This document shows positions 1 through 64,000 of a DNA stretch of 64,000 nucleotides, piece by piece. The stretch comes from Bimastos eiseni (taxonomy: Eukaryota > Annelida > Clitellata > Crassiclitellata > Lumbricidae). The notes below the pieces were generated by a model that was not told where the DNA came from, did no database searches, and worked only from the letters and a program-made list of their open reading frames with translations. The stretch lies in contig OY365810.1 in NCBI GenBank assembly GCA_959347315.1, forward strand, positions 4,447,467 to 4,511,466, in the 5' to 3' direction. The position numbers and the translations under genes were made by a program. The number at the start of each line of letters is the position of its first letter. Within the stretch, counting starts at the first letter, position 1.

Positions 1-440
1 CCCCTTCACACGCTCCGCTTTCTTCAACTCTTAATTCAGGACTCCTTGACACCACTCTTATATCCCTTCGGAAGAGTACATTGATGTCGAGAGTCCAATT
101 GTCATTATTTTAGATCATAAATTCTTGACAGATCCTTCTAATCTGCTTTCTCTACGATGAAGTTCATCCGTTGCTTAAAAACCTTGATTCTGATGTTCTG
201 TCAAATGACAGTATGTAAAATCCTGGAACGTTTAGCAATCGCATAAAGACCAATCTGCCATCAGACTCGCTAACCTCGCCTTATTTCTATGGATATCTTA
301 AGCACATTCAACAAAGTCTGCACTTCCCTGCTGTTCATAATATTATAATGAATTGACAGGATAAGTTGACAGCACTTGTTCTTCTTGACCTCTTTGCTAC
401 TTGTGATTGTGCTATTGAGAATCAGGGAAATCCTCCCATT
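1..440 (+). mobile_element. Decayed LINE reverse-transcriptase remnant (CR1/L2-like)
   Basis: The plus strand reads ILERLAI near 226-246 and KLTALVLLDLFATCD near 363-407. These match the order of the palm entry and motif A (ALVLLDLSAAFD-type) of CR1/L2 reverse transcriptases. Stops and frameshifts lie between them, so it is a dead copy, and its left part may lie outside the window. Confidence 0.5.
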
Positions 441-1100
441 CGTCTTCTTGGACTGGTGTTAGATCTCTAATCCTGCTCTGTACTTAAACCCAGGGACTTG
501 TATGTACAGGATTGGAAACTCCCTATCGTGTCACATATTTTTGACATTATCCTTATGAAGATAAAGTGACGAATATCTATATCAGCAAAATATATCTGCC
601 TTTGGCGGTTTAAAACATTAAATTTTCAAATAGAACGTGGTTTAATTTGAGACTACATCTGTGCTGAATAGTGAAACGTGCACACAGAAATTTGATAAAA
701 GAGCATTAATCTAAAATCTATTCCTTACATTTAACCCAAGGAATATATATTAGAAGAATGTCCTTTTTTGCTGACAGTTATTCGTCAATTTTTCTTCATA
801 CTAAGAGTTAACGAATCAGCATGCTATGTAGACAGGATGCGAACATTTCTTGCTCCCAATTATTGCTCCCAATTATTGCCCAAAAACCAATGACACGAAG
901 GAACATAGGGACTTTTCAGTCCTGTGAATATTGGTTCCTGCACTTAAAAGATATCCCATCAAAAGGGCGAAAATTATAGGGCGCAATCAAAAGGGCGCAT
1001 GCTTAAAAGGGCTAATGATGATGACTTCCATAAATAGTGAAAATTGATTGTCTTATGTTTACAATGCATGAAGTTCGGGGCATAAGACGGATAGTGGCGA
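441..1100. repeat. Block X, first copy of a duplicated segment
   Basis: This stretch is nearly identical to 4419-5095, starting at a shared sequence beginning cgtcttcttggactggtg. It contains the motif AAAAGGGCG near 960-1010. No coding potential is convincing in it. Confidence 0.8.
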
Positions 1101-1369
1101 AAGATGAAGACGTCATTGTATCCTGCGTCATTACATTCCACATTAGCTTATAGTAGGCCTAAACCTATGCCATTACTGTACATTCAGTCTACAACCAGTT
1201 AGCTTCTGATCTATTCCATTCCACTATATTCTATCACAGTATAGCATATTGTAGTGGAGCATGGTATATTTGCGTTGAACGCATGCTCTTGTAAATCGTA
1301 ATAAATGATGAAAGTATATCGATTTAACTGAGCATGTCAAATAAAACAGATCTGCAATGCTTAATACAG

Positions 1370-1449
1370 ATTCTGATGACGCTGCTTTAAGAGGAAATCT
1401 ACCGCCAAGGCTGATTCCATCACAAACAGCTTCATCTCTCGTGGAAAGT
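1370..1449 (+). pseudogene. Linker exon B remnant in Y1
   Basis: After the acceptor-like aatacag (AG 1368-1369) the phase-1 frame reads SDDAALRGNLPPR, homologous to the exon at 2982-3083 and to gene 2 exon B. The donor and the VEESRHG end seen in the other copies are altered, so this copy looks decayed. Confidence 0.45.
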
Positions 1450-2546
1450 TTTATGAGAAGTCTGTACAAAATAATGGGACCTTCACGTGCATATATTACA
1501 AATTAAATACAAGTATATAATTATATCGTCAATATACTCACATGGTTTCTGTGGCGTGTTGTCATTATTATACATAGAGCATCAAACTATGAAATGTTGC
1601 AACTAAAAACATCCCAAATCCAGGTGAATCGATGATTTGAAAATGGCCGAGAATAATGGTCGTACTGACTCGCGGGTATAGTTTGGTTGCAAAATGGCAT
1701 TTTAACCAAAACCCGGAGTACGGTCCGCCCATTGTTTATTTAGTGTTTTTTCATTTCTTCAAGGCATACATAATGAAAATCTGTAGGGTGTCACTTTGTA
1801 GCCCTTGAGCAAATAAAATTATTCATGATAACGACCAAGTGGCTTAAAAGTCATATATCGGCCATAATTTCATCTTCACGCATATATAAAACAGACAGGA
1901 TAATCATTTTCATGTTTAATACTATGTTTTCAGGGTCAGGAATAATAATAACTGATTATCATGGTGCTGAAAGCTTAATTTCTGATGTTACATATACTGG
2001 GTGGTCCAGAAAATTACTCCTTAAGGTTTTGTGATGTAAATTCGGCTTAAGGTAGTAATTAATGAGCGAAATTTTAATGGCACAAAACTTATTTCTATTT
2101 GCATATAACGTCCAAAAAATACTAACATATATCAAGCAGAAAAGCAGTTACATCACTTTTAATGAGACCGTTGCTTTTCAACCGTTGCTTTTTGATGGTC
2201 AAAAACATTAGAAGCACCAAAAAGTTACAAAGATTTAAGGCAACAAAAGTTACAAAAGGCGAATAATAATCACGTATTATCTTGGTAATAAGAATACATT
2301 TATGTTATAAAAGATAATAGACCATGGTAATTAACCATGGTCTGTCTATCTCCAATATGGTCTCATGCGGCACCACCGTCCCTCTCCCTCCGAGGTCCGG
2401 AACGTAGTCCTGCAGTCGGAAGACTTGGGTATACAGGTTCAGCATAACGAAAACCCTCGAGTTGGCGTGGCTGTGTTTGTCGCGTCAATATTTTTCCTCT
2501 GTATTTTATATAGGCCTACTTGAAATAATACACGCTATGATTACAG

Positions 2547-2630
2547 AATGTATGGAGCTTGTGGAAAATCCGAAATTCTCATCGGAGAAAGCTGGGGGAG
2601 TTACGGAAAGTAATTTTGAAGAAACTGAAG
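2547..2630 (+). pseudogene. Orphan linker exon A in Y1
   Basis: An 84-nt phase 1-1 exon-like frame follows the acceptor tgattacag and encodes an acidic segment starting CMELVENPKFSSE. It resembles gene 2 exon A (WMQKRL) and gene 3 exon 4 (WMPVEL). The downstream dinucleotide is GC (gcagga), not GT. No CARD or NHL exons of the same copy are visible nearby, so it may be a stranded fragment of an upstream paralogue. Confidence 0.45.
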
Positions 2631-2981
2631 GCAGGAAATATATATTTATATAAATTCTAGTTTGAAAAACATCTTAATTATACCTGCATGTGATTCTGAC
2701 TGCATTCTATTGTGTGTATTAAATCCATTGTATCATGCGTCATAACATTCCACATTAGCTTATAGTAGGCCTAAACCTATGCCATTACTGTACATTCAGT
2801 CTACAACCAGTTAGCTTCTGATCTATTCCATTCCACTATATTCTATCACAGTATAGCATATTGTAGTGGAGCATGGTATATTTGCGTTGAACCCATGCTC
2901 TTGTAAATTGCAATAAATGATGAAAGTATATCGATTTTACTGAGCATGTCAAATAAAACAGATCTGCAATGCTTAATACAG

Positions 2982-3083
2982 ATTCTGATGACGCTGCTTT
3001 AAGCGGAGATCTACCGACAAAGCTAGCAGTCACCGCGAGTTCATCTCCATCAGCTCCATTTGTCGAGGAAAGTCGACATGGAG
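2982..3083 (+). pseudogene. Orphan linker exon B in Y2
   Basis: A 102-nt phase 1-1 frame lies between the acceptor aatacag and the donor gtcagt, and ends in SAPFVEESRHG. Gene 2 has a 105-nt equivalent ending STPLVEESRHG at 24025-24129. The acidic, Ser/Pro-rich composition suggests a flexible linker. Splice sites look usable, but the flanking gene is missing. Confidence 0.5.
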
Positions 3084-4220
3084 GTCAGTACCACACATAA
3101 TGAAGGGTCTTTGCTTGCATTGCAGTTTATTAAAATTTATATACAAATATATCGTCAATATATTTACATGGTTTCTGTGGCGTGTTGTTATTATTATACA
3201 TAGAGCATCAAACTATGAAATGTTGCAACTAAAAACATCCCAAATCCAGGTGAATCGATGATTTGAAAATGGCCGAGAATAATGGTCGTACTGACTCGCG
3301 GGTATAGTTTGGTTGCAAAATGGCATTTTAACCAAAACCCGGAGTACGGTCCGCCCATTGTTTATTTAGTGTTTTTTCATTTCTTCAAGGCATACATAAT
3401 GAAAATCTGTAGGGTGTCACTTTGTAGCCCTTGAGCAAATAAAATTATTCATGATAACGACCAAGTGGCTTAAAAGTCATATATCGGCCATAATTTCATC
3501 TTCACGCATATATAAAACAGACAGGATAACCATTTTCATGTTTAATACTATGTTTTCAGGGTCAGGAATAATAATAACGGATTATCATGGTGCTGAAAGC
3601 TTAATTTCTGATGTTACATATACTGGGTGGTCCAGAAAATTACTCCTTAAGGTTTTGTGATGTAAATTCGGCTTAAGGTAGTAATTAATGAGCGAAATTT
3701 TAATGGCACAAAACTAATTTCTATTTGCATATAACGTCCAAAAAATACTAACATATATCAAGCAGAAAAGCAGTTACATCACTTTTAATGAGACCGTTGC
3801 TTTTCAACCGTTGCTTTTTGATGGTCAAAAACATTAAAAGCACCAAAAAGTTACAAAGATTTAAGGCAACAAAAGTTACAAAAGGCGAATAATAATCACG
3901 TATTATCTTGGTGATAGGAATACATCTATGTTACAAAAGATCATGGTAATTAAATTATGTTAATTATGTAAATTATGTTATTAAATTATGTTACAAAAGA
4001 CCATGGTAATTAACCATGTCTGTCTCCAATACGGTCTCATGCGGCACCACCGTCCCTCTCCCTCCGAGGTCTGGAACGTAGTCCTGCAGTCGGAAGACTT
4101 GGGTATGCAGGTTCAGCAGAACGGAAACTCTCGAGTTGGCGTGGCTGTGTTTGTCGCGTCAATATTTTTCCTATGTATTTTATATAGGCCTACCTGAAAT
4201 AATAGATGCTATGATTACAG

Positions 4221-4304
4221 AATTTATGGAGCTTGTGGAAAATCCGAAATTCTCATCGGAGAAAGCTGGGGGAGTTACGGAAAGAAATTTTGAAGAAACT
4301 GAAG
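4221..4304 (+). pseudogene. Orphan linker exon A in Y2
   Basis: This is the 84-nt duplicate of the exon at 2547-2630, with the same acceptor and the same GC at the donor position. It encodes FMELVENPKFSSEKAGG. Confidence 0.45.
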
Positions 4305-4418
4305 GCAGGAAATATATATTTATATAAATAATAGTTTGAAAAACATCTTAATCATACCTTCATGTGACTATGACTGCATTCTATTGTATGTATTAAATCC
4401 ATTGTATCCTGTGTCATT

Positions 4419-5095
4419 ACGTCTTCTTGGACTGGTGTTAGATCTCTAATCCTGCTCTGTACTTAAACCCAGGGACTTGTATGTATAGGATTGGAAATTC
4501 CCTATCGTGTCACATATTTTTGACATTATCCTTATGAAGATAAAGTGACGAATATCTATATCAGCAAAATATAAATGCCTTTGGCGGTTTAAAACATTAT
4601 ATTTTCAAATAGAACGTGGTTTAATTTGAGACTACATCTGTGCTTAATAGTGAAACGTGTACACAGAAATTTGATAAAAAAGCATTAATCTAAAAACTAT
4701 TCCTTACATTTAACCCAAGGAATCTATATTAAAAGAATGTCCTTTTTTGTTGACAAGAGTTATGCGTCAATTTTTCTTCATACTAAGAGTTAACGAATCA
4801 GCTTGCTATGTAGACAGGATGCGAACATTTCTTGCTCCCAATTATTGCCCAAAAACCAATGACACGAAGGAACATAGGGACTTTTCAGTCCTGTGCACAT
4901 TGGTCCCTGCACTTAACAGATATCCTATCAAAAGGGCAAGAATTATAAGGGCGATCGTTCAAAAGAGCGCATGATCAAAAGGACGACAATCGAAAGGGCA
5001 CACGTTTAATAAGGCGACAATCAAAAGGGCGCATGCTTAAAAGGGCTAATGATGATGACTTCCATAAATAGTGAAAATTGCTTGTCTTATGTTTG
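4419..5095. repeat. Block X', second copy
   Basis: It duplicates 441-1100 with a longer iterated tail. The order X-Y-Y-X' fits unequal exchange in an (X+Y) array followed by loss of one X. Confidence 0.8.
4925..5045. repeat. Iterated AAAAGGGCG motif array
   Basis: Variants of tcaaaagggcg recur about six times at 10-25 base spacing (4926 to 5040). A shorter version occurs at 958-1012. This looks like the iterated end of a non-autonomous DNA transposon. No partner end was identified. Confidence 0.55.
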
Positions 5096-5600
5096 CAATA
5101 CGTTCTTTTGCATGAAGTTCGGGGTGGACAGTGGTGGACAGTGGTGGAAGATGAAGACGTCATTGGCCAAGGTATAAATCGACTTCTAACACAAGACAAT
5201 TATATGCCCATACATTAGTACAGTTCTATGTTATCTCTGATGTGCTCCCAGCATTTGGTAGCTGTACAGTTCTAGTAAAATCAGGATCGATATCTGAACT
5301 TGTGATGAGTACCAAGCGAGAATTTTTTATAATTCGTAGGCCTACCAATTTTCTTAAGTTTTGAGATGATCTATGGATGATCTACGAAAATTCTTGGCAA
5401 TTGGCTATAATTATATCCGCTATATGTATATTACTTTTGTGATAATGCTTTAATTAAGCTTGTGTTTAACAGTTTTATGAATTTCGTCATAATACCGTTG
5501 GTTAAACTTTGAAGTTTATATTATTATTATTATTTCCGCTTCGATTGCTAGAAGATTACTTTAAGCTCGAGAGTGCCTTGGGTTCGATAGACCGAATGGA
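5096..5600. other. Intergenic, nothing recognised
   Basis: AT-rich unique sequence with a TAGGCCTA palindrome near 5337. No coding or repeat signal was recognised. Confidence 0.4.
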
Positions 5601-5656
5601 TTATCGAACCTTCGGACTATCGAACATTCGGACTATAAAACCTTCGGACTATCTGT
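5600..5656. repeat. Triple CTTCGGACTAT iteron
   Basis: Three spaced copies of the phrase (c)cttcggactat or (a)ttcggactat occur at about 5610, 5627 and 5643, with cgaac or aaaac between them. It resembles the iterated ends of other small elements in this window. Confidence 0.55.
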
Positions 5657-5680
5657 GACGCGCGTCACTCTGGATGATGG

Positions 5681-5990
5681 CGCTATATAAAAGTCATCGA
5701 TCGACAGCAGAAGCGTAGGAGGACTACGGATGAGAATGTCTAGAGACATCAATGGGCTGAAGCAGAAGGCCTCAGTACAGACACCAAGGCATATGCAAAT
5801 ATCAACGGAGTGTCAAGCAGCGAGACCCGAAACCTCGAGGCGGACGCCTACCCCTTCCATCCCTACGACCCACAGACAAAAAACTCATGAATCAGTTGAA
5901 GATTTGGCCTGGACCGGCTGGTTTACACGGATTATGAATAGGGGACAATTCCGATACGAACGGCGCAATCTGTTAGGCGTTATAATGTAG
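5681..5990 (+). other. TATA-like box and small unassigned reading frame
   Basis: A TATATAAAAG box near 5682 sits about 45 bases before an ATG at 5730 that opens an 86-codon frame starting MRMSRDINGLKQK. The frame is basic and Pro/Thr-rich and is not recognised. It lies about 500 bases upstream of the first CARD exon of gene 1, so it could be a 5' exon or promoter region of that gene, or an LTR-like fragment. I cannot decide. Confidence 0.25.
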
Positions 5991-6497
5991 TAATGGAATT
6001 CAATGACGCCAATAAGACCCAGCCTTAGTACATAACAGCTGCTAGTCAGCAGTAACTGGACGCCCCTAGGAATCTGACATAACGCTAGGAACGCCCAGAC
6101 CCGTCCAACCAGGGTTTAGTAATGGTTTCTGCAGGTGACCTGTCATCCAATTGAGATACGAGTTTTGCGTTCGGGATGGCGAAGGAAATCGCCTCTAGAA
6201 GGATTCATACAGAATCATTTATTGTTTTTTGCCCTGATAATAATTATTACACGCCGGTGTTCAAAACCTTTAAACAATCATGACATTGTTCTTAACGCTT
6301 TTGAGGTGTTCCCAAAAATTTTAAGATTTGAGATGAATAAGAATTATATACTCACACACAAATTTAATCAAACAAGTAGACACGAAGTAAAGAATTACGA
6401 TAAAAATGAGAACAAACATGAATTTATCGAATCCAGAATACATGGATAATATATTAAATATTATTCAGGTACTATTGTTTTGGTTGTAATTCTGCAG
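5991..6497. other. Upstream or intronic sequence before gene 1 CARD1
   Basis: No in-frame ATG joins the CARD1 frame here. The start codon of gene 1 must lie in an unrecognised upstream exon. The sequence ends in the acceptor taattctgcag. Confidence 0.4.
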
Positions 6498-6789
6498 TGT
6501 GTACAAATTATAGAAGAGCATGGTCAGAGAATTCAATTGAAATACAACCAACTGGTTAGCAACCTATCTTGTCTGGGAGACATAATAGCAATGATGTATG
6601 AGAAAGAAAAACTGACGATGAAGGAGTTCGAGCAGATCCAGTATTTGCAATTTACTCCAATCAGAGCCAGTGAGAAACTTCTTAGCATCATTGCCAGGAA
6701 ACCAAGAGATGTCTACGAATGCTTCTTAACACTCGTTAAAAACACGAACCAACAACATCTTTATCAAATGCTGGTATCTGGTGAAGACG
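6498..6789 (+). CDS. Gene 1 exon: CARD1
   Basis: The exon lies between acceptor tctgcag (AG 6496-6497) and donor gtatgt (6790). About 97 residues fit a CARD: an H1-like stretch IIEEHGQRIQLKYNQLVSNL, a middle MYEKEKLTMKEFEQIQ like the LT..E.E.I signature, and a C-terminal LLSIIARKPRDVYECFLTLV followed by NTNQQHLYQML, like the ..F...L..TGQ..L..L ending. The exon enters in phase 0 and leaves in phase 1. It contains no suitable start codon. Confidence 0.8.
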
Positions 6790-9700
6790 GTATGTATGAA
6801 GTGTTTGCGAATTATTATATGCACACATAAACGAACTCGCAATACACATTCTGTTATATATTTCTCTGTTGAAAGACGAAAACAACAAGGTAAAATAAAG
6901 CATAGGTATACTCTTAAATTTAGACAATAGTAAGATACAGCCTATTCAATGACCTCAACACAAGGCTTTCACCAAACTAGTAGGGCTTTACTTTACCTCT
7001 TCTGCAAACATTTAGAAAAAACACAAACGATTTGGTTGACAACTCTACCTAGGTCTAAAACACCCAAATTTCGTCTTAACTATGCATCTAGACGCTTGGC
7101 ACACCTTCTTTGCTACCCTCACTGCAACAGGAGTGAGGGTTAACTTAACTTTCGCAGAAAACTCTCCAGTCTTAATACATAGCCTACCAAGAGTTAATGG
7201 GCCTATCAATATACAGAAGACACAGCACCCTCCAGCGAGCTGATCACGTATAACTCTGGTGATAATTATGATTATGGCAATGCATGATTATATGAAGAAC
7301 AATTAGTTTTAAAATAAAATTAATGTTATTAAATATCTGCTTTATTGCTTATAATTTGTTTTGAAGGGCACAACTGTGCGTCAATAAAAACGCTTATTCA
7401 TATATAAGAATCTAGTTAACTGTCTTTATTCTTTATATCTATTTGGGGCGTGATTCAAAATATATTATTAATTTATTCAAGCATATGATAAACCAAATGG
7501 AGACGATACCTCAGATCACAAAAACTTAATTTTCCGGAATTTCATGTGGCTATCAGAGGCATTGGACGCTGAAAGTGGACTAATATCACTGCTCTATCAG
7601 CAACAAGTGTTAACAGTTCGCGAGAAAGAGCGTATACTCTGTGTGAAAAACTCCTTCCAGAAGAATGGGATGCTGCTTGGACTTCTCAGTAAAAAGTCTC
7701 TAAAAGACTTTGAGAAATTTCTAGAAGCGGTAAAAGAATCTGGTCAGGACCATCTTACAATGAAGCTCAGAAATTTATCAGGTACAACTATGAATTATTT
7801 TCTCTAGAGTAATGTACACGTGCGATAAAACTGTTGTGCTATAGCACAGCAGCGTCAAGTTCAACAGTTCATCTTAACCTTGCCTATACGAACAGGGTAA
7901 TAACAGACTCTCGTGCCGGACCCCAACTCTTACTTATGTCCAAGATTTCACAATATTGGGAATTACTCGATTTGGTATTCTTGATTTAGCCATTATCTGA
8001 ACGTCAAAGTATTCAGGCTATATTTATTTCAAGAATCATGTTGCTCAACTCTCTGGCTTTCGAACTTCACTTCAATCACTTGGTATTGCACGAATTGAAA
8101 CAATTATGGAAAAGGCTCGCAGATGAATAATATATGAGAGAATCCGTGCAGCAGAATTCCAGTTTACTGTCGCTGTATTAATGTCCTTGTGTGGTAATAT
8201 GCTTGCCGGCAAATACAACAAAACGAAAGGAGTGGAGCGCGTTGTATATTTTAAGGAAACCTGTTCTCTAATAAGGGAAAAGCGTTTGTAAGTTATTTCG
8301 TTTTTTATTGTCTTTTGATGCTTCAAGAAGCAGTTAGCAAATACAATGATGAACGAATGCATTGCTTCCAATTTTTTAAGGTTCAAAGTCAGTTACTCCG
8401 TCGAAAACGTCGCCTAAAACTGGACATAAACTTCTTTGGTCACGTTTGTGGTCGAAACCAATTCTACCACCAAAGCCAGACGCCCAGTCAATCGCAATTC
8501 AACAGGATGCCAAGTCGATACGCGTTGTTGCAACAAAGACAAAAAAGAAAGCAGTTCCTTTTCGGATGGTAGGCCTATTAACCCTTTTCATCTAAATGTC
8601 TTTATTGTCGATCAACATCACTATCTTTATTATGGGTAGGTATATTATGTCAATTCAGTCTGATACTTAGTGAAAAATGACTTCATTATCATATATTTGC
8701 ATCATCTATTATTAATGTTGATATCAATATTAATAATATTAGTATTATTATTTTTATTATTAATCAGCACTTCCATGGCGCCCGTGTCTAATTCTGAATG
8801 CCCCAATTGATGGCGCAATAACTCCATACCTTAGTCTGGTCAATTCTAAGAGGTCACTCCGTTAAGACAGAACGACAGTATACGGAGGGCATGCCAACTG
8901 GAAAAGGAAGGCTTTGAGTCGAGATCGAAGCAAAGAAGCAGACTGAGCAAATCGAACAGACACAGGGAGGAAGTTCCAGAACCTGGGTCGAGCCCCCGAG
9001 AAAGCCCGACGACCAAGGACAGTCCTTGTCCACGGAACACCCAAAGAAAGGCAGGTAGATGACCGGGTTGAATGATTACGAGTTTTTTTACTGTGGTTTA
9101 CCATAATTCAGTGTTTAGTAGACAATAAGACCAAGTATGAAAGAGATTCTCTGACGAACAGGAAGACAATGCAATGTTTTGAACACAAGAGTTATATGCT
9201 CATAGTTTGATGTATAAGTTATAACTCTAGCCAAGGAATTCTGAACACTCTGGAGTTTCTGCAAGTTGGAATTTGTAATGCCAGTGAGAATTGAATTACA
9301 TTAGTCATGGCGACTAGAGACCAGGGCATTGGATTTTGTTACACGAGCAAATAATATTATAAGTAAAAAACGCCTAATTCTATGTATATCACGAATATGC
9401 ATATTGTAGCATTTTGATGGAGAACGAAGTAGGGGTAATTTGAAAAAAAATTATATTAAAACAATATCCAAATCAAACATATGAAGATGTAGAAACGAAC
9501 AATGCGTCCTCTATCGGCGGAAGGGTAGACGGTGTGAAACAGGGTAGACAAGCAGTTCGGTCTGTCGACAAGACGCAGAACCGGCAGCAACACGAGCTCA
9601 AAGTACGACGACATAGCTAAGCTTAATTTAATCCAGTAATGGCGCTTACCGTATGTTAGATATTTAGAGCAGAGCAGTACTAGAACATAGGCCTAGCATC

Positions 9701-10925
9701 TAACAATTTATGACAACTTGCAAATGCCATTGACATACTCAGTAACAGACATTTGTCGAATTGATAACTGAACAAGATATTCGCCCAATCTTACACGATT
9801 ATGTAAGCCCGTCAAGTTTCTTGAGTTGCTAAGGGGTTTCCAGAAGTACAAATTCCGATTTTGAAGGATTGAGAAGGAGATTTTTAGACGTCATCCAAGA
9901 CTGTACCAGTGTACCTCGTCAAAGATAGTAGACAACTGTTGAAAGGAAGATTGACAGGACAAACCGTCAAAGGAAATATAGATCTGTGTATCACCTGCAT
10001 AGAAGTGATATCCAACTGATTGACTGCAAAGACGTGAACTCATAGGTAGTAGCTACTAATCTATCTCGATAAATTCTTAGAGGCACAATTCATCAAATGT
10101 AGACTTGCCATGGGATCGTAAAACAAAATGCAATAAATGTTATACACTTGAGACTGTTGTTCTTTCACTTTGACGTCAATATACATGTAATCTACAATTT
10201 ACTGATATTTTTAGACTGGTGGAGACACGCTTCAATCAAGGTTGCAAACACTTGAGCCTCATCTGAAGATAGAAATAGTTACCAAAGTCGCATCTGTTAA
10301 CCTTTCTCGCTTGGACAAAGTAGAAGATAGTTCGATAATGAGTTTCCGTATTTTACTTGAAGGTGAATATCGATTTTCTTACACTTTTAAAATTTAGCAT
10401 AAATGAAGTATTTATTCCGATGAAGAATGAAACGGATTCAATGTGGGTCATATGGCTCAGATGGTCAAAAGCTCTGGCCAGGTTGTCGACATCAGGTGTC
10501 TCAACTTACCATTGTCTTTGAAGAATATACCAGATTGAATCTCAATATCATAATTATAGTCAGACAACCAAATTGTTCTCAATATACAACAGATACGACT
10601 TATGAATTAAAATAAAGTGGTCGTACTTGGCCTATGTCAGATCAAGTTACAGGGCAAATTCCCGTTATCACCAACGATTATAACTGATTTCTTTTATTTT
10701 AAAGAATGTCATCGAATGAGGAAAGAAACCATCGCAAGAAAAGTCAAATCAGACGCGGAACTGGAACAGTTGCGAGAAAACGTCAGTAAATACTCCGCTA
10801 CTGCATCGTTATATGAGGTTTACCAAACACAATTGCATTCCATGCAACAGGAATTAATCAGCAAAAGATCACAAAGTACTGAGGATCGGATGCAACTAGA
10901 AGCTGCTTTCTTAACAAAGCATTGA
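6498..10925 (+). CDS. Gene 1: CARD-CARD protein without NHL domain (model incomplete)
   Basis: Four exons are supported: 6498-6789 (CARD1), 7482-7781 (CARD2), 10215-10362 (unassigned) and 10705-10925 (charged helical end with stop TGA). Exons 1-2 join in phase 1, and exons 3-4 also join in phase 1. Exon 3 is open only in phase 0, so at least one exon changing phase 1 to 0 is missing between 7782 and 10214, where an antisense LINE sits. The 5' start exon is also missing. CARD domains mediate homotypic oligomerisation in death and innate-immune signalling in the cytosol (family knowledge). Unlike genes 2-4 there is no propeller. A poly(A) signal AATAAA lies at 11515-11520. It could be a signalling adaptor for the cluster, which is inference. 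Confidence 0.7.
6790..7481 (+). other. Gene 1 intron
   Basis: AT-rich intron of about 690 bases between the CARD1 and CARD2 exons. Nothing else was recognised in it. Confidence 0.6.
7482..7781 (+). CDS. Gene 1 exon: CARD2
   Basis: A phase 1-1 exon of 300 nt between acceptor attcaag (AG 7480-7481) and donor gtacaa (7782). It begins with a short acidic spacer (YDKPNGDDTSDHKN). CARD features follow: NFMWLSEALDAESGLISLLY, QQQVLTVREKERI, LLGLLSKKSLKDFEKFLEAV, ESGQDHLTMKLRNL. The LT..E.E.I and F..FL.A...SGQ..L patterns are classic for the family. Confidence 0.85.
7782..8840 (+). other. Gene 1 intron region, unresolved
   Basis: This stretch should contain the missing exon of gene 1. A possible phase 1-1 segment at about 8331-8438 (EAVSKYNDERMHCFQFFK) has no clear homology, so I do not call it. 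Confidence 0.3.
8845..10060 (-). mobile_element. Antisense CR1/L2-like LINE remnant in gene 1
   Basis: On the minus strand, 10010-9930 reads HFYAGDTQIYISFDG, the motif C region (YADDTQIY type, here with G for the first D). The stretch 9040-8880 reads RFWNFLPVSVRFAQS then LLRSRLKAFLF, the usual WN.LP..VR and F.S.LK..LF end of CR1/L2 reverse transcriptases. The order is correct for one decayed element inserted in antisense orientation. Confidence 0.7.
10215..10362 (+). CDS. Gene 1 exon 3, unassigned module
   Basis: It lies between acceptor tatttttag (AG 10213-10214) and donor gtgaat (10363). It is open only if entered in phase 0, giving about 49 residues with LQSRLQTLEPHLKIEIVTKV. The position matches the TRADD-N-like exon of genes 2-4, and its end (LLEG at a phase-1 donor) recalls their GIEG ending. 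Sequence similarity is too weak to assert homology. Confidence 0.45.
10705..10925 (+). CDS. Gene 1 terminal exon: charged helical tail
   Basis: After the acceptor attttaaag (AG 10703-10704) the phase-1 frame reads MRKETIARKVKSDAELEQLR and continues to LEAAFLTKH and stop TGA. It is rich in Glu, Lys, Gln and Leu, consistent with a coiled coil. It occupies the place where genes 2-4 have linkers and NHL. An ordinary poly(A) signal follows at 11515. Confidence 0.55.
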
Positions 10926-11590
10926 CTAACTTTAAAGGCCTACGCCGACGCTTCTTAATGCGATTTATCAGTTTAACGTCCCAAATTCCAACAGCTCACA
11001 TTTTATCGTTCTAGCGTCGTAAATTCATTGCATCTGCCAGAGCCATAGTAATTGGCCCTGACGCTTCTTAAAAACGAAGGCTGCGAAATAACTGAAATTT
11101 TTTACACAACTACACGTGCAGTAAAGTATATAAACTTCTAAAAATGCGAATGTAGTTGCGTTTTTACTGAAATATCGCTCGAGTTTGTTGAGTCGATTAA
11201 AGACAAACGACTGTTAACATATGAAGGATACATTTATCAACTGGAAGGTAAAAGCGAAGAGAAGGAGATTTGACATTGTTCATCCTCATCCGGGCGAGTC
11301 GAGAATGAACGTCCACCTTCTTATTGCTGGTGAAGATTCCCCACTGAAGAAATATAAATAGCGTGAGCCTGAATCACCATTTGCGGAGCGTTGTTTCTGA
11401 TTATGAACACCACACATCAGTTGATTTCCTACGCGGTTGTAGCCCAACATATACTTATACGATTCAGGAACCTAATCATTCACTTGACAATTATGTTTAA
11501 AATTTCATTTGCTTAATAAAATTTCTTTTGTGTGTTGTCTATTAACTTTAAAAAACTTTGACTGTCCTCCGTATCTTGATGGTGCGCTAT
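10926..11590 (+). other. Gene 1 3' flank
   Basis: Probable 3' UTR and flank. AATAAA at 11515-11520 is the best poly(A) signal. Nothing else was recognised. Confidence 0.45.
11515..11520 (+). terminator. Candidate poly(A) signal of gene 1
   Basis: A canonical AATAAA lies 590 bases after the gene 1 stop. Its use is not proven. Confidence 0.35.
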
Positions 11591-11593
11591 ATT

Positions 11594-12365
11594 GTAACGG
11601 TTTAGGGGTACGCTTACCTAGTGTCGGCCTGCTGTAGTGTCTGCATGCTGTAGTGTCTGCCTGTTGTGTACACCTGTCTACTGTGTTTTTTCTACTGTGG
11701 TATCTACCTGCTGTATACGCTTATCTACTATCTACTGTAGTCTATCTAGTATCTACTGTAGATATCTACTATCTACTGTATCCTATCTACTGTAGTCTAC
11801 TATCTACTGTAGATATCTACTATCTACCGTGTATTATCTACTATCTACTGTGTAGTCTCTACTGTCTACTGTCTCCTATCTACTGTGTAGTCTCTACTGT
11901 CTACTGTCTCCTATCTACTGTGTAGTCTCTACTGTCTACTGTCTTCTATCTACTGTGTATCATCTACTATCTACAGCAAATTAGTATAAAAGGGGTTCGC
12001 CTGGAAGATCGGGATGTTCGTGGTCGTCGCCTGGGAATCGTCGTCGTCTGGAGATCGTCATCGGGGAGCCTTGTAGATTCGGCTTCGGCCTTGCAGTCTC
12101 GGCGCCTAGGAAGCACGAATAGTCGTCGTGGCTTGCGATAGTCGTCGTGGATATAGTCGTCGTCGATTTGCGATAGTCGCCGTCAGCCATTGACGTAGCA
12201 TAGTAGTCGCCGTCAGCCATTGACGTAGCGTTGCAATAACTCGTTAGTTTATCGACGTAGGGCGTATTGAGGGAGTGAGATACGGACTTTCCGAATGGGC
12301 GCTACAGAAGTATTGTTTTCCGTTGTACATTAAAAGAGGATTATCGAACAAGCGTGTCTTATTCC
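11594..12365. mobile_element. Possible solo LTR
   Basis: The stretch begins TGTAACGGTTTAGGGG, an opening typical of many Gypsy-type LTRs. It contains a minisatellite and a GC-rich part, and reaches attaaaagagg near 12330 followed by tgcgtca. I could not confirm the right border or a target-site duplication. Confidence 0.25.
11640..11980. repeat. CTACTGT-based minisatellite
   Basis: Irregular tandem repeats of tctactgt / atctactgtag / ctactgtctcctat fill about 340 bases. A higher-order unit of about 38 bases (ctactgtgtagtctctactg and so on) repeats three times from about 11880. Confidence 0.85.
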
Positions 12366-13566
12366 ATGCGTCACCCAGAAAGGAGCTATTTAAACCTTAA
12401 ATGGTTAGTCTTCAGCAAACCACTGAAGCCTTACTCAGCGGACTGCAACTCGAACTACCCCCATATCGGACGGGTAGATACAGGTCGACTTGGTTTTCGA
12501 AGATCGTCACGTCCTACGCCCTGTTGTTGATGGTTTTCCTGACGTCTTTCCAAGTTTTTTGATTGATATAAGCTTATTTAATTAACGACGCATCCATAAC
12601 AACGATGATATGCGTTTGTCTTTCCAAATCCAAGACGCTCTATATTGTAACCCCTCTTTGCTACAACAGATAAACCTTGTCCTCCGCCATCGCTCATGCG
12701 ATGCGGACCTACGATCCTGCTCCCCCATTGGTCCACCTAGAACCTCATTTGCCCACCCCTCGACGCTGATTGGATGGGATGCCCCCTCTACAACTAAAGT
12801 TCGCGTCACCTTTAGTATATCGTTAATGACGTTTTAGAGGTCCGTTGAGATTCAAGAGTTATTAACGTCAAAAGGAGTTCATAGACCTCAGGGATTAAAT
12901 TCCTGCTCAGCCTTGGTCCTTTAATATCGTAGAGTCTCTTTTACCTCTGCCCTCGGTTCATTGGGCTTCGGAACCAGTTGAGAACGGTTTCTTCGGTCTC
13001 ATATTACCGATCGCTGCCCTAGCGGCTGGAGGATTCTGGACGTCTCTAATGTGACCGCCTCCCTGGACGGACCGCTGAGGGATTAGCTTCAGCCTCTGGC
13101 GTCGAATTTCGTTTTTGTGGCGATTCGCATGGATGACCTTGTCGATCGGTCGCTACTTAAGTGCCTCTAGATAGTCTCTGACAGCCCATAAGGCAGATGC
13201 CTCCGCCGTCCTCCCTCCAATTTGTCGTTAGCCGTCCTCCACGTAGACTCTGAGTTCCGATGCATTTCTTTAGCGCCTTTGAAAGCTAAAGTCTCCTATT
13301 GACTGCGAGCATGAACCTCAAGAGCAAGGGCGTCGCTTCGGGCGTGACATAGTGATTACGAGTCACGACCTGTGTCGACTTCCTATACGGTGAGCCTGGC
13401 ATCAACATTCGGTTAAGCAGAGTGACCGCTTTACCATTGTCGTCGTCGTCGGATTGAAGAAGAGAGAGCCACTTATGTATACAAGAACGTCCTGCAATGA
13501 TTACATTATGAACATCATACTGCAATCGGCCACCAAGCCATCTAAACCGTGCCTTTTCAGAGTTCA
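12366..13566. other. GC-rich stretch, possibly degenerate retroelement
   Basis: Base composition is clearly more GC-rich than the flanks. Several frames are broken by stops. No motif could be assigned. Confidence 0.25.
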
Positions 13567-13925
13567 CCATGAACATGACACATGCAGAAGTTGAGTTGAT
13601 CAAAGCCATAGGACACATGCGGAAGTTGGGTTGATCAAAGCCAAAAGACACATGCAGAAGTTGAGTTGATCAAACCATAGAACAAATGCAGAAGTTGGGT
13701 TGATCAAAGCCATAGGACACATGCAGAAGTTGGGTTGATCAAAGCCACAGGACACATGCAGAAGTTGGGTTGATCAAAGCCATAGAACAAATGCAGAAGT
13801 TGGGTTGATCAAAGCCATAGGACACATGCAGAAGTTGGGTTGATCAAAGCCATAGAACAAATGCAGAAGTTGGGTTGATCAAAGTCAAAAGACACATGCA
13901 GAAGTTGAGTTGATCAAAACCATAT
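13567..13925. repeat. 35-bp tandem repeat, about 10 copies
   Basis: The unit gttgggttgatcaaagccat plus aggacacatgcagaa (35 bases) repeats without gaps. Two alternating variants (aggacacatg and agaacaaatg) indicate a higher-order arrangement. Confidence 0.9.
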
Positions 13926-14700
13926 GAACTTCGGTCGCCTCTAGCTTGATAGGATCAATGCAGTGTGAATCCCATAGACGAATATCTTCACATGGACTTC
14001 ACAATCATGTGACAATATTCCTCTATGAGCTTTACACTTCCTGCCATGTGTTACCATAATGTAGGCCGCAGTGACCATCGATGGCATCTCTGAAGAGTTT
14101 CCCCTGTAGTGGTGCTTTATAAATTCACCACTACGATAGCCCCTACGTGTGAAATTCTAGCAAGTAGGGGTCATAGGTTCAACGTTCACCAACTATTTAG
14201 CGACCCTCATTTACTATGTAAATTACCCACAGCCGAGCAGGTTATGACTTCCCGTTGTTAAATCACAGCGACGAAGCCCCATGATATAAAACGGTTATGA
14301 TGCCTAGGATGAACAGGTTGTAATTTGGACTCTGAACTTAAAGGTTAACAGAGCAGAAAGTCAGGTGCTCTTATTGGTTACCTTGCTACAAATTCGTCTG
14401 TCGATTCTACATTCGTAAACTGTCTACTTTGTAGGCTCTATTTAGACCTATTCAAAAAAGAACAGGTAAAATTCAAAGTTCTGATTTGCTATAAAAGTTA
14501 TGATAAAAATTATAGCTATTTTAAATACAGTTGCGAAAAATATGCGTATGCTTGCAAATAGCACAGGTAAGTACATCACCACCTTCAGCATAATGTAATT
14601 TATCTTCATTTTCATAGAAATAACACAGTTCAAAAGAAGTCTGTAAATTAGTCTGTGGTAAATTGACTAAATTCTATTATAAGTCTTTAGGAGAACCACA
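13926..14700. other. Intergenic, nothing recognised
   Basis: AT-rich sequence with no convincing coding frame. Confidence 0.4.
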
Positions 14701-14719
14701 AGCAAAATGAATAACGTGT

Positions 14720-15200
14720 TAGGCAATCGATCCAACAAGAGATAGCTGCTCAGCGGGAAGGCCATATACGAAGACTTGGACGTCGTCAGCGTAGATGTGG
14801 TAAGTTGTCAGAGTTTTTATTGGTTAAAAAAGAATGTCAGCTGCATAAAGTGGGTGAAAGATGAGGTCGAGGACTGACCCCTGGAGGACACAGAACTCGA
14901 CTCAAGCCCAGAGCATTATGAAATCACAAAGGATAATCATGTGAACGACTGAAAGATAAGTTTTGAACCAGGTGAAACGAGGTCCAAAATTTATAAAAGA
15001 CAGTTCAAAACGCTACAGCAAGATTGCATAATCGACCTATACAAAAGGCCAAGGAACAATTAAAAGCTCTAGGAGTGTCAAATGTGACTTACCAATGACC
15101 CAGTAGATAACTATCAGAGAGGGAAGACAAGAGGACAGTTCCCTTCGAATGAGTATTGGAGCTTGTTGCACGGAAGGAATTTGGTCGTTACGCTGCAGAG
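14720..15200 (-). mobile_element. Antisense CR1/L2-like RT remnant upstream of gene 2
   Basis: The minus strand reads VEFCVLQGSVLDLIFHP (GVPQGSVLGPLLF-type motif B) near 14910-14855, then HIYADDVQVFVYGLP (motif C YADD) near 14800-14750. The same antisense remnant precedes the other two conserved 5' blocks at 48990 and 51960. Confidence 0.75.
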
Positions 15201-15299
15201 CTTTATATATACAAAAGAAATGATTGCGGTAGTTGAATTAAAAAGCATTATCAAAGATCCAAAATATGTTGCTTTATTTAAGAGCCAATTTCTTAGTGT

Positions 15300-16018
15300 T
15301 ACACAATAAGGGCGTCTTGACTATCGAAGCATAGTGTCTGCGGCGCGCGATTAAACCACCGTCCAACACTCACTAATTAGAGGAGGTTCACACGCCTTCG
15401 AAATCCTTAGATCCAAGATTCGAAGCTCAGCTTACCACCGGGAGTATACAGTCAGTCTACTCATTAGGACACGGTTGACTCTTCACTTGAGTATAGAACC
15501 AGTTCATGCATCATGGTTGGCTGTCGACAAGAGAGACCCATCTCTGAAAAACTTTAGTATTATTCCTACTGAACTTGGCACCCAGCGAAGCGTGTTCGTG
15601 ATAGCTGAACGCGCAGCTGCTGGCCTGAATATCTACAATGGTCTGGGCTTAGGCGATCACTTTAGAGATTGAAGAATCAGGCCACCGCGAGGATACAAAA
15701 CTGCATGTATACATGTACATGTATGTAGCGGTTGTGGAGGACCTTAACCGTGCAATCGATACAGGAAGTATAGAACCATTTATAATAATTATTGTATGGT
15801 GCACTGCCGAACTTATATCCTGACCAAATACGTATTAATTTAGGATTTTGGGAACTATGCGCACATCTAAAATATCAAAACAAGAGAATGGCTTGCATAT
15901 GTAGACTTATCGGATACGATTTTCATCAACATGGACAATCCTACTTTCTTAAAATACTGGGCTTCGGCTCTGTAACCTAAAGTGTCGCGGTAATCTTCGT
16001 ATCTAAAGGAAAAAACAG
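15300..16018 (+). promoter_or_regulatory. Conserved 5' block and putative noncoding first exon of gene 2
   Basis: This region aligns in patches with 49300-50035 and 52740-53331. Shared phrases include caccgtccaacactc, acatctaaaatat, catcaacatggaca, and a final stretch ending in acag followed by a donor (here gtaaat at 16019). Conservation up to a donor in three copies suggests a promoter plus 5' UTR exon spliced to CARD1 at 16770. The transcription start cannot be placed. Confidence 0.45.
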
Positions 16019-16769
16019 GTAAATGGCTACATTAACACCTCTCCTAAAAAAATTACGTGATCATAGCATTGTGGGTCCACAAGTTGGTCATACACTTGCC
16101 AGGCAGCCATCTTTTCGAGCGAGCGGATTAGGCTTATTGTCATGCAATGATATACGACATATCTGATGCATCACGAAGCAGAAACATTGTTATACTGAGA
16201 CAAAGAATCGTATAGCCTAATAATCCCTCGTCGTCTGACAATCCCATCAAATGCGTGCAGTCAACATCCTCGTTGTTGTTTAGATGACAAGCGGAAGTAG
16301 GATGGGCAGAAAGTTCGAAGCAACTTAATTTCTTCTTTGGCAAGACTTGACCCTGTTAAAGCCCATTCAACATATGGAAGTAGACCTACATACATAAGAC
16401 GAAAGTTGCGGATATTGCGCGTAACCATTGACTGAGCGATAAATGACCAATCAGAGCGCGCGGCAAACGTAACTTTTATTTGTATCTTAGATCCTTTTAT
16501 GGCCCTCTGTCTGTGCATCTCTCTCTCTCTCTCTCTGCCCAAGTAATATATCATAGCATCACCATAGTGAAATCCTGTTGTAATTATGCGAATAAAGAAT
16601 ATTGATCATTAAATGATTTATACTTCTCTTGATTATTCTCAAACTTTTGAGACCAAGCTAAGATTTACGATCAAAATTTGCAGAGTTTCTTGTATATTAC
16701 TAATTTAGCAATGAGATTTATGAGCATGGACGTCATCGCAATGTTTTTCTTTTCAGGGTTCAATTACAG
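16019..16769 (+). other. Putative first intron of gene 2
   Basis: It contains a (CT)n microsatellite at about 16519-16538 and a region homologous to 55890-56190 upstream of gene 4 CARD1. It ends in a pyrimidine-rich tract with two possible acceptors (16756 and 16769). Confidence 0.45.
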
Positions 16770-17046
16770 AATGTCCCACCCTGAAGCAATAGAGAAGAAA
16801 ACTACGACGTTCTCCTAAGATGCACGACTATTAATTACTATGTCATCGACTTTTTAAAATCCAAAGCTGTGCTGAATAGAATGCAAGAGGCTGAACTCAG
16901 GACGGAAAGAAATCCACTGAAGCAATGTATTCTCTTGTTTCAGTGGTTGAAAGACGTTACGTCTGAACAATACGAATCCTTTCTTCAGGTGATGAAGGAT
17001 ACTGAGCAGGAACATGTGGCAAATCTACTGAGAGGAAACAGTGCAG
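16770..17046 (+). CDS. Gene 2 exon: CARD1 with 2-nt insertion
   Basis: The ATG at 16771 opens MSHPEAIEKK. Compared with gene 4, two extra A residues in the run at about 16797-16801 shift the frame to an early TAA. From 16803 the other frame carries a full CARD: YDVLLRCTTINYYVIDFL, MQEAELRTERNPLKQC, QYESFLQVMKDTEQEHVANL. It leaves in phase 1 at donor gtacat (17047). Confidence 0.75.
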
Positions 17047-20000
17047 GTACATAAGTGTAGATGTATAAATATATATATATGAATATGTGTCTACGTGTAA
17101 ATGAAAGTATGATCAATATAATTTAATTCCTGTACTTTAGTGAAACCTATGTCCCCAAATATGTAATTATGTGGGATCCATATATACTAAATGGACGAGT
17201 GTAAGAGTGCGTATTGAACTGAGGATTCAAGAAGAAAAGATCTCAACGAGAAACTAGTTTGCGGAGGGTTAGGATTACGACATAATCGTTTAAATCATAA
17301 GGACATGAAAGGTAAACTTACCGTTCAAGACTTTTGCAAAGCAGTTATAATATTTTTATCTGAGTTAAGTTAGGTCTGGAAAAGTCGTGCAGTAACCTGC
17401 TTAAATGCGGTGACCATGCTCCTTTCTGAATTTATAAAAAGAGTCAGATTTGGTTGAACAACAGTATTGTTAGCAGTCCGTGTTGGAAATGACCAATAAA
17501 GAAGGCAAAAATTTCAACTATCAATGTAGGTTGAAAGACTAAACATTTTACACGTTAAATAGAGAGAGAGGCTAATTGTTATATTTGGGTCGATTATGAC
17601 TGTTTCGATTAGTATACATTATTATCGTGAAGTTACTGCACTGAAGAAAACTTGACCATAATGCTATTTCAGAAGTTTTGTATCGACAGAATCACTAAAT
17701 ATTTTGCCTATACTAATTTTTTAAATTACCAATTACATACATAGGCTAGACTACTCGCAGCGGAAACAACGCCAATATATGCTGTGACGCATACGATTAA
17801 CATTTCCAAGATTACTACATACTGTATATAACAATGTATAAATATAATATTCAGACATTAGAAATCGTAATAGTCATAATTATCCAAGATCCTTCGACCT
17901 CATGGCTCTTTAAATATCTATACTACTGTGAGTGTAAGAATTCAATAATGAATTGCTATAAAAATTGACATAATTTATTTTATTCTTTTATTTCCAGAAA
18001 TCTATTTACCATTATCAGAATTCAGATACCAGCGTTTAGACGAAATCCGACCTAAAATAGCGAATGTGATATGCCTTCACAATGAAGTAATTGCAGAGCT
18101 AAGAAGTTCACAGGCAATAAGCAGAACCGATGCAGAGGAAATAAGAGCAGAGAAAGTTGATTATGTAAAGGTCTCAAAATTGCTCAGCATTATTATGAGA
18201 CGAAGCAACCACTCATATGACAATTTTCAAAAAGTACTCAGAAAAACCCTACAAACGGCCGCGGCCGATTATCTAAGTGAAGGCAAGTATAATCACAATT
18301 GCGATTTAGGCTAATATAAACTTAATCTTAAGACTTTGCAGTTGGTGAAATTAAAACGATCAAGGAGAAGTGGTTACAGAAAAAGTAGTAGGCCCTACAC
18401 AAAACGTACATCGGAAACTCGCGGGTCCAGTATAGCTACCTTCCCAGCCAGAACATGTTTGGACCAAGCCTGATGGAGTCAATCTATCAAGTTGATGCAG
18501 ATCGTTGTGGGGAACATTAATTTTGTGATACCAAAACTAGCCTTTGCTAAGCTAAGTCTACCATGCCACCAGAACTATCACATTTCAGTTTCTTCTTCAT
18601 TAGCGTTCTATCACTCTAAAGATTTCGTCGTGAAAATGCAGAGATAATGCATAAACTTAATCTTGGTCTATGTCCAGGATGACGCGAGTAACATTTGAAC
18701 AATGCAGTCACCCTATTTACGGAGTTTGCATTTTACAGGCGAGATGCCAGCAGTACATTTAAACAACAACCGACCAGACTTGGATGGAATCTTATCTAGC
18801 ACTTTCAACCAGGCAATTCGAAACAGCTCGGAATGTGATACAGACATAAATAATCTGCTTACTGAAATGAACGGAATTGGTTTAAATCTAGTGAAAGCCA
18901 TCCCAGGACAAAGTATCGTCATCTTTATATACTGCAAAACAGCTCAAAAAGCGGTTAAATTTACGCAACTATTCAACTCTGGACGCCTTCATTATATCTT
19001 AGCAAGCATTTTGACTCGACTGTTTTTAACAATCGAACCACATAGCAAGGAAAAACTTGACTTACGAATAAATATGGAGGAGGAAGAAATCATTACTCTT
19101 GAAGAATTCACAGGGATTGAAGGTAATTTCAAGTGTGTGATGTCTGATCTGCCTTTTTGCTTCAAATTCTCTTACTGCAGCTGTTTCTTAACCTGAAGCA
19201 TAGGCTAATACAAGGAAAAACATTTCATAAAAACTTTACTCTTATATAAATTGATATTATAAATTGTGATGGCGTATGAAGCCATAGCAGAAGAGATGCA
19301 CATACGATGACGGAACAACTTGACTCGCGTATAAATATGGAAGATATAGAAGTGATTACTCTTGAAGAATTCACAGGAATTGAAGGTAAAATAAAATCTT
19401 CAGAGTATATATTAGTTTATGGCTCATTCAAAGTTCGTGTGTACAATTGTACATGTATATTCTTAGATAATTGTCTTTTGCTTTAAGCTTCTCTGATTGA
19501 TCTAAATACATGTATCTAACACATTCTGTTGTCCCTACATATTCTTAGTGTAATGGACTAAGATGCTTGCTTGGACTATCTTCTATCGGTAAATATACCT
19601 TTACCTTGATCGTTCTGCATGAGTGGCTATTAAGGGGATTGCATTTGGCTATAGCGAAGGTTTCGTTCCTTAGGTGTGACCACTGACCAGAGTGTGTTTG
19701 GCTTCTTAGTGAAACTAAGACCGTTGTGTATCTGAGACCGGTTGTCTCCCTTTTGCGTAATTAAATGCCAACACCTCTGTGAGTAAGTAAGATACTTAAA
19801 ACGACGTTCTTGGTTTCCTCTGCTGATGATGTTCGACGACTCTACATCTACATTTACATGTTCTCGTTTGACTTTCTCGATGTTGTTCAACTTTCCGTCC
19901 TGTTGACGTGGGTCGTGTTTCACCATCCTGTCGAAGTTCGGTATTGTTCTTGTGCCAATTTAATTGGTTTCTTATACTTGGTAATATGCTATTTAGACAT

Positions 20001-23000
20001 TTACCCTAGAGTGTGTTCAAAGTTAGGCTATTTGCAACAATATGTCAATAGGTTTGATGAGAAAAAGACCGAAACCTTCTGGTGGAATGCAGGGATGCGA
20101 TTCCAACACACAAACAGATGAAGAGTTGTTTATGAAGAAAATGTCAGGTTTGGTACCAAAAACTAATCATTCTCCTATAAAATAGGATTAGAAATTATCG
20201 ATAATTAAACTGTTTCGTGTTGTTCCACAAAACGAATTAGTTTTTCGTGATCAAGCAGATAAACATTTACTTGGCAAGATTAAAGAATCGAATATAAGAT
20301 GTTCATTTCTAGCAGACTATAACGGAGGCTTTCTTACAAACAGCTGAACATCATTAAAATTTCCATCGCGCAACTAGAAAAGTGGTTAGGCTACATATTT
20401 AGGCATGTATATCTAAATAATAGTCATCGAATGCCTGTTCCAAAGTTGCAAGTTTTACAGACTATTTTAAGACTGTGCCTACACTCACGTTTTGCGGCTG
20501 GCTGTAGTGGTGGCGCTGGTCTCAAAAATTTGGCACGCAATAGGGGCAATACGCATGTTCCTCACATGATGTTCATTTAAAAAATATTGAAAGATTATGA
20601 AATTTTTTAATTTTAGTATATTGTAAATGTTTGGAACACTAAAACCAGTATGTATTTTGCCCAAACAATAACAATTGATAGCAAAGCTTTACTGACTATC
20701 ACATCATAGCAGAAACAAGAAATGTTCGATTATCGTCCGCTATGGAAAGACATTAATATATATTTGCTATTCTGAGTCTCAAAAACATCAATACACAGTA
20801 AGTACTAAGTAAGTATGTTATTACAAAGCTGAAAATTTCATTCTATTTACAGATTATTTGGTGATATACTTTAATTTCTTTTATTTTGTTAAAAAATGTT
20901 GTTGAAATATTTTTGGTGATTTTTTATCTTGCTTTTGGTACGCAATTGCGTATATTTTGCTTTGTTGCAGCGCCGCCACTAGCTGGCTGGATGCGGTCAT
21001 CACCCTTGATGACTGCAAGATCACCGATAACCAAGTCAAGCCTCCCATTCACCCTTCCATCCCTCTTCTCCCAGCCTCCCAGCTCATGTATGCCTCCCGC
21101 TACTGGCGTAGGTAGTGGAGGAGCCTGAACCGCCGTGCTTTCCGTCAGGGTCTTCTCGTGGAATGCACCTTGCTGTTCCTGCTTCTATCAGATAGCCGCT
21201 CTCATTGCATGATGTTTTCACGCTTGTGCGCGCTCTGATTTGTTCCAGGGTAGACTCGGGTAACATTGCCTTTATTGGACTCTCCTCTCACAGAATTTTA
21301 ACGTCTATACTCAATGGAGCTGCCCGACTAATTGATGGAATTCCGAATTTGGTCACATGTCTTCCCCCATTCGTGAATTCGTACACTGGATTCCAGAACC
21401 TCAAAGTATTTGTTTCAAGACCCTTGCATTGATGCGTAACTGTCACCTTGGGTCAGCCCCGCCTACCCTCTAGCCCAATTCACCACAGGGCCAGAAGGAA
21501 GCTTCTATTCCGCACCGGGGTTTTCTTTACTGCTCTTCCCGCGGACAGCTAGTGGATCTCCGCATGCGCAATGCCATGGAAAAATTCAGAAGCTTCGGGA
21601 TGAGTTGCGGATAAACTTATACTGCATTATATTGTATTGTAGAGTTGGTTGTCTCGTCTGATATAGCAAGAGACGACGCATCACATCCCAAAGAAGGAAA
21701 GCAAAAGCGATCACTAAGTCTTGGAAGTACGACAGTTCTCTAACCATTATTTCTGTTCACGTTCCTTCTTGAGCCACTGCATCACATCTAAGAATAACTC
21801 AGATGGGTTTTCTTAGGCTATCTATCCTTCTTTTCACACCAAGATTCTAATTCATCAGTTTCGAGTTGGTCACATTTCTTCCCTCCTCCTTCTCTGTTTA
21901 CCGCCAACACAGCGTAATTTAAGTTTACCTACGTCATATCTCACGACAATCAAGAGTTTAGCGCTAAGCTACTTTATATCTCAACAGTAGTTGTCAGCTC
22001 TCGTTTATAGCAGTTATTAATACAACATGTTGTCCAATATACGTTTAATGAAACCAAGTGTACACCTACAAAATTGTTTTAAATAATAATTATTTTCTCA
22101 TTTCAATTTTAATTAAAAGTTTCAAAGAATAAGTTTTAAATTTAGTCTTTAGTTATTTAGAAAATTAAAAGAGTCTGTCAAAACAAAACCCAAACCTCAT
22201 TTGCGCCCCCTTCATTTGCAAATCAAATGTGCCACTCTTGGAGGGGAACGTGTCCTGGTCAATTATGACAGACCTAGAATTCTTGTTTGCGTCAAATATT
22301 TGTACTACTCTGTCGGCTTAAGGCGTTCAAAGCCAATGACTAAATGCTGCGAAAAAGGTACTGTGACCGTCCTGTATAGTATACGGCATGACCGGGCTAA
22401 AGATGCATCGTTTGATACTTTAAAGGATATACGCAGATTTGTTGAAGAATTTATTAAATAAGTTTATTGTTGAAATGTGAAGCTTAGAAATGCCCAGTGT
22501 AACAAACAATATTGTTCTCTTTTTAATAACGTACAAAACAAGCATCCACGAATGAATGTTCAGCTCAAGTAAGCCCATATTTGGAAGTTCACAAAAAATT
22601 TTGACCATCTCTCACTTGCACAAACAAACTCTTGTGCTCTAATATAATATGATGTCTCGTAAGTTGATGTGGTTAAGTCTTTTCTGACTCAGTGGATTGT
22701 CAGCTGCGTTGACAAATTCTCTCGTATTGAGTTCAGTTTACAGATCTGCCATTCGAGGCATCGGCAACTGTTTTAATCTTAGGCTTGAAGAACGTGGCGA
22801 TATCTTGTTCGCCGCGACGCTCTCTATCTCTAAGATTTTATGTAATCAACTAACGATAGGTTATGCCGTAAGGCATTACCGATAACAAATTATTTTAAAT
22901 GTGCTAGTGACTATCGTGCACTTAAATGCAAAGGCTTAGAGCTATAGCGATCTGAATCGGATATAGGACAATTACCCTCGGACAATTACCCGCGATTCAA

Positions 23001-26000
23001 ACAACTCCCGGACAATAATCCCATGTAAAAAATATAATGTGTGTGCATGTCGTGTCTTACCAGTACACTATTATTCGAAGCGTTATCGTCCGGGGGGGTT
23101 ATTTGCGTCGGGGCTAATTGTCTGAGGCTAATTGTGCGAGGATTGTCCTGGGGTAATTGTCCTGTTCCCGTCCGAATCTTAGGTCATAGCTTTCTTGCTT
23201 ACGTCAATGGGAATGACTAAATTGCATCTATAATGACAACTGGAGTCATTCTAGTTATCAGATGACTCGTAAAGTTTAAAACAATTAAATACCCGTGTAA
23301 TTATGCCAGTTTTGAAACATGTATACCCCTCGTGCCCTTGAGTTTTAGAATGTGCAGGAGCAAGTGCCCTTACAAGACATCTGTGTATGTGTATCGCATC
23401 AAATATTTTGCCTTAAGAATTTCGTGTACTGTACCATATTATGTTGTTATTACAGAATGGATGCAGAAACGGTTGATCAGCAAGACGCACTCGTTGAACG
23501 AGGGCGACAGAGTTGCTGAAAAAAGTCCTCAGGAAATTGAATGCAGGATATATACATATAAAAATTATATATACATATTTATACTGTTTGATTGTATTAC
23601 AATTACACGTACATATAATGTACAATTTTATAAGACATCTGAATTGATTAACATGACTATGACTGATATCTATATCGTGTACTGTATCCATTTTATCCCA
23701 TGCCATTGCATTGCATTACAGCATATGCTCTCCTATTCTATTCCATTTTATTATATTCTATTATTGTATAGTATAGCATAAGGTAGTATTGTGTGGCATA
23801 GTATGGACTATGGTATTGTTTAGCATGGTATTCTGTGGTATGGCATTGACATGGCATGGCGCAGCATAGCAAAGAATAGCACACTATGGTATAGTGTAGT
23901 GAAGTATAGTAGGCCTATATTTTAATAAAACCCATGTTCTAGTATATTCTAATAAACATAGATGCAAATAAATCGAGTTAACTAAGCATGTCAAATTAAA
24001 TCAGGTCTCTGATGCCTGATACAGGTTCTGGTGACATGGTTTTGAGCGAAGCTCTACAGTCAAGGCGGCTAACAATCACCGAGAGGAAATCTCCTTCAAC
24101 TCCATTGGTCGAGGAAAGTCGACATGGAAGTCAGTACATAGTCCCAATAAAGGGGCCTTTACTTACATATATTCAAAATTATGTACAAAGTTATCGTAAA
24201 TATATTCTCATGACTTCTGTGGTGCATTATTTTCATACCCAAAACATCAAAAAGGTCATGGGAAATTTCAATGACTTGAAAAAGGTCGCGAAACTGTTGG
24301 CGCTACTCGCTCGCCGGTTGGAACTATTCGATCCTGAGCAACATGTAAATTGTACATTGATTAGCTAAGTGTATTTTAATGTTGCACATAATAAACTATG
24401 TTAATTGTTACAATGTTAGTTAGCACTTTCATAGTGACTAGACTATGTTAGCTAGTACTGATAATTTTGTAACTTTTAGTTACTATGCAAAATTAGCACA
24501 TTAATGGTTTAATACTAGAAATGCAAGAAGCATCAATAAAAATAACTATTACAGTATGAAGGCAGCAGACCTTTAAAAGAGTTCAAACCATATTAAAAGC
24601 CTATAAAATTTATAGAACGTAATTCGCTTAATGATCAGACTTTTAATGGCGCTATATTCACTTGTATTAATTACGGTAACTAATTGGGTAGTCGACGATT
24701 GTATCTACATGTAGGAATACTAATGCAGCATGATAATACACGGTAGTGACGTAAATCCTATCTAAAAACACCATTTTTATTACCCTCCAGTTTCGCACTA
24801 GAAATGTGGATTACAGAATCACACACAATCGATTGGTTTAATATTGCACTATCAGGCATTTATCGATTATGTTCGCGGTAAGCCCTACCTATTTAATAGC
24901 GTATGCTACAGAGTGTATAGTACAATTACAATTTGGGTATTTAAGCAAACATATAAACTATTTACACATAGGCTTACCATAGAACATAAAGTAAAGCATC
25001 TTGATAATAACAACCGAAATAATAAAAGTAAATTAAATTTGATTTAAACCAGAACCAAAACAAATCGCACAGATTTGAATTTAAGAGCGTTTAAAGCTAC
25101 GCACAGGAAATTGTCAAAATTGTAAACAGGAAATTGCTTAAAAGTGGATTTATAATTAATAAGTTAGATCGTTAAATCAATTCGCCGGTCGGCTGATGGC
25201 GCTAGTTTTGGTTCACAACGTATTGTGAACTTCGATTAAACAATGAAGGTCCGTGGTACATAAAAGGCAAAATAGCATAAGCTGAAAAAAGTTTGTTATC
25301 TAACGAAACCTTCAACCTACCTCCCACCCTACACAATATAACGCTAACAAAACAGGAACCCACCCACCTACACCTTGAGCGTTATATAGTATGTGAACGG
25401 CCCCTAAGTGATTAGGCCATTTATTTAAAATCTCACCATAGTGACGAAAAATAAAAATTGCGTTTTGTGAAAATCAAATTTTCAGGAGGGCCAGAGATGA
25501 ACGCTACAGAATGGAGACCTGATGAACAAGAACTGTGTTCATCAACGTACGCAGATGAAAATAGGAAAAGAAAGTTACGTGACATTATAGGTATATATCT
25601 GATCATAATCTTTGTCTAGAGAGTCTTGTATTAATAAGTGCGCCAGCTTATCACGGACACTGCAACGTAATGCGATAGAAAAGACAACATGAAGTCAAAA
25701 TAAAGAACCTATACCATGTTCAATGATCCAGGCTCTATTGTGATGTCATATTTATTATTTCTAATGGTTTTATACATCTGACGAATAAAATTTGATGTTG
25801 CTTGGTAATATTAATCTATTCCAGAATACACGTATGACCTGTTTCCGTCGGCGCAAGCGGATGAAGTTATTGAAAGCATTTATGAGAATATTGAAGGTAA
25901 CCCAATGGAATTCTTCGGATAAGATTTGAGCAGATGGAGTCAAGCTAAGAACCTGTATGCAATCAATGCACAATATTAGCTCGAGCTCCAGTTTAATTCG

Positions 26001-29000
26001 GTATTTAATTGTTCCTCGCTAATCGCTATGGTGAGCTCCAAACGTGGGCTTCACTTTCTCACTTGAGCTGTCACCTCTCCAATCGTATGGTCACGCTTGA
26101 TATTATTTGCATTGTCAGAATATACATTGACAAAAACGAACACCAGTCGTCTTCATTATGATTGGCTCTACATACAATTCTAAATATAGCGTCCGATCAC
26201 TAAACAGAGACCGATATCTCTATAGTTGGTCACTATAACAATACCCAATATACACATAACATTACATATAGTCACTCTTATATAAAGTCAGTAAGCCAGT
26301 CAATATCATGGTATATATGACAGCAGAGGAATAAATACAATTTAGTATTGCATACAACAATACGAGATGTTGCTTAAAGATGCATGAAATATTATGGTCT
26401 GTCCAGCAGCGTAATCTTCACCCGTAGAAAGAAAGTGTCTTGATATTCGTAGTATCTTTAGAAGACCTTGAAGCAGATAACTGCATACACAATGAATGGC
26501 TCCTTTCGTTTCAGGCAGATCAGTTTACCTCTCGTAGCTTGTCAAACATCGAAATAATTAAACGTTCTGTTAAATGAATATCACTTGAATTCATCAAGAA
26601 CCTCAAATGACATAAGTCTTTTTATAAGCACACAACTTAGATCATTACGTGAAACAATGAAGATGAGCGTTTTAACTATAAACATTTCTGTTTAAAAACG
26701 CAAAAGAACAAGCGTAGGATTGAAATACACCGATAATGCTAGACAATTGATGTGTGATTATTTTGTGCATCTGCAAGTTTAAAATCTTAAGCGGGATTTC
26801 ATTATTATATGACCCGAATCAATGGTGCGTCTAAGGAGTGAAATGCATGCTCTCATGGTTCTGCATTTCAGGAGACTTATTCTTGGAAGAATTTGAAAAT
26901 TTAAGAGCTGAGAGAAAAGTGTCAGAACGTTTAAACGAGAAAAAAGAGCCAAGATACGTCGGTTCAGAGGAAAATTTGTTCGCGGAAACTACACAAAGAC
27001 AATTAAAGCAAGCATTTAAATTGCCAAGCGATCTTGAAGAAGAGGAATTTCTAGAACAACATCAGTCTATAAAGAGCAAAGAAAAGCAACTGGAATCAAT
27101 CGACTGTAAGTTTAAATTTACTAACTGAACCCTAACATAAGATACGCATTGCAGAGTCTTCAATGTAACTCTTAAATGCACTGCCTTCGTGACCTTATAA
27201 TGGCGCTGTAACCAGAGTCGTCCTCGGGTAATTTGGCGCCCTAGACAGTCATCTATACGAGCGCCTCCCATCCCCGTTGCGCTAATAGTAAAATGCGAGA
27301 AATAATTATGAGGTCAGGCACACATTGCCCGGAGCACATAAAAAAATAAAAAAAATATAGACGATAAAAAAATCATAAACGATTCTGACTGAGGAAATTT
27401 TTGGTGCGCTTTTGCACTGCGTGCTTTTCTTGGGTCACCCCTTATAATAATACCAACACAGGCATACTTCCTAAACGAATGCGGGACTGAGTAGGCAGTT
27501 GTACTTAATTACAGTAGGAAACTCTTCAAAAACAGGGTAGGTCCTACGTCATAGGAGACTCTGCAATAAGCTGAAGATAGTATGCAAACATGTGAAACAT
27601 ACTTGCTTCAGCTACCAAGAGACCCTAACTATAATTATCTTACTGACTGGAGACTGGACAACAGAGAAATCAGATCAATGTCGATGCGGTGACCACAAAT
27701 GATGCACTAGGAGCTGAAAGCTATATTATAAGAATGCGACGTTGATTAATGATAATCATTGCCATAACCAATCATTTTAATGATATACTCCAAATCGACA
27801 TAAATAAAGTAATTGAGTTAATAATTAGCTGAAGGAAGTATCGGCGTAGGTTAAAAGGGAAGAGATGAAAACATCTAAGGGACCAATGAGATCACGCTCC
27901 CGGGGCCCAACCTTTCTCATGTAGAAATACAATCAGTGGTTTAGACTAGCTAGTACGATATAGTATCTTCAAGTTTTAACCAGTTGGGTAAGCTCTTATA
28001 TGAGCAAAAATATAACCTCGATTATAAAATGTAATGTGTTCCAAGTGCTAGATATGTGTGTTATTAGTCGCAAATCATTTGTCAGACATAGAAAACCGAA
28101 TATCCAGAGGAGTTGTGTTCTAGATATACGGGACCATTACATTTCAAAGCAAATTGCCTAGTGGTTGCTCTAAAAAAAATTTCTAAAGTTACAAACCGAG
28201 CGAGTATGGTAATGATTAATGTAATGTGAGGTTTGAGTGAAGTTATTTATGAAGCACATGGGAAGCATGTTGTTAAAGTATTTGTACATGCGTTCGTTAG
28301 TCTGGAGTCAATTTATTCGAGACACATTAAGAAAATGTTAGTCCTGCAGAACATTATAGTAGGTGGAGTACGACCGTATTTATAACAACACAAGATTTTG
28401 TTGCGTATTTTGTTGCAGTATTAGCAATCTTATCAATCTGTAGCTATAATTGGACGCTCATAGTACATTGTCATAAGAAAAATTGGGGTGGATCATTGTG
28501 CAATATAGATTGAGGAGGATATTAAAATATTAGCTGGCAGGAGGTAGGCCGGAGCTATTCTTGATTATTATCATTATTATTCCTGTGGTCTTTATGCAAA
28601 TTTAAACGAGATATTGGAAATGGTATCATTTCAAAAGAGATTCTGATCCACCCGGATACCAAGAAACGTAACAGGCTTAACACACAGAATAACAATGCTA
28701 TTGTTAGCAACTCATTTTTTAAATGGGAGATGTTTTCGATGAGATATGAATATTATGTGATTTGTTTTGGATATCTTTAGTGATAGTTTGTTGTTGGAGA
28801 ACCAGTTATTTACGTGTGAGAGTTCATGGTTCAATAATTTGACCAATCTATCAAGCGACTTGTGAACGCAATTATAATTATTAGTGTCTTCCGCGAATGG
28901 TATAGAATGGAGTAAAGCTGATGCAATTGGGTAGATCATTAAATAAATGCTAATACATGTATAAAGAGTTAAGGGACACAATTAATTTTGGATAAGATAG

Positions 29001-32000
29001 GAAGCCGCTAAAATAAACGTGTTGGGACCTCCACTGTAAGTGTAAGTAGGCCTGGGTTTGGAACCATTTGAGAGGGATATCCCTAATTCTAATGTTTTAC
29101 AGTCTACAAATTGAATTTGATCGTCCACGGTATCAAATGCCTTCGCAATGTCGATGAATTGAACACACCTGGATAATTCGGTATGATCAGCAGCGTCCGA
29201 TAGTTTGGCCTGAAGATAAGTTAAAGGCATCACTGCAAAGCGCTCTCCTTTTAATCCGTGTTGATTACGATTAGGAATTTTTGGTTTGTAATGAAATTAG
29301 AAAGTCTGACGTAGGCATAGTTTTATCAAAGGTTTTTGAAAAATAGGATAATATGGAGATTGGTCTATAATTTTTGAACTAGTCTTTCTGGTGTTGCTTG
29401 AAAATAAGTACAACTTTAGCAAATATAATTTATTCGGAAATTCGCCGTTGTTGAGGGAGCATTTGACATTATCAGACAGAGAAAATGTTCTAGGATCTGG
29501 CCAATTAGGGTGGGATCAAGTTCGAGCACTACACTATGAGTGATTTTAGGAAGTGAGCCAATGAAAGTAATTCGTCAGGAGACGTTGGATAAACTGCAAG
29601 TGAGTTTGTAAGGAGGCTTCATAAAGGTAACAGCAGGTAGAACATATGTAAGAATTTTTTTACATCATGAGCAATAGAAAACTGAAATAAGAATTGCATC
29701 TGTCTGAATGCATTTCCGCACAATTCGTCCGCGTGTTCTAGATCCTAATTTCTGTTGAATCAATTTGTCCTTACAATTCTCACATCAGATAAGTAAACTA
29801 CTCTCATTTATATATTTTGTCAACCGTTTACTAAGTCTAAGTAATAAATAAAAATTAAGTAAAAGCCTGTAATAATTGGATGTGAATAGATAGCTATCTA
29901 TTTATTTTTTTATTACCGAAACTTGATACCGCCCTTCTTCCAACTTTTTTTGCTCAGAAGTGCACAGACACGCCTCGACGGCGCAATTGCAGTTGTACTG
30001 CAGAGCAATTGTGCGCGAAGGACTTGCTCAAGGTCCCTACACAGTGACTGACCCCCCGGACGAGGGTCGAACCAGCTCAGCACTCACTGAACGTTATGGG
30101 CTGACCGCTCTAACCGATCGGCCACTGTGCCACACCACGTGTTGTAGAAACATGCAATAGAAAGCCTAGTGGGTTGAATAATTCACAGCCGATATTGGTA
30201 CCGACTGTGTGCATGAAACGCTTTTCGAGAAACAGCGATATTACGTAATTGTTTAGCTGACATAGCTTATTATGCGCTTTGATCGACACAATTGTCTGAT
30301 AACCATTGAACAACATCAGATAGCGAGATGCGATATTCTTTTATATGGACATCTTTCTTGCATTCGTGCACTTCTTGAAAAGAACACCATTGTCTGCTGA
30401 TATACTAGCTTACGTAAACTATCTCCTTGAAACTACATGATGGTGGAATGCAACATCTGGCGGTCATATATTATTTTGAGAATTTCTTCCGGCGATTGAT
30501 CTGTTTGAGTTTGCAAGTATATGTTGTCAAATCTCAAATTCGTGACTCCGTAGGCACCATGACATGCCGTGTCTCTTGGTGGTATACCTCACAGTCTGTA
30601 TATGTTACTAGTCCAGTTTATAGGTTAATAGTTACTAGCCATTTAATCAACCAAGATTCTGCTGTTTCAATCTTAAGATCTAGGCCTACAGTGTACATCA
30701 TCAGAATATGTATGTCTCTTGATGTAACCATAATTCTTGGGCAATGTGGTTTTTCAGAAAGCAGACAAAAATCTTACTGACGCACTACTTCTTCATTTTT
30801 TTAAAATCATTGTCAATTTTCAACAACGACTGACAACTCACAATCATCAATAGCTTTATTCAAACACTATTTACCGATTTTTTTTCATTCTAACGCTGCA
30901 CCATACTTGTTGGCTAGACATCCTTGAACTTATAGGCCTACTTAAAATCGCTGCGTCTATTTGTCTGTATAAGTGATTTGAATCGTATCACAATGTGTAT
31001 CTTCACGTCATTCCAACATCTGCGACGATCTTTTTTCGCCAAATGCCATCATCAACAGTTTTCATGCATTAGTAAGTAGTTTGTATGGAATATTTAAAAT
31101 GCAGTAAAATGACGCGAAAATTTGAATGAATGAAGCAAATCCGTAATGACTAACTATTATGACTACCTATTTTCGCTTTCAGTTGGATTTAGAATCGAAA
31201 ATAAACCTGATCCAGGTTTTGCTCAGTCGATCAGAACAAAAGCCATCGATGAGAACAATAAACGGATCCGTGGATTTACGATCTTAGGCAAGGAATTGTT
31301 TGTTGTGAGAGAATTGAGTTCATATATTGAAGTTTATGATCCGATGAAATTCAGTTTCAATCGTCGATGGCATTCGAAGGATTTAATTAACCCACAGGAC
31401 ATAGATTCCTGCAGCAGAAATAAATGTCTCTACATCAACGATTCCAAGGTGACCGGTCAGTCTAACGAAATCTTAAGCGTTCGCCCAGATGGAAAATTAA
31501 TAAAGAAATGGTTGACAGGAGAAGATTGGGGATATGGTCTGTCTGTTACGAATGAATCGACTGTCATTCTAACTGTTTGCAATAAAAATAAATTAAATGA
31601 ATATTCGCCAGATGGTCAATGGATTCGTGAAGTAAACCTGACATCAGACGCATCAATACGTTACCTATTTCACTCTATTAAAATGACCAATGGCAATTTC
31701 GTGATCAGTTACAGCGGTTACAGTGATATGGACAGAGTGTGCGTCGTGGATGCAAATGGACAAATTATAAAGTCATTCGGTGGAAAACGTATATCGACCG
31801 TCAGAGAAACTATTCGTCCAGTATATTTAGCCATTAGTAAAAGGGGAAATGTCATGGTCGCTGACCAAGAGAATGGTCGGGTTTTGTTGTTGGACTCAGA
31901 TTTGGAATATAAGAGTGAAATTCTTTCAAGCGCAAGGCACGGATTACGAGAACCAGAGTTGATACTTTATGACAAATCAAATGGTCGACTGTTTGTAGTT

Positions 32001-32051
32001 GACAATTCGAACGAAAAAGAATTTTCGGTGTTTGAGTTTAAACAATTTTAA
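16770..32051 (+). CDS. Gene 2: CARD-CARD-TRADD-N-like-linker-NHL protein (CARD1 frameshifted)
   Basis: The exon model is 16770-17046, 17998-18282, 18739-19122, 23456-23542, 24025-24129, 25486-25590, 25825-25896, 26872-27105 and 31183-32051. All internal junctions after CARD1 are phase 1. The predicted order is two CARDs, an alpha/beta module, about 200 residues of acidic and charged linker, and a 290-residue NHL propeller ending at TAA. A 2-nt insertion after codon 10 of the ATG frame breaks CARD1. Translation could start further 3' or the gene may be a pseudogene. Every later exon is intact, which argues for recent damage or an assembly error. Introns contain LINE, SINE and MITE insertions. 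A candidate poly(A) signal lies at 32442. Confidence 0.75.
17047..17997 (+). other. Gene 2 intron between CARD1 and CARD2
   Basis: AT-rich intron with nothing recognised. It ends in tttatttccag. Confidence 0.6.
17998..18282 (+). CDS. Gene 2 exon: CARD2 with GC donor
   Basis: 285 nt, phase 1-1, same length as in genes 3 and 4. It reads YLPLSEFRYQRLDEIRP, then VIAELRSSQAISRTDAEEI, KLLSIIMRRSNHSYDNFQKV and ending ADYLSEG. This has the six-helix CARD spacing with the ..D.E.I and RRS..Y..F patterns. The 3' splice donor is gcaagt rather than GT, the usual consensus for GC-AG introns. Genes 3 and 4 have GT at this site. Confidence 0.8.
18283..18738 (+). other. Gene 2 intron (GC-AG)
   Basis: Intron of 456 bases. 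Its last 160 bases are homologous to 58180-58300 in gene 4. Confidence 0.55.
18739..19122 (+). CDS. Gene 2 exon: TRADD-N-like module
   Basis: 384 nt, phase 1-1, between ttttacag and gtaatt. After a polar N-terminal part, a strand-helix-strand pattern follows: PGQSIVIFIYCKTAQKAVKF, TQLFNSGRLHYILASILTRL, then KLDLRINMEEEEIITLEEF. The pattern (beta strand, helix with a SG.L turn, later acidic strand-helix) recalls the ferredoxin-like TRADD N-terminal domain. This is inference from pattern only. The exon ends in GIEG at the donor. Confidence 0.7.
19311..19386 (+). pseudogene. Partial duplicate of the TRADD-N-like exon end
   Basis: The stretch reads EQLDSRINMEDIEVITLEEF then TGIEG followed by gtaaaa, repeating the last third of the exon at 18739-19122 only 190 bases downstream. 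The 5' part and an acceptor are missing, so it is probably nonfunctional. Confidence 0.6.
19390..20493 (+). other. Gene 2 long intron, first part
   Basis: No exon or element was recognised with confidence. Confidence 0.4.
20494..20991. mobile_element. Non-autonomous inverted-repeat element (MITE-like)
   Basis: The left end cggctggctgtagtggtggc and the right end gcgccgccactagctggctg are inverted copies, with further matching inner sequence (ttggcacgcaat versus tggtacgcaattgcg). No coding sequence lies between them. The target-site duplication was not resolved. Confidence 0.55.
20995..21645 (+). mobile_element. CR1/L2-like LINE 3' fragment
   Basis: The plus strand reads ICSRVDSGNIAFIGLSSHRI then LNGAARLIDGIPN near 21228-21350, and RKLLFRTGVFFTALP near 21497, the thumb and C-terminal motifs of CR1/L2 (SRIDY.N..F.GL, LN.AARLI). 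It ends in an attgtattgta tail near 21635, typical of L2-type 3' microsatellites. It is frameshifted. Confidence 0.75.
21646..22944 (+). other. Gene 2 intron, nothing assigned
   Basis: An 86-codon open stretch at 22201-22461 has no recognisable motif. The rest is AT-rich. Confidence 0.35.
22945..23190. mobile_element. MITE with iterated GGACAATTA ends
   Basis: The left end carries ataggacaattaccc, tcggacaattacccg and ccggacaataatccc. The right end carries the inverse set ggggttatttgcg, ggctaattgt (twice) and ggtaattgtcctg. Flanks gaatcggata and gtccgaatctta are also inverted. It is about 245 bases with no coding capacity. Confidence 0.65.
23456..23542 (+). CDS. Gene 2 linker exon A
   Basis: 87 nt, phase 1-1, after the acceptor ttattacag. 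It encodes WMQKRLISKTHSLNEGDRVA and a short acidic end. It is homologous to the orphan exons at 2547 and 4221 and resembles gene 3 exon 4 (WMPVEL). The donor dinucleotide is GC (gcagga), as in the two orphan copies. A GC donor this far from consensus lowers confidence. Confidence 0.5.
23730..23910. repeat. TATAGTATGG-like simple repeat
   Basis: Irregular repeats of atagtatagcat / gtatggcat run for about 180 bases. A shorter relative is present in both Y blocks (about 1235-1265 and 2850-2880), confirming that this intron is homologous to them. Confidence 0.7.
24025..24129 (+). CDS. Gene 2 linker exon B
   Basis: 105 nt, phase 1-1, acceptor cctgatacag and donor gtcagt. The product is Ser/Pro-rich and ends PSTPLVEESRHG. 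The orphan exon at 2982-3083 ends almost identically, so the C-terminal EESRHG is the conserved part. Confidence 0.55.
24630..25115. repeat. Dispersed repeat R, copy 1
   Basis: About 480 bases are homologous in the same orientation to 34440-34965. Shared phrases include taatggcgct, ttgggtagtcgacgat, gcatgataatac and aaagctacgcacaggaaatt. No coding frame. Probably a non-autonomous element. Ends were not resolved. Confidence 0.75.
25486..25590 (+). CDS. Gene 2 linker exon C
   Basis: 105 nt, phase 1-1, acceptor attttcag and donor gtatat. It ends SSTYADENRKRKLRDIIG, nearly the same as gene 4 (SSTYASENRKRKLRETIG). The basic ENRKRKLR stretch is the most conserved part and could be a nuclear-localisation-like or interaction motif (inference). 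Confidence 0.75.
25825..25896 (+). CDS. Gene 2 linker exon D
   Basis: 72 nt, phase 1-1, encoding YTYDLFPSAQADEVIESIYE. Gene 4 has a 72-nt equivalent at 59686-59757. Acceptor attccag, donor gtaacc. Confidence 0.75.
25897..26871 (+). other. Gene 2 intron
   Basis: No element was recognised. The end (ctgcatttcag) is homologous to the gene 4 intron end. Confidence 0.5.
26872..27105 (+). CDS. Gene 2 linker exon E, charged helical
   Basis: 234 nt, phase 1-1. It begins DLFLEEFENLRAERKVSERL and continues rich in Glu, Lys and Gln to KEKQLESID. Coiled-coil or extended helix is likely. Gene 4 has a 225-nt homologue at 60374. Gene 3 has no clear counterpart. Confidence 0.75.
27106..28600 (+). other. Gene 2 intron, first part
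   Basis: It contains possible small-repeat sequence (about 27200-27440, ggcgccctaga and ggtgcgcttttgc phrases) but no assignable element. Confidence 0.35.
28600..29640 (-). mobile_element. Antisense LINE RT fragment
   Basis: The minus strand reads CVQFIDIAKAFDTVDDQIQF near 29165-29105 (motif A), then AEDTNNYNC and WFSNNKLSLKISKTNHIIF near 28895-28755 (motif C region with A-E-D-T in place of ADDT, and the NKLSLN..KT signature of CR1/jockey-like elements). Frames are broken and it is inactive. Confidence 0.75.
29890..30145 (-). mobile_element. tRNA-derived SINE
   Basis: On the minus strand an A box (tggccgatcggttagagcgg) lies at about 30123-30104 and a B box (ggttcgaccct) at about 30073-30063, with promoter-like spacing. 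The body runs to about 29900 and ends in an A/T-rich tail. A second copy, split by a transposon, lies at 45793-47175. Confidence 0.75.
30146..31182 (+). other. Gene 2 intron before the NHL exon
   Basis: Nothing assigned. It ends in attttcgctttcag, almost identical to the intron end before the gene 4 NHL exon. Confidence 0.5.
31183..32051 (+). CDS. Gene 2 terminal exon: NHL beta-propeller
   Basis: One exon of 869 nt encodes about 289 residues and ends in TAA. Six blade-like repeats can be seen, for example IRGFTILGKELFVV, KCLYINDSKVTGQSNEILSV, YGLSVTNESTVILTV, IKMTNGNFVISYSGY, LAISKRGNVMVADQENGRVL and DKSNGRLFVVDNSN. Each has the V.D..N.R/I....DG pattern of NHL repeats, and six blades make a closed propeller. 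In the TRIM-NHL family this fold binds RNA or protein (family knowledge). No RING, B-box or transmembrane segment precedes it here. Confidence 0.88.
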
Positions 32052-32441
32052 TATAATATGTAGAAATAATTTTATATATTTCTAGGTGTCACAAATTCGA
32101 CTCCACCGGAAAGAAAGCATATCGAAATTGCACAGCATTTTTTTATATTGGAGTGATTTTCTGAATTATTTTATATTCCAATCATTGCCACAAAAATGTT
32201 TCAAGGTGTTTGTTCCGCCTTGTACAATGAACTCTAGCTTATTCTTAAGTCGACGCCTTACAAGTTTCGGGGATGTCATGCAATTGAATAGTGGATGAGG
32301 AAAATTTCTGTTTTGTGCACTTCTTGCAAATTCACAAGGACTTGTAATTTAATTGGGATATTTATTGTAAGATCATGCATATTGCTTTTATCGGAAATTC
32401 TATTGGGCCAACAAACTAGACTGCTTCTGATGATCGACGCA

Positions 32442-32447
32442 AATAAA
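32442..32447 (+). terminator. Candidate poly(A) signal of gene 2
   Basis: AATAAA lies in a 3' flank that aligns with the gene 4 flank, where the same signal is kept at 62741-62746. Conservation supports use. Confidence 0.45.
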
Positions 32448-32651
32448 AGACAGCAGAACAATAGACTCACCTGGAAATAATTGAGAAGAATTGACATTTG
32501 CATGAGTCGCGGAGAAAAAGTCTAAACTTCATTTCAAATTTTCATGGGAATTATAATGAAATTGCTCATCAGATTCTATAAAAATTCTAAGCCTTTGCTA
32601 ATAAGTCTCGAGAACTCTCATTTAGCACACGATCTAATAATTATTTGATTG

Positions 32652-32688
32652 CCTATATATATATATAATATATATATATATATATAAT
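32652..32688. repeat. (TA)n microsatellite
   Basis: About 37 bases of alternating TA with one break. Confidence 0.9.
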
Positions 32689-32699
32689 GACTCCGAGCC

Positions 32700-33195
32700 A
32701 AGAGTTCATTGCGCTTTGCCTCTGCTACATTTATGGGCCTAATCCGATGTTACTACATGGTTCGCAACTAACAGATCAGATCTCTTATAATATGTAACAT
32801 GATGCAATGTTTTATTGCGGCCCAACCGTCTGAAAAATCGATTCCGCACAACCGCAAGTCACTGCCTACAACCAATGATGGTCGACAGCAGCCGTAATAG
32901 TAGCTACAACGCAATTTTAATAAAAACCGCGTTGGTTAAATGTAAAAGTGGATCTAGGCTACACTCGCTTTGTGGGAAACATTCCCCCTCTAGCGTCGCA
33001 AAGTGGTCATGATTCATCATTAGCCGATGGTCAACGCTCCTACCCTGTCGATCCCAACCTACAGCTGCTTCGCTATATGCATGCATGTACGAACCTTTTC
33101 AACTAGCAACCACGCGACAGCTAGTTTTAGTTTTTCATCTTTATCCTGTGGACTGTATCTGTTTGCTGCCATGGTTTTATAGTTTTTATAGATGC
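32700..33195. other. Intergenic, nothing assigned
   Basis: No gene or element was recognised. It precedes the LINE at 33196. Confidence 0.35.
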
Positions 33196-33960
33196 CTTTG
33201 TTTCCATTTTTTCGACTGCCTTACCCCTCAGGCGACCACAATAACACACATATTCCACTTACTGCATCCTTTAACTCAGCTGAGCCTCTAAAAACAAACA
33301 ATGCAATCTTGACTTTAGGAAACCTAGGTACAACTTCCTTGTTTAAGGACTGTGTAACCCTTCTCGTTCCAACGATTACCAAGATCGTCAACCTCTATGT
33401 ATCGAACAGTTCTTTTGCTACGCTATTCAAGAACTCAAATAACTCCAGTGCCTCAAAATGACCATGCTATTTCTATCAAAAGCCTATCCTCTACCCAATA
33501 ATGGACTAAGTCACTGTAAATGCGGACAATGTCTTTAATTTGTCACTCATCTAGTCCGTACAGCCTCACCTGCGGTGTTACTCAAGGTTATGTTCCTGGT
33601 CATCTGTTCTTCATTCTGTACTCCACAAAATAATTTTATATCATCCGTAGATCATCATTTTTATGCTGACTACACACAACTGCGTCATTCTCCCCTCACT
33701 CACTTCAAAATGAGTGTCAGCATGTCTTCTTCCGGTCCGTCAATCTGCCTATGGCGTGGTCACTCGACCGAGATTGCCCTCCTGAAGGTTGTCACTGACA
33801 TCGATACGGTAACTACGCTCTTCTCGGCCTCGATGAGCTTTCATCTGCATTCGATACGTTCGACCACGACATCCGATTGAGCGTCTATCGAGAACGTATG
33901 GTATCCGTTCGGTCGCTCTGGAATGGTTACGCTCCTGCCAGAGGTGAAACAAGGTTTTGA
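33196..33960 (+). mobile_element. Scrambled CR1/L2-like LINE remnant
   Basis: It reads FKDCVTLLVPTITKIVNLYV (pre-finger region) at 33340-33400, then CGVTQG and FILYSTK with HFYADYTQLRHS (motifs B and C) at 33573-33695, then GHSTEIALLKVVTDIDTV at 33757-33812 and an SAFDTFDHD-like stretch by 33870. HSTE and motif A normally come before motif B, so the order is rearranged or two copies are joined. Confidence 0.65.
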
Positions 33961-34439
33961 AAAGTGGGGGGGCATAATTTCAGAAAATACTGCGCGAAGC
34001 GGCCAAAATTTTTTGGGCCCCTCCCCACTTTTGAATTTTGCCCACCCCAAAAATTTGAAAAATTGGTGGCACAAATTATTTTACCAAAAGTCATCTTATC
34101 ATAATTATATCATAGAAATGCGATATGCAAGACGCCTTTAAAGTATACACCATAAATTAGGCATACTATTTTGTACAATATACAGTAAAATTGCAAGCAA
34201 ATTAATCTTCTCCATCATCGTGAGGCTTGTAACATGGTCATTACAACCAATAATCGCTCTTTGGGGCCGTTCACACATTATATAACGCATAAAATCCCAA
34301 TTTTTGGGCCACCCCTACCCATAATAATAACAGCAGCTGTGACTCCCATGTTATATTACAGATGCGTCACCTACCCCACCCCAGTCTACAAGCACATTAA
34401 AAGACATACAATTGACATAATTGTATGGAGCTCTTCTGC
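33961..34439. other. Intergenic, low-complexity G/C-tract repeat
   Basis: It contains a stretch gtgggggggcataatttcag followed by a cccctccccacttttg phrase that looks like a common interspersed repeat. No gene was seen. Confidence 0.3.
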
Positions 34440-34965
34440 ATCTTAATAATTGGACTATTAATGGCGCTAAATTCACTTGTATTAATTACGGTAACCAATT
34501 GGGTAGTCGACGATCGTCACCATGTATGTACATGTAAGCTTACTAATACAGCATGATAATACATGGTTGTGACGTAAATCGTATCTAAAAGCACCATTTT
34601 AGTTTCCCTCCTGTTTTGCACTAGAAATGAGCATAACAGTATCACACAGAATGGATTGATTTAATATTGAACTATCAGGTATTTATCGATAAGTTCGCGG
34701 TACAACTCTACCTATTTAATAGCGTATGATGTATACAGAGTGTATACTACAGCTGCAATTGGGTATTTAAGCAAACATAAACTATTTACACATACAGTAG
34801 GCCTACTATAGAAAATGAAATCAAACATCTTGATAATACCTACCAAAATAATTATTTCAAATGAATTAATTTAAATTTAAACCAGAATCAAAACAACGCA
34901 CACAGAATTGAGGTTTAGAGAGTTTAAAGCTATGCACAGGAAATTGTTAAAATATATAACGCTTA
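34440..34965. repeat. Dispersed repeat R, copy 2
   Basis: Direct-orientation homologue of 24630-25115, diverged by substitutions and small indels. Its spread outside gene 2 suggests a mobile origin. Confidence 0.75.
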
Positions 34966-35094
34966 AATTTTATTACTTACAACGAACTATCTGACGACTG
35001 AATTAGCTCGCGGTGAAGTAAAATATGGTTTACTTAGCAGAGTTTTAAAATATTTTTGCGTGAGAGTGTTAGAATTGGTGCCTCGAAATGTGTC

Positions 35095-35727
35095 CCGCTT
35101 ACACGGACACAAGCGCTTAGACGGCGACGCCACTGGCCGATAGAAACATCAACGATCAACTGGTCAAAGCGCGCTCATTCGTCAATCAGACGCGTTTTGA
35201 GTTCGTCGAAGCGGAGCGGTATTCTGGAGCGGTAAACCTTCTCCTGCAGCACACTCCATATGCTATAGTCGACTGGGTTAAGATCCGGTGAATTCGGCGG
35301 CCACATTGTTGGCGGGATGAAGTCGGGCGTCGCTCGCTCCAGGAAAGAGACGGTGTCGCGAGCTCTATGACATCCTATTGAAAAACAAAAACTTCGCCCT
35401 GGGATATCCGGCGTATGTCTGGCAGTAGCTTCTGGGCAAGAAGGTTTTTGGGATAGCATGGCCCATTCACGTTGACACCCGGCTCGATGAAATGGGGTTC
35501 AGTGCAGCCAAGTAATAAAATTTAAGCGTTACATCAAAAATTGTCACATCTGTGTTTAACAAGGTAGTGCGGTGATATGAGTCAGGTAAGGTGGAAAATT
35601 TACATATAGCATGAATCGTCAGCTATTATGCCATCTACCTACCAAAAAATTTTTAAATCGGTGGAAATTTGACTAAGTTCTGACAAAAACAGTTTTTGCT
35701 TGGTTTATTTTGAGACACGGTGTATTT
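35095..35727 (-). mobile_element. Truncated mariner-like transposon
   Basis: The minus strand 35460-35175 reads HRARDTVSFLERATPDFIPP, then MWPPNSPDLNPVDYSIWSVL and QEKVYRSRI, the C-terminal part of mariner-family transposases with the last catalytic Asp in SPDLNP. One terminal repeat, whose inverse is TACACCGTGTCTCAAAATAA, is visible at 35705-35727. The N-terminal half and the other end are missing or decayed. Confidence 0.75.
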
Positions 35728-36109
35728 TTTTCAGGCCAACATACAGACGTGTCTGAATTACTGCATCTTGCAGACCACAGACAATAATATTTGAAAGCAG
35801 TCACGATAATAGTTCTAGGCATACAGCTCGACTTTAGCAAATGCCGCGTGAGTTAAGTAGCTTGACGAAATACAAAACGGATAAAGGCTGCACGCGGTGT
35901 TCTATCGTCATAAATTGCAAGCAATTAATCAGGCATTTTGCACAAAGTTTTGAAGTAAACGCTGCTGCATGACGACACCAGGTAATTAAAAGTGTGAGAG
36001 TCATGTTATTGTTTGCATGATTTCATTATACACGTGTATGGGCCTAAGACTACATAATTCACACAGAGGAAGTTTTCTTCTCCGTAGGAGCATTAACAAG
36101 CGAGTATGA
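35728..36109. other. Intergenic, nothing assigned
   Basis: No gene or repeat was recognised between the mariner and hAT elements. Confidence 0.4.
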
Positions 36110-37322
36110 CATCTCAACAGTGATGGGCACCAACTACTTGACTAGTAGTTAAAACTACTTCCTAACTACTTTCAAAATATGCAGTTATAACTACTATTTA
36201 ACTACTTTAGATGAAAAGTAGCTAGAACTACTTTTGTAACTACCACATAAGTAGTTAACTACTTTTACGACAACTTTGTTAATGTTATGTCATGGTGCAT
36301 TGATAGTCACCAAGCAGTATGCAAATTTAATGCCCGTATCAATTGCTGATATTCAACGTAACTAATGAAAATGTTCAGAAACACAATAACATATCTAATT
36401 GTAAACTAACAAGGACAAGAACTACTAGCACATGCGACAAAGCACCCTGATCAAAGCATAGTTTTAGCAGTAACATAAGTCAACTTATGTAAACTGCAAA
36501 AATGTCTAGCCTACTTTTTGATAGGTACTACTTTTTGATACTAAGACCAGAACTGTAAAACTCTTAGAAAATGCTAATTTTCAAAAAGTAGTATATACAT
36601 ATATATCATACTGCAAGTGATATACTATATCACTGTAGGCCCTATGTCTCACCTTTTGCGGTCTGCATCAACCGTGCTTCTCCAATACCTCGTCCTCGTA
36701 GAGTACGTTGCCAATGGCTGCTCAAATCTAATGGAATCTGGTCTATCCAGCCAGTAATGGAATTCCCGTCTCTTGCCGTTGTGTCTCTGTCTCTCTGTCT
36801 CTGCCTCTCTCTCACCCCTGTCATTCTTGACTAGACAATCACCTCTCTCAGACCGACTTGTAACCCGGCAGCCAACTTAATGGTGGTCATCCAGCCGAAT
36901 TCTGGCCATAACCTCTCTAAGACCGCTTTACTTTAGTTCTTATCGTGAAACAATCTCCAGGTATACCATTAATGCCTTAGGCTTTCTCTATAATTCTGAG
37001 AGGAACCCACTTCCTCACAATAGTATGCGCACATTTTAATGAAACAATTACATGGTGAATTTACTGATGAGATTATTATGGGCAACGTCTGTGTTTGTTG
37101 TGAAATTGCAGAAATTCATGAAAGACGGAACTAGTAAATAGGAAAGAATGTAGTTAATGTGAAATATTGTAGTTAACTTAAAACTACTTGATAAAAGTAG
37201 TTATAACTATTTGTAACTATTTCTTAAAAACTAGTTATAGCTACTAGGCAACTACTTCTATAGAAGTTATAACTACTAGTTAATAACTACAGTAGTTAAA
37301 AGTGCCCACCACTGCATCTCAA
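36110..37322. mobile_element. Non-autonomous hAT element with 8-bp target duplication
   Basis: The termini CAGTGATGGGCAC (36118) and GTGCCCACCACTG (ending 37314) are inverted copies of the hAT-type end. They are flanked by a perfect 8-bp direct repeat CATCTCAA at 36110-36117 and 37315-37322, as hAT transposases produce. The subterminal regions are filled with aactactt / aagtagtt iterons in both directions. No transposase frame is present, so it must have been moved in trans. Confidence 0.9.
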
Positions 37323-38265
37323 TGTACGTAGTTTGCGAACATGTTTCGCGCAGAAACTCATTTCATGTGATGTGATCCCAACCTACATGAACCACAGTGT
37401 TAGGTTGTGACTTGTAGCCTATTTCGGTTACACGACGACAGTGAGTGTTGAAAACCGTTAACACTTAACACAGATAAGGTGGCTTCAGGCAGGATGCATG
37501 GCTAATTGGAGCACACAAATTAACAGCTGTACTTCAGTCGGACTTTGCATCCCATATCATATGTAGGTAAAGGCGCATGCATGCAGTGGTCTGATAGCTG
37601 TCAAAGTAGGATGTCCGTGATACAAAATAGCGACACATGAGCAAACAGATAAAATTCTGACAACATGTGTGACAGTACGTTAAAGACGGCTGTATGCATA
37701 ACCATTTTCATTCATTCGCAAATTCATTTCAAAAATTCATTGAGCGCCCCTTCTAGAAACCAACTCGTAGGTCCTACGTACATGGAAAAGATATAATACA
37801 TGCAAATGTTGCATGCAGGTCAGTCCAGCAGTCACGTCGTAAAGGAATATTTATGAGAAACTGCACACAGCTGGATTTATTATGCATTTGCACTGTCTCA
37901 AGACTTTGACGTACTAAGGTAAAGACTTTTCACGAAACGCGTCGTGTCTTATCTCTATTGTTCCAATTCATGAGGTGGCAAATTTTCGAAGGTCGAAATA
38001 GTAGAGGCGAATTTTGGAGGGACGAATTGATGGTGACTAATTATCTCTCCTCATACCTCCTATAATTGTCTCATTCGAGCCTGCGTCTGCCCACAGAATC
38101 TATCTTTTTAGAAAATAGCTTAAAATGTGGGTGCTAAGTCACACCGAGCATTAGAATTTGCGCTGAATCGCTGATAGCAACACGTTCTTGTATCACTTGC
38201 TACCGACTCTATAGAAAACGTCGTAACTACGATATATTATTATAACAATAATATAATAATATATA
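37323..38265. other. Intergenic, nothing assigned
   Basis: It ends in an AT-rich tract (about 38230-38265) where the retrotransposon begins. Confidence 0.4.
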
Positions 38266-38718
38266 TAGACTGGTGCCTGGTTATTGTCTGGAGTGGCCTC
38301 GTCTGGGTTGCACGCACGTTGTTTCCCTCACAGGATTTTAACCTCATTTTCGTTCGTTTTTCTGGTCTTTCAACGTTTTGACCGGTTTGGTTTGTATTAA
38401 TGCCTGTTTGTGACACCGGCTCTGTCGTGGTTTCTGCGCTTATCGTCCTTTTGGACGTTTTTGGTCGGTTTTTTTAGCATTTCGTAAGGATTCACCTGGC
38501 CTACATACGCGCATGCGCACGTCGAATTGGCGGGCGTATTTGTTTACAACCCATATTCACACACCTGTTCCTGCCCAATAGATTTCATATCCAAAATACC
38601 TGTACGCTGGTATTTCCCTGTCTGTTGTGCACTATACGTTCGGGTGCGCTGGTCACCTTTAAGGTCTGGCGCATGACTATTTTTAGAGTGAACCTATAAG
38701 AGTTCATTTGTGTAAGGG

Positions 38719-39027
38719 TTGTCACGGATGTTTCAGCCCGAGAGAAAACTAAAACCCAGAGGCACTTGCAGCCACTGCTTGTCGGCAAGACAGCTGCACT
38801 CAAGAGGGGTGCTGGTTCACCTTCACGGCCCTAGGGATAGCCCCTGCCCGGGGTCCAATTGTCCGCCGCTGGAGCGCTTAGCGAGCGGAGCGGCGCCGTC
38901 CGACACGGATGGAGGAGTCGACGGCGGGGCCAAGGGGCACCCGATGAATACACCCGTTGCGGTTTCGTCGATGTTACCCATCTTGCCTGTGATGACTGCT
39001 GCTGAGGGCCGCGCTGCCGATATTTAA
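38719..39027 (+). CDS. Retrotransposon N-terminal frame with zinc-finger-like motif
   Basis: This frame is in register with the RT frame at 39097 but is closed by TAA at 39025-39027. It carries CSHCLSARQLHSRGVLVHLH, which fits a CCHH zinc finger of the type found at the N-terminus of R2/R4-like proteins. The first usable ATG is at 38728. A single point change may have split one long protein, or the two are separate. Confidence 0.5.
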   Translation: MSRMFQPERKLKPRGTCSHCLSARQLHSRGVLVHLHGPRDSPCPGSNCPPLERLASGAAPSDTDGGVDGGAKGHPMNTPVAVSSMLPILPVMTAAEGRAADI

Positions 39028-39096
39028 CACCCAGAGTCTCGCGGGTCTCTTCTCAGGCACATTTGTAAGGGGGCCCGCCCAGCTTGCGCTCAGGCT

Positions 39097-41667
39097 TTGA
39101 CCTCGACTCTCCTCAACATATGCAGAAGACCACAATCCACAAAAACTTGGCTGACCTTGCTTGAATTCGCCCCCACGATCCTCGTTCAACCATCAGGGGC
39201 GGGTAGACGTCGCAACATGACAACTGTGATTAAGAACCGGACCGAAAAATTGTTGTCGGACCCTGAATCACTCAGAGAGGAATTGGGTCACGCGGGATAT
39301 CGGACTAGTCGCCGGAGCAAAAGTGAAATGCCGCTGGCTGCCATTAACTCCAAACTAGAGGACGGCAATATAAGGGCGGCGGTGCGCATTTTGTGCGAGG
39401 GTGGGCAACCGGCTCTTGTAAACGAAGATAATCTCCAAATATTGCAAGAAAAACATCCTAAGGATCCCTTTCCGGAGGCCCTCGAGAGTCTACCAGACCC
39501 TGCTTCGGTCGGAGCGTGGCAGGCGACGGCTGAGGATGTACTAGAGGCGATCCGCACATTTCCGACGGGATCGGCTGGTGGCCCGGACGGATTTAGACCG
39601 AACCACCTGAAGGATCTGGTTGGATTCGGCGGGGCGGCGCAGCCTCTTGTCGAGGCCCTTGCAGATTTTACAAACTTGCTGCTCCGTGGTGACTGCCCCC
39701 CCGAAGTTAGACCAATTTTGTTTGGCGGCAACATGATCGCCCTGAATAAAGACTCGGGGGGACTCAGGCCTATTGCTGTGGGCTACGTATGGCGAAGATT
39801 GGAGGCCAAATGCGCCAACAACTACGCAACGACGAAGCTAACATCTCAATTTGGACCTCTTCAACTGGGAATAGGAGTGCCGGGCGGTTGCGAGGCAGCG
39901 GTGCAAGCCACTCGACGCTTCGTCGACGCTATGGAACCCAATCAAGTGCTGGTGAAGCTAGACTTCACCAACGCCTTCAACTCTCTTCGACGAGACATCA
40001 TGCTTGAGTCTGTGCATAAGGTGATCCTTGAGATTTACCCGTTTGCCTTCCAGGCATATTCGGCCTCCACAGTCCTTAAGTTCGGCCATCTGATCCTATC
40101 ATCGCAGATGGGCCCTCAGCAAGGGGACCCACTGGGCCCACTTCTTTTCAGCTTGCCCCTCCAGCCAGTGCTGCAGTCACTCGATTCAGAGCTAAGGATT
40201 GGCTTCTTGGATGACTTGACCTTGGGCGGATCCGCTGAGGCCGTGGTCCGGGATGTGTCGGTAGTGGCCGAATTGGAAACACGGATGGGTCTTCAACTTA
40301 ATCCACATAAATGCCAAATCTTCATGCCAGAGGCGTCGTTCGCATCAATATGCCCACTGCCCAGCTACACTAGGGTGGGCACGACCGCGCTGAACCTTTT
40401 GGGAGCCCTCTTGTTTCGGGGTGACGCTCTAGACGCCGCCCTGGACGGCCAATGTGATGCGCATCGGAGGGCGATGGACAGAATGCGGCGTTTGCCTTCA
40501 CAGAACGCCCTGCTTCTTCTGCGTTCGTCCTTTGGAGCCTCTAGGCTCAGCTACCTCCTCCGGTGCTCTCCGTGTTTCGACCACCCTGCATTGGGGACAC
40601 TTGACGGACTGCAGAGACTGGGCCTGGAAGCAATTGTCAATTGCAATCTGAACGACATCCAGTGGTTGCAGGCCTCGATTCCTATAAGAGATGGTGGACT
40701 CGGCATCCGTAGGGTTGTCTCGTTGGCTTCTTCTGCCTATTTGGCCACAGCCGCAGCGACTTTCGGATTGCAAACCACCATTCTCTCGGCTGCATTGACG
40801 GCTCCAGATAGATACGGGAAGGAACTGTTGGAGTCCCGCCGTGGATCTTTGCCCGAGGTGATACATCCAATGCCAATCAAGCAGAGCATCTGGGATCGAC
40901 CACTCGTTGATATCGACAAAACGAAGATCCGCCGACACGGCTGCGACTTGGTCAATGGAGCCAGGCTAGACGCAGCTTGCAGCCCTCACTCAGCCGATTG
41001 GCTGATCGCGCTGCCCATTGCTACATGCGGCCTTGTCCTTGACAACGAGGCGGTCCGGGTAGCGGTAGGCCTGAGGTTGGGCCTGGAACTTTGTGGCCCT
41101 CACAGATGCCACTGTGGAGAGGCGGTGGGCCCGGAGGGCCACCATGGCTTCGTGTGTAGGAGGGCCCAGGGACGCTCTTTGCGCCACAACGTTATCAATG
41201 ACATCGTTTGGCGGTCTCTTCTCAGGGCTCATATACCGAGCACCAAGGAACCGGTCGGCCTATTTAGATCTGATGGGAAGAGGCCCGACGGGGCAACGCT
41301 CATCCCTTGGTCGAGGGGGAAGTACCTGGCATGGGATGCTATAATTGTTCATACCTGTGCTGCCTCGTATATAACCCAGAGTGGGGAGAAGGGACCTGCG
41401 TCGGTTCGAGCGGCAGACCGCAAAACTCTAAAATACGGTGGACTACCTGCCTCCTATGATTTCCAACCCCTCGCTATTGAGACAATGGGCCGTTTCAACC
41501 CCACGGCGTTGGATTTCATCAGCGAAATCGGTAGCCGGATTTCTCTTATAAGTGGCGACAGACGTGAGACGACCTTTCTTTTTCAGCGCATTTCTGTTTG
41601 CATCCAACGCTACAACCTAGTCGCTTTCATGGGCACCTTTCCGTTGACCACAGAAGACGAGGCCTGA
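39097..41667 (+). CDS. Reverse transcriptase with C-terminal REL endonuclease
   Basis: The frame is open from 39028. The first ATG is at 39217, giving about 816 residues (numbering here is from the TTG at 39097). RT landmarks are SAGGPDGFRPNHLKDL near 159-174, KDSGGLRPIAVG near 218-229, motif A KLDFTNAFNSLRRD near 287-300, motif B GPQQGDPLGPLLF near 339-351 and motif C FLDD near 370-373, where many LINEs have YADD. The C-terminus has a C.C....HGFVC zinc-knuckle-like motif near 671-688 and the nuclease motif KRPDG....PW..GKYLAWDA near 728-749. The frame has no internal stop and high GC, so the insertion is young. The N-terminal frame is interrupted, so activity is doubtful. Confidence 0.85.
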   Translation: MTSTLLNICRRPQSTKTWLTLLEFAPTILVQPSGAGRRRNMTTVIKNRTEKLLSDPESLREELGHAGYRTSRRSKSEMPLAAINSKLEDGNIRAAVRILCEGGQPALVNEDNLQILQEKHPKDPFPEALESLPDPASVGAWQATAEDVLEAIRTFPTGSAGGPDGFRPNHLKDLVGFGGAAQPLVEALADFTNLLLRGDCPPEVRPILFGGNMIALNKDSGGLRPIAVGYVWRRLEAKCANNYATTKLTSQFGPLQLGIGVPGGCEAAVQATRRFVDAMEPNQVLVKLDFTNAFNSLRRDIMLESVHKVILEIYPFAFQAYSASTVLKFGHLILSSQMGPQQGDPLGPLLFSLPLQPVLQSLDSELRIGFLDDLTLGGSAEAVVRDVSVVAELETRMGLQLNPHKCQIFMPEASFASICPLPSYTRVGTTALNLLGALLFRGDALDAALDGQCDAHRRAMDRMRRLPSQNALLLLRSSFGASRLSYLLRCSPCFDHPALGTLDGLQRLGLEAIVNCNLNDIQWLQASIPIRDGGLGIRRVVSLASSAYLATAAATFGLQTTILSAALTAPDRYGKELLESRRGSLPEVIHPMPIKQSIWDRPLVDIDKTKIRRHGCDLVNGARLDAACSPHSADWLIALPIATCGLVLDNEAVRVAVGLRLGLELCGPHRCHCGEAVGPEGHHGFVCRRAQGRSLRHNVINDIVWRSLLRAHIPSTKEPVGLFRSDGKRPDGATLIPWSRGKYLAWDAIIVHTCAASYITQSGEKGPASVRAADRKTLKYGGLPASYDFQPLAIETMGRFNPTALDFISEIGSRISLISGDRRETTFLFQRISVCIQRYNLVAFMGTFPLTTEDEA

Positions 41668-41795
41668 CCCTCCGGACAATAAAATCTGTACATTAATAAT
41701 TTCTAAGTCCCTGGGGGAATAAAGTACCTCAGGGCAAAAAAAATATAATATAATAAAAATTATTATTTATAATAATATATAATAATATTAATATT

Positions 41796-44700
41796 ACAAC
41801 CAATTTTCTGCATGGATGATTAGGGATTGGTTGCCACACTTAATACTTCTATTTTTTCTTTCAGTCGGACATCGTTTCGTAGAATCATGGAGGACGCATA
41901 TGATTTGTCAAATATGAAGACAATTTTCCAAAGATGTGCTCATGTCAATTATTACATTATTGCTTGCCTACGAGCTGCAAAGGCATTGGACATGCTCCAA
42001 GTGAGCCAGCTTTCTGACGAAACATCTCTCATCAAACGAAATAATATAGTATTTGATTGGATCGACAAAAATCAATCATTCCGTGACATTTTTTGTCAAG
42101 TAATGGAGGAAAATGAACAAGTGCATGTATCCAATCTACTGAAAGAAATACGAAGCGGTAAGCTTTAAAGCATCGGTTGTAATTTTTTTCTTTTTTGATC
42201 CATGGTAGGTGTCCAATGCACTTTGTTTACAGAGACCAATGCCGTTGCACACTTCCTTGGTATCGAAGTTGTACATAAATGTATACAACCCCGATCCCTG
42301 TAACAAGAGTTTGCCTTGTTTGTGCATTGGGCTGCTGTCGTCTTCCATCTTTATTGCCTATGCATCTGCTCCCATTCGACCGACCCACCCCTTGTTTCCA
42401 GGCAAGGAACTGGCTCTGCTGTTGCAATTAGAAACGAGTTAGCGGTTTAACTACAGAGTTTACCTTGTCCTATCCCTCCTCTTTTGAGGTACCCATTGGG
42501 CAGTGGGGGCAAGATTTATTGTGATGACGACCTGTTCTCGTCATGCCACAACTCTGTCACTAAGTAAGTGAGCAGTTTTTCAAGGAGATGGTGTCGCCAC
42601 TCACTGTCCCACTGCACCCTGGTGGAGTTGCCTCTGTTGTTCCGCGACTGTTTATTCGTTGGGGACAAATCCCGCCTATTTCGCAGCTACCCTTCATACA
42701 GAAGGGCATGAAGCCATCCGCCACCTGTGGACGAACTGGAGATGCAGTTAAACTTTGCAGTGTTTCAACAATGCTTCAGCATTTGTTAATACCCAGACGA
42801 AAACAACTTTTTTAGATTTTCTTGTACCAACAGATTAAACAATTGAATGTTGACCTGCCACCAAAAATAGTAAGATCAACAACAGCAGGGAGCGCAAGGT
42901 TACCTTGCCATTTATTATTATTGGTTGAAAGCTTACTCATCTATCAAAAAAGATGAAAGCATTTGCGCGGTTATATACTATTTTGACTTACAGGAACCAC
43001 ATATTGGTTTAGATGTAGTTTGCCTAAGAATGTACTGTGCTAGGTATTAAGACAGAAAACCTTTCGGCAGCTCTTCATACTCTCCATAATAATATCAATT
43101 CTACTACTGTTGATCTCTGCATCCACTTTTGCCCATTCCTTGGCCGAATAAATCATACACCGACGATTACTGATTTAATTAATTTAATTTCGTCAGCATC
43201 AATTTATTTAAATTTGATACAATTGACCTCACAGGGCCTCATATTCCACTTTCGCAATTGCGATACAATCGACTGGAAAGCATCACACCAAAACTAATGC
43301 TAATAATTAGAAATGACGAAGAATTAATCGCCAAACTAAGGGCAATGGGCGCTATCAGTGAGATCGATCGTCAGGATATAACACAAGAGAAGAAGGAATA
43401 CAAAAGAAATTGGAATTTAATCGAAGCCATTCTCAGAAGAAGCGATTATGCCTTCGACTGCTTCGAGAAAGCTCTTAGGGAAACGTGGCAAGATAATGTC
43501 GCAAATTACCTTCACGAAGGTAAGTACATGTAACTTGGATATTACGTCATTTACTTCGTTGTGCATTGTAGGTCTATAGGCTTATATTGCAACTGACAAA
43601 TAAAGAATTTTAAAAATGAATGTCAGAAACATATCCATACACTTTACGGTTGGTCAAAGGCTAATTGCAAGGTTTGGAAAGTACACCATATGCTGAGTTT
43701 TCTTAGATTGTCGTATCACTATGAAAATAGTCCTGGTTTGAAATCATCATTCTGACTTTGCAAAGTGTTTCTATTAGGAAATTAAACAGATATGTAATCC
43801 TGATTACGATGTCAACCACACTGTGGAGCAAAATATATATTTTTAAATTAATTGATTGCTGTAATGGGTTGATAGGAATATAATTATTTGATATTGATTT
43901 AGCATTGCAAATAATTAACAATCAAATTTCATTGTAAGACTGATGTTTGGATTTATAAACACTGAAATTAATGTAATATGAAACAGACTTATCAGGCAAG
44001 CAAGACTGGGTCAAGCACAATACCTAATTAACCTGAAATCACGATATATATAATTATGAATTTACATGATTGCAATTGTGTTAAGATGATTACATTTAAT
44101 CTTTTTGCAGAATTATTTATTTTTCATGCATACAAAATATAATTTTAAAATTCATGATTTGATGCTTCACTGAAACTGCTCTTATTTTGAATTTCAAGCG
44201 TCATTGGATCCCGCATCATTTCGAGTAGCCGTTGTTGAATTATTGGAATTTATTTAATATATTAAGTTTAGAGAAATGTTGTATTGTTTTACAGGACAAA
44301 TGATTACTGTTCACTCAAGTACAAATCAACCTGAGAAAGATAGAATCATGTCAGAGCTAATTAATAGGACAATTTTGGAAGACACAAAGGATCCTTTGTC
44401 ATCTGAAGAGAAAATCCTTACAGCGATCAATGGATTCAACATTCACCCAGTTGCAACAAAACCAGGACAAAGCATTGTGTTCTTCTTCTACTCTAGAACA
44501 GTCAATAGCATGATCAAATTTACGGAACTGTTCATCTCTGGAGATTTACAAAATATGATTCAAGTCATCATGAATCGTCTTTTGTTGAAGATTGATCCGA
44601 AAAACAAGGAACAACTGACAGCAAGACTTAGCTTAGACGAAACAGAAATTGTTGCTGTTGAGAAATTTTCAGGAATTGAAGGTGAATACCAACTATCTCA

Positions 44701-47700
44701 ATTGTTTGCACGTGTGATAGATATACTGTAGCTCAACTGCAATTGGACTTCTCCGCTGCAGATTTCTTTCCACACAGTTCAACAATTAATGTAACTATGC
44801 AGTAAAGTTAATTCTACAAATGGGCTAAAACCATTCGTGCTGCTTTAGTTAACTTCAGCTGATGTTAATTAAGCTTTGGCCTAATCAACGATTTTTTTAA
44901 TTAGCTAATTTAGTACCACATTTTTTATTACAATTGTTCACAACTTATCATAGACTTACAAATTAAAGATTTGGATTAGGACTGAAACTCACTCTCGTTG
45001 AAAATGAAATAAATTATTACTGTCACAGATTGGATGCCCGTTGAGTTGGAAGAGGCAGCTTCCGGATTTCGCATTCACTACAGTGCGGAGACACAAACGG
45101 AACCCCATCTTCAAGATAAGGATTCATATGTCCATGGTGAGAACTAAATGTCCCAATTTTATTGTGGCCACTCAGTGCCTCCCAAAAGCATTCTTCAATT
45201 AATTTAACATTTGGAGACATTATACTATGAACCAAAACACAAATTAATTGTAGTTATTTTCTAATTTTTTCCTAACTTCAACCGAGACACCTTTACTGTT
45301 GGAGCTAAATCATTAGCATTAATTGAAAACATATTTTCTCAAGCCAAATTCACTTCATTATTAAGCCACCAAGCGCACATACAACTAATTACCTTGCTGA
45401 TTTCTGTCGACTCTACCTACAAGCCGTCATTCTATCCTGGGCTGCTTGTTTTCATCATTTTAGTCAATCCGAGGTGCCTAAATCAGATCAGGAAGTTATC
45501 AATTTAGGGACAATAGAAAAGAGATCATCCACAGATTATAATTATTTTGAATGATCATTGAATTGCATGAAAAAGTCCATCTGTAGATTCAACACTCTAT
45601 CAACAAATTCTGAAATCAAAGGGGATTAACATCACATTGTTCCGTCACATTTCATATGTGTATGATTCAGTCACAATATTAGTGTAGGTTCTGTCATCAT
45701 AATTATACCCACCACGTGGAACAATACGCAAGTTGACTTATGTTGTTTTTCACTGCAAATGACTGGTTTGAAAATGTACAGACCCATATTTATTATATTT
45801 TTTTCTTTATTACCGAAATTTCATACCGCCATTCTTTCAAAATTTTTTGCTCAAAAGGCATGCAGGGTGGCTCAATAAAAAAATATTCAGCCAGAAAAAA
45901 TGTACTATCTCAACAATCGATAAAGATATCTTTACCAAACATTTTAAGATTGACAGAGGAAAGATTTGCGAAAAATCCCTGAAAATTAAGTTGAAAACAT
46001 CTCTTTGCTTCAAATTTTACAGTTGTCTAAATTTAATTGTCCGTATTTCACAATTAAGCAGATAAAATGGACACTTGTAATTTTCAATGTCAGATAACAC
46101 CACTTTTAATTGCAAATTCAAAAAAATGTTAAACAGTATATCTCAAAGCATGTTCGAAATGTCCGCCCCATCTTTCACAAAAGCTCGAGGTTATTTTGTG
46201 AAGCTCAGTTTGGCCTTGCTGATTGAGTCCTCCGGCAGCTGGTCAAACATTAACTGTAAGAATTTTTTCAGCTCTTCCATGTTTCTTTGGCTTGAGATGA
46301 AATATGTCTTGCAGCTCCTCAGATGTGATAGTCGAGAGGGTTAAGGTCCGTTGAGTTTGATGGCCATTCACCTTTGCCAAAGAAGTCACTGCAGTTGGTG
46401 GCAATAAAGTATTGAGCTAACTTTGCCGTGGAAAATGAAATCAGATGGTAGAACAAACCTGAAGTCTTCAAAGCAGTGGGTCAACGTAAAGTTTTTCGTT
46501 TACTTCAGCCTTGTCTGGGATAAAATGCAGTCTTCCCTTAACGCCGTAATGCGCCATCAGAAACCATGACATGCTTCGCTAACTTGGCTCTCTCAACCAC
46601 CAGGCGGATGTTGTGAACATCGCGTTTTTGCTGGCTGACCAAATACGGTCTTTCTGGTGGTCAACCGGCGGGTTTAGGTAAAAGTCTTTTTCATCAGTGT
46701 GAAAGCTGGGGGCGGACAATTCGAACATGTTTTGAGATATACTGTTAAACAGATTTCTGAATTTGCAATTAAAGGTGATGTTATTTGGCATTGAAAGTTA
46801 CAAGTGTCTGTCCATCTTTTCTGCGGAATTGTGAAAATACAAAATATTAAATTTAGACAGCTGTGATATTTGAAACAATTCAACTTTTTCAATGACATTT
46901 TTCAGGGACTTTTGCAAATCTTTTCTCTTTAAATCGCAAAATGTTTGGTAAAAATATCTCTATCGGTTGTTGAGAAATTGCATTTCTTCTGGTGGGGTAT
47001 TTTTTATTGAGCCACACTGTACACACGCCTCGACGGCGCATTTGCAGAGAAATTGTGCGCTAAGGACATGCTGAAGGTCCCTACATAGTGATTCCCGGGA
47101 CGAGGGTCGAACCCGCTCACTCAGCGCGCACTAAACGCCACTGGCTGACCGCTCTAACCGATCGGCCACCGTGCATATCATACATGTACAACACAATTTT
47201 CAGACTATGACGACACGCCTTACCTCTTCCGGCCAGACCTTCCGTCGCAAAGAAAGATATTAAGCAAACAGGAAGACACGAAGTTCGAGTTCCCAGGTAA
47301 ATCTAGTATGCTTTCTACATTGCATTTCGTACATGTATACGAATTTAAATGAATATAAACTATTTCGCTGATGGTAGTAATCATTTCGGGGTTCGATCAT
47401 GGTCCCATGAGGTTGTATCCTCGTCTTGTTGAAAGTCCTTCTCTGCTTACTTCAATGCACCCTTATAAAGGTAGTTTTATTTAGGAATGTTTGCAGTGTG
47501 AAATTAGAACAAGACATTTTTGGGACACCATGCTATATGAACCAGTGTGACCTTAAACTTGCACCTAAAAATAATAATTATTACGGCTGCTATTTCTCTG
47601 TTTTGCTGTAGTCTCTCTTGCTATCTCAATTGAAACCTTTGTTTCATTTTCTTTTTCATGTTTGTTTCGAAATTAGGCAGCTAATAATGTAATCGCCTAT

Positions 47701-48723
47701 TAATTCAAACTGAAAAAACTCTTGGCACAGAGTTTTGTCGTTGTAGCACACGACAGTAGTGCGAACAATACTCTTTGCATTTCATTTAGAAAAAGTATAA
47801 TTAGGTAAAAATGAGACATTTAAATGGATTATTTCGATTCTACTTTCATATAAACTCCTCTGGCGAAAGGAAATGTCGATCAAGTCTTATTTTCGACGAT
47901 CAGAACAAAAGCTGCAGAAGAGAAGCAGAAATGGATCCATGGATTGACGATCTTAGACCAGGAATTGTTTGTTGTGAGTGCATTGAGTTCAGAAGTTGAA
48001 GTTTACGATTCCATGAAATTCAGTTTTAGTCGTCGATGGAATTTGAAGGAATTAAATAATCCGTTGGACATAGGATCATGCAACAGCAAGAAATGTCTCT
48101 ACATCATCGACTCCAAAACCAGCAGCTGGTCGACGGAAATGTTTAGAGTTGATGCAAATGGAAAGTTAATAAAGAATTGGCCAACAGGAGACAATTTTGG
48201 ATGTGGTCTTTCTGTAACAAATGAATCTAGTGTCATCATGACCGTTGTGAATAAAAATAAATTAAACGAGTATTCCCCAGATGGATATTTAATCCGTGAA
48301 ATAAATTTATCTTTCGATGCAGATACACGTAATTGTTATCCACTACATGCCATCAAACTGACCAATGGTCATTTCGTGGTCAGCCTTGGTTCCATCGTTG
48401 ATTATTCGGACAGAGTGTGCATAGTGGATACAGATGGAAAACTTCAGAATTCATTCGGTGGAGACTATGCCATTGCACAAGGGAATTATCCAGTTTATTT
48501 GTGCGTCGATGGAAATGGATTCGTGTTGGTTCTGGATCGATGGAACAGGCGAATTTTCCTGTTAGATTCAGAGCTGGGATTCAAGAGAGAAATTCTTTCG
48601 AAGGAAGAAAACGGTCTAAGATTTCCATGGAGGATTACCCTGGATGAGTCCCAAGGTCGTCGTCTGTTTGTGGCTGACAATAAATGGAACGGGGGAATGA
48701 TTTTTGTTTTTCAGTTGGAATAA
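41796..48723 (+). CDS. Gene 3: CARD-CARD-TRADD-N-like-linker-NHL protein, apparently intact
   Basis: Coding exons are 41887-42157, 43235-43519, 44295-44681, 45029-45136, 47204-47296 and 47870-48723. Their lengths (271, 285, 387, 108, 93 and 854) sum to 1998, giving 665 residues plus stop TAA with no internal stop, and every junction is phase 1. Domain order: CARD1 about 1-90, CARD2 about 95-185, TRADD-N-like about 187-313, two short linkers, NHL propeller about 383-665. No signal peptide or membrane segment is seen, so it should be cytosolic. The linker is shorter than in genes 2 and 4, with no exon E. A young retrotransposon lies just upstream, and a mariner-in-SINE insertion lies in intron 4. 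The expected role is ligand sensing coupled to CARD assembly (inference). Confidence 0.85.
41865..42157 (+). CDS. Gene 3 exon 1: start codon and CARD1
   Basis: The acceptor ttttctttcag (AG 41863-41864) is followed by a 22-nt leader and ATG at 41887, implying at least one upstream noncoding exon. The CARD reads MKTIFQRCAHVNYYIIACLR, then ETSLIKRNNIVFDWIDK and ICFCQ-like FCQVMEENEQVHVSNLL. It is more diverged from genes 2 and 4 than they are from each other. Phase-1 donor gtaagc at 42158. Confidence 0.8.
42158..43234 (+). other. Gene 3 intron 1
   Basis: No element was recognised with confidence. It ends in ttgacctcacag. Confidence 0.5.
43235..43519 (+). CDS. Gene 3 exon 2: CARD2
   Basis: 285 nt, phase 1-1, donor gtaagt. 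It reads LPL-like IPLSQLRYNRLESITP, LIAKLRAMGAISEIDRQDIT, LIEAILRRSDYAFDCFEKAL and VANYLHEG, aligning end to end with CARD2 of genes 2 and 4. Confidence 0.85.
43520..44294 (+). other. Gene 3 intron 2
   Basis: AT-rich, nothing recognised. Confidence 0.55.
44295..44681 (+). CDS. Gene 3 exon 3: TRADD-N-like module
   Basis: 387 nt, phase 1-1, acceptor gttttacag, donor gtgaat. The core reads KPGQSIVFFFYSRTVNSMIK, FTELFISGDLQNMIQVIMNR, then LTARLSLDETEIVAVEKFSG. Hydrophobic strand, SG.L-helix and acidic strand positions are kept relative to gene 2, while surface residues differ. Confidence 0.75.
44682..45028 (+). other. Gene 3 intron 3
   Basis: Short AT-rich intron, nothing else seen. Confidence 0.6.
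45029..45136 (+). CDS. Gene 3 exon 4: linker
   Basis: 108 nt, phase 1-1, acceptor actgtcacag, donor gtgaga. It encodes WMPVELEEAASGFRIHYSAE and an acidic end. The WMP start matches linker exon A of gene 2. Confidence 0.7.
45793..47175 (-). mobile_element. tRNA-derived SINE split by a mariner element
   Basis: The 3' part (45793-45860, tttattaccgaaatttcatacc and on) and the 5' part (47022-47175, with B box near 47102-47113 and A box near 47149-47167) match the uninterrupted SINE at 29890-30145. The two parts meet exactly at the ends of the inserted element. Confidence 0.75.
45861..47021 (-). mobile_element. Mariner-family element with long inverted repeats, nested in a SINE
   Basis: The ends CAGGGTGGCTCAATAAAAAA (45863) and the inverse of CAGTGTGGCTCAATAAAAAA (ending 47019) open inverted repeats of about 300 bases. 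The site is TA on the right (47020-47021) and TG on the left, a TA duplication with one mutation. The minus strand between them reads DEKDFYLNPPVDHQKDRIWS, MAHYGVKGRLHFI and WPSNSTDLNPLDYHI, the D..D34D-type mariner transposase, interrupted by stops. It is inactive. Confidence 0.8.
47204..47296 (+). CDS. Gene 3 exon 5: linker
   Basis: 93 nt, phase 1-1, acceptor acaattttcag, donor gtaaat. It encodes YDDTPYLFRPDLPSQRKILS and an acidic end. The YDxxxYLF..DLPSQ pattern loosely matches exon D (YTYDLFPSAQ) of genes 2 and 4. It starts only about 30 bases after the SINE. Confidence 0.7.
47870..48723 (+). CDS. Gene 3 terminal exon: NHL beta-propeller
   Basis: The acceptor ctggcgaaag (AG 47868-47869) keeps phase 1 and joins in frame to exon 5. 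It is a weak site, so the border could differ. Blades include LTILDQELFVVSALSSEVEV, CLYIIDSKTSSWSTEMFRVD, GLSVTNESSVIMTV, IKLTNGHFVVSLGS, VDGNGFVLVLDRWNRRIFLL and RRLFVADNKWNGG. It ends TAA at 48721-48723, with no frameshift. Confidence 0.85.
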
Positions 48724-48871
48724 ATTAAATTAAAAGAAAAGTTACTTAACGTGTTTTGAGTAGGCTATAATATTATGAGATCTGAAGTCTGAGAAGAAGA
48801 AGACACCCAGAGATTCATTCATGTCGACGTACGACGTCAAATGAATTACAAAGTTCAAACTTATAAATATA

Positions 48872-48877
48872 AATAAA
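48872..48877 (+). terminator. Candidate poly(A) signal of gene 3
   Basis: AATAAA lies 149 bases after the stop. This is the closest canonical signal. Confidence 0.5.
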
Positions 48878-48984
48878 CCTGAAATTAGAGTAGTCTGCAA
48901 TTTTCTATCATTTTTAAATAAATAGCACAGTTCAGCAGAGGTCCGTACATTATTCTGTGATAAAAACAGTTCACGACCCTGGGG

Positions 48985-49160
48985 TTATGGGTAAGGTTAG
49001 GATTAGTGTCAGGGCCAGGATCCACCATATCAAAGGCAGAAGAAACATCAAAAGCACCAGGAGTGATAAACGTGTCTTATCTATAGCCGAGTAGATAATA
49101 ATTTTCAGAGAGGGGAGACAAGGTCAGTTTCCGTTGAAAGAGTACGGTATAGAAATTTGT
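48985..49160 (-). mobile_element. Antisense CR1/L2-like remnant before an orphan 5' block
   Basis: The minus strand reads FDVSSAFDMVDPG near 49065-49025 (motif A type). Flanking sequence (gtgataaacgtgtcttatc and on) aligns with the equivalent part of 14990-15120 and 52630-52690. Confidence 0.6.
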
Positions 49161-49299
49161 TGCACGGAACGAGTTTCGTTATTGTTAAACTGCAGAGTCG
49201 TACAGTTGATTTTAAATGCATTTTGAAAGATCTGAAATTATGTTGTTTTGTTTACTGATAATATTTGTTAGCAGTGTGCAATAAGGACATCATGACTTG

Positions 49300-50035
49300 T
49301 TCAGGCTGTAGTGCCCGTGGTACGCGATTGTACCACCGTCCAGCACTTCCTTAATTATTATTGTGGAAAGTTCATCTGCTTGCAAAATCTCTAGATCTGA
49401 GATTCAAGGCTCATCTTACTTCCTACAGCGTACTCGCTATAGCTCCCCTTTGGCTTGACACTCGTCTTAACCATAGAATCAGTTGAGTTCATGTACGCGT
49501 ACAACGTATAGCGATGAGCTACTGACATTTGTGACCAACCTCTGACAGAGACTCCAGTATTATTTATGCTCAGTTTGGAAATCAGTTGAGCCTGTTCGTA
49601 ATATGATTCATTATAAATATCTGAACGTCATACATGACTTATTGAACACACAGCTACTGACCTGAATAGCTAGAATGATATCGACTTAGGGTGCCTGTGG
49701 GCTTGAGGACCTCGCTTTACTTAGCGAGCGTGGGTCGAGACTGAAAGATCGGGTCAATACATGGATACAAAACAATAGCGGAAATATAAGACCATTTACA
49801 GCAATCATTGTATGCTGTACTTCCGAACTTTCATGTACTTACAAAATTCGTAAAAATGACGGATGCTGGGAAATACCTGCACATCTAAAATATTTAAGGT
49901 TGATTTTTACAATTATAGTTCTTGATGGATGCGATTATCATCAACATGGACAGCCCTGTGGTGTTGAAAACTGTGATTTGGCTTTTTAACTTAGAGTTTC
50001 ACGATAACAGGTGTAACTGATTCTACAAAACACAG
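49300..50035 (+). promoter_or_regulatory. Orphan conserved 5' block with donor
   Basis: It is homologous in patches to 15300-16018 and 52740-53331, and ends acaaaacacag followed by gtacgt at 50036. No CARD exon follows before 56194, so it is either an abandoned promoter/first exon or an alternative one for gene 4. Confidence 0.4.
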
Positions 50036-51955
50036 GTACGTTCATTAAGACTGTTATCAGCAGAATATTGCATGTGGTCAAAGCCGTGTATGTCTATAGG
50101 TAGGCCCTAAACCTGTCAAGCAACCATCCGTACAAGCGAGCGGACTATTGTCACGCAGTGCAATGCGTCAGATGCGTTACGTGCTATAAAACTGACCAAT
50201 GTAAATGTTTTTGACTGCCATGACTTCATTCATGATCTGCATAGAGTCAACACATTAAGACGCAGAAGAAAAGCTTTGAAAGCTAATAGTTCAAACCGTT
50301 AATTCACCATTGAATAAAATTATGAGAATTAGCCAGTCTATTTGAAGTCGTTGAATAGATTCGTAGAGGTCGTTGACCAATGGTTTGGAATTTTAGATGA
50401 GGTAAATGATCGAAGTGCTGACAATTTTCGTTTGAAAGAACATAGTGAACGAAGCTAGATTCTGACCTATATGATGTAAACATTACAATGCAAATAATAG
50501 ATAAACTAGATTTCTTTTGCTTACTATGTTTCATGTACCATCGGTTGATGCTTTGTGCATTGGACAGGGGAGCAAATTGCAATTTAAGAAAAATTGCGAT
50601 TATTGACTGTACGTATTATGCAGAGAAAGAAGAGATGAATCGAGAAGAGACCATTTTGTGACAATTATCCTATGTAGTGGCTGTATGAGAGAAAGTGAGT
50701 GGTGATGTGTCTTCTTTCTTAATTCTGGCCCAATTGAATTCGTCGGTCATCAACGAATAAACTTCTGATTGATAAGAAGTAGACTTTACGGAACAAATAA
50801 TGACTTTGCTCAAAAATAGAACATCATCCTCAGCTGATAGGCGATAACTGCACGCAGAGAGCAACAGTTTCCACTTATTCCTATGCAACAAAACAGACGT
50901 CGCATCGTATCTAATTTGGGAATTTTTATGGCGCGTCTGGTAGTACTAACTACTCAGAAGCGCTGCCAGCGTGACACCCCAAGGGAAACGAGAAAGTCAT
51001 CAAGCAACTTAGAGATGAAGGTGGGACTCCGACTAAAAGCTCACTGCTGTTTGAGGGGTATATTGTTACACATAGAAGGAATCACGATACAAAGGCACGG
51101 GTGTGGGTCTTGTGTGGGTCTTAACAGTCCTCGCCCGAGGAACAAGATGACCAAGTTGATTCGCAGACCGTAGAGTGCTGGAGGAGGCAGTGGGCAAAGG
51201 TTTGCGCATTAAGTCGCAGATATATTTAGAAGATATAGAACATGCTGCCTTACTGCGAGGATCTGATGAGCGTGGTTAGCCGTCCGATACATTTAGATCA
51301 TCTAACATCAAATGGAGCATGTTTTGAGGGTGTAGCCTATGTTAGTAAAAAACAGGAACGTAATAATTTTCAAACTATGTAAGAACTTACTTAGAAAGTC
51401 TTAGAAATATGAAAATCTATAGGAATCTGCATGGAACTTGGTAAGAATCTCAAGAAAATAAAAAGAGAAATATATCATATTAAATTAAAAACAGATACAA
51501 AATGTCTCAAGACGTGAAGTGTTGTCATATGTTACTTTCTGTTACAGCCAAACTTCTGTACACTTTTGTTTGGTTTGTGCAAACATTTATTTTCCCATCA
51601 TAATCTAAAAAATCACCACAAGATTGATTGAATCTTCTTACGCACAAAGTTCAGCTTTCGCCAATTCAGGACTCATCCGGTCGTGTTCATAGGTTCACAG
51701 ATTTTTCATCACTGAGAAAATTCATTTAATATCTACGAAATTTGTATCATGATTTCATGATGGTTCTTTGAATTATTTGCAATGGTGTGTGATTTTTTGT
51801 ACTCCTATTTTTTCGGGACACCTCATTGTTCAGCAAGACCCTCTGTGTTTTCTGGACGCTGGCTGCAATTTCTCGACGATCCATAAAGCCTACCTGTTGA
51901 GTTCTCAGGACAAATATCTTGTAATGAATGTAAGATGTCACGGGAAGTCAGTGTA
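50036..51955. other. Intergenic, nothing assigned
   Basis: A stretch near 50980-51240 reads RLRDEGGTPTK-like fragments that might be transposase debris, but not enough to name it. Confidence 0.3.
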
Positions 51956-51959
51956 AGAA

Positions 51960-52720
51960 ATCAGTCATGCGGGTAGAAATGTTCGAGGAGCGAGAGAGAC
52001 GAGCAATAAGCCGATTGCGGGGCGGATAACCGTGTTTTGGGCAGCCCAGTAAAGAGTGAATTGGAGCATTCAATGCGACAGCAGATGAAAGTGTGGACTC
52101 TTGCTGTGAATACAGAACAGGATACAGCTTTTCTGATGGCTCTGAGACGCACCAAGTGATGGTAACATGAGCGCATCAACTGCAAGAGGTGATCGGAGAG
52201 ACAGGGTGTTATCAAGGGTGACACTTATGTCACGGACACCAGTTGCAAATGTGATATCAGGATACATTGACGTGATTAAGTTGGAGATTGAGTTTAAAGA
52301 GCTACAACTTTGTTCCAAAACAGATCAGTTGAGTCTTAGAGGAGCTAGGTTAAATCTATTCGCCGACATCGGTGAGTGGAGATTACGTGACGACGAGTGA
52401 TCGATTCAACATTTGAAAGCTGCTCATCGGGGGGAGGGGAGAGGCCACGTACAAAGGTTTGGATGTCATCAGCGTCATGTGGCCAGTGGTCAGGTTTTAT
52501 AGTAAATAAAGAAATGTCAGATGTGCAAGTAGCTACAAGATGTAATCGCGGACTGAACCTTGTGGGACACCGAACTCGACTCCAGCCAAGGCAATTTTGA
52601 AATCACCTCGGTCAATAATAAGTGAGGGTTAAGGATAGGAAAAGCGCCAAGAGTGACAGATGTGACTTATCAATGGTCGATTAGATACAAGAAGAGGAGA
52701 TTAGAGGGCAGCTCCGTGTA
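51960..52720 (-). mobile_element. Antisense CR1/L2-like LINE fragment upstream of gene 4
   Basis: Minus-strand order is correct: GVEFGVPQGSV (motif B) near 52580-52548, ADDIQTFVRGLS (motif C) near 52475-52440, VRDISVTLDNTLSLRSPL near 52248-52190, then LRAIRKAVSCSVFTARVHTF with CNSLFTGLPKTRLSAPQSA to about 51990. It is decayed but well recognisable. Confidence 0.85.
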
Positions 52721-52739
52721 CTGAATTTGGACACAAGAG

Positions 52740-53331
52740 GTGGGCCACATAATATTTATGTAACCCACCTCTTACAGAGACTCTAGTATTATATTTACTC
52801 AACTTGGGAACCCGCGAAGCGTGTCCGTGACACGATCCGATGTAGGCCTAATGTTAAGAACGCCATTCATGGCATGTTGGACGCACAGCTACGACCTACA
52901 TGTAGTTGGCTACGCATGGGATGGGCTTAGGTCAGAGAGCATCTGTGCGTGGGATCTCGTTTAACATCCTGAATGTGGATAGTTTAAGAGATGTCAGAAT
53001 CAGGCTAAAGGACATCGGTCGAGAAGGGTCTCAACCAATAAATTCAAGTTACTGACCGTACAGTCGATACAAGAAATATAGGACGATTTACAATTGTTTG
53101 CTGTATTTTAGAATTTATATTTACTTCTGTATAAGTTTTTGAACGTTATAAAATTCCCGGAAACGTCAAACAAGTGACTGCCTTGAATCAGAAGACTTGT
53201 TGGTGGAACACTCACCAATATGCTAGGATTGCGCATGCTGGGCAATCCTAGCTTCCTTCTGGAATAACTGTGTTTTGGCTCTTAAGCATAAAGTTTCATG
53301 GTATTAAGTGTATCTGATGATAAAAGCACAG
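52740..53331 (+). promoter_or_regulatory. Conserved 5' block and putative noncoding first exon of gene 4
   Basis: It shares phrases with the block at 15300-16018 (gagactctagtatta, cccgcgaagcgtgt, cagtcgatacaagaaatata) and ends gataaaagcacag with donor gtaagt at 53332. The putative intron to 56193 was later hit by a LINE. Confidence 0.45.
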
Positions 53332-53979
53332 GTAAGTAGGCCAACTTTAAAATCTGTAGGCCGTCCATAAGATTATTACGTGAGCATTGTGCTAAAGGTC
53401 TACAGGTTGGCCATATACTCGTTAAGTCGCTATTATTTGCAAACCAGCGGACTATAATTGTCACGCAATGAAATACGTCACGTCTGATGTGTCACAACGT
53501 GGAACCATCGTTTTTGAAATCGCGCCATGTAGCACTTCTACGCAGTAACGCAGTAGTAATATATAGGGTTACTTAAGATGGTAGCCATTACCTTGGTCTT
53601 TCATTATTGTAAATGAGCTCAACTAGTTACCCGATATTCGCGCAACGATTATCATAATTCTGTTCTAAGTTGTGGGGATTCACATTGCTGCCACCTGTGT
53701 GTGGCCCGGTGTAATGGAAAAAACCCAGTGGGGCGCAGAGCTGAGGAACTGAATTCTTCTAGACCAGTATCCCCGTGTGCTTGACTAGTCGCTCTTTCGC
53801 TAGGTGGCAGTGTTGGTTAAATGGGATGTATACAAAGCGACATGGACGTCATGCGCTGCTGCTGTCGTCTAAATTCGACTCATGTAATAACTTGTCATCA
53901 TTCGTTCATACTATGCTTTTCATCTATACCACCTTCTGTCCATTCGCTGTGCAAGTTCGATGAAGTAACCACTGCTGAA
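53332..53979 (+). other. Putative first intron of gene 4, 5' part
   Basis: The first 180 bases keep homology to the same region of gene 2 (gtcacgcaatga, gatgtgtcac). Nothing else was recognised. Confidence 0.4.
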
Positions 53980-55680
53980 GTCTAAAAACTCCTAGGCGAC
54001 TCTTCGACGAAACATTGCGAACTGGATTCTGCTCCTACCTGGTTAATTAAATCTTGCTCCATCGTCTTCGCTCCAATCCTCGCCCTTCTCACCAACGCCT
54101 CCGTGACCCCATCGGCTTTTCCATCCAAGCACAAACGCGCCATCATTCGGCTCCGTGTCAAGAAACCAGGACTTTATCCGACAGACCTCTGCCAGCTACC
54201 GTCCCATCTCAAACATGTCCTTCATCTCGAAACTTGTTGAATGTGTCATCCACAGGAAATTACTATCTGACTACGTGGAATCAAATCACTTTCATGTACT
54301 CCTACCAACACGATCGGGTTTTCGTCGTCATCACTCCACCGAAACAGCGGTCGTCAATATCTAGAATGATATCGTCCTTGCCCTTAACTCTGGCTTCATC
54401 CCCGCCCTACTACTACTAGACTCTTCTGCCACCTTCGATTGCGCGGACCACACAATTCTTCTTAAAATTCTTCAAGTACAAGTTGCGCTCAGATGTCACT
54501 GCCTCAGCTGTTCAATGGATCGCTTTGTTCTTATCTCCAAAATCCCACAGAGTCAAACTCGGCGGATGTGCATCAAAAACCTTCTCGGTCCTCTTCGGTG
54601 TACCCCAGGGGTCTATTCTTGGCCCACTCATCTTCATTCTGTACACATCAAACATTGTTAACATTGAAGCACAGCATGGATTCATCATAAACTTTTATGC
54701 TGATGACACGCAGTTTTACAAAAAGCTCCTGGGAAAAACATCGGCAATGTCAAGGCCAAAATCGCAATCTGCGTCCTGGATACTCAATCCTGGTGTTCAT
54801 CTATGCGCCTGAAATTGAATGGCCACCAAAACCGAACTCATCTGGTTTGATCGGTGAAAAACTTAGGATGCTGACGACACAATCAAAATTCTTCATATCG
54901 ACTCAAACTGCGCCATCGCACCCTCCGACGTAGTCTACGATCTCGGCGTATTTTTTGACAACAGGCTCACCTTATATATATATATATATATAATATATAT
55001 ATGTATATATATATGTATATATATATATTTCTTCCACCTCCGCCGGATTCGACAGGTGAAACGCTGTCTGAACTATATCTGCCACCGCATCCTCGTTCAG
55101 GACCTCGTCATTTCTCGCCTGGATTATTACAACTCCATCCTATTTTGGCTTCCCACATCGATACTACAACCGCTATCATCTGTCCTCCACTCGGCTGCTC
55201 GCCTAATAAAAGGCCTTGGTCCTAGAGAACACATCACACCTTCTCTTCAACAATTACAATGGCTTCCCATCCATGCCTGAATTGCCTTTAAAGTTTCCCT
55301 CCTCATGTACCACATCTACACAGGAACCACCACCTCGTACCTGACGTCCATGGTCGCGCCATGTTCTACCACAAACTCAAGAGGACTCCGCTCGGCTACT
55401 CGGGGGATTTCATCAAACCCCGTACCAATAAGAAGTTTCGAAATCGTGCCTTTTCTGTTGCAGGACCCATGGCATGGAATGGCTTTCCAACCACAGTCCG
55501 CCAGGCCACATCTGCTGCGCAAGTTAAATCAAAATTAATGACTTATCTATTCTCCCGGAGCTATGACTAGGAATGCAGCGTAACGCGCTTTCGTTCAAGA
55601 TTTGTTTAGTTAAAGCGCGTTATAAATGCTTAGTTGTATTGTATTGTATTTTATTGTATTGTATGCTTGAAAATCATACT
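53980..55680 (+). mobile_element. CR1/L2-like LINE in the putative first intron of gene 4
   Basis: Fragments in correct order: SASYRPISNMSFISKLVECV near 54187-54246, HHSTETAVVNI near 54332, a DSSATFDCADHTIL-like motif A near 54420-54455, FGVPQGSILGPLIFILY near 54594-54646, FYADDTQFY near 54693-54719, then a (TA)n tract at 54970-55030, ISRLDYYNSILFWLP, LHSAARLIKGLG, and FRNRAFSVAGPMAWNGFP near 55437-55490. It ends with gcgcgttataaatgc and an attgt microsatellite tail. Several frameshifts make it inactive. Confidence 0.88.
54970..55032. repeat. (TA)n microsatellite in the LINE
   Basis: About 60 bases of TA repeats with ATG interruptions split the RT frame. Confidence 0.9.
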
Positions 55681-55684
55681 GGGG

Positions 55685-56193
55685 TTTGTCAATTTGCAAT
55701 TGACCATTAATTGTGTTAATATAATTAGACGGCGCGTGTAGAGGATCCCATAAATATCTCAGTACTGACGATGCTTGACAATTGTCACTGTAACAATAAT
55801 ATAAATTATGTCCGTGTCAGGAGATAATTCAGTAAACTTTTCCTGTAGATTTTTTCGCATACACAATGAATGAGCGATCAATAATATTATGACAGGTTCT
55901 CATCGAGCGGAAACGTCACTTTTATTTGTCTCTATGAACCTTAAAAGGGCTATGCTGCTTTCTGTCCAAATCTTATACTGTGGTATTATCTAAATATTGG
56001 AAATAACATGTGTAGCCATGCCGTAGTATAACGAACAAAGATAACTGATTATTGAATGATTGATTCTTCTCTTGACAATCACAAACCAATGAACTTTTGA
56101 AGCCAGGTTACGTTCAACTATAGGGTTTCTTGCATATTTCCTTATTTAAAGTGAAATTAATGAACATGAACGCTACAAATGTTTTCCAATTAG
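55685..56193 (+). other. Intron upstream of gene 4 CARD1
   Basis: From about 55900 it is homologous to 16430-16769 of gene 2 (cttttatttgt, ttcttctcttga, gtttcttg). It ends in ttttccaattag. Confidence 0.5.
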
Positions 56194-56470
56194 AAAATGT
56201 CTAGCGCTGATGTAATAAAGAAGAACTACGACGTTCTTCTAAGATGTACAACTATTAATGACTATGTTATCGACTTTTTAAAAGCCGAAGATGTGCTAGA
56301 CCGAATGCAAGAGGCCAAACTCAGAATGCAAAGACATCCACTAAAGCAATGCATTCTCTTATTCCAGTGGTTGAAAGAAGTTTCGTCTGAACAATACGAA
56401 TCCTTTCTGCGGGTGATGAAGTACACGGAACAAGAACATGTGGCAAACCTATTGAAAGGAAACACTAAAG
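56194..56470 (+). CDS. Gene 4 exon: start codon and CARD1, intact
   Basis: ATG at 56197, three bases after the acceptor ccaattag. It reads MSSADVIKKNYDVLLRCTTI, NDYVIDFLKAEDVLDRMQEA, LFQWLKEVSSEQYESFLRVM and TEQEHVANLLKGN. The coding length of 274 nt gives a phase-1 donor gtacaa. It is the reference for recognising the insertion in gene 2. Confidence 0.82.
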
Positions 56471-56893
56471 GTACAACGATGTATTATGTTCATATATGAC
56501 ATAAATTGACATATGTGACATAAATTGACATAAGTGACCATAAATTGCAGCCGTGATGAAGACAGAATATCCAATCCAATATTGATTCAGCGGTATGTAT
56601 TTTGTATTTTCCAGTTTATGTGTGCATCGTGATAAAATAAACACGTATTAACCTGACCATTCTAATGTCTAGGGCTATATTAAAAACAAATAATCGCATA
56701 GTGATTCGCAGCTAAAGATAACTAAGTGTTGTGCTAGGCAGTCTGATTTGAGGGATAATTAAACGAATAGGCTACGAATTCTAATGTATAAATTATATTA
56801 ATGCACCATCAGCATTATGATTCAATTAATTATTATAATTTTTAGTTTTATAATACTTCACCAAATATAAAAAAAATTATTATAATTTTTCAG

Positions 56894-57178
56894 AAGGTCA
56901 TTTGCCGTTATCGGAATTCAGACTTCAGCGCTTAGACAAAATCCGACCTAAAATAGCGAATGTGATACACATTGACAGTGAAGTGATTGCAGAGCTAAGA
57001 AGTTCAAGTGCAATAAGCAGAACCGATGCAGAGGATATTAAAGCAGAGAAAACTGAGTATGCAAAAATTTCCAAATTGCTAAGTGCAATTATGAGACGAA
57101 GCAATCACTCTTACGATTGTTTTAAAGAGGTTCTGATAAAAACCCTTCAAACGAGTACGGCGAAATATCTAAGTGATG
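56894..57178 (+). CDS. Gene 4 exon: CARD2, intact
   Basis: 285 nt, phase 1-1, acceptor aatttttcag, donor gtaggt. It reads LPLSEFRLQRLDKIRPKIAN, VIAELRSSSAISRTDAEDIK, LLSAIMRRSNHSYDCFKEVL and AKYLSDG. Very close to gene 2. Confidence 0.83.
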
Positions 57179-57314
57179 GTAGGTACATGTACAACCAGTC
57201 TTTTTGTTTCGAAGCTAATATATGGGTAGATAATTTGCTTGCCAGGACATGTCATGACTCTGCTATAATTCGCTTGTCCAGGCTATAATTTAATTATTAG
57301 CCTAAGAGCAGAAA

Positions 57315-58078
57315 TTTTTGGCGCAGCCGTTTTGGCGCAGTTCGTTTTGGCGCAGATATCTGATACAATATATAATGTAATATGAAGCACGATCGATGAT
57401 AATAATTATACTAAACTGGGAACTGGAATGATAAACAAAATCATGCTTAAATAGAAGCGGGATGGATATGAGAATACTACTCGTCACAATCTTTTCATCA
57501 ATCTCCTTCCAATTAAACGGCATTAGACGGCATTATGGTCATCAGTAAGGTTTCCATCTAGAGATAATTTTTTTCATAAATTAAGCGTCCATTTAAGCCT
57601 GATTATTTTCATAAATTCAGCTTCAATTTAAGCATGATTATTTCATCAATCCAGCTTCAATTTAAATCTAATTCTTTTCGTAAATCCAGTTTCCATTGAA
57701 GCATGATTATTTTCACCAATTCAGCTTCCATTTAAGCATGATTTTTCTTCTATTTAAGCTTAATTCTTTTCATCAATTCAGCGTCCACTTTAGCCTGATT
57801 ATTTTCATCAATCTAGCCTCCATTTATGCATGACTATTTTCGTCAATCCAGCCTCCAGTTTAACAGTATCCTTTTCACTTATCCAGCTTCTAGTTAAACA
57901 CGATTCTTTTCACCTACTCCTCTTCTACTACCGACGCTCCCTAGGCTTAATCTGATTTTGCGATGGGAAATAATTTACGACATTAAAGTGGTAGATTGCC
58001 ATATGATATATTTACGCAAAATTATTGTATCAGAGATCTGCACCAAAACGACTTCGCCAAAACGTCACGTACCGTATT
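57315..58078. mobile_element. Non-autonomous element with TTTTGGCGCAG iterated ends and internal minisatellite
   Basis: The left end carries three ttggcgcag phrases followed by atatctgatacaata. The right end (58025-58078) is the inverse: tattgtatcagagatctgca, then ccaaaacg twice. Between them, at about 57560-57920, an imperfect repeat of about 38 bases (phrases such as tccatttaagcatgatt) occurs about nine times. No transposase. Confidence 0.65.
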
Positions 58079-58317
58079 AGTCTATTGGGGCTATAGTTTG
58101 CCGACCAGACGTCGTAATTGCTGATGACTTGGTCCTGCGGTTTATGCTATTATGGGATTTTTCGCGGGGCCTAATTATATTTGTAATGTCAGCTATGGCC
58201 TCTGCCAAGCTAATTCTTCCATTCCACTTGAACAATCACGTTTCAATTTCTTATTTATTAGCCTTCTATCACTCCAAGAATTTCGCACTTGCAAATACAG
58301 AGAACTATGGGACTAAA

Positions 58318-58411
58318 ACAATCGAACCACATAGCAAGGAAAAACTTGACTCACGAATAAATATGGAGGAGGAAGAAATCATTACTCTTGAAGAATTCAC
58401 AGGGATTGAAG
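58318..58411 (+). pseudogene. Gene 4 truncated TRADD-N-like exon
   Basis: Only the last 94 bases of the exon remain (KEKLDSRINMEEEEIITLEE and TGIEG before gtgatt). Upstream sequence (58190-58315) aligns with the gene 2 intron at 18530-18645, showing a deletion that removed the acceptor and most of the exon. Confidence 0.8.
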
Positions 58412-58551
58412 GTGATTTCAAGTGTGTGATGACTGATCTGCCTTTTTCTTCAACTTCTTTTACCGCAGCTGCTTCTTAACCTGAAGCATAGGCTAATACG
58501 AGGAAAAACACGTCATAAAACTATACTCTTATATAAATTGATATATAAATT

Positions 58552-58743
58552 ATGATGCGTATGCGTCGTGGAAGACCCAGAATCTGCTGCTTTGACAATG
58601 TCATGGCGTGGACTGGTTTAAAAGGCACAAGCTTAATAAACATCGTACGAGACAGAAAGCATTGGACATCACTTTTCCATTCATGTAGTCATCCGTCGCG
58701 AAGCGACAATGACGATGTGACATGACATGACATGATGCGTATG
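58552..58743 (+). mobile_element. 3' fragment of an RTE-like LINE with 12-bp target duplication
   Basis: The insert 58564-58731 reads RRGRPRICCFDNVMAWTGL then LINIVRDRKHWTSLFHS, the GRP...W.DN...WTG and VRDR..W motif at the C-terminus of endonuclease-RT elements. It ends in a tgaca-repeat tail. It is flanked by direct repeats ATGATGCGTATG at 58552-58563 and 58732-58743. The paralogous site in gene 2 (about 19266-19280) is empty. Confidence 0.85.
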
Positions 58744-59320
58744 AAGCCATAGTAGAAGAGATGCATATGCGATGACTTTATTTCGATCGCATACGGGGCA
58801 ACAAAGTCTCTAGTTTTGAATAAAATCGCTTGACTGCCAATATTTAAAGATACAGGCCCAACCTCAGGCTGTCTTAGAAATTGCTGAACCTTGGTAGATA
58901 TGCAGTTCTGAATTTAAGGTTTGAGACGGCACCTTTTCAAGAACTCTAACCAAGACTCACTTGATCAATAAAAAACTCAGTTCAGAAAGTTACCCACAAT
59001 CTGTAGGTTAATGACTATTTCGGTTAAAAAATAACATAACAAACTGTTCTTAGAATCAAACAATTGTCCACGTGATGTAAAACAAATAGCACTAGACATA
59101 TACTAATAGGGTAATCCATACGTTAGTTTAGGCTGATAACGTAGGTTCAATCACAAGCTGCTGACCCTCGGCGAAATTTCTGGCTAGAATGCGGTAATTA
59201 TTTTGACCAGCAGTCCATTATTTCATTAGTTAGACTTCCGTCTTAGTCACATTTTCATATAAATAAGTCGGCCATTTATCTATAATCTCATTATATGTTT
59301 GTGAATATCAAATTTTCCAG
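58744..59320 (+). other. Gene 4 intron
   Basis: No exon A or B equivalent was found here. Nothing else was recognised. Confidence 0.5.
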
Positions 59321-59425
59321 AGTGGCCACAGATCAAACCTACCGAAAGAAGACTTGTTGAACAGGAACCGCGTTCATCAACGTACGCGAGCGAAAATAGG
59401 AAAAGAAAGTTGCGCGAGACAATAG
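59321..59425 (+). CDS. Gene 4 linker exon C
   Basis: 105 nt, phase 1-1, acceptor attttccag, donor gtgggc. It ends SSTYASENRKRKLRETIG, matching gene 2 exon C in length and in the basic motif. Confidence 0.72.
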   Translation, partial: SGHRSNLPKEDLLNRNRVHQRTRAKIGKESCARQ

Positions 59426-59685
59426 GTGGGCTATACGTCTTATCGTAATCTTAGTCTCAAGAGTTCTATATCACTACTTGAAAGCTTTGAGCGCCAGTTT
59501 TTCACGTACACTGCAAAGTAATGCGATTGGACAGTCCCCCGTGAAGAGAAGCTTAGGAGCTTTTGGTCCTGTAAGCCCTATAGTGTATAACATCAATTCG
59601 GGCTCTATTTTGAAGGAATGTGTCTAATTTGTTTATGCAGCTGAAGAATAGATGTTGTTTTGTTATTTATTATTCGTATTTTCAG

Positions 59686-59757
59686 AATACACATACGACC
59701 TGCTTCCGTCAGAGCAAGCGGACGAAGTAATCGAGAATATTTATGAAAATGTTGGAG
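59686..59757 (+). CDS. Gene 4 linker exon D
   Basis: 72 nt, phase 1-1, encoding YTYDLLPSEQADEVIENIYE. Acceptor gtattttcag, donor gtaact. Only a few residues differ from gene 2. Confidence 0.73.
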
Positions 59758-60373
59758 GTAACTGTATGGAATTCTTAGAATTTATTTGAGCATACAATCA
59801 TGTATTACAGAGTCAAACCTATGCACGTATATATTGTCTATTCACAGTATTCGTTCAAGTTCCAGTCACTGTGTAATTCAGTATTTGACTATTGCTCGTA
59901 ATAGGCGAGAAATAAATGTTATGTAATATTGCATGCATCGATATGAGAGATTCTTTCAAGATAGAAATATGGTTTGTTCAGCAACGTAGGCCCTACTCGT
60001 AGGAAAAAGTTCTCAAGGTATCCAAAGAAGTTTTATTAATGGATTAAGACAGACAAAATTACTGACTCTTTTCGTTTCAGGCATATCAGTTTAACTCTCA
60101 TTGTGAATAATTCAAAATTTTGAAAAATTAATTTGACCTGTATTTGTCGAAAACTTAAAATAAAGCAAGCCTTTTATTAGTACACTACTTTGGACATATG
60201 TTAAACAAAATATGAACGATGTAACTATAAACATTTCTGTTTCTGCAACGATCGTGTTCATTTTATGCATTTGAAAGTTTAACGATCTCTAAGCGATAAT
60301 TCACAATCATAATGGTCCAAACTAATGGTTCGTCTAGAACGAAATGCAAATTATATATCGCTCTGATTTTTAG
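59758..60373 (+). other. Gene 4 intron
   Basis: Partly homologous to the gene 2 intron at 25897-26871, with deletions. No element recognised. Confidence 0.5.
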
Positions 60374-60598
60374 GAGACCTATTCTTAGAAGCATTGGAAA
60401 ACCTAAAGGTAAAGAGGAAAGTACAAGAAGGGTCAAATGAGAACGCAGAACCAAGATACATCAGTTTAAAAGAACAATTGTCTGCGAAATACGCACAAAG
60501 ACAATCTAAGCTACCGCCTAAATTGCCAAGCCATCTTGAAGTAGAGGATCAACATCGGTCTAGATGGAGCAAAGAAAGGCAACAACGATCAATTGATT
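60374..60598 (+). CDS. Gene 4 linker exon E, charged helical
   Basis: 225 nt, phase 1-1. It begins DLFLEALENLKVKRKVQEGS, followed by a stretch rich in Lys, Gln and Glu. It is nine bases shorter than the gene 2 homologue. Confidence 0.72.
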
Positions 60599-60869
60599 GT
60601 AAGTGTTAATTTACTGACAGAGAATCATAAATTCTGCGCTGTCACATTTGTGTCTTAAACGTATAAATTTATATGCCAAGAATCAAGACACAATATTACA
60701 GAATCATAATCGTAATCGCCATCTCCAAATTTCTAAAGCACCACTTGGAAGCTAAGCACAGGACACCAGCTTATTCACTAGCGCTGCGTCAAATCGAAAG
60801 GGTTGTCCAAATTATAGTCCGTGGGAGATCAGAGTTCGGTTTCCAGGTGGTCAGCAGGGAGGCAGAATA

Positions 60870-61035
60870 GCTGTTAAGGAGGGTGTCGCTTTAGTCGAGG
60901 ATTGACAGGTGGAATATCAAGTAAGGAGTCTGGGTAAGAGTTCTTGAAAAGGTGAGACTTCAATTTAGAGTGAAAAGCCCGGGGTGTGACGGATAGAGGA
61001 GCTAGGGACAGATGATAATGCATGACGGTCAGCAA
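60870..61035 (-). mobile_element. Antisense CR1/L2-like LINE C-terminal fragment
   Basis: The minus strand near 60990-60940 reads RAFHSKLKSHLFKNSYPD, the F.S.LK.HLF...Y ending of CR1/L2 proteins. Only the end of the element is preserved. Confidence 0.55.
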
Positions 61036-61315
61036 TGATGGAAGAACCTAGAAAGCACGAAATTCAGGAGGCAGGTCGATCTTTCAAAATTTCTACATTA
61101 ATGTCCTTGGATTGTATTACAATGTGTAGATCAATCTTCGCGTCGTTCCTGCACCTGCGGCTGCCTGTATTTCTCCAAATACCATCATCAACATTTTATA
61201 AATAGGCGTATTACTTCGTATGCTGAATAGTATATTTAAATTTAACAGTATAAAATTCAGATGAATTAAGATTATTGTTGGTATATATTTTAATATTCTA
61301 TGTTTTTGCTTTCAG

Positions 61316-62272
61316 TTGAACACAGAATCAAAAACAAATTTAATCCAGTTTTTGTTCAGTCGATCAGAATAAAAACCGTTGGTGAGAGTGAGAAATTGAT
61401 CCGAGGGTTTACGATCTTAGGCAAAGAATTGTTTGTTATAAGTGGAGATAGTTCAGAAGTTGAAGTATGCGGTTCGGTTAAATTCAGGTTCAATCGTCGA
61501 TGGAAATTGAAGGAGTTAATTGAACCACAGGACATAGCATCCTGCGACAGAAATAAATGTCTCTACATCTTCGATACCAAAGTCACCAGTCATTCGAAGG
61601 AAATCTTTAGAGTTCATCCAAGTGGAAAGTTAATAAAGAAATGGTTAACAGGAGAAGAATGGGGATACGGTCTGACTGTTACAAATGAATTTACTGTCCT
61701 TCAAGCGGTTTGTAATAAAAATAAATTAAATGAATATTCGCCAGATGGAGAGCGAATCCGTGAAGTATACCATCCAACGCACCAATATGTTACCTATTTC
61801 ATGCCATTAAGCTGAACAATGGCAATTTTTTTTTCAGCTATTGCGGTTATGGTGATCTGAACGGAGTGTGCGTGGTGGATGCAAAAGGACATATTTTGAA
61901 GTCATACGGTGGAAAACCTGGATCGATCTTCAGACAAATTGTTCGTCCAAACAATTTGGTCATTGATGGAAAGGAATTTGTCATAGTCGCTGATCAAGGT
62001 AATGGTCAGGTTTTGTTGATTCAATTCTTTCAAAAGACAAGCACGGATTACGGGAACTTGAGTTGATAGTTCTTGACGAATCCAATGGTCGATTGTTCTT
62101 GGCTGACAATTGGAATGAAGGAGAAATTTCTGTGTTTAAATTTAAACAATTAAGTTGCAATAATAAAATTTATTTTGTATGTTTCTATGTGACAGCAATT
62201 CGATTTCATGGGAAGGAAAGCATAAGAATTGCACAATTGATTTATTTAATTTATCGACCTCGTGGATTTTGA
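61316..62272 (+). pseudogene. Gene 4 NHL exon with two frameshifting deletions
   Basis: The acceptor gctttcag and first blades are intact (LIRGFTILGKELFVISGDSS, CLYIFDTKVTSHSKEIFRVH, YGLTVTNEFTVLQAV). Relative to gene 2, a net 4-base loss at about 61771-61820 stops the first frame at 61813. The next frame carries GVCVVDAKGHILKSYGG and IVADQGNGQVLL, then a 25-base loss at about 62016 shifts it again to LIVLDESNGRLFLADNWNEG. The normal stop after FKFKQ is also gone. Three blades lie before the first break. Confidence 0.8.
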
Positions 62273-62847
62273 CATGTTTTTTGTTATAAGCCAAATAATG
62301 TGTGATGTAATCGTTTTTATTTCCAGTACAGTCTATATTAAAGTTTACAATTAAGTGCTCAAAAACATGGTCATGAAATGTAAACAAACAAGAATCTCGG
62401 CTTTTACACTTGCAGCAATAAGTAAACTGCTAAAGTTCGCCGAGAGAGGTTTAGTGAATTTCAATTTGTCAGAAAATCTGTCATATGTCAGAAAATGCTT
62501 CAAAATGTTTGATCTGCCTAGTGCAGTGAATTCTATCTTGTTCATCAGATACTTAATTTATCTCATGTGTGCTATGCTATTGAATGTGCATATGAAAAAA
62601 TTTCAAATTTGTGCAACTCCTTCGAATCTCACGAAGATTTGAAATTTAAATTGGGATATTTATTGCAAGATCAAGCGTATTGCGTTTATCAAAAATTCTA
62701 TAGTGCAATGATTACTAGAATGTTTCCGATGATCGGTGTAAATAAAAATAAAACCCAGCAGGACAACAGACCAACCCGGAAATATTGCAAAAGCTTGATC
62801 TTTGCGTTCAGATGAGTTGAGTAGGTAACTTATATTACTTTTGATAC
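62273..62847 (+). other. Gene 4 3' flank
   Basis: The part from about 62640 aligns with the 3' flank of gene 2 (aaattgggatatttattg, gatgatcg) and keeps the AATAAA. Confidence 0.55.
62741..62746 (+). terminator. Candidate poly(A) signal of gene 4
   Basis: AATAAA aligned with the signal at 32442 of gene 2. Confidence 0.4.
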
Positions 62848-63010
62848 AACTTGAAGTCATTCGGTGGAAAAAATGATTGTACCAGTGGACAAATAGATGA
62901 ATCTCCAATTCCATTTGTACCTATACGAGAATTGAGTCACGATGGTCGTTGATCGATTGAGCAAAAGGTCGAGTTTTGCGATTGGATTTTAGATATGAAA
63001 TTCAAAAGAA
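62848..63010 (+). pseudogene. NHL exon remnant of a fifth copy
   Basis: The stretch gtcattcggtggaaaa near 62857, then gtcgttgatcgattgagc and ggtcgagttttgcgattgga with gatatgaaattcaaaag, follows the order of the fourth and fifth blades of gene 2 (31770-31930). The frame is broken and nothing upstream belongs to it. Confidence 0.6.
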
Positions 63011-64000
63011 ACACGAATTGCGCCTGATCAAGAATGTGGCTTACTGTCTGTGGTTAATTAATAAATGTTCATCTTCGAGTTTAACTCATCAATTAAAGAC
63101 AAAAGCAATTAATGGAGCTATTTATGGTGTTGTGGACTCTGCGATGAAGACTCAAAGTAGACAGTCTATTAACTAAAGGGATGGGCCTAATAATATTATG
63201 CATTACATATTTCTCTATGAAAACCAAGATTTTGAAATATTTATATACTCTTCCCATCGAGGTACAAATGGTACAATTTTATGAACAAACTAATTTTATT
63301 TGGACTCTTTCGAACTTATGACCAGCAGTTTTATCGATTTAAATGTAGAAAATGTGTTTTGTTTATGCGTTTTTCAATTCAGAGTTTGTCTATTTAGCAC
63401 TCAAGTGGTGATGAGTGTTCTGCCCGAAGGCAGGTCTTTGGCTTTACGCCACTCGGGAATAAGAAGAGTGATGTGCTTTCCCGTTGCCTTCCCCACAGAC
63501 AATTATGGCTCGACCTTGAGTGACCTGAGGTGGTGCTCTAGCAGCGCACAGAAATACATATGAAAGGAGATCTACAATAAATTATATTCCACTAATACAT
63601 CGTTGTTGTGACTTTGTCCACCTCTTTCCAAAGATATCCATGGGATGTTGGAGTGAAAGCGAGTGTGACAGAAATAACTCTTCGCACGTGTTAGCATAGT
63701 CTAGCTTAGTTAATTATAACTCAATCTAATGTAGCAGACACAGAATTTTACATAAAGGATTAAAAACAATAAACAAAACATAGCAGGAGATCAACAACAA
63801 AATCATCCAAAATGCATTAATAGCAACAGTCGCAGAGGATCGTGCAACACGTGTGGCAGCACCGCGCCTTCTCAGTTGTTGGCCCTTCAGCTGGAATACA
63901 CTGCAGCACACTTCCCTTGGAGATGCGACTATTGCCAAGAAGAGATGCGCATTTGTTTACTGGCTGCCTAAGATTGACTTGTATCGCCGTTGTTGTACTG
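63011..64000. other. Intergenic, nothing assigned
   Basis: A short open stretch at 63400-63563 (VMSVLPEGRSLALRHSG) and one on the minus strand at 63726-63938 are not recognised. The right edge may hold the 5' region of the next gene. Confidence 0.3.

Follow-up and report, generated by a model that had tools for sequence, protein, structure and literature searches.

Organisation of the gene copies

The window (the whole 64,000-nucleotide stretch of Bimastos eiseni DNA that was analysed) carries on its + strand three collinear sets of CARD-CARD-alpha/beta-NHL exons, located by tblastn and here called g1, gene 3 and g5, together with orphan CARD exons (Table 1). Gene 3 (41887-48723, + strand) is the only copy in the window that looks intact: in our splice model six exons, in the order two CARD exons, one alpha/beta exon, two linker exons and one NHL exon, join into a single 665-residue frame with one stop, and all five introns are GT-AG and in phase 1. 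In g1, whose intactness was judged from start-codon register, the ATG at 16771 does not share the reading frame of CARD1. An earlier note on this DNA had described three collinear gene copies plus orphan exons; the sets and the orphans are there, while of the three sets gene 3 alone looks intact.

Table 1. Exons and open frames of the family in the window, with the evidence for each.
Feature	Position	Strand	Evidence
Orphan CARD exon (open frame)	6450..6827	+	Pfam CARD E 3.2e-8
Orphan CARD exon (open frame)	7472..7804	+	Pfam CARD E 2.4e-8
g1 exon set	16785-32051	+	tblastn
g1 CARD1 open frame	16785..17054	+	Pfam CARD E 4.3e-4, under cut-off
g1 CARD2 exon, GC-type donor	17998..18282	+	Pfam CARD 23.5 bits, under cut-off 23.9
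g1 alpha/beta exon	18739..19122	+	tblastn
Second, partial alpha/beta piece	19313..19459	+	tblastn
g1 NHL open frame	31134..32051	+	Pfam NHL, tblastn
Gene 3 exon 1, CARD1, aa 1-90, start ATG	41887..42157	+	splice model
Gene 3 exon 2, CARD2, aa 91-185	43235..43519	+	Pfam CARD PF00619 E 1.1e-7, above cut-off
Gene 3 exon 3, alpha/beta module, aa 186-314, putatively TRADD-N-like	44295..44681	+	
Gene 3 exon 4, linker, aa 315-350	45029..45136	+	g4514 and g4441 carry a similar exon at this position
Gene 3 exon 5, linker, aa 351-381, inclusion uncertain	47204..47296	+	splice sites and open frame
Gene 3 exon 6, NHL propeller, aa 382-665, and stop	47870..48723	+	Pfam NHL, AlphaFold, Foldseek
g5 exon set	56197-62149	+	tblastn
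g5 CARD1 exon	56197..56470	+	tblastn
g5 CARD2 exon	56894..57178	+	tblastn
g5 alpha/beta remnant, C-terminal third only	58318..58446	+	tblastn
g5 NHL exon, broken across three frames	61294..62149	+	tblastn

The exact 665-residue frame, which the earlier note took to make chance joining unlikely, does exist, but the argument weighs less than it seems: the internal exons are all of phase 1-1, so that any combination of them stays in frame. Stronger evidence for a joined gene comes from purifying selection (see below) and from g4514, a copy just outside the window, which joins at introns equivalent to those of gene 3 into 634 residues, with 45% identity to the gene 3 product over 658 columns and with exons 2 and 3 of equal length in the two genes (285 and 387). 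The inclusion of exon 5 of gene 3 is uncertain because, within the 195 kb examined, this exon was found in no copy other than gene 3 itself and a near-duplicate of it; g4514 has no convincing counterpart, and the gene 3 product without it would be 634 residues long.

CARD and NHL domains

The CARD identity of the N-terminal exons is supported by sequence profiles, a check that the earlier note had proposed for CARD and NHL alike. CARD2 of gene 3 scores 32.2 bits against the PF00619 cut-off of 23.9, six of eight further CARD exons profiled are above the cut-off, and the full products (665 and 634 residues) score 32.3 and 32.1 bits, with two matching stretches in the 634-residue product. CARD1 of gene 3 alone has no Pfam CARD match at E<=5; it matches CARD1 of g1 (tblastn E 1.3e-11), which alone reaches 20.7 bits and so also lies under the cut-off. 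Structure prediction covered the NHL and alpha/beta exons, and the death folds therefore rest on the Pfam profiles. Neither the gene 3 product nor that of g4514 has a Pfam match to RING, B-box or filamin domains at E<=0.1, in agreement with the earlier proposal that death-fold domains stand where NHL proteins otherwise carry RING/B-box parts.

The NHL exon is predicted to fold as a propeller like those of TRIM2, Thin and Brat. Pfam NHL scores 23 bits on the exon frame of gene 3 (one repeat above the cut-off of 20) and 23.8 bits on that of g1, against 18.6 and 14.8 bits, under the cut-off, on the full 665- and 634-residue products. The AlphaFold model of the gene 3 exon (pLDDT 81.3, pTM 0.84) has 24 strands, the number expected of six blades with four strands each, the blades not being assigned singly, and is of the six-bladed type that the note had foreseen; its Foldseek match to the TRIM2 NHL domain (7b2r) has E 1.2e-13 and TM 0.78, and a PDB sequence match to Thin has E 5.7e-10.

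The nearest solved folds by Foldseek, the propellers of TRIM2, Thin, TRIM71, Brat and Mei-P26, include structures determined with RNA and raise the alternative that the propeller, like that of Brat or TRIM71, has a regulatory and not an immune function in which it binds RNA or a protein, the CARDs serving for self-assembly only. We consider this unlikely, since an RNA-binding NHL domain is expected to have a basic surface and the NHL part of gene 3 has a net charge of -4 calculated from its sequence, and since conserved developmental regulators are not typically amplified in tandem with many broken copies, as this family is.

The alpha/beta module

Between the CARDs and the linker lies a module of two types, A and B; hhalign matches type A to type B, together with copies related to it, at a probability of 99 (E 3.1e-18). 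The earlier note had called it TRADD-N-like, a name that it bears by weak criteria and not by PF20694. As a TRADD-N domain it gave no significant match in Pfam, NCBIfam, PDB profiles or Foldseek: Pfam TRADD-like_N (PF20694) appears in one of 21 copies (E 0.15, 12.3 bits against a cut-off of 23.7), the commonest Pfam match is instead B2-adapt-app_C (six of 21 copies, best E 2.8e-4, under the cut-off), the model of the exon has no Foldseek match at E<=1e-3, and a genome scan with PF20694 found one place, on chromosome C1 and at none of these loci.

These results speak for the reading that the module is some other alpha/beta domain and the family CARD-CARD-unknown-NHL, a reading whose odds we put not far short of even. 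Set against it are a death-fold neighbour, as in DEDD2, and one serine invariant in all 21 aligned copies, comparable to the conserved serine that Kaur et al. (2021, eLife 10:e70394, PMC8195603) describe for the beta2-beta3 turn of TRADD-N, where it comes after a tiny residue. In our copies the residue ahead of the serine is mostly Q, not tiny, with a G two places before. A TRADD-N domain would have an RRM-like fold of two alpha+beta layers; the low-confidence model of our module (pLDDT 48.7) sets the serine at the start of a strand.

Selection and possible exchange between copies

The paralogues are under purifying selection, strongest on the CARDs and weakest on the propeller: among pairs with computable dS, dN/dS is 0.08-0.24 for CARD1, 0.09-0.29 for CARD2, 0.13-0.55 for the alpha/beta module and 0.38-0.59 for NHL. 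No 24-codon window of the propeller gave a clear case of positive selection (ratios 0.13-1.27), the highest ratio (1.27) lying at its N-terminal edge. Within the same genes, the two ends differ in divergence: synonymous differences are 0.83 in the CARDs against 0.49 in NHL between gene 3 and g1 (Fisher p 4e-9), and 0.82 against 0.43 between gene 3 and g4514 (Fisher p 5e-11), which suggests exon exchange.

Copies and coupling across the genome

The pairing of CARD with the alpha/beta module is genome-wide. A same-strand CARD lies within 4 kb upstream of 77 of 90 type B alpha/beta exons (500 shifted controls: mean 2.7, max 8; full lists of 146 CARD and 90 alpha/beta matches used) and of 16 of 17 of type A (500 shifts: mean 1.1, max 5; 18 of 25 CARD and 17 of 24 alpha/beta matches entered, the seven omitted alpha/beta matches, on C9, C4, C14 and C17, recurring in the type B list). 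Many paralogues thus pair a Death-like domain with this alpha/beta module, by whatever name the module goes.

The NHL exon of gene 3 has at least 135 matches in the genome, itself included, at least 129 of them on one chromosome (C5); this is a lower bound, from 135 of 689 candidates scored, all 135 of which were used. Another copy-number search (150 of 410 candidates scored) likewise gave lower bounds, and the counts show amplification within the genome. Part of the copy number may reflect assembly redundancy, the assembly having set two haplotypes one after the other. Between C5 4396.7-4448.2 kb and window 33.3-74.1 kb there are matching pieces with 94-98% identity, and alleles in heterozygous marine animals can differ by as much. 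We find this possible but doubtful, as a type B stretch breaks up the first block and is missing from the second, and divergence is far greater in g1, g4531 and the type B genes.

The link from CARD to NHL is looser. For the 67 CARDs counted on C5 and C14 (of 25 + 146 CARD matches, 24 + 53 were entered), 27 have a same-strand NHL exon within 16 kb downstream (2000 shifts: mean 11.9, max 21) and two an opposite-strand one within that distance; for 17 of the CARDs there is a same-strand NHL up to 16 kb upstream as well, so that cluster density accounts for part of the pairing. Among the matches listed, a CARD was detected in the 16 kb upstream of only 27 of the 135 NHL exons, and most propellers may therefore have other or more diverged partners.

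Could the NHL exon then belong to a gene of its own, next to a CARD-alpha/beta gene, and the joined model be an artefact of dense clusters? The excess of NHL matches on C5 over CARD matches entered there (59) would fit, as would the weak pyrimidine tract at the NHL acceptor of gene 3, whose joined transcript is predicted, and two CARD-CARD-alpha/beta sets, g4441 and g4531, for which the search met no NHL on the way to the following set or to the limit of the 195 kb examined. We nevertheless hold this to be quite improbable: the NHL exons of g4514 and g1 are preceded by pyrimidine-rich acceptors, the phase-1 junctions are common to gene 3 and g4514, which are deeply diverged, and six of the eight sets within the 195 kb keep the same order through to an NHL exon. 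Against a family of joined genes, six of the eight sets are broken or without NHL ahead of the next set.

Interpretation

The best explanation, to which we give a probability of about 0.55, is a tandem, expanded family of predicted intracellular CARD-CARD-alpha/beta-acidic linker-NHL proteins, possibly specific to its lineage, that most likely serve as innate sensors. It builds on the observed exon order, common splice phases, CARD and NHL identity, purifying selection and genome-wide CARD-alpha/beta coupling. From these we infer a joined transcript and an immune role, in which the C-terminal propeller, least constrained and with its own divergence history, would bind a ligand; binding would free or cluster the constrained paired CARDs at the N-terminus, and these would then serve, on a caspase or NF-kB-type adaptor, as the nucleus of a CARD-CARD assembly, with the alpha/beta module as a conserved docking or switch part.

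More tentatively, and with the odds against it, some 90 CARD-alpha/beta signalling platforms and more than 100 NHL propellers might form a very large two-part innate repertoire, propeller exons being swapped between distant platforms by way of the symmetric phase-1 introns. The germ line would in this way form new combinations of recognition part and signalling part. The differing histories of CARDs and propeller within genes make such germ-line exchange of recognition modules directly testable.

Comparison with known systems

A search with the 665-residue product gave nothing at E<=0.001 among 7999 candidates scored, in a protein database that is possibly poor in animals. A literature search likewise found the CARD-CARD-alpha/beta-NHL architecture in no title or abstract, consistent with the earlier statement that no characterised pathway was known to have it.

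With the TRIM-NHL and B-box-NHL proteins (TRIM2, TRIM3, TRIM32/Thin, TRIM71, Brat) the family has the C-terminal propeller in common, and differs in lacking RING, B-box and filamin matches; the same genome has NHL genes with a B-box (L002) or filamin (L008) above cut-off, and two more (L007 and L003) with weaker B-box/filamin matches. In RIG-I/MDA5 and NOD2, too, a pair of CARDs at the N-terminus precedes a recognition part at the C-terminus, which in this family would be the propeller; unlike them, the gene 3 and g4514 products have no helicase, NACHT or LRR match. APAF1 also combines CARD with a C-terminal beta-propeller, but has a single CARD, an NB-ARC ATPase and WD40 propellers, and neither NB-ARC nor WD40 is matched in the two products.

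A close likeness is to the TRADD-N expansions of marine invertebrates, in which, as Kaur et al. (PMC8195603) describe, Death-like and TRADD-N constant regions are joined to variable C-termini, sometimes a propeller (DED-TRADD-N-WD40 in Branchiostoma, WD40 in Crassostrea); these lineage-specific expansions occur in echinoderms too, with retrotransposons nearby. The gene 3 family shares with them a constant part of Death-like superfamily and alpha/beta domains, and differs in its two CARDs where they usually have a DED, in NHL in place of WD40, and in an alpha/beta module that misses the TRADD-N profile. NHL is not mentioned in the main text of that paper, nor do its passages on CARD couple it to TRADD-N; a figure legend in a sponge paper (PMC8242945) lists both CARD and NHL. 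The family is best read as a new architecture inside a known class of expanded death-fold proteins and, if transcripts confirm it, a death-fold platform with an NHL propeller would be a further animal innate sensor design, beside RIG-I, NOD and TRIM.

Gene 3 and its domains

In this genome (660 Mb, 118 contigs), the splice model of gene 3, the most complete CARD-CARD-α/β-NHL exon set in the window, joins six exons across five introns, all GT-AG and phase 1, into 665 residues with one stop. The earlier note took this exact frame as making chance joining unlikely; the frame does assemble, but its closure alone is weak evidence because the internal exons are symmetric. The pyrimidine tract at the last-exon acceptor is weak, and within 195 kb of contiguous sequence exon 5 has a counterpart only in the near-duplicate of gene 3. 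A repeat-like piece lies just 5′ of exon 5 (window 47011–47200), with similar pieces near 29.9 and 74.4 kb; exon 5 may have originated at a repeat's edge.

Coordinates of gene 3, its product and g4514 (exons, window nucleotides; product parts, residues; C5, contig of the window, which spans C5 4447467–4511466)
Feature	Location	Strand	Remark
Exon 1	41887–42157	+	splice model
Exon 2	43235–43519	+	splice model
Exon 3	44295–44681	+	splice model
Exon 4	45029–45136	+	splice model
Exon 5	47204–47296	+	splice model
Exon 6	47870–48723	+	splice model
CARD1	1–90
CARD2	91–185
α/β module	186–314
Acidic linker	315–381		D/E = 15, K/R = 7
NHL part	382–665
g4514	C5 4514153–4524713	+	just downstream of window

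The presence of CARDs is borne out by both full products (gene 3, 665 residues, and g4514, 634 residues), which score 32.3 and 32.1 bits against the Pfam CARD cut-off of 23.9. Taken singly, CARD2 of gene 3 matches at E 1.1e-7, CARD1 and CARD2 of g1, another set in the window, match below the cut-off (E 4.3e-4 and 5.8e-5), and CARD1 of gene 3 alone gives no Pfam CARD match. Pfam NHL exceeds its cut-off on the exon ORFs of gene 3 and g1, not on the full products. The predicted NHL propeller held up to structure prediction: the exon model (pLDDT 81.3, 24 strands) matches TRIM2, Thin, TRIM71, Brat and Mei-P26 in Foldseek, and its PDB sequence matches are Thin, TRIM3, TRIM2 and TRIM71. As had also been claimed, no RING or B-box (E ≤ 0.1) accompanies it in the gene 3 or g4514 product; a B-box-NHL and a filamin-NHL gene exist in the same genome, above cut-off.

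Sister sets in the cluster

The order CARD1-CARD2-α/β occurs eight times in the 195 kb, always on the + strand. In six of the eight an NHL exon comes next, ahead of any further set; in g1, one of these six, it lies about 12 kb away. Six sets are broken or lack NHL; open joining is found in gene 3 and g4514. Joined without exon 5, g4514 shares 45% identity with gene 3 in an alignment of 658 columns (E 7e-179); exons 2 and 3 are equal in length in the two genes, and all four introns of g4514 are phase 1. Three of the eight sets are near-copies of three others and, lying in blocks of 94–98% identity, are not independent of them; the blocks, which pair window 33300–74100 (partly outside) with C5 4396700–4448200, are either a recent duplication or a misplaced haplotype.

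Directly upstream of gene 3 lies a reverse-transcriptase element (window 39028–41667; 879-residue open frame, RVT_1 E 1.8e-16), most of which is also present in the similar upstream C5 block, and frames resembling broken reverse-transcriptase pieces lie between gene 3 and g5, another set in the window (window 54420–55538). At C5 4383823–4391200 there is a CARD-CARD-NHL copy of type B, the second of two diverged exon classes in the genome; no α/β exon was found there.

Copies and pairing across the genome

The NHL exon has at least 135 genome matches, itself included, among 689 candidates, at least 129 of them on C5. Type A matches number 24 (α/β) and 25 (CARD2); type B matches, spread across C5, C7, C9, C13, C14 and other chromosomes, number at least 146 (CARD) and 90 (α/β). 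A same-strand CARD lies within 4 kb upstream of 77 of the 90 type B and 16 of 17 type A α/β exons (the other seven type A matches recur in the type B list); downstream the counts are 4 and 0, on the opposite strand 0 and 0, and in 500 shifted controls the means were 2.7 and 1.1, the maxima 8 and 5. CARD-to-NHL pairing is weaker: on C5 and C14, 27 of 67 CARDs are followed within 16 kb by an NHL on the same strand, against 17 preceded by one and 2 with one on the other strand (2000 shifted controls: mean 11.9, maximum 21), and a CARD was detected upstream of only 27 of the 135 listed NHL exons. On C7 (8046–8057 kb, loci L051–L052), a row of CARD-like exons accompanies one α/β exon, with no NHL found in the 20 kb covered there.

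The α/β module

The type A module is homologous to that of type B: hhalign matches their alignments with probability 99 and E 3.1e-18, the second of the two including copies from C9, C4, C14 and C17 as well. What stands of the proposal that the module is TRADD-N-like is an α/β exon with one serine invariant across 21 aligned copies; for TRADD-N, Kaur et al. (2021; PMC8195603) describe a conserved serine, preceded by a tiny residue, in the β2–β3 turn. Support from profiles and structures did not follow: Pfam TRADD-like_N matched 1 of the 21 copies, weakly, a PDB profile search with the module gave no TRADD match, and the low-confidence model (pLDDT 48.7), in which the serine sits at a strand start, gave no Foldseek match at E ≤ 1e-3. 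In the genome, TRADD-like_N (PF20694) was found, above cut-off, only at C1:43534815–43534964, within a 980-residue open frame and away from these loci. The module may be called TRADD-N-like, its membership in TRADD-N being unproven.

Selection and exon history

Among paralogue pairs with computable dS, which leaves out the gene 3 CARD pairs, all saturated, dN/dS is 0.08–0.24 for CARD1, 0.09–0.29 for CARD2, 0.13–0.55 for α/β and 0.38–0.59 for NHL. Gene 3 and g1 differ at a fraction 0.83 of synonymous sites over the two CARDs versus 0.49 in NHL (Fisher p 4e-9), and gene 3 and g4514 at 0.82 versus 0.43 (p 5e-11); between g1 and g4514 the relation is reversed (0.32 versus 0.45, p 0.025). The propeller exons are thus roughly equidistant among the three genes, and the CARDs form two groups. 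Exon exchange or gene conversion is the simplest reading, on a comparison of no more than three genes; synonymous rates differing between exons are a possible alternative.

Comparison with known systems

This is a real, evolving gene family, whose architecture suggests a sensor function. Among the titles and abstracts that full-text literature searches listed, none dealt with a CARD/TRADD-N/NHL protein; NHL is nowhere mentioned in the main text of Kaur et al. (2021; PMC8195603), and passages in it on CARD do not couple CARD with TRADD-N. The claim that no known pathway has this architecture needs narrowing: the CARD-CARD-α/β-NHL order was not found in print by these searches, but it belongs inside a class already described, that of death-fold proteins that have undergone expansion. 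The sections of Kaur et al. on that class describe constant Death-like and TRADD-N regions with variable C-termini, WD40 propellers included, in marine invertebrates. Whereas those proteins join Death-like and TRADD-N regions, in some cases to a WD40 propeller, the predicted proteins of the family here join CARDs to an NHL propeller.
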